Shown: in pieces, positions 1-64,000 of the stretch | How positions within the stretch are numbered: position 1 is the stretch's first letter | How the letters are laid out: each line of letters starts with the position of its first letter | NCBI GenBank assembly: GCA_016858145.1 | Contig: JAEHOE010000014.1 | Span: 62,001 to 126,000, forward strand | Direction of reading: 5' to 3' | Length of the DNA: 64,000 bases | DNA from: Edaphochlamys debaryana | Lineage: Eukaryota > Chlorophyta > Chlorophyceae > Chlamydomonadales | Program-made: the position numbers and the translations under genes | Notes under the pieces: model-generated | What the model was told of the DNA's origin: nothing | The model's input: only the letters and a program-made list of their open reading frames with translations | The model's database searches: none

Positions 1-743
1 GAGAGGAGGGCGAAGGCGAAGGCGAGGGCAGGGGGCTTGCGCGAGGTGACGGGGAGGGAGAGGGCGACTGGTGAGAAGAGGGCGAAGGCGAAGGCGAGGG
101 CAGGGGAGACGTGCGAGGTGACGGCGAGGGAGAAGGAGAGCGGGGAGAGGGCGAACGGGGAGAAGGCGGCCGGGGAGAGGGTGAACGGGGAGAAGGCGGC
201 CGGGGGGAGGGTGAACGGGGAGACGGCGGCCGGGGAGGGGGTGAGCGGGGAGAAGGCGGCCGAGGAGAGGGCGACCGGGAAGAGGGAGAGGGAGAGGGAG
301 AGGGAGAGGGAGAGGGCGACTGGTGAGAAGAGGACGAAGGTGACGGCGAGGGCAGGGGGCTTGCGCGAGGTGACGGGGAGGGAGAGGGCGACTGGTGAGA
401 AGAGGGCGAAGGCGAAGGCGAGGGCAGGGGAGACGTGCGAGGTGACGGCGAGGGAGAAGGAGAGCGGGGAGAGGGCGGCCGGGGAGAGGGCGAACGGGGA
501 GAAGGCGGCCGGGGAGGGGGTGAACGGGGAGAAGGCGGCCGAGGAGAGGGCGACCGGGAAGAGGGAGAGGGAGAGGGCGACTGGTGAGAGGAGGGCGAAG
601 GCGAAGGCGAGGGCAGGGGGCTTGCGCGAGGTGACGGCGAGGGAGAGGGCGACTGGTGAGAGGAGGGCGATGGCGAAGGCGAGGGCAGGGGAGATATGCG
701 AGGTGACGGCGGCTTGGGGGACGGCGGGGTTGGTGGACGAGAG
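1..743 (-). repeat. GC-rich minisatellite encoding a Ser-Pro / Arg-Pro hydroxyproline-type hinge
   Basis: On the plus strand this is a purine-rich minisatellite (gagagggcgac- and ggggagaaggcggccg-type units, plus a run of gagagg). It contains no TTA, CTA or TCA, so all three minus-strand frames are open. The frame set by splicing from the exon ending at 843 reads [14 protein letters not shown] repeats for about 247 residues, with two spaced HQSP segments. This matches the extensin-like hinges of pherophorins and some M11 matrix proteins. It is therefore coding DNA of the preceding gene, not intergenic satellite. Confidence 0.8.
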
Positions 744-3700
744 CTGGGGGTGATGACGGGGGAAGGTTGTTTTTGTTCATATACGTTCGTGATGTTGTTA
801 TACGTCCAGCGATGAGAAACAAGGCATGCCGAGGGCACTTACCACTGGCTTGCGCTGATGTTGTAGCGGCAGATCAACACGCTGACCTTGGTGTTGCTGG
901 TCAGCACTGTAAGAAGGCAAGGACCAGGCCACAAAGGCATGCAGGGAGCATCACAAATCAACATGAGCGAGCCCAGCTGAGATACCTGCATGCATGCATG
1001 GCCCCGCCCCAGCCTCTCCCCCTCCAGCTCCACCCGCATCCCCAACTGCACCACTCCCGCCATCCATCCATCCATCCCTCGCTCAAGCCCCAGCCCCAGC
1101 TCAAGCTCAAGCTTGCGCGCTCACCCCCCACTTTCACGCCCTCCGCTCGCTGAGTTGCCTGCGCCCGAGCCCCACCTGGACCCTCACTAGGCCCCAGTCG
1201 CCCACCAGCAGCATCAGATCACTCGATGTGACCCAAGACTTGCTCCAGCCCACCCCGCTCACCCCCTACTGTGATGACCAGGCGGTAGGGCGTCAGCAGG
1301 CTGGTGGTGCCGGGGAAGAGGCGGCCCACGAGCGTGACCCGCGGGTCGCCCCGCGCGGTCCCCAGCGGCTGGTCCAGGGCGCGGTTGACGGCGTGGTAGC
1401 TCACCTGGAGGGGTAGGGGGGGGGGGGGTAGGGGCCGGGAGGGGGGCGGTCGGGCAGGGGGGGGGTCGGTAGGGGGGCAGGCGGGGGAGGACGGGTGGGG
1501 GTGAGGGTGCCCGCGTGCCATGCCGAGTGGCTGGGCCAACCAGCGCGCTGTGCACGCACGCACCTTGCGGTCGAACTCGGCCAGGAGGTCCCTGTCGCCG
1601 CCGCCCTTGCCGCGTAGCGCAAAGTAGATGTTCCTGATGGGGACGAGGGGGCGATGCGGGGATGCGGGAGGATGGGATCGAGTAGGGGATGCGGCACACC
1701 GGAAGGTGGATGGGGCTCAATCGCCCAGGCTTTGATCTGCTGTTGATTAGCCGCTCGGCCCCTGTTGGACGCGCGCATGACCGACTCACTGGGTGTACGC
1801 CGTGCCGAGCCAGTCGGGCACGATCTTGATCATGTTCTGCCGGCCGTACAGTACGGGGATCAGAGCACAGGATCAGGTCAGATTTCAACAGACCAAGATC
1901 TGGGGACCAGGCGCCGTCCCATGTCTCACCCGTGACGTGAGGTAGGTGGCGCTCAGCTCAAAGGCTCCCCTCCAGGCGCCCACAGGCAGGCCCGCACCCG
2001 CCAGCACCGCCCCCGCCACCGGCACAGCCCAGCGCAGGCGCCACAGCTCGGGGGCCGAGGGGCAGGCGTTGCCCCTGCCCTGGCTGGAGGAGGCGTCGTC
2101 ACCCCTGATGTTGGCACGCCAGGCCTGAGGGGGGAGGGAAGGGGAGAGGCAGTTTGACGATGCCGCACTCAGCCCTTTGTGGCTTGTAACCTGTGCACCG
2201 CGTGCACGCGAGGTAGGTGAATGGGGAGATACTAGACCGGCGCCCCTGCTCCATCCATCCCGTTGCTCACGGTGTAGACTCCAAAGTTGTGGAGCAGCGT
2301 CTTCATGTGCGTGCCGCGGCTGAAGACGCCCCGAGCGTCGGGCGTCAGCCAGGAGCGCCGGCCGGGGAGCTCTGCCACACCGCCGCTGGCGGCCCAGGCG
2401 CAGACGGGGGCCAGGCCCTCGGGCAGCACAAAGGCGTGGTGCGTGAAGGCGCCGACGGCTGCGGTGAGTTGATGAGCGCGTGCACGCACGGGGAAGGGAT
2501 GGGATGGGATGGAAGCTAAGCAAGGTGGTCATGGGGGAACTGAAGGTGCCGTGGTGTGCGAGGCCACGCATGCAAGCTCCGTCCGCTAGGGGAGGCCGGG
2601 GAGGCAGACCGCTAGGCGCGGCAGGGGAGATGGAAAGGTAGGCGGCGGCTGGGCGATGACTAATGACCCGTACGTACTGCGGCCGGGCCGTGCTGTATGA
2701 CTCACCGACGCCGCGGCGCTGTACGGCAGCGGTGGCGGCGGCCGCCAGTGCGTCCTCATCGCAGGCCTGGAGCGCAGCGGTGCAGTTAAGGACGACGCCG
2801 AAGGTCTGCGAGGGGCGACAAAATTGAAGGGGGGGAGAGGGACGGGGGGAGGCGGGTCAGCACAGGATAGATAGACACTAGAGTAATCTCTTGCATTAGG
2901 GCCCGGTTGGGGTGCGCACAGTCCCGCCGCATAGCCCCCGCCCCGGCACCAGCATCGCTAGCTCACCCTCGAGGTGGTCTTGTTGACACGCATCTGTCCA
3001 TAGCTGCAGGCTGCGAGCGAGCAAGAGGGCACGAGGAAGAGGGCAGGGCCAAAGCTGGTTGTTAGTAAGGGCAGAATCCATCAATCCACCATGCGCACAT
3101 GAGTCCATCCATCTCTTAGTATCTCACCCTGCAGGTTGTCCGCGTATCCGCCCACTCGCGTAATAGTTTGGTCCACCAGCGTGACCTAATGGGGAGAGAG
3201 GAAAGGGGGAATGCAACCACGCACAAGGATCGAAGTTGAAACGGTGGCGCCTTCCAGACAGGAGTAGTGTCTGCTAATAAGGGGCTAAGGGGCCGGGGGG
3301 AGCTCCGCTAGGGCAAGGACAAGCGTTAAGTGCCGTACTGGCCGCACGTAGTGCGTGCATGGGCTGGCTAGCAAGCTAGGTGGTTTGGCTGCCTCACGTT
3401 GGCGCCCTTGTAGGCGCAGGCTCCGTTGAACGAGGTCACGATGGTGAGCAGGTTCAGCGTGGTGGCGGTGCTGACGATGGCGGGGGCGGGCGCGGTGACG
3501 TTGGCAGCGCCCAGGGCCGAGCACTCCCACACCACTGAGTCATCGTCGTCGTCGTCCGGGGCGGTGCAGGCGAGGTTCTGTGTTCGTGTGTGGGGGGGAA
3601 TGGTTGGGGGTGGCATGGATACGGGCACAGCGCATTCATTCGTTAGGCGTCGCAGCAGTGACTCCCATGGCGTGCTTAGTTCGTTGGAGTCTTCAAACCC

Positions 3701-4309
3701 GACCCACCACTGCCACGCTGGCGCCCGAGCCCACGCGGGCGCCCCTGGCGTCGCTGGGCTGAGCGCTGAGGCGGAAGACGGCCCCAGCGGCGGTGCGGAG
3801 GGACCATGAGTCATCCGACCGTGACACGAGGACGCCCTTTAGGTGGGGGGCAAAGAGGGGGGGGGTGAGGGGGGTAAGGGTGAGGGGCACGCGGCGGCAT
3901 GCGGGGTCGAATGAGCGATGCACTCGGGCATGCAATGCTCCCGGGAGGTGAACGGCGGCCGCACCCCACCTGGGTACCCGGGAAGGAGGAGCTCTGCAGC
4001 TGGCGCTCCCGGACACCTGCGGGCAGGGGGGCAGCACACAGCAATGACAGCAGGAACGTCTCGCTAGCGGGTCATAGCGAGGCATTGGGCCCAGGGGCCA
4101 TGACGGGGCCGAGGGGGCAGGAACAGCCCTCACCCGTCCCCTCACCCGTCCCCTCACCCGAATTGCCCCCGCACGACCCACGCACCAGCAGTCGCGCCGC
4201 TGGCACCTCCCGACGGCAGCAGCAGCAGCAGCAGCAGCAGCGCCACCGCAGCCGCTGCAGGTAGGCGGGTGCCTCGCAGGGCGCCCGCCCGTGCACGTGG
4301 CGCGGTCAT
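1..4309 (-). CDS. Gametolysin-like (peptidase M11 family) secreted protein with degenerate zinc site; partial, runs off left edge
   Basis: Fourteen exons join in consistent phase: 4309-4186, 4016-3970, 3836-3708, 3577-3398, 3185-3128, 3010-2967, 2805-2706, 2458-2271, 2124-1930, 1836-1790, 1633-1564, 1404-1263, 906-843 and 743 to beyond 1, giving about 710 residues in the window. The ATG at 4309 opens a classic signal peptide (Arg-rich start, run of eight Leu, then PSGGASG). Family landmarks follow in order: the N-terminal W-S-L-R-T block, CSYG, FVLP...WA, LLHNFG, the [13 protein letters not shown] block, PDWLG, and VLICRY near the end of the catalytic domain. The zinc motif HExxHxxGxxH is altered: the first His and Glu read Lys-Thr, the third ligand is Thr, and the Met-turn reads SSSQG, so only one zinc His remains. 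The last exon is a Ser-Pro/Arg-Pro hinge like those of algal extracellular-matrix proteins. Inferred: a secreted matrix protein that is a pseudoprotease. The fold assignment is strong; the function is not known. Confidence 0.85.
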
Positions 4310-6077
4310 AACGCAAGGTAGCCCTACGTACATGGCAGGGGCATGTGCCGGAAGGTTAAGGGGTGTCGGCCGGAGCGGCTCGGCATCGACGCCCCGTAGT
4401 TACGCTTGCGCTGATTGCCCAGCGCGGCCTCATTCGTAGCCCAACTCGCTAGCTGTTGGGCCCGCGTGAGCACGCGACGCGCCGACATACAAGGCGAACC
4501 TCCCACGTACTCGCTCCCTGTTTGCTTGCGAGTTAAGGCCACCCACCGCGCACGAGCTTGATATGGAGACGCAGCCGTTCAAGAGGGAACTGCTCGCAGC
4601 CGAGAACTGAATGTACGCCGCTCCTTTGTGTTGCAAGCGCGCACGCACCGACTATAGTATCTCCGGGCACCGTACGGACGCACGCCACTTTGCCGCCTTC
4701 AAGCTTTGCGTACAGTTCGCGACGCTTGCACGCCGTCTTCTCGCGCGGTAGGAGGGAATCATTTTGCGGCAGACACCATGGCCGCGTCGGGCGCCTCTAG
4801 GGTTCGACCGTCGGGCGGTTGGACGCAGCCCGACGCCAGCCACACCTCCCGTCTCACGCACCTAACACAGCTGAGGCCTCGCCGAGTGCGGCCTGGTCTC
4901 GCTGACTTCAGCTAGAGCGGCAACTCGCGAGCGGCGCGTATAGCAGCTGGGTCTAGGTCCGACTTCAGGGCCAACGCCGCTCCCGTCCCGTCATGCCAGG
5001 CCCGGGCAGCCGGGTCCGGCTCCAGCTGCAGATCCAGATGCGTCCCCCGCATTCCATTTCCTTTCAACACCGCTCCCAGCAGCGCCTTCCGCCGTAGCCG
5101 CCACACACGGCGCCCGTGTGGGGGGCCGGCTGCCACTCCGCCAGCGTCATGCTGCTGCCTCAGTCACGGCTCAGTCCAGCGAGGGGAGGCGCGGTGCGGC
5201 CAAGAGGGCTCCGCAGGCGGCGAGGGCGCCCGCATGGCGTTGGGCCGCTGGGGGCTCGGGCGCCGGCCGTCCAGGCTTTGCTCATGCGGCTTGCCAATGT
5301 CAACGGGACGAGGCCGACGTAGGGGTGGGAGGGGGGATCAGAGAGGATGGCCCGACGAGGGACCGCGGCCCCTGCCGGGCCCGAGCAGGCCGGAGTGCCT
5401 GCTGCACAGCATCGAAGGACGGCATCGAAGGACGGTGGCCAGCGGGGACCCCGCCGGACCCACGCGGGCCCACGGCCTGCCGAGGTTGCACAGCCGCACG
5501 TCGACAATGGCTTACGTGCATGAGCTCTGAACTGAGCCTCGCACGCATTGTTCCCGACGCGCCAGCCATGGCGTTCACGCACGTCAGCTCCACGAGGCTC
5601 TGTCCCTCCTGGCATGATGCTTTCAGGCGCACAAGTGAGCTGAAATGGACAACCCGTATGGCGAGGGGAACCTTCATCTGATCGGTTTGGTGCTCTGGTC
5701 TCGGCCTCGCTCCCTGAAGACCCCAGCTGCTGGTGCCCGGCTCACATTTAGGGTCAGTTGAGGCATCGGGTGAGGCTCGATCAATGGGTCCTTAACGCAA
5801 TGCTCGCACGCCTCCCCTCTCCGCGAGGATCCTCGGCCCGGAGGCGGCGGGCGGTGCCTGTGCCCGCAGCAGCAACAGACTGGGAGCCAAGTTAGCTCGC
5901 GCTCTCCCGCCCCCCAACCCAAAGAATAAGGGTCACGTAATGCGGGCTCGCCCGCAGCGAGAGTCATGCAGAAGTCAAGGAAGCCTTCTTTCGACTACGT
6001 CACCTCACCGCTCACCTCACCGTCCAAAATCGTCATCGTCCCGCTTGCAAAACCCAGCGGCCTCAAGCAAAAGCTAG
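4310..6077. other. Intergenic region between the M11-like gene and the STA2 3' end
   Basis: No convincing exon chain was found. The right part of the next block (6083-6486) is the STA2 3' UTR; the left part should hold the promoter of the minus-strand M11-like gene. Several ORFs of 60-190 codons exist on both strands, but they have the Ala/Arg/Pro composition of random GC-rich frames, no family motif and no recognisable splice pattern. A short direct repeat (gcatcgaaggacg twice) sits near 5410-5440. Confidence 0.5.
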
Positions 6078-6082
6078 TTACA
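6078..6082 (-). terminator. Poly(A) signal TGTAA for STA2
   Basis: The plus strand reads TTACA here, which is TGTAA on the minus strand, the usual green-algal polyadenylation signal. It lies about 405 bases past the STA2 stop codon, a normal 3' UTR length for these algae. Confidence 0.55.
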
Positions 6083-6486
6083 GAGGCCAAGGGCACAGAC
6101 GGCCCGAAGATACAAAACGATATTCATCAGATCTCTCCGCTGCAGCCGCGCCCTAGGGCCGGCATTACTAAGGCTCACGCACAACCTCAATGATGCATCC
6201 TCCTCACCCTCGCCTAAGCTCAGACCCTCATCACTCGAGTCCTCAAAACCCCACGCTCGCGGGCAAAACCCCGGGGCGGCGCTCGCTCAATCTGCGAAGC
6301 GCTTTCGCTCTGCCCCGCAGAAAAGAAGCCCCTGGCGCGGTCCCTCCACACGTCTCAGTTCCGCCTCCAAAACTCATTCTCTTCTCCCAAAACACACACC
6401 GCTGCTCGAAAAAGCCTCCTCCAGCTCCTCACACCGTCAGCGCCATTGAGCGCCAATCAGCGCGGCAGCCGTGGTCCCCAGGCCGC

Positions 6487-9400
6487 TTACGAGGACTTCG
6501 TAGACACGGTCACCTTCTTGGGGACCGAGGGGGTGGCGGTGGTGGGGGCCGAGGCGCCGTTGCCGTTCGACTTGGCGCCGGGTGCGGCCTTGGTGGTGGC
6601 CACCTCGGGCTCGGTCGAGATCTTGGGGATCACGGGCTTGACGGCCGGGATAATCACGGGCTGCACGGGCAGGGTCTTGGTGGTGTACGTCTTCACCGCG
6701 GGCACGCCGTTGGAGGCGGGGGCGGCGGGGGTGGCGCGCCACGCGCCCATGGGCGCGGCGGTGGGGGGCTTGGCGGCGGCCGAGCCGTCCTTGGCGGGCA
6801 GCTTGTTGGGGGCATAGGCCACGGCCGGCACGTCGCCGGGGATCTTCTCGGCCACCGGCACCTTGATCTCCTGCTTCTTGGCCGTGGCGACGGCGGCGGC
6901 GGGAGAGCCCTTGCCTGCGGGGTGCACGGAAGGAGGCCCAGGGGGGGTGCAGAGGAGCGGTAAGGAGACGTGCTTCGTATCAGGCGGATGGATGGAGCTG
7001 GCCAGACCCGAGACGCAGCTGGTGCCTACGCTTGTCCTTCCCGCCCAGCGCCCACATCGGCCCCAACCCCAGGCCCAGGCCCCAAGCGCTCACCGGCCAC
7101 CAGCTCCTCCAGCAGGCCCTCCCACTTCTGGGCGGGGCGGCTCCAGGACAGGTCCTGGCTGATGCAGTTGGTCACCATCTCGCCGTACTTGGGGGTGGCG
7201 AACACCTCGGCCGCGCGGCGGCAGGTGGCGGCCAGGGCGTCCGCGTCAGCCTCGTCCAGCTTGTCCTGGTTCAGGGCGCCCACTGCGGGGTGGAGAGGAG
7301 GGGGGGAGTGGGGCTGGTTGGAGGCCGGTCTCAGTCCTTCCCACGCTTCGCTGCCGCCTGCCCTGAAGAGTTCGTGGCCCAATCTCTTCACGTGCTTCAT
7401 GTACGCCCCGCCGTCCCAGCCCCTCCGCATGTGCCCCAGACCCGACCCGACCCAGATCGAGCGGCCGCACTCACTGTGGAAGCCGGTGACGCCCTCCTTG
7501 ACGGTGTCGACCAGGCCGCCGGTGGAGGCGACCACGGGCACGGTGCCGTAGTGCATGGCGTGCAGCTGGATGAGGCCGCAGGGCTCAAAGCGCGAGGGCA
7601 CCAGCATGAAGTCGGCGCCGGCCGTCAGCATGTGCGCCAGCGGGGCCGAGAACTTGACCACGCCCTTGGCCTTGCCCTTGTACTTGGCGGAGATGGCGTT
7701 GACCATTTTCTCGTAAGCGGCCTTGCCGGTTCCGAGGATGGCGACCTGCACCTTGGGCGTGGCCAGCAGCTTGGGCAGCGCGGCGAGGATGATGTCCACG
7801 CCCTTCTGCTCCTCCAGACGGCCGATGAAGGCGAAGAGGGGGGCGGTGGGGTCCACGGGCAGGCCCAGCTCCGCCTGCAGGGCCTCCTTGGCGGCGGCCT
7901 TGCCGGCGAAGACGCTGTTCTGGTCGTACGGCAGGGTCAGGAACTTGTCCGTCTTGGGGTTCCACTCCTCGATGTCCATGCCGTTCACGATGCCCTCAAT
8001 GCCGCCGGCCTGGCTGCGGGGCGGAACAGAGACGCGGAGGCGGGCGGGGGAGGGGAGAGGTCAGCCGCTCATCATGTGCGCTGGAGTCCAGCCCTTCGCG
8101 TCTACCAGCAAGGCCGCACCTGCAGCTGGCACCACCTCGACAGACTCCCCCGACCCACATCAAACCGTCCACACCCACACCCCGCCCCCAGCCCCCACCC
8201 CGCTCTCCACACACACACCGGATGAACTTGTCCAGCTCCACACCGCCGGCCGCGTCCTGAGTGATCTCCGTAGCGTAGTTGGGCGACACAGTCACCAGCT
8301 TGTCGGCGGCCAGGATACCGGCCTTGAGCCAGTTGATCTTCTTGTACGTCTTGCCCGTCAGCGGGGGCTTCTCGTCCTCCTCCATGGGGGTCGCCTCCGT
8401 GAACACCTGGACGGGGGATGGGGTATGATATGAGGGGAGTGGGGCTTCGTCAGAGCTGGAGGGAAGCACGCAGCTGGAGGGTTAGTCCAGGGCCAGACAC
8501 TGCGGCGCGAGACGTCCGGCCTGACACAATGACTAGGGGGGCTGCCGGGCGCAGCGCACAACTCGCAAGGTTCCGACCCTTTCGCGCGAAGGGAGAAGGG
8601 CCCCACCTTGGAGTAGCCGTCGGTGAACTGGAACTTCTCGAACGACTTCTGGGGCACGGCCATGTCCTTGAAGGCCTCCTCCCACATGCGGCCCTGGAAG
8701 GCGATGTTGTGGATGGCCAGCACCGACTTGGCCTTGGTGAACTGGCCCTTGCTCTGGTACTCGTCCTGTGTGGCGCGTGGGGAGGAGGGGCGGGAGGGGG
8801 AAAGGGATATGGGTCGGGGGCAGGTGCGGGGGCGGGTGCGCACGGCTGGGGGCAACGGGCCGAGGTTGCACCAGGCAGGCTCTCGGTGCAGCAGGTCAAG
8901 AGGTGTGGCGTCATGTGTGCAGGTACGGGGAAACAAGGTCACTTGCTAGTGGAAGGTCAACCCCTGGACGCACACACCCCGCCACCACCCTACGCATCCT
9001 AAACACCCCGCTCCTCCACGGCTCCTCCTCCCACCTTCAGCAGGACGGGCACCAGGGCGGAGTGCCAGTCGTTGGCCACGAAGACGCAGTCCTCGCCGGG
9101 GCCGAACGGCAGCACGCGGGCGGCCTCGATGGCAGCGCGGCAGAAGAGCGAGAAGCGCTTGTGGTTGTCCTGAAGGGGGGGGGAAACAGAGGCGAGGGGG
9201 GTTGAGGCGGGTGTGCAGAGAAGCTCGGGGTATGGGCGCCGGAGGGCTTGAAGGCATCGGGGCCTGGCAGGCGTTACGGTTCTTCCGTTGGCAAGAGCGC
9301 TGCAAATCGAAGTCCGCAAGCTCACCAGGTAGTCAGCGCCGGAGCGGGGGCCGTAGAGCTTGGAGCCGGTCTTGCCCCAGACCTTGGCCAGGAACCAGGG

Positions 9401-10226
9401 GTGGTCGACCCAGACGCGGTGCACGCCCTTCTTGATGGAGTGGAAGAAACGGACCTTCTCGCCCATGATGTCGACGACCACGGAGGTATCCCAGGCATCA
9501 GCGTACTGGTCGTAGCTGTGAGGAAGCAAGAGGGCAGGGGGCGCGATCAAGATTCGGACAAGCGGATAACGAAGCCGACCGGGCTCAGAAACGCTTGCAT
9601 GAGGTATAAGTCAATGCATATGGTGAGTTGCAGGAGACGGCGGGCCGAGAGCAGGCCGCGCGGCGAAAGGGCGACGGACGGTGTTGCAGCTGCTTGCGCC
9701 GGAAGAGCCGTTTCTGCTCTAGAAGCCTAGCCAGCGAGCGCAGCGCATAGCAGTGGTCCACACGTACGCATACGGCTGTGAAAGAGGCCGGTTCGCAGCG
9801 CTGGAACCCGGGCTCAAAACATGTGCGCACCCAGCGGGCCCTCGAGAGCGAGCACCGCGAGACCCACCGAGGAGCGATGGTCATGACGCGGTGGCCGCGC
9901 TTCACCAGCTCAATGGGCAGGCCTCCGGTCACGTCGCCGAGACCGCCGGTCTTGCTCCACGGCGCGACCTCAGCGGCGACCATGACAATGTCCAGCGCGC
10001 AAGTGGCACCCGTAACGCCAGTCACAGCCGAGCGGGCCGTCTTGCGCGTGGACGGGCCACGGCCCAGCTCCTTGAGCAGCTGGGTGGCCGTCTTCTTAAC
10101 GCCAAAGCGGGCCGAGTTCATGACCACGACCGGGCGAGCGCTGGGACGGCTCGTCGAGGCGGCAGCCATGCGCTGCTCCGCCTGACGGGCGGGCGCGCCA
10201 ACGCGCTGGCCAGCGAGGGTCTGCAT
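6487..10226 (-). CDS. STA2: Granule-bound starch synthase I (GBSSI), chloroplast, complete
   Basis: GBSSI elongates glucans from ADP-glucose on the starch granule and makes amylose. Exons are 10226-9868, 9515-9326, 9169-9035, 8765-8607, 8406-8219, 8013-7475, 7282-7094 and 6914-6487, all in phase, giving 728 residues. A Ser/Arg/Ala-rich transit peptide occupies roughly the first 60 residues. Then come the ADP-glucose motif [56 protein letters not shown] and the second [16 protein letters not shown] loop of the GT5 family. The last about 140 residues are an Ala/Pro/Lys/Thr-rich tail past the catalytic core, as in Chlamydomonas GBSSI, which also carries an extra C-terminal extension. The start is the first ATG after the TATA-like element; an upstream in-frame ATG lies 5' of that element. 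The intron after the HSECGR-like read-through is resolved as GFH-MGALNQ. Confidence 0.95.
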
Positions 10227-10617
10227 CGTCACGATTGAAGTAGTAGAGTCGACGGAAGGGTGCGCTAGCAGCCCTCTGCGACTGTGTGAAAGGCACTGAG
10301 ACCGGCAGGCGCGGTCTGTATAAGTAGCAGCCGCGATTCCAGCACGGGAACGGTTCCAGCACCTGCAATGCAAGCCGACGGCAAGGAACGGTGGAGAGCC
10401 CGTACGGCATTCCGTCCGCGCGCCCTCGCGTCCGTCGCTTCCGGGCGCAGGCGCAGGCGCTAGGCCCGTCGCTGGGCTGTGCGGGCTGCGCTGCGCAGCC
10501 CCTACACGACGCGCCAGGGCCCGGCCGCGCAGCGCAAGCTGATGCGGTCGCGCCAGGCTGCCCGTCTCGGCGACACCCGAGTGACCTCCTCTAGCAATGG
10601 GCAGGAGTCACACGTAC
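10219..10617 (-). repeat. Inverted repeat, left arm (STA2 promoter copy 1)
   Basis: This block matches the reverse complement of 13035-13434 over about 399 bases with only a handful of differences, clustered near 10375-10400, plus single changes near 10542 and 10608. It includes the promoter, the 5' UTR and the codons ATG CAG AC of STA2. Identity stops abruptly inside codon 3. Confidence 0.9.
10227..10617 (-). promoter_or_regulatory. STA2 promoter and 5' UTR
   Basis: On the minus strand a TATA-like element (CTTATA, plus-strand 10319-10324) lies about 95 bases upstream of the STA2 ATG, leaving a 5' UTR of perhaps 60-70 bases. The whole block through codon 3 of STA2 is the left arm of a 0.4-kb inverted duplication. 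Confidence 0.55.
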
Positions 10618-13034
10618 TTGAGTTGGTATCCCCGAAATCACAACGCTGTTTCTGCGCAAACCCTCATACCTGAACTTTCGCTGCAACAGAATGCTGCGCT
10701 GGCGAGCACGTCATGTAGGGCAGCTATATACATATACGTTTCTGTCACGTCTGGACCAGTTATACGCACCTGGCGCCGCAAGCAATGTGCATCGACGGTG
10801 CTCGGAAGCGTTTTTCGCGGCCGCCCAGCTGCTTTCGAGCCGTATCCAGCACGTCACTTTCGAATGCTGCTTGGTTCGGGGGCGAAGGCGATGCATGCCG
10901 ACCGCCGACCCGCGGCTGTTGCGCGTGCCAACCGCCGCGCGCACTTTTGGCACGCCGGCGGATTTGCGCAGGAGGCCCAGCAAGGGAAGCCCTCCCGCTG
11001 TGTAGGTTGTTGAGTATGGCTACTGCTAGGCTGGCGGGGATAGGGCTGGCGGGTGGCTTGGGGGACGACATTTGCGGAGGGACGCTGACCACCCTGCAAA
11101 GCACCACGGCTGAGGAGTCGGGGCCTGACAATGAAGGGCATGTTGCCCGGCAGCCTGGTATCTTCGCCATGCGGCGGCGACGGTCTGCTGGGACAAGGGC
11201 ATGTGGAGAGCGTGGTGCTCTCTTGAGGCTCAAAGGGTGGACTCGTGTGGACGGCGGCCGAGAGGGTGCCAAGGACCCGTTAAGGAGGGCCCCGAGACAG
11301 GGCAGCCCGCCCAGGCCGTGGCCCAGCCGCTGCACTGACATGAGTGGCATCCCTTGGCAGGGCGCTCGCTGCAATCTGTTGCAGCAGAGGCTCGGGATTG
11401 CGCAGGAGCTGGCGGAGCGGCTGCAAGGGCCCTCGCTCTTTGGCTGGGGGCTGGGGGCTCGGGCGGGGACTCCGGATCCGGGTCCAGCTGTTCGCACGGG
11501 GGCAGCAAACACCAGCGAAACGTAGCGGTTGGTTGTGGGGTGCAGGGCGTGCACGGGGGCTGCATGCATGTCCTATCCCAGGAGCCGTTGGGACGCGTGT
11601 GGCCGGGGCTGCACAGGCATCCGTGCACGGGGTGCTCGCTGCGCTTGGCTGCACCGGAGGCTTGGGGTCGGGGAGCAGCTAGCGCAGCGGCGCGGCTGCA
11701 AGGGGGCTTGCTCCCGGGCTGGGGGCTGGGGCGGAGGCTGGGCGGAGGCTTGGACCCCGGGCCCAGAGCTTCACACGCCGGGGGGGACACGATGGTGTGG
11801 CCCGAACGATAGGGGCGACCGGTCTGCGTGCATGGGTGCCGGCGCCCCCACACTGTCCTCCGGCGGGAGCAGGTCGAGCCATGTGGCCCGGGGTGTTGTT
11901 GATGCCGGCGCCATGTGAGCACGTGACATGAACTTGGGCCGCCTAGCCGTCCCAGGGCTACAGGTGCGTGATGAGGAGGCCTCCTCCAGGGACCCTTTCA
12001 AGGTGCGCCTCCTCCAGGCCTCCTCCTGGCCCCCTTAGTCCCTTTCGAGGTGCGCCTCTCCACGCGGGCTGACGTGCTGGTCGAGCTGAGCTGGGGCTCA
12101 ATCAGCTGCATGCGCCATCGTGGAGGCCTGCGGGCTGTGCCAGTTGCCGACTGCTGGGCGGCTGGGGGCTGCCGCAGCGAGGCCAGGCGCCACGGAGGCT
12201 GTGCAGGGCACCGGCCCACGCTCTCCGAGGCCCTCTCGTCCTTAAACCCTCCACGCAGCATGGCGCAGCAGCCCTCTGCCCCATGACACCCCCCGCCGCT
12301 TTGGGGATGCTTCTCATGCGCTTTTAGTCGTACAGCATGTACACACCCCTGCTGTGAACCCTATACAAGAATGCCCTTAGGGGTGTTCACACGTGATGGG
12401 GTTGGTCGGTTCAGGGGTTGGCATGCCCCTCTTCCCACGGGGAGGGGGAAACCGGGCTACGCCAATGCGGTCGTGTCTCAGCTCGTCAAAGCTCATTCTG
12501 GTCCAACTGTTAGGCGCCTTCGGATATTGACAAGATGCTACGAGACCGTGGACATCAGGCATGTGCCTTAGGATGCGATGGTTACAGCAGGAACCGCCTC
12601 CAGAAGGGGAGGGGTTGAGCGAGAGCGCCACCTACTGGGTGTGCCACCTGCACACCGACACCCACGCAACGTGACTGACTTTCGGTCGTCACACCACGTT
12701 GCTAGGGTCGGGCCCGTAGAGCCCCCCTCAGTACTATTCCACTAATTCCGCTGTGCCTTTAATCATCGTCAATCAAGGCCAGGACGCCTGGGGGCTCCTG
12801 CACAGTCAATCTGCCACCTGAGACTCGCAGGAAAGGGTGGTCCGCCGGTATTGTCTCCCAGCCACTTGGTGGCCTGAGCGCATGCCTTAGTCCATACCGT
12901 GCTGTACCCGTGCGTGCCCGAAGCCATAAGTCCCCCGTTGCGTACCACGTCTCCCAGTTCCCCTTCCCCCGTTGCGTACCCGCTCGTCGGTAATCCCGGT
13001 CTGAGGGCATGGTGTGTCAGGTTACTCAGGTGCG
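10618..13034. other. Spacer between the inverted promoter copies; no gene assigned
   Basis: No exon chain or family motif was recognised. The stretch 11340-11790 holds two degenerate direct copies of a GC-rich block (ggctgggggctgggg... with ggagcggctgcaaggg-like sequence). Around 11996-12060 the phrase aggtgcgcctc(ctc)cag is repeated, and 12926-12990 has a short duplicated phrase (ccccgttgcgtacc). Base composition from 12300 to 12760 is less GC-rich than its surroundings, which may mark inserted DNA, but I found no convincing terminal repeats or transposase. Confidence 0.4.
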
Positions 13035-13434
13035 GTACGTGTGTCTCCTGCCCATTGCTAGAGGAGGTCACTCGGGTGTCGCCGAGACGGGCAGCCTGGC
13101 GCGACCGCATCGGCTTGCGCTGCGCGGCCGGGCCCTGGCGCGTCGTGTAGGGGCTGCGCAGCGCAGCCCGCACAGCCCAGCGACGGGCCTAGCGCCTGCG
13201 CCTGCGCCCGGAAGCGACGGACGCGAGGGCGCGCGGACGGAATGCCGTACGGCTCCGAACACCGTCCCTTGCCGTCGGCTTGCATTGCAGGTGCTGGAAC
13301 CGTTCCCGTGCTGGAATCGCGGCTGCTACTTATACAGACCGCGCCTGCCGGTCTCAGTGCCTTTCACACAGTCGCAGAGGGCTGCTAGCGCACCCTTCCG
13401 TCGACTCTACTACTTCAATCGTGACGATGCAGAC
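13035..13434 (+). repeat. Inverted repeat, right arm (duplicated STA2 promoter and start codon)
   Basis: This is a near-identical inverted copy of 10219-10617. In this copy the TATA-like element and start codon (ATG at 13427) point rightward on the plus strand, toward the 3' end of the convergent TRF4-like gene. After ATGCAGAC the sequence is unrelated to STA2, so no starch synthase is encoded. If the promoter works, it would make RNA antisense to the TRF4-like 3' end. Confidence 0.9.
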
Positions 13435-13652
13435 TGCCAGCGCACACTGCCGGCCGCCCGGTTGGCAGGCAAGGTATGCTCCGTCAACGCTGTGACCACA
13501 GGGCATGCACCTTGCCATTGAATCCTTTGTGCACAGCGCAGCCCAGTGCCGCCAGTGCGTAAAGCCTGTGCCTCCCAACCTTCTCCGCCCACACACCTGA
13601 TGCGCCCTGCCTTATCCTACACCAGCAGTCCTCGCTCCTGCCTCTGCCTGCC

Positions 13653-16600
13653 TCAGTCGAAGAACACGTGAGTGCGCCCCGGGAACTGCTGCCCCCTGCC
13701 CCCCTGCTGGCCCCGCCCCCCCTGCCCCCGGCCTCCCTGCCCCCCTTGCCCCTGCCCCTGCCCCCACACAATGGGAGCCCGCTGCCGCCCCCCCTGCGGC
13801 GGCGGCATGGGGTTGTAACCCTGCCCGTACCCGCCGCCAGCGGGCGCGCCGTACCCGCCGCCGTAACCCCCGCTGCCGCCGCCGTAGCCCCCGCCACCGC
13901 CGCCGCCAGGCCCCGGTCCCGGCGCGTAGCCCCCGCCGCCGCCTCCGCTGCCCCCGCCATACCCGCCCGGGGCACCGCCCCCGTAGCCCCCTCCCGCCCC
14001 CGCCCCCGCCATACCCGCCCGGCGCCCCACTCCCGCCCGCGTAGCCCCCGCTCCCACCCGCATACCCGCCTCCGCCGCCGCCTCCCCCGCCGCCGCCGAC
14101 CCGCCCGCGGTCCCGCTCTCGGTCCCGCTCTCGGTCCCGGCGGGGCCCGCCTGGGCCCCGATCTCCGCCGCCGCCGCCGCGGCGGCCCTGCGGCTCCGGC
14201 GCGTAGCCCGGGTGGAACATGGGGGCCATGGGCTGCGGCGGCGGCACCATGGGCTGCGGCGGCGGCGCCGCCACCAGCTCCACGTGCATCAGCGCCCGCC
14301 GCCGCTGCGCCTCCGCCGGCAGCGGCGCGTCCATGCGGCCGGCGTCCATGCGCGCCCGCTTGCCGCCGCCGCCGTCTCCGCCGCCGCCGCCGCGGTCGGA
14401 TCGGTCAGATCGATCGCGGCCTCCGCCTCCGCCTCCGCCGCCCCGATCACCGCCATTGCCGTTGCCCTGGCCAGAGTCCTCCCGAGAGCGCTTCGGCGGC
14501 CGGTTCCGGTCCCCACCGCCTCCGCCGCTGCCACCGTTTCCGCCGCCGCCGCCGTTGCCGTTTCGGCCCTTGCCGTTGCCGGGCGCAGCGCCGGAGTTGC
14601 GGCGGCCTCCGCCGTCGCGGGATGGCTGCTCGGCCCCCGCCCCGGACCCCTTGCGGTCCTGGCCCCTGGGCTCCCTGCCGCCTCCGTCGCCCCTGCCGCC
14701 GCCTCCGTCGCCCTTCCGCTGCTGCTCCCTGCCGCCCCTCTGGTCCTTCTGCTCCCCTCGTGAAGTGCCCCGGGCCTCCTTGGAAGCCTCCTTGCCACTG
14801 TCTTTCCCGTCCTTACCAGACCGGTCCTTGGGCGAGACCTGGCCGCTGCCGCCGCCGCCACTGCCGCGCCGCCCCAAGCCCTGGGCCTGGGCCTGGGCCT
14901 GGCTCGGGCCCGAGCTGGGCTTGGGCGGTGAGGCCTTGCCTTCGGGCGGGGAGGCCTTGCCCTTTGGTGACGTGGACCCCGCCTTGCCCCCCTTGCCGGC
15001 TGCTGGCTCCTCGCCGCGAGCCCGCTTGGCCCCGCCGCCGCCGCTGCCGTCGCGGCCCCGGCCGGACCCCTCCGCCGCTTCGTCTTCCGCGGCGCTGCTG
15101 CGGCCGCGCTTCCTGCGGCCCGCGCCGCTGTCGCCTTTGGAAGCCTTGGCCGCCTCCGCCTTGACCTCCCCGCCCTGGCCCTTTCGCGCCTCTCCGCCCT
15201 TGGCCTCCTTCCCTGCGCTCGCGCCTGCGCCTCCGCCCCCGCCGGCCCCGGCCGCTGCCTCCTGCTTCCGCCGCTCGTCGCGTGCCGCCTTGCGCCCCTC
15301 GCGCTGCTGCCGCACCTCCTCTGTTGGGGGTGGGAGTGGGAGTGGGTCAGGGGACAGCGGGAAGCAGGGGTCGGGGGCAGGGCCAGGCACAAAGACACAG
15401 GTGAAGGGCCGGGCCGGGGACAATGGCTAGGGCCCGAGGCTAGAGTCCAGGGCCCACGTTACCGTGCCCGGCAGAGGCAGACAAGGCACAGGCTAGGTCA
15501 GGGTCAGGGCGAGGCACAAGGCTCCGGGCAAGGGTCTCTCCCGAACTCAACAACCCAGCCTGCCCCGACGCCCCCTGCCGCAACAGCCGTCCAGCAACCC
15601 CCCTCCACCACCCCCTGCTCCCCCTCCTCCCAGCCCCCCTCCTCCCTCCCGCTCCCCCCCACCCGCGGGCCTCGGCGGCTGGCAGTAGTATCCGCTGTCC
15701 CTCAGCTCGGCGACCCGGGGCCGCGGGCGCGAGGCCAGGATGGGTCCCAGGCGCAGGATGCGGGCCAGCATGGACTCGTCGCGGCGGGAGGGGGCCACCA
15801 GCATCTGGGGGGCGGGGGCGGGGGGGAAAGAATGAGCCTTGCCTCATGAGCTCTGCTCTGCAACACAGCGGCACGGAACCATCGCTATCTGCTCCACCCA
15901 GGCATCACCTAATGCTCCCTCTGTGTCCTCCCATCTCCTCTTCACCATCGTCTCCCCCACCTGGTATGCGTACTCGAAGGCCGTCTTGACCCGCATGATG
16001 TTGTACGAGTTGCGGCACACGTCGTTGTCGGGGTCCTGGGGGGTGGGGTACAACGTTGCGTGTGAACAGGAGGTCCAGCCTCTCCCTAATCTGTTGTGAG
16101 GGCGTCAGTTGACTGAAGCCTCTCGACTTCCTCGTGTTGCCGTCCACCCTCTTGCCTCTCCCCTCCCCCCTTGCCTCCTATGTCTGCCCCCCTCCCCCTA
16201 CCTTGGGGTCCTCCACCGCCAGCAGGTACGCCCGCTCCTCGTTCAGCCAGCCGTTGAACGAGTTCTGCGGCCCGCCCCGCCCCCCGGCGCCCGAGGGGGT
16301 GGGCTTGTCCGTCTTGCGGAAGAACTGGCCCCCGCCCGCGCAGGAGACGCCCACCTGGTTGGGGAGAGCAGGTGGGGGCGGGGGGCATGAGGTGTGGCTC
16401 TCTAGGGAGGCAGAAGCTGCAGGTTTGAAGTCAAGATGGGCCGAAGCGGGAGCGGTGGGATGAGGAAAGAGGGACGTTGCACAAAACCGGATGTGCAAGG
16501 AGGATGGGCCGTCCGTCACATGCCACATGGGCCGTTGCATGTCGTACAATATGTCGTGCAGCTTCTTCAGCAGCCGGGGTGACGTCCGGGGCACTCGCGC

Positions 16601-19600
16601 GCTTTCATTTTCATGATGCAGATTTGCTTACGCTTTGTGCAGTGTGTGCAGTGCATGTCTGCACAAAGCGGAAGCAAATCCTGCAAAATGAAAATGTAAG
16701 CGCGCGAGTGCCCGCTCCACCGCCGAGCCCAGAGCACAAGGAGCCCGCGCAACCCCCCCTGTCCTTCCCCCCTCCCCTCCTCCCCCCCTCGCCTCCCCTT
16801 GCCTCCTATGTCTGCCCCCCCCCCCTCCCCCTCACCTCCTGCATGTTGATCACCCGCCCATAGAACCGGAAGAAGTCCACCAGCAGGGCCGCCATCCCCC
16901 CTACCCCCTTGCCTCCTATGTCTGCCCCCCTCCCCCTCACCTCCTGCATGTTAATCACCCGCCCATAGAACCGGAAGAAGTCCACGAGCAGGGCCCCCAG
17001 GGAGGGCTCCACGGGGCCGCTGGCGCCAGCCCGGGAGGCGGCGTCCACAGTGCCCGCCCGCTGCCGCTGCTCCGGGGCGCTGGGGCCCGCGGGGCCGCGG
17101 CCGCGGCGGCCGCCGCGGCGGCTGCCGCCGCCACCGCCACCGGCGTCGGCTGTGTTGGGAGGGCGGGGGCGGGTGTGGAGTTGGGGTGGAGTGTGGGAGA
17201 TGTGCTGATGTGGACGTGGAGCGGGGCGTGTCCGCTTGCTCTGGGTCAAGCCACGGGTGCATCACCCCGGGTGAGCGGCACCCCCGCTCGCGCTTCCACG
17301 CACGGACACGGCGACTGCCCGCCCCACCTGCCGCCCCCTCGCCTGCCCCCGGCGGTGGCCTCCTGGAGGCGTGCAGCTGCAGAAAGGCCGCCACTAGGGT
17401 CACCAGGCCGTAGCTGCCGATACCGCCTAGGGGGGGGCGGAGCGCGTGGGAGGCTTAGGGGACAGAAAGGGGAAGCGGGGGAGAGAGGACGGGACGAGCG
17501 CATCACCCCCCTGCTGGCTGCGCCCTGCCGCCCTCTCCCTCTGCAATCTCAAGAGCGTCAGGGTCCCGCCTCACTCCGGCCCTTTCAGCACAGGGTCCCG
17601 GGTCTCATCCTCTCTCCCCTCCTCCCCTTTCCTCCCCCTTCCCCTCCTCAACCCCCTCTCACCCCCCCTCACCCGTGTACACTTCGTTCAGCTCCCGCTG
17701 CTGCAGGAAGAGCTTGAGCGTGAGGATGAGGGGCCGCATCATGGGCCAGGCCTGGGTCATCTCGGAGACCAGCACGGCGGCCTGACAGGGGGGGAAGAGG
17801 GGTGGGGGTGGGGGGGGAGGTGAGAGGGGGAGGGGGAGTGAGGGGAGAGGGGGGAGGATGAGACCCGGGAAGACCCTGTGCTGAAAGGGCCAGAGAGCCG
17901 AAACCCATCCGGCTCCGGGCTCCGTACCTGCGGGCCATTGGGCACGTCGAACGAGATGTCGAAGGCCAGATTGCCGTACTCGATGGTCTCGAACTTGATG
18001 ATGGGCACCCGGGCCTTGGCCAGGACCTGACAGGGGAGGGAGAGGGGTGGGGGCGGGGGTCGGGGCTTGAGACCCAACCACCCGGCCACTGCGACTGTGC
18101 GGCAACAGCGCCTCCCCGCTCCCTCCGTCCCCAGCTCCCCCCAGCCTTTTTCCGCCGCGCCTATGCTTCTCTGGCCTGAACCAGCAGCCCTCCACCCACC
18201 CCTCCCACAGCTGAACGCTTCACGACACATCCTGTCCCCTGCCCTCCCTTCTCCTCCCCTGCCCTCCCCCCGCCCCCCGCCCTCCCTCCCCGCCCCGCCC
18301 CCCGCCCTCCCTCCCCGCCCCGCCCCCTCCCCCTCCCCCCCACCTGTATGCTCCGCGCCAGCCCCTTCCCCGCCAGCGCCTTGGCCAGCGCGTGCAGCCC
18401 CCCGGGCAGGTGGCTGCAGCCGCTGCCCAGCACCACCAGGTCCACGTCAGAGGTGGGGACGTAGAGGCCGGTGGCGAAGGAGCCAAACACCACACACCTA
18501 GGGGAGAGGGGGTAGGGGGGGGGAGGGGGTGTTTGTTGCTGAGCGGGATGGTGGGGGAGGGGGAGGGGAGGGGGTTTCTTAATGAGCGGGATGTAGGGGG
18601 AGGGGAGGGGAGGGGTATCAGGGGGGGGGGGGTACGGGGCCAAGGGGGATGGCGGGGAGTGGTGGTGGGAGAGGGAAGCCTCGGCCCCTGCCCCGGAGGC
18701 CGGGGCTGCTTTCCGAATCCGTTTCCTTCGTCCTGACTCCCCCTCATCCCCTTGTGTCTGGCCTATGTCTGCCCCCCAAGGCCCTCCCCCCCCGACCCAC
18801 TCCGCCGAGGGCCACAGCTGCTTGATCACCTCCGACACAGCCGCCACTGCGTCCGCCCGCGCCTGCGCCTCCTCGGGGGTGGGCTGCAGCAGCTCACACA
18901 GCTCCAGCACCTCTGGGGGGGGGCCAGGGGAGGGGGCGGCGGGTTGGAAGAGGGGGGAGCGGAGCGGAGAAGTGGACGGCCCTCCCGGCTGAGGGGTGGC
19001 AGCATCCCCGCTCGCCGCCCCGCGGCACCATCCCCCGCGGGGCCTTCCGGCCATCGCCCATGCGGGCGAACCGCCACCTCCCGCCCCAGGGTCTGGCCAA
19101 GGGCCACCGCGATGACTAGGCCGGGCAGCCGTCGGCCGAGCCACGTGCACTCCCGCACCCTGCCCTCCTGCTCGCATCCGTCCTCGCCTCTGTCCTCGCA
19201 CCGCATGGGCGGCCCGTGTGGACACGCCCCGCCGGCCCCTTCCCCCACCCCCTGGCCCCCGCCCCGCCCGGTCACGCGCTCGGCTTGCCTTGGTGCAGCC
19301 GCAGCAGCGGGCTGTCAATGCGGGAAATGTACGACATCCAGTACGGCCGTTGCCCCAACCGCCGGATCCGCTCGTCCTCCGCGAGCTCGTCCGCGCTGGC
19401 GGGCCCGGTCCCAAAGTTGGGCCCCGCCTGGGCCTGGGCCCCGCCGCCGCCCCCAGCCTTGGCCTGGCCTTTCCCCGGGACGCTGTCCGGCTTTGCGATC
19501 GGGATGAGAGGTATGAAGTCTGCTAGCGGGGCTTTGGCGGGGCCCTCAGATCCAGATTTTGATCCGGGTTTTGCCTTTTCGCCGCCGCTGCCCTCGTCAT

Positions 19601-20174
19601 CGGATGAGATTAGATCCACCACCTCCAGCTCCTCCACAGCTTCCTCTGCGTCCGAGACTTCTGCGGCCTTGGGGGGCGTCCGGCGGCCACGCTTGCGGCC
19701 GCCGGCTTTGCCCCCGTCTGCCGCCGCCGCGCCGGTGCCATCCGCAACAGCCGGCTCCGCCGCGCTGCCGGAGGCCGGCTCGTTAGCTGTAGCTGCTGCT
19801 GCTGCTGCTGGGGTTGATGCGTCCTGTAGGTTGGGTAGGAGGCAGGGCGAAGGCGTTAGCGGGAGCTTGGCCGTGTGGGGCATGGGACAAAGGGATGGCG
19901 TGGCGAGGGCGCGAGGGCCGCTGACCCGTGGAGAGCCGACCCCAAAACCCGGGCCGGGGCACACCTGGGCCGACGCCTTGACCTCGGTCAGCGAGGGCAG
20001 CACCGTCGGCAGGAGAGCTTTCGCCACGGGCACCGAGGCGAGCAGGGTGTTAAGCACGTTGGTCGCCGCCTTGGCTCCATCTGAAGCCGCCCCGCCAGCT
20101 GCTCCGCCAGCGCCTCCCAGTCCAAGTGTGAACCCCAGGGGCCGATAGCTAAACTTGGGCCCCTGGTCGCCCAT
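13653..20174 (-). CDS. TRF4/PAPD5-type non-canonical poly(A) RNA polymerase with Gly/Arg-rich C-terminal tail
   Basis: Family members add short A-tails to nuclear RNAs for exosome surveillance (TRAMP-type role). Exons: 20174-19965, 19823-19289, 18912-18797, 18497-18344, 18026-17928, 17781-17673, 17426-17328, 17149-16941, 16354-16202, 16035-15961, 15804-15663, 15320-13653. Visible are the N-terminal helix ending IKQLWPSAEW, the catalytic GSFATGLYVPTSDVDLVV signature, the third Asp in NLAFDISFD, GGIGSYGLVTL, LLVDFFRFYGRVIN, and DPDNDVCRNSYNI...AFEYAYQ. The N terminus has an acidic nuclear-looking stretch. The tail of about 550 residues is Lys/Glu then RGG/GYGGG-rich and probably binds RNA. Exon 2 uses a GC donor (AAG|GCAAGC). 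The exon 3-4 junction does not resolve as phase-correct GT-AG, and the glycine tail changes frame near 13990-14040. Confidence 0.88.
16837..16995 (-). repeat. Junction-spanning duplication: 3' end of TRF4-like exon 8 plus donor
   Basis: The last 54 bases of exon 8 (from ALLVDFFRFYGRVINMQE) with the GTGAGG donor and the intron start are repeated downstream in the intron at 16837-16891. The true exon end lies at 16941-16995. The second copy therefore carries a decoy donor but no pyrimidine tract or acceptor. Confidence 0.85.
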
Positions 20175-20506
20175 CCTGGCCTGCTTCGGGCCTTTCTCTT
20201 TGAGATGTGCGGTCTAGACCAAGGTCGTCGCGGGCAGCCTGCAGCGCATTTGCGCGTATCTAGAGTGTATGTGGCCTTCTAGGCTATGGCTGCCTCGCGT
20301 TTCCACGGCTGGCCGATTACCGCTGACCGATTAGATGCAGACAGCCCTTGCGTGTTTCGCCCCGCAGAAGAACGAGACCAGCTCGTATAACTTGATACAT
20401 TCGACTTGCAAGTCGCCAACCGTGGAAATGCACTTGTTAACGCAACTCCAACCTGGGTAACCCAAGAGGGGCAGACCCGCGCTCGCTTTTACCTCTTAGC
20501 CTTACG
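20175..20506. promoter_or_regulatory. Divergent promoter interval shared by the TRF4-like and coiled-coil genes
   Basis: The two start codons (minus at 20174, plus at 20507) are separated by only 332 bases, so both promoters and 5' UTRs must lie here. The interval is less GC-rich than the flanks. No clear TATA box is seen in either direction. Confidence 0.55.
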
Positions 20507-23500
20507 ATGGCCCCTAAGAGTAAAGTCAACCAAGCTAGGCAGCAATTGGAGGCTGCCGAGGAGGACATTCGGCAAAAGGCGCGACGGGGCGCGGGCGAGA
20601 AGGGCGCGCAAGCTGTCGTAATGCGCCATCTCGGCATCACCACAGCGACAGTGCGGGGGCGATGGGGCTCTCCGGGGGAGGGTGGGTGCGCACACTCGCC
20701 GACACGGTTCCCTTCCATGTCCGGATGCTCTGCCATCCACTTGCGACACCGCAGGAGCGGCAGCTAGCGCAGCTCAAGGAGCAGGTCGTCCTCGCACGGG
20801 GACGCATCAACGAGCTAGAAGCTGACGCCTCAACGAGCGCTCGGCTGGAGGATGACGGTGGGCGGGGAGGGGCCAGTCAGCAAGGAGGGCCTCACCCCAG
20901 CGCGAGCTGAGGGTGAATCTACACGGGTTTCCCTGCCATCTCTCTCACGCGATGTTTTAAACCTCCCGCAGTCCAAACGCTGTTGCAGCATCAGCAGCGC
21001 ACGGCGTCCGCGTTCAAGGACTATGAGGTGTGGGGTCAGGGGCCAGGGGGGGCCTCCTCAGCCCTGCAGGCGGGGAATGCAGGCTGGGAGACTAAGGCCC
21101 TGATTAGGCGCTGAGAGTGTGGAGTGCGGCGCTGTAGGGTACAGGGTGCTCGGGGAAGGGATAAGGTGGCCCCTGATGTGCCTCTCCGCGTCCCATTGCC
21201 TCCCCCTCTTACCCTCTTTCCCCCTCCCCCCCCCTTCAGAACCGGGTGCTGGCCCTGGAGCTTCAGGGCCTGGTGGAGCGGTGGCGGGCCATGGACGTGG
21301 AGGTGGGGGGGAGGGGGGGGGGGAGGGGGGAGGGGAGAGGGGAGGGGAGGTGGGGGGGAGGGGGGGTGTTTGAAGCTGATAAGCGGGAGAGCGTCGAATG
21401 TTAGTGGGATTGCCGGAGAAGGTACATACCGCCACAGTGTCCATGATAGGCGTGCGCTGAGGCTGGAGCGAAGCACTATATAACAGACCGGCAGAACGCG
21501 GTGGGGGGGGGAGGGAGGGAGGGGAGGAAGAGGGGGGAGAAAGAGGAGCGGGGAGGGGGGGATGAGGGGGGAAAGGCGGAAGGGCGAAGAGAGGCACAGG
21601 GGCCATGGACGTGGAGGTGAGGTGGGTGAGGGGAAGGTGGAGGGATGGTGCAGGGAAGGAGGGGTATCGCCCGGGTGGCGGCCTACCGGCTGCGGCCGGG
21701 GTGGGGTTGGCGGCCCTTTGGCAGAGGCTCGTAGAGCAGCCGGGTGGTGGCGGCGGGTGAGGACGACCCCTGCCCCTCACCCGCCCGGTGCGGCTGGTGA
21801 AGACCTGACACGTGCGCACCTGCCCCTTGCCGCCCCCACCCCATCCCCTACCCCCCCTCAACCCTCCCTCCCTCCCCCCCACCCCCCAAAACGATATCCC
21901 CTCCCCCCCATCCCCTCTCCCCCCCCCCAGGAGCTTGCCCAGCAGAACCACGACCTGAGGGAGGAGTGCATGCGGCTGCAGCAGGAGAACATGGGGCTGA
22001 GCAGGTGGGGGGGGAGGGGGAGGGGGACACAGGGACAGGGCACGGCCCGGGCAGGTGGAGGCAGGCCTTGGAAGGCGCGGTGGAGAGGGTGGCAGGAGAG
22101 TGCGAGGCAGGGCGGCCCCGGGGCCGAGGCCGCGCGTGGGGGTGGGCAGGGAACGAGGGACGGCAGGGGCTGCCTGGCACAGGCGATGCGGGCTCCTTGC
22201 AGCACTGCTTGGCCTCGTCCCACCGCAAGCGCCACCTCCCCCCCCCCTCCCCCCCCTCACACACAGGACGGTTGCTGAGCACAGCCTGAGCGCCCGCCGG
22301 GACCTGGCCCGCATCGAGCTGGCCCTGGAGCTGACGGTGGGGAGGGGGGGAAAGGGGGGGAAGGAAACGGGGGAGGAAGGCTTTTTGATCTCAGATTAAG
22401 GGATCAGGGACATCGGGATGTGTGTGTGGGGGGAAAGGGCCCTGCCGATGCCGCTCCGCCCCCGCCCCCACCCGCCGTGCCCCTCAGGTGAAGGAGAAGA
22501 TGGCTCAGATGCACGACCGACTGCGGCAGGAGCTGTACGACGAAATGGACGACAAAACCAAAGCCATGGTACGACAGCCGTACGACTGCTGCACGAGCCG
22601 GACACCCGGATGGCACCTGCTTCCGCGCCTCACCCGCTGCCGGCCAACCCCTCACCCACGTACCCCCCTCAAACTCCCTCCCCCCTCCCCCCCTCTTAAA
22701 CCCATCTCCCCCTCCTCCCCTCCCCCCCTCCCCCCCCTGTCAGGTGGCCCAGCACGGCGAGCTGCAGGACCACGTGGCTCAGGTGTCCAGCCAGGCAGCC
22801 ACCCTGGACAGGCAGTTCAGGCAGCTGCAGGTGCGTGTGTGTTTAGGATGCTTAGGGTCGGCGCGTCATAAGTATTAGTGCAGTCGTGAGCAGACCGGCC
22901 GCGGGGAAGAGGCACCAAGCAAACCCGAAAGCTCGTGTGTGTGTGTGTGGGGGGGGGGGTAGGATGATTACTCTTGGGGGCGAGGGCGGCTTTCCCCCTT
23001 CTCCCCGATCCTCCTCCCCCCCCTTTCCTCCTACCCCGCAAGCCGCCCCCTCCCCCCCCTGCAGCTCTACCTCTCCCTTCGCTCTCCCATGCTCCGAAAC
23101 TCATCCCCCTCCCTTCCCCCCTCTCCCCCTACCCCCCTACCCCTACCCCCTACCCCCCCCCAAGGCCGAGCGCGCCCGCTTCAAGGTGGACGCCGACCTG
23201 GCCTCGGGGCTGGGGGAGACGCAGGCGGTGCAGATGGTGGGACTCAAGTGAGGCAGGGGGGGTGGGGGGGGGATGAAGGGGGGGGGGAATGGGGGGGGAA
23301 TGTCAGTGTGTGTGTGTGTGAAGGGGAAGGGGGGCAGGTAGCCTTCCCCTGGGACAGCTGCCCACACAATGAACACCTGCGGCAGGCCTCAACCTGCTCT
23401 CCAGTCCTCTGCCCCACCAGCGGCCCACCTCCCTTCGGCCCCACCCAACCCCGTCCCCATCTCTGCACACACACACCCTCACAGGATGCAGCTGTGACCT

Positions 23501-26500
23501 CCCTACCTCCTCTTCTGCCTTACCTTCTTTCCTCCCCCCTTCCCCTTCCCTCCACCCCCCCACCCCCCAGGAAGCAGCTGCAGCAGGCCTACCAGGTCAT
23601 CGACCTCCTCTCCTGCCTCCTCTTACTAATGTCTTTCCCCTCCTCCCCCTCCTCCCGGCCCCCCCAGGAAGCAGCTGCAGCAGGCCTACCAGGTCATCGA
23701 CCTGCTGCGCCGCCGCCTGGGGGAGAGCGAGGCGCGGGCGCAGGCGGCGTGGGACGAGGCGGTGCGGGCGGGCAGCCGGGCGGCGGCGGCGGCGGCCAGG
23801 GCGGCGGGGGCGGGCGGCGGCGGAGGCGGCGGCGCGGGGGCGGCGGAGGCGGACGCTGACTCGGCGTACGGCATGGCAGGTGAGGGGGCGGAATCAGTCA
23901 TGGGTTGATGGGCATGAGTGATTTGAGGTGGCGAATAGCACGGCACAGTTGTGTGGGGGGCACAGATAGCAAACGGGGGGACTTCAGGGGCGGGTGGGTC
24001 GTGTGGTGTCCTGCTGTATTGTGGGGGAATGTGGGGCCCTGAAGGCTACCGGGAGCCATGAGCCATGCGGTGCTCTTCTTGACCAGTCACCTGCTACCCG
24101 CCGGCATCCTACCGGTGCCTACCGGTGCGCATGCTCCCCAGGCATGGCCCCAACGCTCACCCGGACACAACCCCCCGACGCCCTGAGCCCCCACATACCT
24201 CCTCGTTCCCCCACCCCTCCAAAAGGCGAGGCCGCCGAGGTGGCCGCGCTCGAGCCTCAGCTCCTCCCCTCCCTCCACCAACCTCCTTGCCTCACTCTTC
24301 CACCCCCCATCCCCTATCCCTCCCCCCACCCTTCCTTTCCCCCCACCCACCCCCTCTCAGGCGAGGCCGCCGAGGTGGCCGCCCTGGAGGCCCAGCTTCG
24401 CCACTCCCGTCAGCGCTTCGAGCGGCTGCGGCTGCAGCGGGACCGCTGGCGGGAGCGGTCCACGCTGTACGAGAAGGCGTGCGCGCAGCTGCAGGCGGCG
24501 CTCATGACGCTGCAGGTGAGGGTGGTGGGGGACGGGAGGGGAGGGGAGGGGAGGGGAGGGGAGGGGAGGGGAGGGGAGGGGAGGGGAGGGGAGGGGAGGG
24601 AGGGGAGGGGAGGGGAGGGGAGGGGAGGGGAGGGGAGGGGAGGGGAGGGGAGGGGAGGGGAGGGGACGGGGGGGCTGGGGGGAGGGGCGGCGTGAGTGGG
24701 GGCGTTGGAGAGGGCGTTGGGTGAGGAGCGACTTTGAGGGATCTTTTAAGCTGGAAGTGTAGGGGTCTGCGGCGGGTGGATGTGCCAGCAGTGGGCTGTG
24801 CTGAAATGCGGTTGCAGACGGGAGGCCGCCGCATTTCCTCAAGGCCTCCGCCCCCACCCCCGCACCCCTCACATTTGCTCTTGCGGCCCACCTCCGCCTG
24901 CCCCCCTACCCCTACCCCCCACAGGACCAGATCCGGATGCCCCTGGCGGGCGGAGCCAAGGCCGATCTGTCCGCGATCTGGAGCTCCGCGCCCCGCACCG
25001 GGCCCGGCCCAGGCCCGGGCCCGGGCGACCCAGGGCCCAGTCCAGGCCCAGGCGGGCCCGCCGACGATGGCGCTGGGTGGGGTCGTGGCAGTGCGGTGGG
25101 GTCGTCGCGTCCCTCCACGGCAGGGGGTTACAGCGAAGCCGGGGCGCCCCATGGCCGACTATCCGAGGCCGCCTTTGGGGCTCCATCTGGGATGGGATCT
25201 GGTCATGGGATTGGATTAGGGTACGACGGATGGCCGTCAGGGGGGAGTGGATCTAGGGAGCGGGCGATGTCGGCTCGGCCGGCGGCGGGAGGCGGCGGTG
25301 GGTCAGGCCGGGGCCTGCCGGCGCGGCCGCAGACGGCCGTCCCGGCGGCGGGAAGCCCAACCGTCGCGGCGAGGCGTACGGCCGACGCAATCCGCTCGTC
25401 CATTTTGAATGCGCCGCCGGCGGCGTGGGCGGCGGCGGAGGCCGACGCCGCAGCGGCGGCGGCGGTGGAGGGGCGGTCTGTGTCGCCGCCGGGGCGGGTG
25501 GGCGTGTCACGGCTGTACAGCAATGAGGCGGAGCCGTTCGCCATCGTACGGCAGGTACGGTGGTTGTGAGTCAGCTGGGGCTGGACGGCGCGTGCATGTC
25601 CACTGTGCCCCTCTCCTTCCCGTCACCCTTCAAACCCACCCAGTATCTAATAGCTCCACCCCCTGCCGCCCACCTCATACCTCTCACCCCCGCCCGGTCC
25701 CACCCCCCATCCTACATCACCAACCCCTCAACCCCCCAACCCCCACCCCCTCTCCCAACCGCACCACCCTTCCCCATCCCCCTCCCCCGCTGCAGCTGCA
25801 CCGCGAGCAGCCCATGCATATCCACTGTGCCCCTCCACCCTCCACCCTTTGAACTCACCCAGGTCCTGGACCGCCCCCACCCCATAACCCATACCCCACC
25901 CCCACCCCTTCCCCGCCGCAGCTGCACCGCGAGCAGCCCGGCTGGCCCACGGTGCCCGAGCTGCGCGCCACCAGCCCCACCGCCGCGCGCCGCCTGCACC
26001 CCCACCCCGCCACCCTTGGGGCCACCGCCGCCGCCGCCGCCGCCGCCCTGGGCGCCGCCGTCGCGTCGGCCGTGGCAGCGGGCGGGTCGCCGCTGGCGGC
26101 CCTGGCGGCGGCCCCGTCGGGAGCGGGCGGCGGAGGAGGAGGGGCAGGGGCGGGGGGGGGAGGGGGGATGCGGAGGGCGCCGGGGTCCGTGCGGCCGCAC
26201 AGCGCGCTGCCTGTGTCGGGGTCTGGGCGGAGCGGCGCGGGGGCAGGGTCAGGTTGGGGCGGGTCGTCGAGGCCAGTGTCGGCGAGCCCAGGGCAAGGCG
26301 TGGGCCCCGGGCCCGGGCATGGGCCTGGGCAGGGCCCCGCGGGATTGCCGTGGTTTGGGCCCGGGCGGTCCCTCACGGGCCTGACGAGCTCCTCCCCCGC
26401 AAGCGCGGCGCCGGAGCGGGAGGCGAGCGGCGGTAGCGGCGGCGCGGCTGAGGGAGCAGCGGGCCCCGGACCTGGATCTAGATCTGGATCTGCAGCCGCT

Positions 26501-27334
26501 GCCGGATCTGGATCCGGCGGCGGCGGGGGATCTGGAATGGGGCCGGGCGGGGTCCGGAGCCTTACGCCCAGCCCCCCGCGCCAGTGGGAGGGGGTGGGCG
26601 GGGAGGTGCAGGGCGTACTAGAGGCCGAGTGGCAGTCGTGGCAACACACGAGGGGAAGGGCGCAGTCGCCGGAGTCAGCGGCGCTCGCGCGCTCCACCGC
26701 AGCGGCGGCGGCGGCGGTGGCTGGCAGCGGCGGCGCGGGCATGACGGCGGAGGCGGAGGCGGCTTGGGAAGTCGAGGCGGCGGCGCGGTACGGCGTTACG
26801 GTGGATGACCTGGCGGGGCGCCCAGGGCCCGCTGTCGCCGCGGCGGCGGCGGCGGTGGCGACGGCGGGGCCGGTGCCGGCGGCGGGGCTGGCAGGCGGCG
26901 CCATCTACGCCGTCGTCCGCTCCACCGCCGTCGGCAGCGCCGCCGCCAGCTCGACCCCCGCGCCTGCTTTCGCCGCCGCCGGTGGCGGCGCCGGCTCGGG
27001 GCCGTACGGTGCCGCCACGTCAGCCGCCATGCCGGCGCCGGTTGCATCGCTGGCGGCGGCGCGGTCGCCGCCGCCGCCACCGCCGCCGCCGCCGGGCTCC
27101 GCCCCGGTTTTGGCCAATCCCTCCAACATGCTAGCGGCACTGCGGCGGCCCCCGAGTGCCATGGCCAAGCTTACGAGCGCTGGGGTCATGTTCCAAGGGG
27201 GGGCCGGGAGGGCGCAGTCCGCGCGGGGTGGGGGTGGGGGTGGCGGCGGAGGGGGCGGCGCGGCGGGCGGGGCAGGGGGGCTGCGGGGCTCGAGGGGGAA
27301 CCTGAGCGGCGGATCGAGCTCAGCGGGGCGGTGA
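20507..27334 (+). CDS. Long coiled-coil protein, possibly CFAP157-like (cilia/basal-body), with low-complexity C-terminal half
   Basis: Thirteen exons join in phase: 20507-20650, 20755-20857, 20972-21027, 21240-21302, 21931-22004, 22267-22336, 22488-22568, 22744-22830, 23165-23247, 23668-23879, 24361-24515, 24925-25554 and 25922-27334, giving 1056 residues. The first about 375 residues are heptad-rich with the layout MAPKSKVNQARQQLE, then blocks such as LREECMRLQQEN, KMAQMHDRLRQELYDEMDD and LRLQRDRWRERSTLYEKACAQLQ. Length, the basic MAPK-like start and the charge pattern of this half resemble the CFAP157 ciliary family, but similarity is to coiled coils in general and the assignment is tentative. 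The rest is Ala/Gly/Pro/Ser-rich with a few conserved-looking islands (LYSNEAEPFAIVRQ, LHREQPGWPTVPEL). Introns contain four partial copies of neighbouring exon ends. Confidence 0.8.
21287..21623 (+). repeat. Junction-spanning duplication: 3' end of exon 4 plus donor
   Basis: The exon 4 end and donor (ggccatggacgtggaggtg, 21287-21305) reappears at 21601-21619 inside the following intron, again followed by a usable GTGAGG donor. This is a decoy 5' splice site in the 628-base intron. Confidence 0.8.
23571..23703 (+). repeat. Junction-spanning duplication: acceptor plus first 36 bases of exon 10
   Basis: Bases 23571-23606 are identical to the first 36 bases of exon 10 (23668-23703), and both are preceded by a C-rich CAG acceptor. 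The upstream copy is truncated after the codons for VIDL and runs into intron sequence, so it is a decoy acceptor with a stub exon. Confidence 0.9.
24225..24400 (+). repeat. Junction-spanning duplication: start of exon 11
   Basis: The first 23 bases of exon 11 with the preceding G (ggcgaggccgccgaggtggc..., 24360 on) occur upstream at 24225-24247, followed by about 15 bases of diverged match. The upstream copy follows aaaag rather than a strong pyrimidine tract. Confidence 0.8.
24534..24665 (+). repeat. (GGGGA)n microsatellite in intron 11
   Basis: An almost perfect GGGGA (GGGAG) pentanucleotide tract of about 26 units begins just after the exon 11 donor, with one 4-base interruption at 24600-24603. 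The G-run density would favour G-quadruplex formation in the transcript. Confidence 0.9.
25796..25939 (+). repeat. Junction-spanning duplication: start of exon 13
   Basis: The first 18 bases of exon 13 (ctgcaccgcgagcagccc, 25922-25939) with a C-rich CAG acceptor are present upstream at 25796-25813. The phrase around gcat(g/a)tccactgtgcccctc also occurs twice (25593 and 25814), so the duplicated block includes intron DNA. Confidence 0.85.
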
Positions 27335-27930
27335 GGCCCAAGCTGGTACGGTGCGGGTGTGCGGGGAGGGTCGTGGCCAGACGGTTTGGGCCACCGATTC
27401 CATCCAGACGTGACGCCGACACAATGACTGGTGAGTGGTTCGGACTAAAATTGGGCATGCCCGCATGCATTGGTGGCGCATGCATGCATGGGACGAGTGA
27501 GGGCACGTGCATGCCCGTGAAATTGGGCGTGTGGGCCATGCATGAAGGTTGTACGAGTACAGTGGCATGTATTGTCCGGCAAGCAAGGAGGTAGGGGCAG
27601 AGGACGCCGTCCGGGCTGATTCAGGCCTGGGAATACGCCGATAACAAGTTGGGGGAAGCCCTATTGTCATACGGCGCGGCAACGCTGTTGATGGGTTTAT
27701 GGTGTCCCCCCCTCCCCCTCCTGGAACGGGAACCTGGTGGCCTGGGGTGGCATGAGTGAGATATCAGCCGGGTACACGGGCGAAGGCTGAAGAACGCAGG
27801 CACGGTCCGCACCGTGTGAGTGGTGATTCGCCTCACACGGCCCCCGCAGCCCCGCTTGAGGGTACACGGCGCTATACCCCTCTGCGGCTCTGCGTTAGGG
27901 TCAGGGGTGGTGTTACAGGGACCAGATGAG
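27335..27930. other. Intergenic region with GCATGC-rich patch
   Basis: It holds the 3' UTR of the coiled-coil gene and the upstream flank of the next gene. No gene is seen. 27456-27545 is rich in GCATGC/CATGCATG palindromic hexamers. No TGTAA signal was found for the upstream gene. Confidence 0.5.
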
Positions 27931-27935
27931 AGTCA

Positions 27936-27942
27936 TATATAG
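27936..27942 (+). promoter_or_regulatory. TATA box of the tail-anchored coiled-coil gene
   Basis: TATATAG at 27936-27942 sits in otherwise GC-rich DNA. It predicts transcription starting near 27965-27970, just before the first ATG at 27973. Confidence 0.6.
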
Positions 27943-27972
27943 CCCCCGCTCCTGAATGCACTCACACTCACC

Positions 27973-28143
27973 ATGCTTGCTTTCGCGTCTGTGGGACGGG
28001 CCTTGTCATGCGTGACGGCGTCCGCTAAAACCGTCAAGTGGCGCATGCGCTGGCGCGCCAAAACCGCCAGTTGGCTACCTGCCAGTCAGCTGCAAGACCC
28101 TCCATGTACATACAACACAGGCTTTGCTTACTTGCAACAGTAG
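27973..28143 (+). CDS. Upstream ORF (56 codons) ahead of the tail-anchored coiled-coil gene
   Basis: This is the first ATG after the predicted transcription start. It encodes MLAFASVGRALSC... and stops at 28141-28143. It overlaps the first in-frame ATG of the main ORF (28104) in another frame, so it could be a repressive uORF. Alternatively a missed intron could join it to the main ORF, though no phase-correct splice was found. Confidence 0.35.
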   Translation: MLAFASVGRALSCVTASAKTVKWRMRWRAKTASWLPASQLQDPPCTYNTGFAYLQQ

Positions 28144-28820
28144 TCACGCGATATAACATGCAGATGAGGTCGGCGCCCCTCGCCCTCCGTCGCGGCCCCG
28201 CAACCGCCGCTCGGTGTTGCAACATTCTTCCTCCTCGCCACGCCCCGCTCGCACCTCTCCTGAGCATGGCGATACCCCGGGCATCATCAAAGCGTGACAT
28301 CTCGGTCCTCAGCAGCACGCGGGAGGAGGCCATCGATGCCTCGGGCCCGCGCGGAGTCCCTCAGGAGGAGGACGCCGACGCACTGGACGCAGCTGATCTA
28401 CTACGAGAACTCAAGGGGCTGCGGAGCGAAGTCGCCACGCTGCGCCGGGAGCAGCGCGACCAGCTGAAGCAGCTGAGCAAGGATGTCCGGACAGTGCAGG
28501 AGCGGCAGGAACAAGACCGAGAGCTATCTAATGGGGTCAGCCTATTCCCGGAGCAGAAGGCTTCGGTCAGGGACTTGAAGCACGAGCGCGAGATGCTCGC
28601 CATCCAGCTCGACACTGCGTGCAAGAAGCTCGGCCTGGAGCGTGAGTTGCTGGAAAGTGAGAGCAAAATGCTGCAACGCGAGCGCGAGCTGCTGGTCAGC
28701 GAGAAGGAGCAGGCGCGCAAGCTCCGCGACATAGCCTTCAAGGAAACCATCATGTATGGTCTGCTCGCGGTCGCACTCATCGGAGCTGTGATCGCGCGTG
28801 TGACCACGGGGACGCCCTGA
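28104..28820 (+). CDS. Small coiled-coil protein with C-terminal transmembrane anchor, possibly organelle-targeted
   Basis: The reading frame is intronless, 238 residues from the ATG at 28104. Later starts at 28158 or 28164 are also plausible and would avoid the upstream ORF. The first about 60 residues are Arg/Ala/Ser-rich without acidic residues and could be a transit peptide. A long heptad-rich segment follows, with blocks such as LRELKGLRSEVATLRREQRDQ and RELLESESKMLQRERELL. The protein ends with one hydrophobic helix (MYGLLAVALIGAVIARV) and seven more residues, the layout of a tail-anchored protein. I do not recognise the family. A TATA box upstream and TGTAA downstream support a real transcription unit. 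Confidence 0.7.
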   Translation: MYIQHRLCLLATVVTRYNMQMRSAPLALRRGPATAARCCNILPPRHAPLAPLLSMAIPRASSKRDISVLSSTREEAIDASGPRGVPQEEDADALDAADLLRELKGLRSEVATLRREQRDQLKQLSKDVRTVQERQEQDRELSNGVSLFPEQKASVRDLKHEREMLAIQLDTACKKLGLERELLESESKMLQRERELLVSEKEQARKLRDIAFKETIMYGLLAVALIGAVIARVTTGTP

Positions 28821-28978
28821 CACCGCCCAGGTGTGTGCCCCCTGGACCTGGGAAGGCCTCAGGAGACGAGGGAGTGCCGCCGTGGTGTGCACGCCACCGG
28901 CGAGTTACTGCCACGATTACTGCCCATCCCCTGCATCCCTACTTGGACCCCCCCTTCAATCTGTCTATCCTCCACAGC

Positions 28979-28983
28979 TGTAA
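28979..28983 (+). terminator. Poly(A) signal TGTAA of the tail-anchored coiled-coil gene
   Basis: TGTAA lies 159 bases after the stop codon on the coding strand. Confidence 0.6.
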
Positions 28984-30972
28984 ATGGCAGCGCCCACGCC
29001 TCTCGCCCGCTCCCTGATGCCCACACGCTGCTGCCACCGACCTTCGGAGCGGAACGCTGGGATGACGGGAGGCAGGGCGCCCCTCTCCAGAGGCTGAGTG
29101 TGTGTGCAAGAGGGTGCAAGTGTCAACCCAATCCGCTGTGGTTGCACTACCGGCAAGCAGGCGCAGCATGGAATCCGTGGGCGTGGTAAAGCAATCAGGG
29201 GCGGCAAACAGAAGCGGCTGCCAGGGATGCTAGGGCTGGAGTCAAGGGAAGTTCAGTGAGAGCGAGGGCAGAGTGACGAGTTGGGGCCCCGGGCGGGAGT
29301 GCCCTGTGCTTGAGCGAGGGCAGAGTGACAAGGACCCGAGAAGGGGCCGTCAACTTGGTGTGCGGGGGCGGGGATTCAATATGCACAAAGGCGGGGGCGG
29401 GGATTCATAATTCAACAACTGGGCGTAGTGCCGCGGTGTGTTGGCGTCGCATTCTTGGCCAACGCAAGATGCCTGTGAAGCTTAGCCGCCTATGAACGGG
29501 GAACCCTTGCGGGGGCCGGGGCGGGGGCCGGGGCGGGCGTGTCGAGTGGGAGGGGGGTGCGGGCATGTTGTGGCGGGGCAGTGGGCACGACCGCACGAGG
29601 GTCTGACTGCACGCATGGGGCCTGGGGCAGTGGCGGGCGGGTCGTGGACGCCGGGGCGGCCGGGCTGATGGGGGCTTTGGCTCGCCTGGCAACGCCGGTG
29701 GCGGGAAGGGCGGAAAGGCTATCTAAGTACGCAGCTAGCGCGGAGATGGCGGGCCCCTGCCCAGACGGGCAGGGCGATACCGGTCCTCGTCTTGGGGCTT
29801 CAACGGAATCAACGCGCAGGACGGGTGGCGGACTGGAGGTGTGTATCAACCGCTGTCTGGTAGTAGACACAATTGTGCATGGGCAATTGGGCATGCATGT
29901 CCGGCGGCGTGTAGCGGGTATCTACAAGGCATCAAGGCTGGAGAGAGACGAGCGGGCGGAGGAGTGTTGCTTCGTAACGAGCCGCTCCTTCAGGGCTTGA
30001 CCGGGATGGGGCCAGCCTCGCTGGGGCCACGCGACCCACCTCACGGCCCTCCAGCCCAAGCCGCGGTTAGGGCAGCCAACCAGTTGGGCTCCTTTGGGCT
30101 GGCCTCCTGCAGAGCCAGCAGCACGCCGCAGCGCTGACTTCACCTAATGCAGAGCTGGCCTGAACCCTCAGCACGCACCCGCCCCCCCGCTCGCTCGATC
30201 GCCCAACATGTAACAGGCCCCTCAGCTATGCCCTCTTATCCTCCGCCTCATCACTTGCCGGCCCCGCCCTGGCCATCCCCCTCAGCAAATGCTACGGACT
30301 GGTATCCATCGTCCATCGTAAGGGGCGGAGGCCAGCGCTGTCCATGATAGGTGTTCCCCCTCCCCTCTCGATTACCCGACTCCGCTTGCATCCGCCTAAC
30401 TGGCCAGCGTCTGGCCCCACCCGCGGGCACGAGCACAGCCCCCCACAAGCCCCCCGGCCGAGCCTGTACTTGATCCCGGCTGAATCCCCGGCCCCCCATC
30501 TCGCATTCACCCCCCAACACCCATCACATGTCCCAATCGGCTTCCGAAAGCCCCCTCCACTTCTCTCTCGCTGACTAGTATCCTCACTGTAGCTGTGCCA
30601 CGCTAGTCTCAGAACTGGGCAAGCCCGCTTCTCACTCGCTAGTTTCCAGAATTGGGCAATTCGCTTGCGGCCATCGCCCTCGGCCAAAGCACTGGATCAC
30701 TTTGACAAAACCTAATACCAGCTATGAACTCCTTCGGGCTGTAAAGGTGAGGGGCTCGTGGGGCTCGCGTGGACGCGCACGATGGAAAGGATCTCCCGCA
30801 CGCCAAACGCGCAAAGGACTTCGCTCTTGGCATTAGTAACCATCACGCGGTGCTACCGCAGGTCGGCTACTGCAGTGACCTTCCGTCCCTCTCGGACCCA
30901 TCCAGGCCATCCCCGACTGGGGCCCGCTTCGCCAGCTGACCGCCCCGGGGCGCCTGGCCGGCTTGCGGTGCC
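28984..30972. other. Intergenic region with short direct repeats; 5' flank of the BTB-BACK gene
   Basis: No gene is recognised. Short direct repeats occur at 29258-29330 (gagcgagggcagagtgac twice) and 29366-29408 (ggcgggggcggggattca twice). 29508-29535 repeats gggggccggggc. The last few hundred bases should hold the BTB-BACK promoter, but no TATA box is clear. Confidence 0.45.
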
Positions 30973-33900
30973 ATGGCGAGCGGGGTGCTCTCCTACCTGA
31001 GCACCCTGTTCGGCCGGGAGGAACGGAGCGACTGCGACGTGGTCTTCTACGTAGCGCAGGGGGCCGCAGACTCGTCCTCCGACGACGACGACGACGATAG
31101 GGCGGAGGCGGAAGACAGGGAGGAGCAGGAGGAGGCGGGCCGCAGTGTCCATACCAGCAGCAGTGATAGCGGCAGTGGCAGCAGCAGTGAAAGCGGCAGC
31201 AGCAGCAGCAGCAGCAGCTCTGGCAGCGACTCGGATGCGGAGGCGGTAGCCGGCGGGGAGGCATCGGGCGGGGGCGCGGAGCGCGGCCGGCCTGTGCCAG
31301 AGGCTTCCAGCGCCCCGGCGGCCTCGGGGGCAGGGCCGGGGCCGGGTGCGGAGGCGGAGGCAGAGCGCACGGCCAACGGCGGCGGTCGGAGCAAACGGCA
31401 CCGAAGCCCGCCGAGCTCCGGCCGGCGGCGGCGGCCCAAGCCGGAAGCCCGTGCCGCCGCCGCCGCCGCCGCCGCCCCAACTACCGCCGCCGATCCTCCC
31501 GCCCAGCGTCGTATCGGGGAGCCGCTCCCCGCCCACAGCGTGCTGCTGTGCGGCGGTTCCCCTGTGCTCGCAGCCCAGGCGGACGCCTGGCAGGGGTCTG
31601 GGCCTGGGCCTGGGCCTGGGCCTGGGCAGGGCGGCGCTGGGCCCGGCCCGGGCAGCGCCGGGCCTGGGCAGGATGGGGCGGGCCCGCCCCGGCCCCGGCG
31701 GCTGCAGCTGGAGGTGGCGCTGTCGTGCGCTGATGAGATCACGGCAGCACATGCCGTACTGCGGTTCATGTACACGGGGCAGCTGGGCGTCGGTACGGCA
31801 GTGGAGCTGCTGCGCGTGCGGCGCCTGGCGGCGGGGCTGCAGGTGGGGGGCGGGCGGGGGGGCAAGGAGGGGGTAGTTGCTGCTGATCGGGCAGAAGCTG
31901 CTGTTCATGTGAGGGAAGGGAGGGGAGGGGAGGGGAGCAAGGGGAGGGGGAAGGGGCGGGTGGTCGCCGGTGGCCCCTCGACGCGGGTGGGGCAAGGGCC
32001 AGTGTTAACCGGGCGCGGTGCTGTCCTAGGCGTCTGCGGAACCCGGTACCAGCCCTCTGGGCACCGTCACTAGCACGCCTCCTTACCCTTGCTGCCCCCC
32101 CCTCCCGCTCCCCTTCGCCCCTCTCTGCCCCCCCCCCCCCAGGTGGCCGGGTGCGTGGAGGCCGCCGAGCGCGCCCTCGTCTCCCGCATCTGCGCCACGC
32201 CCCTGGCGGGCGTGGCGGAGCTGTATGCTGTACGGCACATGCTGCCGTCGTACGACGACGACGACGATGCCGGCGCGCCGCAGGCGCAGCACGCGCAGCA
32301 CGCGCGGTCGCGCCTCATGGCCGCCGTGCGCTCGCAGCTCTCTCGTCAGTCTGGCGGTCCCAACACGCCCGGGCTGCCCAAGCTCCTCGCCTGGGCCTTC
32401 CCCGACGCCCCCTCCGTCCTAAGTGACCCCCAATCCCGCAAGCAGCTCGCGTCCCTCTCCGCCGCATCCCTCGAGGCGCTCTTATCCTGCCCCGACTTCG
32501 CGACCGACGAGGAAGCCAGCGTGCTCGTCCTGCTCGCGGTCTGGCTGGAGTCCAACGGCGCGGCCACGCCCAACTCGACACGTCAGCAGCTGTTCCGTAC
32601 GATTCGGTTGGTTCAGTTGGACCCGGCGTTTCGCCACGGCGTGCTGCCCGCCGCCTACACGGCCCCGGCCGTGCCCGTGTTTCACCTGTGGCACCCTCTG
32701 CCGCGGGAGGAGCTGGGCTTTCTGCAGCAGTTCGCGGCGGAGGCGCCCGCGCGGAGGCCCGGGCTGGTGGCGGCGGCGGCGGGGCGGTTCGACTGCGGTG
32801 AGCGGGTGGGGGAGGACGGGGGAGGGCTGAGGGAAAGGGAAAGGGGAGCGGGAAGGCGGAAGGGGGGGAGGGTAAGAGGGGAAGGGGGAAGGGGGAAGGG
32901 GGGAAGGGGGGGAGGGTAGAGGGTAAGGGGGGAAGGGGGAAGGCGCGGTTCGACTTGCGGTGAGCGCGGGAGTTGGGGGTCACAAGGGGAGAAGGGAAGA
33001 GGGAAAGGGGCGGGGTAAGAAGGGGATCGGGGAAGGCCGAGGGACTGGACGGGGAGGGGCAGGACTGCGGGCGGTGGGAGGCGGCGGGGGCCTGGGAAGT
33101 GTAGGGCAGGGCAGGAAGGGGGGGGGCACTGAGAGCGTCGTGGCTCTGCCCACCCGGCTGCCTGCCCCGCTCTGCCCCCGCAGCCCTCAGCCGCCGGCGC
33201 GGTCGCCTGGCGCCGTCCTGCTCCCCCCGCCCTGTGCTGCCGCCCCGCCCTGCTCCCCGCCTTCCTTTGCCCGGCCCCTGCCTCCTGTTGCCCCTGCCCC
33301 GCCCCCCTCTCGCCCCCTCCCCTTCCCGCCCTCGTGTGCCGCCCCTGTGCCCCTTTCCCTCCCCCTTTCCCTCGCCCTCCGAGCCCTTCCCCCCCCTCCC
33401 CCCCCTCCCCTCTCCCCTTTCCCTCCTCCCACCCCCCTCCCTCTCCCCCCTTTCCCCTCCTCCCACCCCCCCACCCCTCTCCCCCTCCCCCTCCCCCCAC
33501 CCCTCTCCCCACCTTCCTCCACCTTTCTCCACCTTCCTCCACCTTCCTCCAGCCTCCCCCTGGTACTCCTCCCTGCCGCGTCCCCTGGGTCGGTCCGACG
33601 CCCGCCGCCCCCTCACCTGGTCCATACCCCGGGAGGCCCTGGCGGCCAGGCTGGGGTCGCGAGAGCCCGAGGCATGGCTTGACGGGGCCTTTGACAACGG
33701 GGCCGCCCGCGTCGTGGGTGAGTGTTGGGCCCGCCTGGGCCCGGTTCGGGGCTGGTTGGGCCCGGGCGGGGCCTGGGCTGGGCCTGGGTATGAGGGGGGG
33801 TCGCAGTCTCTGGCCATGACGCCAACGTAAATCCCACCAACCCCGCATTGCCCCCCACCCTCTCATTATCCTTTTGAATCCACAGCCAAGGGGTACGAGT

Positions 33901-34846
33901 TCTGGCCAGCACTCCACATCCTCAAGCACGCACCCGGCCCCTCCGCCGCCTCGGCCGCCGCCGCCGCCACCCCGCCCGCGGTCCGCAGTGTGGGGGTGTA
34001 CCTCAAGTGCGCCCTGCCCTCGGTTCTGCCCCTGGGCCCCTCGGGCCCAGGCCCAGGCCCGGGCCCGGGCCCGGGGGTGCTGGCGGTGACGGCGGTGGAG
34101 TGCCGCCTGGCGGTGCACGCCTGGCGGGGCGACGGCGGCGGCGGCGGCGGGACCGGGGCCGGCGGCGGCGGGACCGGGGCCGGCGGCGGCGGCGGCGGCG
34201 GCGAGGGTCAGGCCCAGGGTGCGCCGTTGGAGGCCTTCTCGTACACTTTTGGGCGCAAGGACGTCATGCAGGTGGGGGTGGGGTGGGGTGGGGTTGGGGT
34301 GGGGTGGGGTGGGGTTGGGGTGGGGTTGGGGTGGGGGCGGGGTGGGGGTGGATGGGGATGGGGATGGGGAGGCGTCTGGGGGCGGGGTGTGGGAGGGTGC
34401 TGGGGCTTGGGGGTTGGTTGAGGGGACTCAGGGGGACGGGAGACGCACGTGCGGTCGAGGAGGAACTTCACGCGGTGCTTAGACATTCACCGCGGCTTAG
34501 ACATGAACCGTGGGCTCGCGCGTTTGGACTGGTGACTAGCTGCGTACCTCGCCGTACCCCGCCCGGGCCGTGATGCGGATCACGCACCCCATGTGACCTC
34601 TCCCCGTCCTTCCCCCTTGCACCTCTACCCCCCTGTCTTCATCAGGTGGGCAAGGGCCTGGGCTTTCAGGCGGTGCTCCCCCTCAAGGCCCCCCCTGACG
34701 GAGGCGACGGAGGCCCCGGCAGCACTGGCGGCGGCAGCGGCGGCGGCACTGGCGGCGGCGGCGCTGACGCTGGCTCCACGCTGCTTGCGGCCTGGGAGCC
34801 GTACCTGCGGGGCGGGCGGCTTACCGGCACGCTGACGTGGCTGTGA
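30973..34846 (+). CDS. BTB-BACK domain protein (probable CUL3 substrate-adaptor type)
   Basis: Five exons in phase: 30973-31842, 32143-32797, 33553-33717, 33886-34271, 34646-34846; 758 residues. The BTB fold starts with SDCDVVFYV and resumes at PLPAHSVLLCGGSPVL, then CADEITAAHAVLRFMYTG and the helix ending at exon 1. Between the first strand and the HSVLL helix is an insertion of about 160 residues that is Asp/Glu/Ser-rich, then Pro/Arg-rich with a basic KRHRS patch. Exon 2 continues with a BACK-like helical region (AAERALVSRICATPLAGVAELYAV ... VLLAVWLESNG, LFRTIRLVQLDP). Exons 3-5 form a C-terminal domain of unclear family (WSIPREALAARL, YEFWPALHILKH, GVYLKCALP, FSYTFGRKDVMQ) with a Gly-rich spacer. 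Proteins of this layout usually recruit substrates to cullin-3 ubiquitin ligases; that role is inferred. Confidence 0.82.
34272..34395 (+). repeat. (GGGGTGGGGTT)-type G/T minisatellite in BTB intron 4
   Basis: Immediately after the exon 4 donor, about 120 bases consist of G4-runs separated by T, GT or TT. The array is all purine plus T on the coding strand and has high G-quadruplex potential in DNA and RNA. Confidence 0.85.
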
Positions 34847-36162
34847 TCTGTGGGCCTGCGCGGGCCCCGCCCGGGCCCGAGCCCGGGCCCGGGCACAGGC
34901 CGGGCGTTAGGGGCGTTGCTGCGGAGCTGTGGACGCTGGTGGCGAGGGGCTGATGGAAACGAGGGCGGCAGTGGGGCTTTCCCCTACACGCAGCTGTGTG
35001 CACGTGTCTCCCCGGGGATGCGGCGTAGGGGATCCGGCCTTTGAAGTGCACGATGGCGGCTTGGGAGCCGATGTTACTATTGGGTTGGGGTTGAAAGGTT
35101 CGGGCTGCGGACCTGGGCACCCGCCCCTACTTGCCTCCCTCACACGGCCCTCGTGCTTTGCCACGCTGCGAGGTGACTGGGGTCTAGACTCTAGAGCCGA
35201 GTCGAGTGACTCCACTGGGCGCATGGGCTTCAGACAGAGCTGTCCCGATGGGATGATCAGACGGCGGGCGCCGGGGAGTGCGGGGACCGGAACCGGAAGG
35301 GGAGACCACGGCAAGGACGGATGGGAGCGTCGGGAGCATGGGCGGTGCGAGGACGGCTGGTCTTTCGTCACCGTCCGTTCCCCATCAGCGGCCTCTGTCA
35401 AGTGTCTCTCGCGACTCACGCCACGGTGCGTACGTACACGGCGTTGCACGGCGCGCGCGTTAGCTTCTGTCGACCATCTCGCCAACATGTCGTGCCGTGG
35501 AATTGAGCACGGGCGTGTGTGGGTCCTCACCGCCGCATTCACGTGGCTGCTCGTTTGTGCGTGCTTGCAAATAACAGCGACTGGGAGGCTCGTCGCTCGA
35601 ACGAGCCATGCTTGCCCGACCAAACGCTTCCCTGTCAGCCATGTTAGAAATCTTCGAGTTGAATTACGCTAGCTTTGTTTCACTCTCCAGGCTTCACTGG
35701 AGAGGCTGAAACCTGCTCGTAACCCTGGGAAGTTGCGCCAACCGTCGCTAATCGAGCGAACCATCGGAATGGCATCCCGTGCAGTCCGCACTCACGGCCG
35801 CGACGACTTGGAAGGCGCCCCTTACCTGAGCGAAGACGCCTGAGACACAACCAACCACCCAGCGGGCTCCAGGTCGCTCGCTGCACTCTGCACGCTCGAA
35901 TCGACTCCGGTCGCCCTTGCAGGTAAGCCCCGAAGCGACGTCCATTGCCATGAAAAGGTTGGTGGTGGTTTGGGCGTTCACGTTAGGCCGTGCGCTGGGC
36001 GCGCGACAAGCTTTCGCCGCACGCATCGTGCGCGGCCCAGCCACGCCGCGCGATAAGAGCAGCAATGACGTCCAGGCACAAGCGCCAATGCTGCATGACA
36101 AGGACACAATACACTTGTATGGGCCCCTCGGCTTGCCTCCTCAGGTACGCCAGCCACCTAGC
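34847..36162. other. Intergenic region; 5' flank of the LysM-TSP1 gene
   Basis: No confident gene. An ORF at 35487-35672 begins with a signal-peptide-like stretch (WVLTAAFTWLLVCACL) and could be a small secreted peptide or an upstream exon, but it lacks support. No clear poly(A) signal for the BTB gene was found. Confidence 0.45.
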
Positions 36163-38437
36163 ATGAGCATGGCGCGGACGTGCCGCCCCTCGGGCGGCTT
36201 GACCACCTCCTCCATCCTTATCGCTGCCCTGGTCGCTGCCACAGCGTATGGCGTTGCCGGAGGTGAGCGGCAACGAGTCCACCCTGCCTAACATTTGAAA
36301 CCCCGTCTGTCCCAGGCTGGGGCCCCACGGTGACTCACCCCAGCAGCACGGGGGCCTGGGAAGGCCGGATGGCTCTGCCCAGAGGGCTGAGCTCCCGCTG
36401 CTGGTGTTTGCCCTGAGGAGGGGCTTCGGAAAGGCTGTCCAGGAAGCAGCTAAAGTGGTGACGTACGGCTAAAGTGGTGACGTACGGCTCTAAATACGGT
36501 ACCCAGACGACTCGTGCTGAGCTCCCCGGCCCGCCGCCGGTGTTTGCACGCAGACCCGTCCGACAAGTCAAGGGGAGGGGCCGGTGCCCCTGCACCCAGC
36601 TGCGAGCAGTTCGCGCTGTGGGAGGCGAGCAGCAAGCTGCAGGACATGGCCGCCACCTTCAGCCTCAGCCTGCAGGACCTGCAGGCCCTCAACCCCCACC
36701 TCAAGCTCAGCGATATCCCCTCAGCCGGGGTAGCGACGCCCCTCTGCGTCGTTGGCGCCGTGGCTGACTCAGCCGATGCCTCCAAGCCCAAGCCGCCGAG
36801 CCCCAAGGGCCGACGGCCCAAAGGCCTAAACGCGTACACCGCAAAGTCCGGCGGTGGAAGCACGTGCCTTGACCTCATGGCAAGGGCCGACCCGCCACTC
36901 GACATCGCTACCTTCGTGGCGCTCAACCCCAACCTCGACTGCAACTCGATCGCTGACGGCACGTCCGTCTATCTGCCCAAGGGCACCATCATCGAGGCCG
37001 CCGCCCGCCCCAAGCCCTTCCGGGGAGGCAATACGGACTGCGCCGTCGGGCCGTGGGGCGACTGGACGGACTGCAGCCCGGACGGCACCCAGTCCCGGTT
37101 CCGCACCATCTACCGTGACGCTGCGGGCACCGGCAAGCCCTGCCCCCCGACCTTCGAGAGCCGCGACTGCAGCACCGCCGCCGGCGGTGCCCGCCGTCGA
37201 GAGCTGCTCCCCGCCAACCAGTGCCCCGCCGATTATAACGGTGGGGGGGGGGGGAGGGAAGGGGGGGGGAGGTGAGAGGAAAGCTTCTTGTTCTCAGGTT
37301 GTCTGAGGCCCAATAGGGCGGGATCAGGGACATCGGATGCGGGGGTGGGGGTGGAAAGGCCGCTCCGCCCCCGCCGCCATCCACCCTCCATCCATCCCGC
37401 GATCCATCCATCCGGCGGCCCCACCGTTCTCCCTAACTGACCCTCGCCCCCGTCCCTGCCCCCACCCAACCCCACTGGGATCAGGCTGCTCCGTTCCCTC
37501 GGGCTTGCCGTACTATAGGCTCTTCACGCCGGCGTGCAACCTTCACGGTGCGTGTGCCGTATATGCGTGCAGCTAGCACGTGCACCCTGGCTTGCTGTCT
37601 GTCTAGTGGTGACGCGCGCCGCCCCCACGCACCCCCCCCCCCCCCCGCCCCCCCCCCCGCCCGCCCCCCGCGGCTTCTGCTCCTAACCGCCACCCCTCCC
37701 CCCCCCCCCGCCCTTTTGCCGCAGACATCTGCTACAGCTGCAACGAACACGCGGGCTGGGAGTTCGCCACTCGGTCCTACTGCGACAACATGTGGCGCGA
37801 CAAGATGCTCTCCATGTGCAGCACCTACTGGTCATCATGGTGGCAGGTGCGTGGGGAGGAGACCCGCGGCGGTATGCCGCATGCGAGGGGCGCGGGACAG
37901 AGGAGGCATTGGTCACATGGGCGGCACTGGAGCGGCAGGGATCTGAGGGGGACGGCAGGGATCTGAGGGGGACGGCAGGGATCTGAGGGGGACGGCAGGG
38001 ATCTGAGTCCCATATGCGCTCTGGCACGCCGCGCCCCCGGCCCTACCCTCGGTACCAACCTCACCCCACGACCCCAGCTCCAGGTCATTGACCTGGGGTC
38101 GAGTTGGGTCGAGCGGGGTCGACCATAGAATAGGCAGGGGCGGATTGGAGTCCTCACTGCGCTCTTGCACCCCTGGCCCACTACCCTTGCCCCTGTGCAC
38201 CAACCCAACCACCAGGTCGTTGACCTCGGCTACTGCAAAACCATGGCTCAAGCCTATTGGGCGGGCGTGTCGCTCTTCGCGGCCTCCTACTTCAGCTTCG
38301 AGAACAAGCCCAACGGCCTCATCCAGGACGGCTGCCTGTGGAAACCCTGGGACGCGGCGATCAACAACGTCCGCGGCGGCGGCTTCCACCCCGGCTGGGC
38401 GGGCTGCCCCTGCATCGAGAGGGCCTGCCTCTTCTAA
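36163..38437 (+). CDS. Secreted LysM - thrombospondin type 1 protein with Cys/Trp-rich C terminus
   Basis: Four exons in phase: 36163-36262, 36554-37240, 37725-37846, 38216-38437; 376 residues. Exon 1 is a signal peptide (MSMARTCRPSGG then ILIAALVAATAYGVAG). Exon 2 carries a LysM-like repeat (CEQFALWEASSKLQDMA ... LQALNPHL), a Lys/Pro-rich linker, a second LysM-like repeat (CLDLMARADPPLD...LNPNLDC...GTSVYLP), then a TSP1 domain beginning CAVGPWGDWTDCSPDG and ending SRDC. Exons 3-4 encode a Cys/Trp-rich C-terminal region (ICYSCNEHAGWEF, MWRDKMLSMC, GCPCIERACLF). LysM modules bind chitin/peptidoglycan-type N-acetylglucosamine glycans, and TSP1 modules mediate protein-matrix contacts, so a cell-wall or matrix role is likely. 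Introns carry a 20-base tandem repeat and a partial copy of exon 4. Confidence 0.85.
37934..38007 (+). repeat. 20-base tandem repeat (ggcagggatctgagggggac), about 4 copies, in LysM-TSP1 intron 3
   Basis: Exact 20-base period starting at 37934, 37954, 37974 and 37994; the last copy is incomplete. Confidence 0.9.
38081..38229 (+). repeat. Junction-spanning duplication: acceptor and first bases of LysM-TSP1 exon 4
   Basis: The true acceptor and exon start (CAG then gtcgttgacctcgg at 38213-38229) has an upstream relative at 38081-38097 (CAG then gtcattgacctggg). The upstream copy ends after about 14 exon bases. Confidence 0.65.
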
Positions 38438-39953
38438 ATCATTGTGGAGCCCTCCCAAGCTCGAGCCATTGGGCACAATCGGAAGCCTACCTCAGACCAC
38501 CTTTGTTCGTGTCCACGCTTTACTGTCCAGTTCCGCGTGTGTTTAGAAGAGAGTTTCCTAGGCCCTCTCGAGACGACGTCCATGGTACAGACGCCTGCGC
38601 AAGTCCGCAACTCTATGAAGACGATGAGTGTGAAGGGATGAAGTCATTCTGTGCATGGCAGACTCATGGCGCACAGCCCTAGTGGGTTTAGTTGTGCCGG
38701 CTTGCCCGTGGGTTTTGAGTGCAGCTGACGGGGGGCTCGCAAAGTCCTGGGGCACTTTCACGTGCGTGGGTACGTCGAGGGACGTGGTGGTGGCGAAGCA
38801 GGGCGGACGGGGGTCAGTTTCTAAGCTGTTGCAGTGCACCGCCAGGCACCTTGCCCTTGTCCTGACTCCTGAGGGCCATGCTGTGCGTTTGCGTGGTGTC
38901 ACACTGTCACATGACGCAACTTGGCATCGTAATTTTGTCCATAAGCTTTGTGCATAAGCTCATGCGCCAGCGCCCCGGAGCTGGTTAGAGGCTCCCCCTT
39001 GCGGTGGTGATCTGTATCAGACCAACCGTCTGCTAATAGCGTCCATACTCGGGTTGTTGTCAAGTGGGCCCATGTGGGCCTCGCAGTCTTCGCGTTGAGC
39101 ACGTTCGCATTGGCGGCCAGAGCCCCGCCACATGGTCTCGAAGCATACCAAAGTGGAGCAGCTGGAGCTGTCACGGTGGCGGAGTCCTGTGCAGAGCACG
39201 GTTCGAAATCCATTCTAAAGTGGGGTTTCACAGTATCAGTCGTGGCAGAGGCTGACGTGGGAACACCGCAGGCTTTAGACACGCCGAGTGGTTGTGTGTC
39301 TCCTCGTCCTCGGATTGGCGTGTTCGCAACCTGGCGGGGGGTCATGCGATCATGGGGCGCACCGTGTGTCGTGATGAGAGCAAGGGGCGGCAGTGTGAGG
39401 CATAAGTTGAGGCAGGGGGCGGGCGGCTTCTGTGCGGGGCTTGCCAGGTCGAGCTGAGAGGGCCAGTCGAGTTCTTCTCTAGGTTGTTGACTAGACGCCC
39501 CGCAATCCACCCACCCCCTTGGCCCCCCTCAGCGGTCTCCCTCGCTAGGATTCGCCCTGCTCTCAAACCCTGTGGTGCACTGCTTGCTTGATCGCCCCAC
39601 CCCCATCAGCTGACATCACACTCTGCTTTATATCGCCACGGCTTACGCCCATGGCCCCACCAGGCTCCCTCCCTCCTCTCCCCCCCTTCCCGCCAAGTTT
39701 GAAATCCCTCGACGCCCCTATCGCATCAGAACCACCTCCTGCGCTGCCTGGATTGCCCCCTCCCATCCGCGTGTGACCCTCGCCTCCTCGGTCCCCGCGA
39801 AGTGTGTCAGGTGCCGTACTTGGCGCACCAGAAACGCGTGCAATAAACAGTACACGGGGCCAACTCCGACCCCGAGTGTGTCCTGCTGCGCCCCTGTTGC
39901 TTGTCATCAGATACCAGCGTCGCTACCAGTTGGTTACAGTTCGTGTCGCCACG
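38438..39953. other. Intergenic region; no gene assigned
   Basis: No exon chain or domain recognised. A 203-codon minus ORF (38899-39510) and overlapping plus ORFs have no family motifs. The region is less GC-rich than the genes around it. Confidence 0.45.
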
Positions 39954-42900
39954 ATGCGCACGCTCGCGTTGGTCCTCGTATACCTCGCATCGCTGGCATA
40001 CGCGGAGGTCCACACCGCAGGGACGACCGCAACTCGACACATAATACACAACGATGAATGGGGACACGCGGCGTACCGTAACCTGAGCACTTGGCGATCG
40101 ACATTGTTCAACAGGGTGGAGAAGGTCAGACGAGCAGCTTTGACAGTCAGGGACTGCTTCACATCGTGGACACCGCAAATAATGAGCTTTCGCCCGTCTT
40201 CCCCTGTGTGTGCGCAGTTTGTTTCCTCCCACGGCACACAGCCCTACTTCGCGGCCATGCGCGCTATGCCTTCTTCGAGCCCTTTCTCACGTGAGACTGA
40301 CTTCTGAACTCTAGCAGTGACTTCCACAACACTCGACTGACGGGCGCGTATTCGGTTACGTCGGTACGTGCAGGTGCCCCCCGGGTCGCCCGCTTCGTCG
40401 AGTGGGGGCCTCCGGCGACGGCGGCAAGTGGCTGTGCGGGCTGGAGGCCATGGAGGCCCCCTGCACCGTCATCTCCGTCGGCTCGTGCAATGACTACACG
40501 TGAGGCCACGGGGGGGAGGCGGGTGGCAACTCAGAAACTGGAGAGTGGAGTCCAGAGTGCAACACAAGGTTGCTGCCTGGTGCCTGCCCGCCTCACCAGT
40601 GCGCCCGTGCCTGGGGGTGCTGTGGAGCCCGGGTAGGGGCCCTGCCGTCCAAGTCAGGGGGCGGCGTGCTGGCTTGCAGGGGGCAAGCCCGTGAGGTTGG
40701 CTGCCAAGCCACGGCGTTCAGCTGCCGTGCACCCCTCTGGGGTTCCTCATTGTAACCACCGAGGACTGGGGGTGCTGTGAGGCTGCGCGCGCTGCCACAC
40801 CGGCCTTCAGGCGGCCAGAGGACATTCGATAAAGCTTGAAGTGACCGGTATGAACAAGCGGGGCGCAATTCTGCGGCCCCCGCCTTCGCCCCAGCCATGG
40901 TCTAGCCACCTAGAGCGTCCTAGCGCCCGTGAGGGGGGCATTGCTGCGCAGCGGACCAGCGTCCTCACACTGCGTCTGCCCTGCACGCGCGCAGGTTTGA
41001 AGCGACGGTGCTCAATGTGGGTCACCCGGGGGGGAGCAGTGCGGCTGTGCCCCTTGATGTGCCCAAGGGACACGTGTCCATACGACGTGTGGAGTCTGAT
41101 GCGCATTGCGGGCTGCTGCTGAGGCTTTTCTGCCGAAGAGAATCGGACATGGGCCCTCATCACGTCATCAGTCCTGCTAAGCTTCCCCTGTGGCGGCCCC
41201 TCCAATCATTCTTTCCCCCCGCCCCAAACCTATCTTGCGACTTCTGTCCCTGGCCCAGGAGACCAAGTGCGACGTGGTGACAGTCGACTGTACGGTGTCG
41301 GATCCACAGATCCTGGATCCGGTACGACACAAGTTCATCAAGAAGTGCCTGACCTCCTCGACAGCCGTCAAGGAGCGAGCCGACCTGGCCACATACGAAG
41401 AGGCGAGGAGGGTCCGCGTAACAAGCAATCGGTTCGGCGGATACTACGTGCTGCGATAGATCGTGTCTTTGATCCTACTCCTGGCGTCTCGCTGCACATG
41501 CAGATCGTCTCCAGCCTAGGCCTGCCACCGGGCAGCGCGCCCCTCCTCAAGTTTGATGCTGAGGGCTACGAATTCCCCGTCTTTTCCGAGGTGGGCGGGT
41601 GGGTTGCCTAAATATTGTTTCGCCCGTGCAGTAAGCCATGAGGCGCCTGGCCTTCCCGCGCTGTTCCCGGTCCATCCTCGCCTCACCCAAATGTCCTCCC
41701 GCCCACCACCCCAGTAACCCTCCCCCCTTACCCTTTCGCGCCTCGCCCCCTCACCCCCCTTTCTCCACCCCCCAAGTGGGACGAGACCACCATACATGCG
41801 CCTGCCCTCCCTTTCACCCACCCCCTTCCCCCCTCCCCTCTCTGCCCCCTTCGCCCCCCTTCCCCTCCTCCCTCCCCCTCCCACCCCCCCATGTGCAGTG
41901 GGACGAGACCACCATGCGCCTGCCCGAGCAGATCGCCGTGGAGCTGCACTACCGCTCCGACCCCGCCTCGGCGCTCAGCCTCAGCCAGCCGCTGTTTTTC
42001 CGCCCCGAGCTGGACCTGGCGGAGCTGGCGCTGTTCGTGGGGCACATGGCCAACCTGGGTGGGTGGGCGGGGAGGGGGTTGGAGGGGGCGTGTGTGTGGT
42101 GAGGCAAGGGAGGGGATGGCGCACATGGCCAACCTGGGTGGGTGGGAAGGTTGGGCGGGTGGGGGTGGAGGGGGCGGACGGGGCTGGGTGGGTGAGTGGG
42201 TGGAGGGGGTGGAGGGGCTGGCATGGCAACTAGAAGGGCGAGGGAGGGGATGGTGGATAGTGGGGTGGCCAGCGTGGGTGGGTGCCGTTGATAAGAGAGG
42301 TACAGAGGAGCGCAAGCATGGACGCAAGGAAGGGCAGGCGTGTCGCACGTGGCCAGAGGGGCAGAGAGGGTTAAGAACAGGGGTGCCAGGCAAGCGAGTG
42401 CGCAAGGGCACGGCCCGGGGAACCAGTCGCCTGCTGCCCAGGGCATGGCAACAATTGAAACATGCATTAGGAAACAATTAGGAGAGCACGTTCGCGTGTT
42501 ACCGTGAAAGCCTCGGACGGTTACCTTGTCGCCATGGCCAGGCGTCAGCTCTCCGGCGGCTCGCAAGGTATCCCGGCCCGTCTAACCCACACGTATACAG
42601 ACCGCGTAGGTAGGGCCGCAGAGAGAGTAGCGGCCGGGTTGGGCGAGGGCTTCTGCCAAGACCCCAACCACGGGCTGTGGGACAAAGGGGTGTGAGGACC
42701 AAGCGGCAGAGGCGGAGCACTGACGCACGGTGTCTTGCCGCACGTCATGTGGGTCAGCCAACTGTCTGCTGGTCCTGAGGCTGGCCCTACTGGCAGCGGG
42801 GTGAAGGATTTTACGCCCTCCACCTCTGCTGCATGCCCACCCACCCCACCCTACCCTTCCCCGCCTGCCCACCTGCAGGCTACGGAGTGGTCAGTCGGGA

Positions 42901-42979
42901 GGACAATGCGTTCTGCGACATGTGTTCGGAGCTCACGTTCTTTCGTGTGGAGTCGCACTACAAGAAGCGGGCGGACTGA
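39954..42979 (+). CDS. METTL24/FkbM-like SAM-dependent methyltransferase, secretory-pathway type
   Basis: The start ATG at 39954 opens a signal peptide or signal anchor (MRTLALVLVYLASLAYA). Downstream exons: one ending at 40290 (RYAFFEPFLT), then 40374-40499, 40995-41016, 41259 to about 41440, about 41470-41590, 41899-42058, 42879-42979. Spliced motifs are GDGGKWLCG, the SAM-loop-like VISVGSCNDYTFEATVLN, VVTVDCTV, LLKFDAEGYEFPVF, the RLPEQIAVELHY strand and the terminal GYGVVSREDNAFCDMCSELTFFR. This is the order seen in METTL24-type and FkbM-type methyltransferases; the substrate is unknown. Two points are unresolved: the exact end of exon 1 (a GTAACC donor near 40078 fits phase), and a frame change between the ATYEEARRVR segment and the DPTPGVSLHMQIV segment. 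Introns hold partial copies of both ends of the 41899-42058 exon. Confidence 0.78.
41777..41930 (+). repeat. Junction-spanning duplication: start of methyltransferase exon at 41899
   Basis: The exon start tgggacgagaccaccat (41899-41915) with the following gcgcctgccc is present upstream at 41777-41805 with a 3-base insertion, preceded by a C-rich tract and AAG. The copy stops after about 30 exon bases. Confidence 0.85.
42042..42145 (+). repeat. Junction-spanning duplication: end of methyltransferase exon at 42058 plus donor
   Basis: The exon end and donor (gcacatggccaacctgggtg, 42042-42061) recurs at 42121-42140, followed by the same ggtggg. A third, diverged copy lies near 42267-42288 (tggccagcgtgggtgggtg). 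Each copy recreates the GTGGGT donor. Confidence 0.85.
42220..42361 (+). repeat. Inverted repeat, intronic arm (partner at 43371-43500)
   Basis: This intron segment of the methyltransferase gene matches the reverse complement of 43371-43500 with moderate divergence and small gaps. Shared phrases include the segment around gcaagcatggacgca and gggcaggcgtgtcgcacgtgg. Confidence 0.75.
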
Positions 42980-43370
42980 AGAGAGCACAAAGAGTCACTC
43001 CGCAACAAGAGGGCACCGTACATGCTGTACATAAGTTGTGGGTGGATAGCAAAGAGCCCCCTGGAAGAGTGGGACGTTTAATGACATCTGCACGGTGATC
43101 GCATCCGCTGCATTGCAAATTGCAAGGGCAGGGCAAGGCAGGGCCAAGGGGGGGTAGGACTGAAAGCACGCAGTGCGGAATGCTGCCCTTAATTCCTTGA
43201 GCCTTTCGACCTGCCGCCAGCCGCCAGCAGTCAGCGTCAGTGCCCCGCCTCTGCCGCTTGGTCCCCCTGCCCAACGCCGCACACCCCAGCTACTCCCTCA
43301 GCCCCAGGCCCATCAAGTTGTCAAGCCAGGGAGGACATGAAGACCAGTGGGAACCCCTCTCCGCCCCTCC
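42980..43370. other. 3' flank of the methyltransferase gene
   Basis: No gene seen. No TGTAA signal was found in the first few hundred bases after the stop codon. Confidence 0.4.
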
Positions 43371-43500
43371 AGCCACGTGCGACACGCCTGCCCTTTCCTG
43401 CGTCCATGCTTGCCCTCCTCTGACCAAAGCCACCCACGACCCACCCACCCAGGTTGGCCATGTGCGCCATCCCCTCCCACGCCCTACCATTTGCCATGCC
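43371..43500 (-). repeat. Inverted repeat, downstream arm (partner at 42220-42361)
   Basis: This is an inverted, diverged copy of methyltransferase intron DNA placed about 0.4 kb beyond the stop codon and just left of the tRNA palindrome. It includes an antisense copy of the duplicated exon-end/donor sequence. Confidence 0.75.
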
Positions 43501-43595
43501 AGGAGGGGAGGGGGGGGGCTTGGGTGCAGGGTATACTAGGAGGTCTGCGTACTTGGCGGCCCACGCCCTGCGCCACAAGCCTCACAACCAAGTCG

Positions 43596-44808
43596 CCCCT
43601 GCTCCAGCGCCCAGCCCCGCTCGGCGAGGGGACTCCCCTTACCCCTCCTCTTGAGCAGGACGGCCCCGCCCTCCTGCACTGCTTGGACACCCCGGCTGAC
43701 AGAGTGGGCGCCGCGGAAGGCTCAGCCCCCCCACTCCCCCCTGCTCTCTCCACGGGCTTCACGGGCACAGCAAGGAAGGCCCCCTGCGCCCCCTCCTCTC
43801 CACTCAGCCCCTTGGGAGCAGGGGCGCTGAGGCGGCCGCGCGTTGCGCAGCACGTGTGGGAGAGTTGGGCTGTGTTTGTGTTGCATTGCATTTTCGGCAT
43901 TGTGGGACTTTGGTCTAGTGGTATGATTCTCGCTTTGGGAACACCTCCCTCGAAGGTGCGAGAGGCCGCGGGTTCGATTCCCGCAAGTCCCCTTACGTTT
44001 TGCAGGCTTACCGGAGCCCCACGCACCCTTTTGCCACCCCTGAAGCGCTCTGGGGGTCCCTGCGAAGCCAGGCAACCAGCAGGGGCAACGGCGGGGCGGT
44101 CCTTGGCAACGGAGGCGTCCTCGGGGGGGGGGGGGCAACTAGAAGCCTGCTCAAGGTGCGGCCGGTGCAACCTGCTGGTAAGTGAGCATGCTTCAAGCGG
44201 TCCCTTGATGAAAGGGTAGGTGCACGAGAGGAGCCAGGGACTCGCAAGTCACCGAGCTTCGACACTCGGCATCAATGGGAAGGTCCCTAGGCTTGCCACA
44301 CTGCCGCGAGGAGCCCCGCACCAGCAAGGGATACAAGGCTATGCGTAGCTGAGTATAGGCGAGGTCGCGCCGAGTTTCTGTGTTGGTCTGCCCGTTGCGC
44401 ATGTCAAGAAATCGGTCGATCGGCAGTTGCGCGGCTCTGGCCTTTGCGGATCGCAGGATCACTGCTATCCAGGTCTTGCATGTACTGGCCAGCACAGATT
44501 ACGCAGGCCGGCACATGTCGGTACTAGTCCCACAGCGCCCCGCGCCTCGTGCCGGGGCCCCTCACGCCCCAGACAGCGAGCGCTCCACACCGGAATCGCC
44601 GCCCTGTGGCCCACGCCCGCGCCCTGCAATCACATCGTCCTGGTCCTGGAGTACATCCCCCAAGTACCGGTGCCCCGCGCACCGTCAACCGCCATTTCCG
44701 TCTCCATACCGCCTCTTCCTGCCGCCACGACGAGCCCCGTGGCCCCGTCCCGGGCCCCGCAGTAGTCCTCCCCAGTCCCCCTTGAAGAGCTTGGTACGCA
44801 GAGGAGCA
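43596..44808 (+). repeat. Large palindrome, left arm (about 1.2 kb)
   Basis: This arm matches the reverse complement of 44871-46514 (less the inserted element) through a 62-base spacer. Differences include single-base changes (for example ctttgcggatcg against cgtttgcggatcg), a 30-40-base deletion near 43640-43675 relative to the other arm, and poly-G length differences. The arm contains one tRNA-Pro gene. Confidence 0.9.
43904..43991 (+). tRNA. tRNA-Pro (anticodon UGG) with 17-base intron, copy 1
   Basis: The acceptor stem GGGACTT/AAGTCCC pairs perfectly over 7 bases. The D-arm region reads GGTCTAGTGGTATGATTC, the anticodon stem CTCGC/GCGAG encloses a loop with TGG, and the T arm is GCGGGTTCGATTCCCGC. 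An intron of 17 bases (43940-43956 approximately) follows position 37. The D/anticodon region is the eukaryotic tRNA-Pro pattern. The gene lies in the left palindrome arm. Confidence 0.9.
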
Positions 44809-45689
44809 GCGGGGTGAGCGGGGCGTTGGGGACGGAGAGGCGTGTTGGTCGAGAGGTGCGTGGTGGGCCTTGCTCCTCTGCGTACCAAGCTCTTCAAGGG
44901 GGGGACTACTGCGGGGCCAGGGACGGGGCCACGGGGCTGGTCGTGGCGGCAGGAAGAGGCGGTATGGAGACGGAAATGGCGGTTGACGGTGCGCGGGGTA
45001 CCGGTACTTTGGGGATGTACTCCAGGACCAGGACGATGTGATTGCAGGGCGCGGGCGTGGGCCACAGGGCGGCGATTCCGGTGTGGAGCGCTGTCTGGGG
45101 CGCGAGGGGCCCCGGCACGAGGCGCGGCGCGCTGTGGGACTAGTACCGACATGTGCCGGCCTGCGTAATCTGTGCTGGCCAGTACATGCAAGACCTGGAT
45201 AGCAGTGATCCTGCGATCCGCAAACGCCAGAGCCGCGCAACTGCCGATCGACCGATTTCTTGACATGCGCAACGGGCAGACCAACACAGAAACTCGGCGC
45301 GACCTCGCCTATACTCAGCTACGCATAGCCTTGTATCCCTTGCTGGTGCGGGGCTCCTCGCGGCAGTGTGGCAAGCCTAGGGACCTTCCCATTAATGCCG
45401 AGTGTCGAAGCTCGGTGACTTGCGAGTCCCTGGCTCCTCTCGTGCACCTACCCTTTCATCAAGGGACCGCTTGAAGCATGCTCACTTACCAGCAGGTTGC
45501 ACCGGCCGCACCTTGAGCAGGCTTCTAGTTGCCCCCCCCCCCCCCCCCCGAGGACGCCTCCGTTGCCAAGGACGGCTGCCCCCGCCCCGCCGTTGCCCCT
45601 GCTGGTTGCCTGGCTTCGCAGGGACCCCCAGAGCGCTTCAGGGGTGGCAAAAGGGTGCGTGGGGCTCCGGTAAGCCTGCAAAACGTAAG

Positions 45690-45777
45690 GGGACTTGCGG
45701 GAATCGAACCCGCGGCCTCTCGCACCTTCGAGGGAGGTGTTCCCAAAGCGAGAATCATACCACTAGACCAAAGTCCC
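45690..45777 (-). tRNA. tRNA-Pro (anticodon UGG) with 17-base intron, copy 2
   Basis: Reverse-complement copy of the tRNA at 43904-43991 with all stems intact and the same intron. It lies in the right palindrome arm, so the two tRNA genes are transcribed toward each other across the palindrome centre. Confidence 0.9.
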
Positions 45778-46050
45778 ACAATGCCGAATATGCAATGCAA
45801 CACAAACACAGCCCAACTCTCCCACACGTGCTGCGCAACGCGCGGCCGCCTCAGCGCCCCTGCTCCCAAGGGGCTGAGTGGAGAGGAGGGGGCGCAGGGG
45901 GCCTTCCTTGCTGTGCCCGTGAAGCCCGTGGAGAGAGCAGGGGGGAGTGGGGGGGCTGAGCCTTCCGCGGCGCCCACTCTGTCAGCCGGGGTGTCCAAGC
46001 AGTGCAGGAGGGGAGTCCCCTCGCCGAGTGGGGCTGGAGGTGCGTTGGAG

Positions 46051-46502
46051 CCAGTGTTGCTATCTTAGCTGAGTTTACGATTTTTAGCCGTGGAGTCTGA
46101 GACTTTTGTCCCTGAGGAACTTGGCTGATCTTCCTGCCAAGGCACCTCGTTTCCTTACTAGTACTTAGCTAAATTGTGGGGTGTGAGCAAGGCGTGGACC
46201 CGATAGGTAGGGCTGGCAACCCGCAGAGCCGCGCGGCAGGGTGTGTGCATGGATGAAGCGCCTCCTTGTGGGCGTAGGGCGTGTGTCGCAACCTGCGCAG
46301 ACCTGTTGGCACCCTACCTGAGAGAAAGGACTCATTCTGCCTGCGCCGCCCCCTGTCCGTCACTTGGCTAATTGGGCCGTCACTTGGCTAATTAGGCCGG
46401 CTGCAGCGCCTCAGTCCTTACATGCACTTAGCTTATCCGGCCCATCCAGGGGGGTTTGTCCTTGGAAGACTTAGCTACGCCAAAATAAGATAGCAACGCT
46501 GG
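46051..46502. mobile_element. MITE-like non-autonomous DNA transposon (452 bp)
   Basis: The ends are inverted repeats: CCAGTGTTGCTATCTTA at the left, and the reverse complement of the right end reads CCAGCGTTGCTATCTTA (16 of 17 match). Both flanks carry the direct repeat TTGGAG (46045-46050 and 46503-46508), a 6-base target-site duplication. The interior is less GC-rich than the host DNA, has no coding capacity, and carries at least six same-orientation subterminal motifs CTTRGCT (near 46121, 46165, 46363, 46383, 46428, 46471). The homologous place in the left palindrome arm (about 43596-43612) lacks the element. Confidence 0.85.
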
Positions 46503-46514
46503 TTGGAGCAGGGG

Positions 46515-47465
46515 TAACACGCCCCTGCGCTGGAGTGCGTCGGCGGCCAGTCCGCGAAACGCTTGGTTGGGAGAGACTTGTGGCGTAGGGCGTGGGCGGC
46601 AAAGCGCAAATTACGCAGTCCTCCTACCCAGGGGTGAGGGCTGCACGAGGGCGCGGGGCCGGCCGGGGCCCGGGTGCCCGGCCCGTGGGGCCATCAAGGG
46701 GGCGGGCCACGAAGAGAGGCGTCGTGGCATGGTGTTGGCAGCGAGGGGAGGCGAGGGGCCAAGGGTCAGGGAGGGGCCCACGGCTGGGATGCACGGTGCC
46801 TCCCTTCCGCAGCCGCACTTGCCGGCTCCGTCTAGGGGTGGCGAAGGAAGACACAGCACCAGGCAAACCTGCTGTGGCGTGTGACCACGCCTGGTGCTGG
46901 GCAGCGTGGCGGCCAGACCGGCCGCAGATAACAGATGAGCAGGGGCCTCCTCCTCACTCCTTTGCATCACTTCTGTCCCCTCACCCCCATGCTTCCCTTG
47001 CTCCCCCAGCACCCAAGGCACCCCCCCGCAGTCCTTGCACGCATCACCCCACTCTTTAGCGGCCGCTCCACCGTTTGTCAGCTCCGGCGGCAGCCGCCAC
47101 ACCAAGAGCCGAAACGTCATTCAGTGAGCGCGGCGCATTACCCACCCCCCTGCAACCACTCCTGCCACTCCTGTCAGGCAAGTGTTGAGCCCCCATTCGC
47201 ACCCAAGACCAAGGCTGCAGCCCGCCTTCCGGGCAACGGCCCGCGGAAACCGCGCACCACACCGAGGACAAAGCCTCATGGCCGTAACGGCCCTCCTGCA
47301 GCCGCCCCTTCTACGCCGGCCCAAAACAGGTTTGCAAGAATTTAAGCGTGGAGCGTACTTCACCCAAACACATGTCGGTCGGTCGACCGCCGCAAAGCAC
47401 GACGCTTCGAAAGGGCAATCACAAGGCATCGCATCGCATCGCATCGCATCCGGCCACGCCATCAA
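46515..47465. other. Intergenic region left of the ankyrin gene
   Basis: No gene recognised. A (gcatc)n run of about five units lies at 47425-47450. Confidence 0.45.
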
Positions 47466-47470
47466 TTACA
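47466..47470 (-). terminator. Poly(A) signal TGTAA for the ankyrin-repeat gene
   Basis: The plus strand reads TTACA, which is TGTAA on the minus strand, 330-400 bases past either candidate stop codon. Confidence 0.5.
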
Positions 47471-47869
47471 GTCGACCAGACCTTCGAATCGAGTGCAATT
47501 GGTAGGCTGCTATCACCCCATCACAGACCGATCCGGGTCAACGCCGGCGTCCGTACAGTACGGCAGAACTCACGGTCACCCCGGCCTGCCTGGGTTATGA
47601 GTCACATGGTGGACCCCTGCGGCCCTCTGCCCCCCGACACTGGGCCCCTGCACCTGTCGAGCCCCTACCTTTGGCAGTGCCCATCCGCCGGCCTCCCCCG
47701 ATTCCACAAGGGCCCATCGGGGGATCCCAGCCCCTGCCCGTCCGCCCGCCCGCTCGCCGGCCGGCTTCGAGGTCTGCGGTCCGCGCAGCAACGACCTCAG
47801 TGGGCGCTGGAACCAGGGGCCTTGGGCGACTGACCACCGCTGCCCCCACCGCCCCCGCCTCCGCCGATG

Positions 47870-50800
47870 TCAAAGAGGTTCGGTCGTTCCGCCGACGCCG
47901 CCTTTGGGCTCCGCAGCAGCGAGCCGAAGCTGGGGCTGGGCGTTGGGCCCGTGCTGGGCCCGGACCCGGGCCCGCTCAGGCCCAGGCCGGGCCCCGCCCC
48001 GACCGCCGACCCCTCCCCGCCGCCGCCGCCTCCCGTCCCCGGCCCCCCGCTCGGCATCCCCCCCTTCGTCTAGGCTCCCGCTCCCGCCCGTCCCCAGAGA
48101 GATCGGCGCCGGCTTCCGTTGCCCCGGCGACGCCGTCGGCAGCCTGGCGGCGCCGCCACCTCCTCCGCCGCCGCCGCTCTCCGACGGCGCCAGCGTCGCC
48201 AGCAGATCGTGCCCGCTGCCGCTGAGCCGCCCGGCGCTGCCGCCGCTGGCGCTCATGCGGCGGCCGCCGCCGCCGCCCTGGCTGCTGCGGCGGCGGTTGG
48301 CGGCGGTTGCGTCACCGGACGCGGAGGGCCGCATGTTGAGCTTGCGGCCGGAGGAGGATGACGTGGCCTGGCCGGATGAGGAAGACGAGCGGCCGCCGCG
48401 GCCCATCTCGGATGGCGGCGGCGGCGGTACGACAATCCCGTTGCGGGCGAGCAGCTCCAGGATGTCGTGGCGGCCCTTTTGGTGGTAGCGAAGGGAGGAC
48501 CAGTCCTGAGAGGGGGGGGTGGGGGATGGGAGGGGTGTTGGTTGCTGAGCGGGATCGTGTCGCCCGATAGGGGGGTGAGGGCCGGCTGGCGCTATCTAGT
48601 GGCGGCTTGGGTGCTGTTCTTGAAAGCGGCGGTTGGGTTCGGCCAGGATCGATCGCGCGAAAGGAAACTCAGCGAGACCCCACCAGTTTGGGTAGGTGGG
48701 TTGGGCCCTTGAATCACACACACACCTCCCGTGCCCGCGCAGCAGCTTACCAGTGTACCCCGTACCTCTGCCCCCTCTTGCCTCCTATGTCTGATCCCTT
48801 CCCCCTCCTTGCCCCCCTCACCAGGTTGGGTAGGTGCGGCGAGGCCCCCGCGTCCAGCAGCAGCCGCACCAGCTCCGTGTGGCCCTTGGACACGGCCAGC
48901 TGCAGGGGCAGCGCGCCGGACTGGGGGGGGAGGCAAGAGGGAAGGGGGGGAGGGTCAGACATAGGAGGCAAGACGGGGGGAGGAAAGAGGTGTGGTGAAG
49001 ATAGACGTGGGGTGCATAGCGTAGCGTGCTGACGGGAGAAGACTCCAGATGTCTCGGCCCGAGTTCCCACACTGACCTGCGGTCCCCCCCTTCCCCTTGC
49101 CTCCTATGTCTGACCTCTGTCTGCCCCCCCCCTCCATCCCCCCTCTTACCGTGTTGGCCTGGTTGGGGTCCGCCCCCGCCACCAGCAGGGTGGCCACCAG
49201 GGCGGGGCTGCCCCCGTCCACGGCGGCGGTGAGGATGGTGTCCTCCTGACAGGGGAGGGGGGAGGGGGGTGGGGTGGGTGGGTGGGGGTGGGGTGGGTGG
49301 GGGTGTTTGCAGCGGAGCGGGAGAGCGTCACACTGCCGGTGGGTGAGGCGGAGAAGGTACATGGGGTGGGTGAGGGTGAGGGTGGGGGTGGGGTGAAGGG
49401 CCGGCGTGAGGGGGTGGCGAGGGTAGAAAAACACGGGAGGGCGTCAGTGCGGAAGGCTGTGTCCTGCTGGCGGGGTCAAGAGGCGCAGCGCACAGTCTCA
49501 GCCCGCGAGGGGTCGCGAGGGCCCTTGCCCCTCCCCATCGCTAGATCCGGGTGCGGAGACTCTGGCCCTAACGGAGCGTGCGGGTTGGGTCAACACCTGT
49601 AACGTCTGTTTGTCTGTGGAGAGACTTGTGCTGCAGGCCGTTTGAGATACCAGGGCGGGGTTGAGCAGTATGCCTCTTGAGGGGCCGCGGGGCGACTTCG
49701 CCCATTCCCCCTCTCCACCGCTTCCAACCCCTTCTCCACCGCCGCGGGTTGCAAGCGTCTCAGCCGCGAGGGGGCAGGAAGGCCGCTCCCCTCCCCCCCT
49801 TCCCCACTCCCCGCACCAGCCCCCCAAGTGCGCTCTGGTACTCCCTTTGGACGCTCCACTCGCTACATACACAGGGTCAGCACACCAGCCCCTTGAGCCA
49901 GCTTCGGTTGACTCTGTTACGAACATGAGCTCAGCGCTCGCACCTCGGAACGCGGGGCGACTTCTCCCACGCACCCTCCCCTCTCCTCCGCAACGCCTCC
50001 CCCCCGCTGCCCCCCTCACCTCGAAGAAGGGCGCGTCGGGTGTGGCCCCTGCGTCCAGCAGCGCCTGGATGAGCTCCAGGTTGCCATCACCGGCAGCAAA
50101 GGCCCCTATGGCGGCAACCTGGGGGGGGGGTAGTGGTGACAGGGGGTCAGACATAGGCCAGACATAGGGGATGAGGGGAAAGGGGCAGGGTTGAGCTCCA
50201 GGTTGCCATCACCGGCAGCGAAGGCCCCGATGGCGGCAACCTGGGGGGGGGGGGTAGTGGTGACAGGGGGTCAGACATAGGCCAGACATAGGGGATGAGG
50301 GGAAAAGGGGCAGGGTTGAGCTCCAGGTTGCCATCACCGGCAGCGAAGGCCCCGATGGCGGCAACCTGGGGGGGGGGGAATAAGAGGTGACAGGGGGTCA
50401 GACATAGGCCAGACATAGGGGATGAGGGGAAAAGGGGCAGGGTTGAGCTCCAGGTTGCCATCACCGGCAGCGAAGGCCCCGATGGCGGCAACCTGGGGGA
50501 GGGGGAATAAGAGGTGACAGGGGGTCAGGCACACAGACAGGCAGACAGCGCTACGCAGCCGGTGCATCGCACCCGTCACCCCCGGCTACCGCTGCCCCTT
50601 CCCCCTCACCCATGGAGATACGCCCCCTACCACCCATACCACCCAACCCCTGTACCCACCAGTGGGGACACCCCCACCAGGGTGGTGGCGTTGGCGTTGG
50701 CGCCTGGGGGAGGGGGGAGGGGGGAGGGGGGAGGGGGGGAGGGGGGAGGGGGGGAGGGGGGGAGGGGGCGGAGGGGAGCGCGTGCGAGGGACAGCTCGTG

Positions 50801-53800
50801 GGGTGCGGTTCCCGCCACAAACCTAACTCACAACGCGAGGCGACGCGACGCGCAGCCCTCCCGGGCCAGCGCGATACCCCTGCCCCCGCCCCTTCCACAC
50901 ACACCTCTGCCCCCCGCCACCGACCCTCCCCTCAACCTTGTTTCTTCCCCACCTGCCGCCAGCAAATCTCTTGAAACATCTCCCTCTCTTTGCTCTCCAG
51001 TACCTGGAGCATCACCCCCCCTCCCCACCTTCTCTTTGGCTGCGGTTTGCGCAATTCGTCAAGCGATCACCCCCCTCCCCACCTTCCCCTCCTCCCCCCC
51101 CCCAAAAACCCCTTCCCCTTTCCCCCCCCCCACCTGCCGCCAACAGCAGCTTGACGCACGCAGCGCTGCCCTTGAGGCAAGCCAGGATGAGGGGCGTGGC
51201 GCCGTCCTGGGGGTGGTTGGTGGTTGGCGGTTGGTTGGTTGGCGGTTGGTGGTTGATTGGCCGCACTTAACCAGAGCCCACAACCTCCACCACTTACCCT
51301 CCCCCCTCTTGCCTCCTATGTCTGCCTCCCCCCCTCCCCCCTCTTGCCTTGTCCACCAGGTTGGGCGCCGCCCCCCGCTCCAGGAGCACACGCAGCGCCT
51401 CGTGCCGCCCCTCGCGGGCCGCCACCTCGAGAGCGGTGTGGCCGTGCTGGGGGGGGAGAGGGAAGGGGGGGGACCCGAGTGGAGGAGGGCCACAGCAGCC
51501 AGCAGCCAGCAGCAGGGCCACCACCCCTCCCTCCTCCCCTCTCCTCTACCCCCCCTCTTGCCTCATATGTCTGCCTCCCCCCCCTCCACCCTCACCGCAG
51601 GCTCCGCGGCGCTCAGCGACGCCCCGTGCGCCAGCAGCAGGGCCACCACCCCTCCCCTCTCCCCCCCTCTCGTCTACCCCCCCCCTCGTGCCTCATATGT
51701 CTGCCTCCCCCCCCCTCCACCCTCACCGCAGGCTCCGCGGCGCTCAGCGACGCCCCGTGCGCCAGCAGCAGGGCCACCACCCCTCCCCTCTCCCCCCCTC
51801 TCCTCTACCCCCCCTCTTGCCTCCTATGTCTGCCTCCCCCCTCCCCCTCACCGCAGGCTCCGCGGCGCTCAGCGACGCCCCGTGCGCCAGCAGCAGGGCC
51901 ACCACCCCCTCCCTCCTCCCCTCTCCTCTAACCCCCCCCTCTTGCCTCCTATGTCTGCCTCCCCCCCCCTCCACCCTACTCCGCAGGCTCCGCGGCGCTC
52001 AGCGACGCCCCGTGCGCCAGCAGCAGGGCCACCACCCCTCCCCTCTCCCCCCCTCTCGTCTACCCCCCCTCGTGCCTCATATGTCTGCCTCCCCCCCCCT
52101 CCACCCTCACCGCAGGCTCCGCGGCGCTCAGCGACGCCCCGTGCGCCAGCAGCAGGGCCACCACCCCTCCCCTCTCCCCCCCTCTCGTCTACCCCCCCTC
52201 GTGCCTCATATGTCTGCCTCCCCCCTCCCCCTCACCGCAGGCCTCCGCGGCGCTCAGCGACGCCCCGTGCGCCAGCAGCAGGGCCACCACCCCTCCCCTC
52301 TCCCCCCCTCTCCTCTACCCCCCCTCTTGCCTCCTATGTCTGCCTCCCCCCTCCCCCTCACCGCAGGCTCCGCGGCGCTCAGCGACGCCCCGTGCGCCAG
52401 CAGCAGGGCCACCACCCCTCCCCTCTCCCCCCCCTCTCCTCTACCCCCCCTCTTGCCTCCTATGTCTGCCTCCCCCCCTCCCCCTCACCGCAGGCTCCGC
52501 GGCGCTCAGCGACGCCCCGTGCGCCAGCAGCAGGGCCACCACCCCTCCCCTCTCCCCCCCCTCTCCTCTACCCCCCCTCTTGCCTCCTATGTCTGCCTCC
52601 CCCCTCCCCTCACCGCAGGCTCCGCGGCGCTCAGCGACGCCCCGTGCGCCAGCAGCAGGGCCACCACCCCTCCCCTCTCCCCCCCTCTCGTCTACCCCCC
52701 CCGCTTGCCTCCTATGTCTGCCTCCCCCCTCCCCCTCACCGCAGGCTCCGCGGCGCTCAGCGACGCCCCGTGCGCCAGCAGCAGGGCCACCACCCCTCCC
52801 CTCTCCCCCCCTCTCCTCTACCCCCCCCTCTTGCCTCATATGTCTGCCTCCCCCCCTCCCCCTCACCGCAGGCTCCGCGGCGCTCAGCGACGCCCCGTGC
52901 GCCAGCAGCAGGGCCACCACCCCTCCCTCCTCCCCTCTCCTCTACCCCCCCTCTTGCCTCCTATGTCTGCCTCCCCCCTCCCCCTCACCGCAGGCTCCGC
53001 GGCGCTCAGCGACGCCCCGTGCGCCCAGCAGCAGGGCCACCACCCCTCCCCTCTCCCCCCCTCTCCTCTACCCCCCCTCTTGCCTCATATGTCTGCCTCC
53101 CCCCTCCCCCTCACCGCAGGCTCCGCGGCGCTCAGCGACGCCCCGTGCGCCAGCAGCAGGGCCACCACCCCTCCCCTCTCCCCCCCTCTCCTCTACCCCC
53201 CTCTTGCCTCCTATGTCTGCCTCCCCCCTCCCCCTCACCGCAGGCTCCGCGGCGCTCAGCGACGCCCCGTGCGCCAGCAGCAGGGCCACCACCCCTCCCC
53301 TCTCCCCCCCCTCTCGTCTACCCCCCCTCTTGCCTCCTATGTCCTGCCTCCCCCCTCCCCCTCACCGCAGGCTCCGCGGCGCTCAGCGACGCCCCGTGCG
53401 CCAGCAGCAGGGCCACCACCCCTCCCCTCTCCCCCCCCTCTCCTCTACCCCCCCCTCTTGCCTCCTATGTCTGCCTCCCCCCTCCCCCTCACCGCAGGCT
53501 CCGCGGCGCTCAGCGACGCCCCGTGCACCAGCAGCAGGGCCACCACCCCTCCCCTCTCCCCCCCTCTCGTCTACCCCCCCCTCTTGCCTCATATGTCTGC
53601 CTCCCCCCTCCCCCCTCACCGCAGGCTCCGCGGCGCTCAGCGACGCCCCGTGCGCCAGCAGCAGGGCCACCACCCCTCCCCTCTCCCCCCCTCCTCCTCT
53701 ACCCCCCCTCTTGCCTCCTATGTCTGCCTCCCCCCTCCCCCTCACCGCAGGCTCCGCGGCGCTCAGCGACGCCCCGTGCGCCAGCAGCAGGGCCACCACC

Positions 53801-56800
53801 CCTCCACTCTCCCCCCCTCTCCTCTACCCCCCCTCTTGCCTCATATGTCTGCCTCCCCCCTCCCCCCTCACCGCAGGCTCCGCGGCGCTCAGCGACGCCC
53901 CCGTGCGCCAGCAGCAGGGCCACCACCCCTCCACTCTCCCCCCCTCTCGTCTACCCCCCCTCTTGCCTCCTATGTCTGCCTCCCCCCTCCCCCTCACCGC
54001 AGGCTCCGCGGCGCTCAGCGACGCCCCGTGCGCCAGCAGCAGGGCCACCACCCCTCCACTCTCCCCCCCTCTCGTCTACCCCCCCTCTTGCCTCCTATGT
54101 CTGCCTCCCCCCTCCCCCTCACCGCAGGCTCCGCGGCGCTCAGCGACGCCCCGTGCGCCAGCAGCAGGGCCACCACCCCTCCCCTCTCCCCCCCCTCTCT
54201 CGTCTACCCCCCCTCTTGCCTCCTATGTCTGCCTCCCCCCTCCCCCTCACCGCAGGCTCCGCGGCGCTCAGCGACGCCCCGTGCGCCAGCAGCAGGGCCA
54301 CCACCCCTCCCCTCTCCCCCCCCTCTCCTCTACCCCCCCCGCTTGCCTCCTATGTCTGCCTCCCCCCTCCCCCTCACCGCAGGCTCCGCGGCGCTCAGCG
54401 ACGCCCCGTGCGCCAGCAGCAGGGCCACCACCCCTCCACTCTCCCCCCCCTCTCCTCTACCCCCCCCTCTTGCCTCATATGTCTGCCTCCCCCCTCCCCC
54501 TCACCGCAGGCTCCGCGGCGCTCAGCGACGCCCCGTGCGCCAGCAGCAGGGCCACCACCCCTCCACTCTCCCCCCCCTCTCCTCTACCCCCCCCTCTTGC
54601 CTCATATGTCTGCCTCCCCCCTCCCCCTCACCGCAGGCTCCGCGGCGCTCAGCGACGCCCCGTGCGCCAGCAGCAGGGCCACCACCCCTCCACTCTCCCC
54701 CCCTCTCGTCTACCCCCCCTCTTGCCTCCTATGTCTGCCTCCCCCCTCCCCCTCACCGCAGGCTCCGCGGCGCTCAGCGACGCCCCGTGCGCCAGCAGCA
54801 GGGCCACCAGGGCGGCGCACTCCGCCTCGGCGGCGGGGCCGCAGCCCCAGGGGTGGACCAGGGCGGCCAGGAGGGGCCGCATCTCGGTCTAGGGGGGGGG
54901 AGGAGAGGCAAGAGGGGGGAGGAGGGTTCAGACATATGGGCAAGAGGTAGGGGGGTCGGGAGGAGGGCGGGATGCACCCGAGCCGCACCTGGTCAGGGCA
55001 GCACCTCGGTCCATGCACGAGGGACTGAGCCCCCACGCGCGACACCCCTGTCAAGCTTGGCACCACCGCCAGCGTCCCCCCCTCCCACCGCCCCCACCGT
55101 CTGCCCGCCTCTCTCCCCTTCTTACTTTCCTCCTCTCGCCTCCTACGTCTCCCCCCCCCCCTCCCCCCTCCCCCCTCCCCCCTCCCCCCCCACCTTGCTG
55201 TTCCCCTCCTCCACCAGCCAAGCCACGCTAGCGTCCGCCCCCCTCCGCAGCAGCAGCTCCGCAGTGCCCCGGGAGCCGCGGGAGCAGGCCGCGGCCAGGG
55301 GCGTGAAGCGCCCGCCCACAACACGCCCGCCGGCGCAGGCCTGGCGGGGGGGGGGAGGGGGTTGGGGGCGAGGTAAGGACGGGCGAGGCCGAAAGGTATG
55401 GCGGCAGCCAGCGAGCAGGCGGGTGGATTGGGGAGCTTAGGGGGTGGTGGGATGGGGGTTTGGGGAGCTGGGGGCCAAGGGCCGAGCGGCATCGTGCCGG
55501 AGAGAGCAGAGGGGGGGTGGGGAACCTGGGTGGGCCTGGGTGTTGAGATCAGCATGGGGAAGGACCCCATTTCAAGAAGGCTGCGAAGCAGTGCGCATGC
55601 CCAGCTGTGCCGTACGTACGTGCGATGCCGAGGTGTCGTACTCGTCCAGATCCGCGCCCGCCTCCAGTACGATCTCCACGCATCGGCGGCTGCCGCTGTA
55701 GGCGGCCTGCACCAGGGGGGAGGGGTTCTCCTGCAGGGGGGGCGGTCGAGGGGGTGAGGGGGGTGGCAGGTTTGAGGGGACGTGCAGGAAAGCAAGGGGT
55801 TCGCGGAAGCAGCAAGCGGCTTCTCGCAGGCAAGCGATCGCGAACGGTGAGGACAGTCCCGGCCTCTGCTCCTTTCCACCACCGCCTTTCGTCGGGCCCC
55901 CAAGCCTCCGCCCGCCGCCTCCCCCAAGGCCACCCACCTCCCCCTGCGGCCGCAGCTTGGCCCCCGCCCGCACGAGGAGCTGCAGCGCCTCCGCCTGCCC
56001 CCCCCGGCAGGCGCACCACACGGCCGTCTGGCCGGCCTGGGGGGGGGGGTGGCGGGTGGGGGGGGGGTGGGGGAGATGTTCGGAGCATTGGAGAGCGAAG
56101 GGAGAGATGGGGTGGGGCCGGTGGGGGAGTGGTTGGGGTGTGTAGTGGCATCGCCTCTCCTGGGTTGACTTGGCGTGGGAGCCTCGCAGTCCGCCTCCCC
56201 CCTCCAGCCCCCAACTCCATATTCCCTCTCCACGTGTCTGTCTCCCCCTCCCCCTTGCCTCCTATGTCTGGCCTATGTCAGCCCCCTCCCCCCCATCCCA
56301 CCCCCTTACCGTGTTGGCCTGGTTGGGGTCCGCCCCCGCCACCAGCAGCAGCCGGGCCACCTCCAGGCAGCCCTCGCCGCACGCCGCCATGAGGGGGGTG
56401 GACTCCTGCGGGGGTGGGGTGGGGGTGGGGGTGGAGAGGGAGTGTTGGGAAGGGGAGAGGGAGTATTGGGGAGGGGAGAGGCCGGGATGAGTGTGGCCCC
56501 TCGCAATCGGCCACGGCCCAAACGGTCGAGTACCGGTATTCCCCCTCCCCCCCGAACACCCCGAGCGGCGCCGTCCACCTGCACGGCTGCGCCCCTCCCT
56601 GCATCCCCCGCCTCGCACCACGCCCTGCCCAACATCCATCCGGCTCGCTGGCTGCCGCTCTACCTCTCTTTTCACTCTCCACTGCTCCGAAGATCACCCG
56701 CGTCCAACCCCCCAGCCCCCTCCCCCAAGCCCCAACCCCCCCTTCCCCCCCTCCCCATCACTCCCACCATGGCGAGCCACTCCGAGGGGGGGCACAGCAC

Positions 56801-59800
56801 CCCCACCGCCGCCCCCGCCGCAATCAGCTCCTCCACCAGGGCCCCGCTGTGGTTGAGCACCGCCCCCATGAGGGCCACCCAGCCGTCCTGTCAGGGGGGG
56901 GGAGAGGGATGGGGGGGTGGAGGCAAGGGGTAGGGGGGGTCAGCTCCTCCACCAGGGCCCCGCTGTGGTTGAGCACCGCCCCCATGAGGGCCACCCAGCC
57001 GTCCTGTCAGGGGGGGGGGGAGAGGGATGGGGGGGTGGAGGCAAGGGGTATGGGGGGTCAGCTCCTCCACCAGGGCCCCGCTGTGGTTGAGCACCGCCCC
57101 CATGAGGGCCACCCAGCCGTCCTGTCAGGGGGAGGAGAGGGATGGGGGGGGGAGGCCAAGGGGAGGGGAGGGGTTTCGAAGCTGAGCGGGACTGCGTCGC
57201 CAGGGAGGCGATTGGAGGGGTTCGAAGCGGGGCCGAGTGCGTCGCCAGTAGGAGCACCGTAGGGGGGAAGGGATGCGGCTGACAGAGGAAAGGCCCTGGA
57301 CGAAGGGACCTTGATTTCGGCCGAACCCGGTCCGCATTCCGGTGGTGCCCCCCTCTTCACACGCCCTCCCCACGAGGCCTGGACAACCCTCGAAGCCCCG
57401 AAACCCCAAGCCCCACCCTGCGCGCGTGGTTCGGGTTTGCCCCCGCATTGAGCAGCGCCCGTGCGGCCTCCAGGTTGCCGTCGGTGCAGGCCGTGACGAG
57501 GGGGGTCTGGCCGGCCTGGGGGGGGGGCGGGGAGGGAGTTGGGGGGGGGGGGAGAGGAGGAGAGGGGGGAAGGGGGGAAGGGGTGAAGGGGTCAGGAAAC
57601 TCGAGGGGGAATCCCAGCAGCAGGCCCCAACGAGTGAGTCCTAGCACTCCGCGCAGCACGTGCCGTGCCCCTCCCCCCTCTTGCCTCCCGTGTCTGCCTC
57701 CCCTCCCCCCCCCTCACCGTGTCCGGCAGGTTGGGGTTGGCCCCCTCCTCCAGCAGCAGGCGCGTGAGCCCACCGTGCCGATTGTCCACGGCTATGAGGA
57801 GGGGGGTGACGCCGTTCTTGGGGGGGGAGGGGAGGGGGGAGGGTGTGGGCGGGGGGATGACTTGCGTACGAATTGGAGGTGGGTGGGTGGGTGGGTGGGT
57901 GGGGACGCACTTGAAGGTGTGTCGAGGGGGGGCCTGGCTCGCATCTCCTGCCCACACCCTGCACACACCCACCCACCTTGGAGCCCTGGGTGTTGGGGTC
58001 CGCCCCCGCCTCCAGGAGCACGCGCACAATGTCCATGTACACCTGGGGGGTGGGGGGAGGGGGGGGAAGGTGGGAGGGGGTAGGGGGCCCACTCAACCTT
58101 CCCCCTCACCACCCGGGGACCGCCCCGCTCGCCTCCAGCCCCTCAGCACAGCCCCAAGCTTGCCTGCTCAACCCACCAAGCCCCCTCGGGAGGCCCCCTC
58201 CCCCCACTCCCCCTCCCCCAATCCCTCTCCCCACCTGTGTGCTCGCCCCGCTGACCTCCAGCCCCAGAAAGGACGAAGAGGACAGCCCGCCCACCCCCGC
58301 CAGCGCCGCCAGTACGGACGTCGCCGCGCCCGCCATGAAAGACGGCGCGGATCCAGCGCTCGGCGGCGCGGGCGCAGATCCAGCCCCAGATCCAGATCCA
58401 GATCCTGATCCTGATCCGGTCGATCCGCCGCCGGAGCTGCCGGCCCCGGGTAGGGCCGTTGCGAAGACGGAGGGCGCGGGCGGCGGCGCGGTGGGGGCGG
58501 GCGCGGCGGCTGAGGCGGCGGCGGCGGCGGTGGCGGCGGCGGCGGCGGCGGGGGAGATGAATGCGGATGCACCCCGGCCGAAGGCGAAGGAGAGGGCCGA
58601 GGCGGAGGATCGGGAGGTGAGGGTGAGATTGCGACCTAGGGAGTCGTCGCATTTGGTGGCCACCAGGAGGATGGGGGCGTTGTAGTCCTGGGGGGGGGGG
58701 AAGAGGGATAGGCAGGGGGGGCGGGTTGAAAGGAGCTGGAGAGCGAGGGGGGGGGGGGAGTGAGGGAGAGAGCGACGGGGAGGGGGTGGGCAGACGTAGG
58801 GAGAGGGGACGAGGAGGTGGGGGTAGCGAAAGAGTGGCAGAGTTGCGGGCGGCTTTGGCTTGCGCTTCGCACGGTGGGTGCGGTCGAGGGCGGTACCCCT
58901 CTCGCCCCCTCCCCCTAAACGCCTTCCCCCATTCCCCTTCCCCCCCTTACCACCCTTCCCCCTCCCCCCCCTCCTCACGTTGGGTTGGAACCAGCGCGCC
59001 CCCACGTCCGCCCCCCGCGCCAGCAGCAGCCGAACCAGCTCCAGGTTGCCCAGGTTGCAGGCGATGGAGAGGGCGGCCTTGCCGTTGGCCTGACAGGGGG
59101 GAGGGGGGGCAGACATAGGCCAGACATAGGGGGGTAAGGGGGTGTTTGAAGCTGAGAAGCGGGAGTAAGGGGGAGGGGGGAGGGAGGGCCAGCTCCCCTT
59201 GCCATTGGCCTGGGAGGGGTGGTGGTTTGGGGGGGGGGATGAGTGGGTGAGCCCCGCTACTGACACCCCCTCCAACGGCCTCCTTACGGTCCCCGATCCG
59301 AACCCCTCACGTGCTGGCGCCCCCCCCCCCCCCAACCGCCCCCTCCCCGCCCACCCCACCTCGTTCTTGGCCTCCACCTCCGCCCCCCCCTCTATCAGGG
59401 CCTCCACCAGCTCGGGGGAGCCGATGCGGACGGCCGTCATCAGGGGGGTGACTCCCTCCTGCGGTGGGGTGGGATGGGATGGATGGGGGCATGAGCCGGG
59501 GGCATGGGCGGTGGAGGGGTTCGGGGAAGGATGCACGAGACGGGGGTGACGGGAGCACCGCTGCCGTACAGACATGGGCCATGCCGCCCTCATCCCTCGT
59601 CAGACCGCTGAAGGCCCCGCTCTTTCCCCACTGTTCCGTACCACCCCTCCCCTAAAGCTACCTTGTTGGGCACCTCCGGGTTGGCCCTGCCCGCCAGACC
59701 CCCCTCCCTTGCCTCCAATGTCTGCCCTTCCCCCCCCACCGCCCCCACCTTGTTGGGCGCCTCCGGGTTGGCCCTGCCCGCCAGCCCCCCCTCCCTTGCC

Positions 59801-62800
59801 ACCTATGTCTGCCCTTACCCCCCCTCCCCCCCACCTTGTTGGGCGCCTCTGGGTTGGCCCTGCCCGCCAGACCCCCCTCCCTTGCCACCTATGTCTGCCC
59901 TTCCCCCACTCCCCCCCACCTTGTGGGCGCCTCCGGGTTGGCCCTGCCCGCCAGACCCCCTCCCTTGCCTCCAATGTCTGCCCTTACCCCCCCTCCCCCC
60001 CACCTTGTTGGGCGCCTCCGGGTTGGCCCTGCCCGCCAGCCCCCCCTCCCTTGCCTCCAATGTCTGCCCTTACCCCCCCTCCCCCCCACCTTGTTGGGCG
60101 CCTCCGGGTTGGCCCTGCCCGCCAGCCCCCCCTCCCTCGCCACCTATATCTGCCCTTACCCCCCCTCCCCCCCACCTTGTTGGGCGCCTCCGGGTTGGCC
60201 CTGCCCGCCAGACCCCCCTCCCTTGCCACCTATGTCTGCCCTTACCCCCCCTCCCCCCCACCTTGTTGGGCGCCTCCGGGTTGGCCCTGCCCGCCAGCCC
60301 CCCCTCCCTTGCCACCTATGTCTGCCCTTCCCCCCCCTCCCCCCACCTTGTTGGGCGCCTCCGGGTTGGCCCTGCCCGCCAGCCCCCCTCCCTTGCCACC
60401 TATGTCTGCCCTTACCCCCCCTCCCCCCCACCTTGTTGGGCGCCTCCGGGTTGGCCCTGCCCGCCAGCCCCCCCTCCCTCGCCACCTATATCTGCCCTTC
60501 CCCCCCTCCCCCCCCACCTTGTTGGGCGCCTCCGGGTTGGCCCTGCCCGCCAGCCCCCCCCTCCCTTGCCACCTATGTCTGCCCTTCCCCCCCCTCCCCC
60601 CCACCTTGTTGGGCGCCTCCGGGTTGGCCCTGCCCGCCAGCCCCCCCTCCCTCGCCACCTATGTCTGCCCTTACCCCCCCTCCCCCCCACCTTGTTGGGC
60701 GCCTCCGGGTTGGCCCTGCCCGCCAGCCCCCCCTCCCTTGCCACCTATGTCTGCCCTTCCCCCCCCTCCCCCCCACCTTGTTGGGCGCCTCCGGGTTGGC
60801 CCTGCCCGCCAGCAGCGCCCGCACCAGCGCCGGCTGGTTGCGGGACACGGCGTTGTGGAGCAGGGTCTCCTGCTTGTCCTGTCAGGGGGGAAGGGGGGCA
60901 GACACAGGGGCAGACAAAGGGCAGACATAGAGGGTAAGGGGGAGGGGGAGAGGGGCGGGCAGCTGTGCCTACCTCGAAACCACACTGCAGGCCGCCACCC
61001 TCCGCCCTCCATGCCCATCCCTCACATGTGAACCCCCCTGCCCATGCCCCTCCCCCCTCGCCCCCCCTCCTCAACCCCTCACCGGGTTGACGATGACCTC
61101 GGGGTTGGCCCCCGCGTTCAGCAGCGCCTCCACCACCTAGGGGGGGAGGAGGGGCGGAGGGAGGGGCGGAAAAGGAGGGGTGGGACGTAGAAAGTGGCAC
61201 GGGAAAAGGAGCCGTTGCCCTCAGGTGCTTCATGACTTTGCGCGTCGACCCAGGCGGGGGCATGGAAGCCCCGCATGGAGGCCCCGCCCCCATCTCCTCC
61301 GCTCTGCCCCCACATGCACATCCTCCTGCCGTACGACACCCCCCGTGCCGCACCTGGATGTACTGCTCCGCCGTGGGCTTGGGCTCACACACCTTGGCCG
61401 CTACGGCCATGATGGGGGTCACGTGGCCCTAAAGGGGGGGGCGGGGCGGGAGGTCGTGTCGCACAAGGGTTTGAGAAGGGTTCGTACTGCGAACAGGCCC
61501 ACCCCGGGGCCGCCTTCCAACTGGCTGCCCGGCGCCTGGCCCCGCCCACAGGCCCCACGGCCCCGAGGGGGCCTCAGCGGGGCCTCCACGGGCCCCAAGG
61601 AGCCTCAAGAGGGGCTTCACGGAGCACACGAGGTCAGTTCTGCCAGGCGGGTGGCGCCTCCTCCCCCCCCCCCCCTGCCCCCCCCCTCACCGCCGGCCCG
61701 CTCCACGTGATGTCGGGGCTGGCCTTGCGCTCCAGCAGCAGCTGCACCAGGTCCGTGTTGGCGAACAGGCAGGCCAGCATGAGGGGGCCGCTGCCCGTGG
61801 TCTGGGGGGGGGGGGGGCAGACATGGTTCAGACATGGTTCAGACATGGTTCAGACATGGTTCAGACATGGCTGTGGCAAGCGGCATGCGTTATGCGGCAA
61901 GCGCCAAGCATGCTCCATGCCCCACGCCCCAAGGGCCCCCTACCCACCCCGATTCTCCATGCCACTGCCCCCGTTAAAACGGTTCCTGCTCTCTGGACCC
62001 ATGCCCAACTCCCCCCACGCCCCCCTCCCAAACCCCCTCCCCCCCCACCGTGTTTATGAGCTCCATCTTGGCCCCCTCCTCCAGCAGCAGCTCCACCACC
62101 TCGGTACTGCCCTTGCGCACGGCGGCCATCAGGGGGGTGGAGCCGTCCTGGGGGGAGGGGGGAGGGGAGGGGAGGGCCATAGGTTGGGTGGGGCCTGGTG
62201 CCGCTGCCCACCTGCTGCGTATTTCGCCAGTCTTTCCCGCCCCGGCCCTCCCCCTTCACACACTCCAGTGGCCAGCCCCTGTGGGCCGCACCGCCCCCAT
62301 CCGCCACCTCCCCCGCAATGGCAACCCCGCATCCCACCCCCGAGGCCCCCCCGGCAGCCCAAAGCTGTAGTCTCACAGGCCCACGGCCCCAGCCCCTGCG
62401 CCCGTGCCTCCCCGGCAGCCCCCTCGTGCCCATCCCGCCAGTGGCCTCTCCGACGGTCCGGGGCAGTCTCCCACCGCCCCTCAGTACCAGGACCCGCACC
62501 TGACATGCCCAGCGCCATACCGGTACCACCTGGGCCCCCCACCGCCACCGTGGTGCACCACGCCCCTGCACATGCCAGCCCCTCCAGCCCATTGCACATA
62601 CATACACACACAGCCTAGACCCCCCTGTACCGGCGCCGCTCTTGTATGCTGGTGATCGCGAGCGCAGCCACCAAGCCCTCACCCCTCCGCCCCCCACCCC
62701 CGCCCCGCCGCTTGCCCGCACCTTGGCGAACGTGTTGACCAGCGCCCCCGCCTCCAGCAGCGTCCGCACCAGCTGCGTCTGGCCGTGCAGCACCGCCCAG

Positions 62801-63706
62801 TGGAGCGCGGAGCGGCCGGCGTCCTGGGGTAGGGGGATGGGGGGTTGGGGAGGAGTGGGTGGAGGCGAGAGGGGTGTGGGGGTTGGAGAGAGGTAGCGAG
62901 AGGAAGGGACGAAGGCGGGTGAGTTACATGGTGCTATGCATGATGCGAAGCATCCTGATGATGGTGATGGTATTCAAGCGGCATCCTGTGTTGCCAAACG
63001 TGCGCCTGCGCGCGGCTTCGCAAACGTGGTGGCCCCGTTGGACACGGCTGGGCGGACCCAGCGTGGGGATGGGGCCTCACCGCGTCCATGATGTTGGGCG
63101 ACGTCTCCTCATACAGCAGCTCAAAGATGCTGTCGAGAATGCGAGCATCCTCGTGGCCCGCACAGAACTCCTTGACGAGCCCTATGAGGCGAACCTGTGT
63201 CATCGGCAAGGCAGGGCGGGGGGAGTGCCCGCCGGCGGGTGCACGGGGATGGAAGCCGAAGTGTGTTCGTGGTGAAGGGTGCGAGAGGCCGCATGTATGT
63301 TGTATCAATCCTGGAGGTGCTACGGGGCTGATCACCGCGTCCGCAGGCGCCAGGGAGCCATCCCGCTGGGCGCCGGCAAGTTCGGCATGTGCACAGCCCG
63401 ATTTCGAGCCGAACCCGCTGCCAGGCCTCGTAACAGTCCCGCAATGCTGCCATCCGTCCGGACAATGGTCCGGACAATGCTGAGGCATGCCAGCGGGCCT
63501 TTCGTGCAGCTGTTTCGCCATTGCTGTCCATGAACAGCTGCGGCAGAACAGTTGTGCATGCCCCCGCGCACCTCATTGTCCGTGGATGCCTTTGGGATGC
63601 TGTCCCATGCTATCTCAAGCTGTTTGCTCGAGGTTGAGCCCAAGCGCGAGTTACCGGATTGCCCTCCTTGCAGCCCCCTAGCTGCGCGTAGCGTGCTTGT
63701 CGACAT
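47870..63706 (-). CDS. Ankyrin-repeat protein, about 27 exons, one repeat per exon
   Basis: Exons: 63706-63572, 63194-63081, 62823-62722, 62147-62049, 61801-61691, 61428-61354, 61136-61083, 60878-60777, 59458-59360, 59089-58979, 58687-58235, 58042-57977, 57816-57718, 57515-57417, 56887-56768, 56405-56310, 56036-55938, 55730-55620, 55340-55194, 54888-54757, 51446-51348, 51206-51134, 50703-50660, 50118-50020, 49245-49150, 48920-48822, 48505-47870; about 1190 residues. Most exons are 96-111 bases, phase 0 at both ends, each one ankyrin repeat (for example DGSTPLMAAVRKGSTEVVELLLE). Exon 11 is a long Ala/Gly/Ser linker. The last exon is a Ser/Gly-rich tail. Exon 21 has a GC donor (AAG|GCAAGA). Ankyrin arrays bind partner proteins; the partner and role here are unknown. 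The tail seems frameshifted at a 7-G run (48058-48064): the alternative frame continues to a stop at 47797. Confidence 0.85.
50020..50494 (-). repeat. Array D: 4 copies of acceptor plus 5' half of ankyrin exon 24
   Basis: The true exon starts at 50118. Copies of its acceptor and first about 50 bases (VAAIGAFAAGDGNLEL) start at 50240, 50365 and 50492, with a period of about 125 bases. Each copy is truncated before a donor and is followed by intron DNA containing CCTATGTCTG on the coding strand. These are three decoy acceptors in one intron. Confidence 0.9.
51494..54809 (-). repeat. Array A: 26 copies (plus one truncated) of the 3' end of ankyrin exon 20 with its donor
   Basis: The period averages 126 bases. 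Each unit holds 53 bases of exon 20 (encoding VALLLAHGASLSAAEPA), the GTGAGG donor, CAGACATAGGAGGCAAG and a purine-rich stretch. Cores start (plus-strand gcag) at 51597, 51728, 51853 and so on to the true exon at 54757. Copies differ mainly in homopolymer length and a few point changes, for example cctcatatg against cctcctatg. No unit has a pyrimidine tract before its exon part, so on the coding strand they offer donors without acceptors. Confidence 0.95.
56822..57126 (-). repeat. Array C: 3 copies of acceptor plus 5' half of ankyrin exon 15
   Basis: The true exon starts at 56887; copies start at about 57006 and 57125. Each copy reproduces the CTGACAG acceptor and about 66 bases (DGWVALMGAVLNHSGALVEEL), then switches to intron DNA. 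The period is about 119 bases. Confidence 0.9.
59078..59212 (-). repeat. Junction-spanning duplication: acceptor and start of ankyrin exon 10
   Basis: The exon 10 acceptor and first bases (coding strand CAG then GCCAACGGCAAGG, at 59078-59093) recur at 59197-59212 with one change (GCCAATGGCAAGG). The upstream copy is a short stub followed by intron DNA. Confidence 0.75.
59660..60812 (-). repeat. Array B: 14 copies of the 3' end of ankyrin exon 8 with its donor
   Basis: The period is 86 bases. Units start (plus-strand ttgttgggcgcc) at about 59662, 59752, 59837 and so on to the true exon at 60779. Each holds about 36 exon bases (GRANPEAPNK), the GTGGGG donor and purine-rich intron DNA with a CAGACATAGGTGGCAAG variant. 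As 86 is not a multiple of 3, inclusion of a unit in mRNA would shift the frame. Confidence 0.95.
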
Positions 63707-64000
63707 CTTTCCCTACACTATCGTTCGCGCGGCAACATGGCTCTTGTTTCCTAGAGGAGGCCGAGTCCTCTTTCGCAAATGCCCCGAGGGTAGGTGAGTG
63801 GAACGCGAGATGAAATGGCAGCTGAAGTAAGTCCTTAAATCACTTTCCACGGCGCGTGTGCGGAGGGGTGATCTGTGTTGGGCGAGGTGTCGATGGCACA
63901 CATGGGTTTTGCGGCACGGTCTGCGCTGGGCTGCCGTGTCGGGCCCGCCGGCCGGCGAGCCCAAGGCGCGATGCAGAGTGTTGCATGTTGCATAGATCCC
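63707..64000 (-). promoter_or_regulatory. 5' flank of the ankyrin-repeat gene
   Basis: It should hold the promoter and 5' UTR. No TATA box or other element is clear. The base composition drops in GC relative to the gene. Confidence 0.35.

Follow-up and report, generated by a model that had tools for sequence, protein, structure and literature searches.

The window, which is the whole 64-kb stretch of DNA that was analysed, contains a TRF4-like poly(A) polymerase gene, a coiled-coil gene and an ankyrin gene in which exon ends, together with the adjoining intron ends, are copied in tandem. Repeat scans and direct reading confirmed 11 such junction-spanning duplications (Table 1), including arrays of approximately 26, 14, 4 and 3 copies. 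An earlier note on this DNA had reported duplications of this kind, and they are real: a site in the TRF4-like gene and four sites in the coiled-coil gene were recovered. In the ankyrin gene, four edges have strong copies and one, the donor edge of exon 48822-48920, has a weak copy (score 14.5); these could not be matched one to one with the exon numbers given in the note. A copy claimed near 38083 in a LysM-TSP1 gene covers about 15 bp by eye and failed both exon-edge copy tests.

Table 1. Exon-edge duplications, cores of the repeat E and inverted copies in the window (E is described in the text)
Feature	Position	Strand	Remarks
TRF4-like poly(A) polymerase gene	16795-16999	-	Donor side, 2 copies, unit 105-110 bp, E core in both
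Coiled-coil gene	21286-21665 (copies 21286/21600)	+	Donor side, 314 bp apart, decayed, no E core
Coiled-coil gene	23542-23718 (copies 23542/23639)	+	Acceptor side, 97-bp period, 81% identity, no E core
Coiled-coil gene	24224-24408 (copies 24224/24359)	+	Acceptor side, 135-bp period, 86% identity, no E core
Coiled-coil gene	25743-25939 (copies 25743/25871)	+	Acceptor side, 126-128-bp period, 77% identity, no E core
Exon 41899-42058, acceptor side	41777-41807	+	Exon start copied (short) within preceding intron, score 21.5
Exon 41899-42058, donor side	42117-42137	+	Exon end copied (short) within following intron, score 19
Ankyrin gene	50067-50531	-	Acceptor-side array, 4 exon-edge copies, about 125 bp; E outward (+ strand), core absent past farthest copy
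Ankyrin gene	51505-54809	-	Donor-side array, about 26 copies of 127 bp; unit is exon edge, GT and E; closes with truncated exon copy
Ankyrin gene	56824-57172	-	Acceptor-side array, 3 copies, 116-118 bp; AGGCAAGGGG present, CAGACATAGG core absent
Ankyrin gene	59660-60813	-	Donor-side array, 14 exon-edge copies, 86 bp; intron past farthest copy without E
E core, intron 16036-16201	16177-16186	-	15 nt inside donor end; no duplication detected
E core, intron 18498-18800	18762-18771	-	29 nt inside donor end; no duplication detected
E core, intron 48921-49149	49103-49112	-	Donor end; sole window intron counted with E at both ends
E core, intron 51207-51356	51315-51324	-	Donor end; no duplication detected
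Variant E core CAGACATATG	54929-54938	+	Acceptor side of exon 54757-54888; variant recurs in array across this exon; flank similarity 21.1, below control maximum
E core, intron 56037-56309	56261-56270	-	Donor end; no duplication detected
Doubled E core, intron 59090-59359	59110-59130	+	Acceptor end; no duplication detected
Degenerate E cores	60899-60931	+	Acceptor side of exon 60777-60878, 86-bp array on other side; flank similarity 22.4, below control maximum
Exon 17673-17781 between inverted intron copies 17574-17667 and 17799-17895	17574-17895		Score 43.3, control maximum 24.7
Exon 48822-48920 between outward-reading E cores 48784-48793 and 48956-48965	48784-48965		Score 30.7, control maximum 24.7

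Gene models were produced by a hidden Markov gene finder trained on the window and on genome samples (20 fixed 10-kb stretches), giving 322 introns in 264 kb with a median length of 199.5 bp; exon edges are predictions of this one program. In a register-aware test, an exon-edge copy had to lie in its own intron and end at a splice dinucleotide, and decoy exons were removed by hand. Positives were found at 12 of 150 edges in the window, at 3 of 465 edges in the samples and in 6 of 4245 mismatched pairs, so the copies exceed chance. With decoy exons kept, an earlier version was positive for 9 of the 77 introns in the window, for 3 of the 226 in the samples and in 3 of 6060 mismatched tests. A model-free scan, which produced 0 matches against reversed sequence, alone yielded two more sample sites, L027 and L010, the latter possibly a coding repeat; its complexity filter passed over the two largest arrays, which were found by another search and by reading. 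The high density of exon-edge copies is local to the window, and the word "pervasive" used in the earlier note is correct locally but not for the genome samples.

The duplicate was also said to lie always inside the intron and to keep the splice site. When the window is taken together with the loci that were fetched for E only, all 12 genic sites are indeed junction-spanning (p about 0.002, hand calculation), a count from which L002, L005 and L036, with four junction sites and one intron-only site, were excluded because they had been fetched for likeness to a duplication. This appearance, however, is expected from geometry and selection, because any junction-spanning tandem duplication that is neutral for the mRNA looks so. 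Among simulated neutral duplications of comparable size touching an intron, 359 of the 609 detected (59%) took in at least 10 bp of exon, and the four genic sites of the samples comprise two junction-spanning and two intron-only cases. Junction-spanning as such only modestly exceeds the neutral expectation.

In 25 arrays listed by hand, the unit measures 86-135 bp (mean 114), the exonic part measures 18-70 bp (mean 45), and identity between copies ranges from 75.8 to 97.0%. Units outside this size range were seen at 21.3 kb (314 bp) and in L029 (76 bp). Splice signals are contained in the tandem copies. Variable columns number 3 of 52 in the exon part and 12 of 25 in the non-G intron part of the 127-bp array, and 4 of 36 and 6 of 19, respectively, in the 86-bp array. 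Selection on the decoy exon copies was considered and dropped, since G-tract slippage inflates the intron variability.

A small dispersed G-rich repeat, here called E and overlooked in the earlier note, is common to 18 of the 25 arrays and to unrelated genes. Its consensus is approximately [G/C]TGGGGGGGGAGGCAAGAGGGGGCAGACATAGG. The sequence CAGACATAGGAGGCAAG has 36 exact matches against 0 in the control, and 89 against 6 with up to two mismatches; GGCAAGAGGGGGCAGACATAGG with up to three mismatches has 105 against 1. The conserved core measures about 25 bp, E spans about 35 nt at one edge, and the sequence past the core varies. E is found close to exon edges, at a distance of up to about 60 nt, beside donors as well as acceptors, and reads outward from the exon: where the core is at most 60 nt away, 26 edges begin with GT and 28 with CT, decoy edges included. 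It often starts at GT or, in reverse, at AG; E-less copies of the same arrays also have a splice site. In a fresh test of 20 new matches, 17 were located at most 60 nt from a predicted edge and read outward, with one more at 64 nt, compared with 30-57% for generic G-rich words. Part of this outward reading is composition, because introns start G-rich and end C-rich. Donors have E in sense and acceptors have it in antisense orientation, which would argue against an RNA intermediate.

E is rare and clustered. It was found at 1 of 489 sampled edges, and among 100 matches listed, 44 (tandem copies counted) lie on three contigs that make up 1.6% of the genome. Thirteen of 20 ten-mer matches read in list order were judged to be chance, having no G-rich edge context, and were excluded from the E counts. 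GGCAAG alone was dropped as a mark of E, as it occurs at 41 of 236 sample acceptor ends without the rest of the repeat. A search of a prokaryote collection gave 12 contigs with one 17-mer each, approximately chance by hand calculation, and viral contigs contained no exact E 22-mer.

The evidence favours a link between E and exon-edge duplication. In unselected loci, i.e., those fetched for E alone and not for tandem structure, junction copies were found at 7 of 35 E edges and at 7 of 163 other edges (p 0.004). When only the G-rich E-less edges of these loci are compared, the figure is 4 of 109 (p 0.005), and sample edges without E give 3 of 464, or 3 of 235 for the G-rich ones; the compared edges are non-independent, several loci being on the same contigs. 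The association is partial in both directions: 28 of 35 unselected E edges and 9 of 14 E edges of the window have no copy at that edge, and 17 junction copies are at edges without E (7 in unselected loci, 7 in the window and 3 in the samples). A common process, as proposed in the earlier note, is plausible; the listed arrays have a mean unit of 114 bp, and most of them have E. A mobile element at the junctions, also suggested there, is possible.

A scripted check showed that in 8 of the 18 arrays with E, the repeat occurs only between copies and not past the farthest exon-edge copy. In nine it is also present past that copy (degenerate in L002), and in one (L047) part of it is; E is therefore often older than the duplication. 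At three E loci, the exon edges were checked by protein likeness, and matches run ungapped at the joined site of the arrayed introns (aspartyl aminopeptidase, NAD synthetase and ABCA).

Our preferred reading, held tentatively and at slightly under even confidence, is that G-runs next to exons undergo repair or template switching, that E is copied in as filler and that later amplification forms the arrays. The copies would arise in the DNA itself, at places where an exon borders directly on a long run of G on the outward strand. If this run breaks, or if synthesis stalls within it, repair synthesis would start again at another G-run; a restart upstream in the exon would duplicate the exon edge and splice site as a unit of about 114 bp. 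During this excursion, the short G-flanked module E would often be copied in from another, mostly nearby, exon edge, giving the order exon edge, E, exon edge and original intron. Unequal exchange or slippage could later multiply the unit into arrays, and the copies would be nearly neutral, with a longer intron, if the exon-proximal splice site stays in use. The duplications, E and its outward reading, the excess of copies at E edges, the arrays with E only between copies and the protein continuity at three loci are observed, whereas the break or stall, the template switching, the order of events and the neutrality are inferences. Possible breakpoint traces are the GG with which 12 of 25 units start in the exon (12.5% background; alignment extension inflates the figure) and E itself, which may be filler where it lies between copies. 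The points against this reading are that most E edges are without a copy, that many junction copies are at E-less edges, that E often precedes the duplication, that junction-spanning exceeds the neutral expectation only modestly and that composition accounts for part of the outward reading.

The main rival to the repair reading, possible but on the whole doubtful, is that E is a very short non-autonomous introner-like mobile element inserting at G-runs beside exons, with long, variable target duplications and arrays forming afterwards. The dispersal of E among unrelated genes, its conserved core and the eight arrays in which it lies between target copies with E-less intron beyond are all as such an element would leave them. 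The duplicated exonic part, however, is variable, the sequence past the core varies, and four in five unselected E edges have no copy. Within the E searches, no full-length element was seen, and not one of the 31 E introns of unselected loci carries it at each end.

An unlikely reading is that slippage or repair in G-rich and C-rich introns gave ordinary tandem duplications, which selection then filtered, with E as a passenger of some intron ends. It draws on the neutral simulation, in which most duplications already span a junction, on the 17 junction copies at E-less edges and on the even split of the sample sites; the excess at E edges over G-rich E-less edges, both in the same loci and in the samples, stands against it, with the reservation on independence given above. 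Very improbable is that selection maintains E at exon edges for a role in splicing or structure, with duplication following passively. Position and outward reading at edges would agree with such a role, and the inverted E pairs that flank some exons could pair in RNA, but the RNA sequence is opposite at donors and acceptors, and E is nearly absent from sampled edges; its clustering suggests copying rather than independent selection. Although short tandem repeats are prone to mis-assembly, an assembly artefact is scarcely credible, as the copies differ by substitutions and age across the 25 arrays and unlinked loci show the same structure.

Several known systems resemble parts of this pattern. 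In intron gain by tandem duplication, as described in the potato RdRp report (PMC4974935; Rogers, Hellsten 2011 cited there), exon and intron are likewise copied in tandem with the parent splice signals. There a new intron is born, whereas here an existing intron seems to grow, with the protein continuous at three checked loci, and the module E is common to, and lies between, many copies. Introners, according to PMC9860276, are introns that resemble one another in sequence, with reports from several groups including green algae. Like E, they are dispersed and tied to introns; they often have a splice site at the end, and target duplications of 3-9 bp or terminal inverted repeats mark some of their families. 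E is not a classical introner. It occupies about 35 nt at one edge, the interiors of E introns are unlike one another by eye, and a 159-bp search outside C14 for end-to-end similar intron copies gave only partial matches, about 40-50 bp long, at C190 and C41. Among duplications of at least 10 bp, the exonic part is 18-70 bp long and variable, not a short 3-9 bp target duplication. A terminal-inverted-repeat introner, prompted by intron 48921-49149, was rejected because such introns are rare: among E introns wholly within the fetched stretch, those with E at both ends number 0 of 31 for the unselected loci, 1 of 13 for the window and 3 of 16 for the loci selected for tandem structure.

Tandem duplications are reported to arise when breaks with protruding ends are repaired (PMC5730883; Schiml 2016 cited there). 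These are likewise direct duplications at a break, but they were seen at nuclease cuts and not at exon edges, and the accessible part of that report mentions no recurrent common filler. Direct repeats near splice sites, reported in PMC11782384 as traces of DNA insertion, are similarly placed at intron borders but measure 4-30 bp, whereas the units here measure 86-135 bp and are on one side of the intron. Among open-licence PMC papers, taken without the supplementary species lists of the introner survey, no earlier description of the exon-edge duplication and E pattern was found.

Conspicuous intron length is a feature of this algal group, and PMC8226300 gives its cause as not known. E-marked exon-edge copies may show one way in which introns lengthen. 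The age of most events makes intron lengthening and birth difficult to trace; in this one genome several stages seemingly exist side by side, namely single E, two-copy duplications, decayed copies and a 26-copy array. If the process is real, intron growth would become testable by comparing isolates, as the DNA process would be anchored at exon edges and leave a recognisable repeat as its mark; it would also provide a steady supply of decoy splice sites.

It is possible, though we would not count it as probable, that E is a new kind of spreading sequence without transposon machinery: a G-flanked exon-edge module moved by repair-coupled copying between edges, often taking the exon edge and splice site along. 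Such copying would run along a gene, across an exon in inverted orientation, and between genes, and introns would gain decoy junctions. As a general rule, cross-exon inverted copying was rejected, since few exons exceed the 99th percentile of controls (3 of 70 window exons, 5 of 202 sample exons and 2 of 67 exons at E loci) and a strict inverted-repeat search at E loci found none. Individual cases are nevertheless suggestive: exons 17673-17781 and 48822-48920 in the window, and L047, where the cross-exon inverted similarity reaches 35.8 against a control maximum of 27.9.

The new fact is a repeat shared among exon edges, namely E, a short dispersed G-rich sequence that reads outward from the exon. 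In three donor arrays of the window (an array being a set of tandem copies of an exon edge with its splice site) the intron starts are near-alike and contain CAGACATAGG, then (A/T)GGCAAG; one acceptor array of the window carries the E core as its reverse complement. The genome searched comprises 141.9 Mb in 502 contigs, the window being G000:C14:62001-126000. The 17-mer CAGACATAGGAGGCAAG had 36 genome matches versus 0 for the reversed 17-mer. Seven 17-mer loci outside the window, chosen regardless of duplication, and one tandem ten-mer locus were also taken, and the motif lies just within the intron end in all eight. Among 20 ten-mer matches in list order, 7 were E-type and outward-reading and 13 were chance matches. 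Tandem clusters picked deliberately had E at edges in 7 of 7 cases and exon-edge arrays in 6 of 7.

The longer word GGCAAGAGGGGGCAGACATAGG, with up to 3 mismatches, had 105 genome matches versus 1 for the control. Contigs C43, C49 and C61, which make up 1.6% of the genome, hold 44 among the 100 matches listed, tandem copies being counted singly, and E was found at 1/489 sample edges versus 14/158 window edges. The clustering in three contigs and the uneven edge counts show that the spread of E is patchy.

Where an E core lies no farther than 60 nt from an edge, the two are 2-53 nt apart; 26 of these edges start with GT and 28 with CT, decoy edges counted. More distant cores are array copies, a chance match at L054 and the tandem E run of locus L062, where E is repeated at a donor edge with no intervening exon copy, another kind of growth. 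In a further set of 20 22-mer matches (ten unread exact, ten with 1-2 mismatches), 17 read outward within 60 nt of an edge, one lay at 64 nt, and two (L080, L083) failed. Generic G-rich words were near an edge and outward 30-57% of the time, because introns have G-rich starts and C-rich ends: in predicted introns 120 bp long or longer, G makes up 54-56% of nucleotides 6-30 and C 59-66% of the final 30 nt, similarly in window and samples. Intron ends are thus roughly complementary. Since E exceeds this baseline, composition accounts for only part of its polarity. Donors carry E in sense and acceptors in antisense orientation, a difference that points to a process at the DNA level.

Duplications were located by repeat searches and inspected in the sequence letters. 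In a register-aware test, a copy of each exon edge was sought in its own intron, decoy exons being taken out by hand. Such copies were found at 12/150 window edges and 3/465 sample edges, versus 6/4245 mismatched exon-intron pairs; a model-free scan added two sample sites (L010, L027). The effect is therefore real, is found elsewhere too, and is several-fold denser in the window; the junction-spanning duplications claimed in the earlier note stand. That note also held that the copy always lies in the intron and keeps the splice site. All 12 genic sites of the window and of the loci chosen only for E do span a junction (seven in the window, four at 17-mer loci and one among ten-mer E loci, an intergenic site in L034 excluded), but this regularity is partly built in. 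In a simulation, 877 duplications of 86-135 bp were placed at random, each touching an intron and crossing no more than one junction. Of the 609 that were detected, 359 (59%) took in 10 bp of exon or more, which makes junction-spanning copies the commonest neutral outcome. In the samples, 2 of 4 genic sites span a junction. Loci L002, L005 and L036, chosen for likeness to a duplication and counted apart, gave four junction sites and one intron-only site.

E and duplication are associated, as the higher copy rates at E edges indicate. In 34 loci picked by their 17-mer, ten-mer or 22-mer matches and on E alone, a junction copy was present at 7/35 E edges versus 7/163 other edges (p 0.004); the window gave 5/14 versus 7/136, and sample edges without E 3/464. 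The majority of E edges have no junction copy, and many junction copies have no E; loss of E from older copies and fading of older duplications may account for these mismatches. The best fit, with about an even chance of being correct, is repair or template switching, which would take place at G-runs, with E copied in as filler. A mobile element making long target duplications comes next. Plain duplication with E as a mere passenger is a possible but less probable reading, weakened by the edge test, since G-rich edges without E in the same 34 loci had junction copies in only 4/109 cases (p 0.005 against the E edges).

Units in 25 hand-listed arrays measure 86-135 bp (mean 114), of which 18-70 bp (mean 45) are exonic; outside this list, a unit at 21.3 kb measures 314 bp and one in L029 76 bp. 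Past the farthest exon-edge copy, E is present in 9 of 18 E-core arrays, partial in one (L047) and absent in eight (window 50.1 and 59.6 kb, L005 twice, L034, L045, L057, L058). A truncated exon copy terminates the window 51.5-kb array and L061, past the outermost E. E occurs at both intron ends in 0/31 E introns of unselected loci, 1/13 in the window and 3/16 in tandem-selected loci. When exons were joined across the arrayed intron, the match at the join was gap-free to aspartyl aminopeptidase (L058), glutamine-dependent NAD synthetase (L060) and ABCA transporters (L061). At these three loci the proteins are consistent with splicing at the exon-proximal sites.

Closely matching inverted E copies flank single exons at window 48822-48920 (exon and E copies together spanning 48784-48965) and L047:601-780, a hint of copying across an exon. 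Such pairs could pair in RNA and loop the exon out, giving skipping or circular RNA.

Gene models came from a simple hidden Markov gene finder, trained on the window (68.5% G+C) and on 20 samples, each a 10-kb stretch at positions 40001-50000 of one of the contigs C1-C21 (C14 omitted); it predicted 322 introns in window and samples, with a median of 199.5 bp. The Pfam search covered seven window proteins, that of the first gene not among them. Three have matches given in the table; among the remaining four, one had a TSP1 match of 38.9 bits, just below the cut-off of 41 bits, and three had no match. TRF4-like, coiled-coil, LysM-TSP1 and methyltransferase are gene names taken from the earlier note.

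Genes and additional repeats of the window
Feature	Position	Remark
Minisatellite	1-711	60-72 bp units, inside last predicted exon of first gene
Starch synthase gene	6487-10121	Pfam match
Inverted repeat	10219-10617 / 13035-13434	400 bp, 97.75% identity, between the starch synthase gene and the TRF4-like gene; may be a recent pair of mobile elements
Cid1-type poly(A) polymerase gene	13653-19206	Pfam match
Exon with complex intron sequence copied in inverted form on either side	17673-17781 (copies within 17574-17895)	Exceeds every control pair
(GGGGA)n tract	24528-24687	160 bp, 92% regular, directly after donor site
Inverted repeats	42097-42370 / 43355-43502	In and past last intron of gene 41498-42979; resemble ends of a 1.4-kb element
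Ankyrin protein gene	47797-63203	Pfam match
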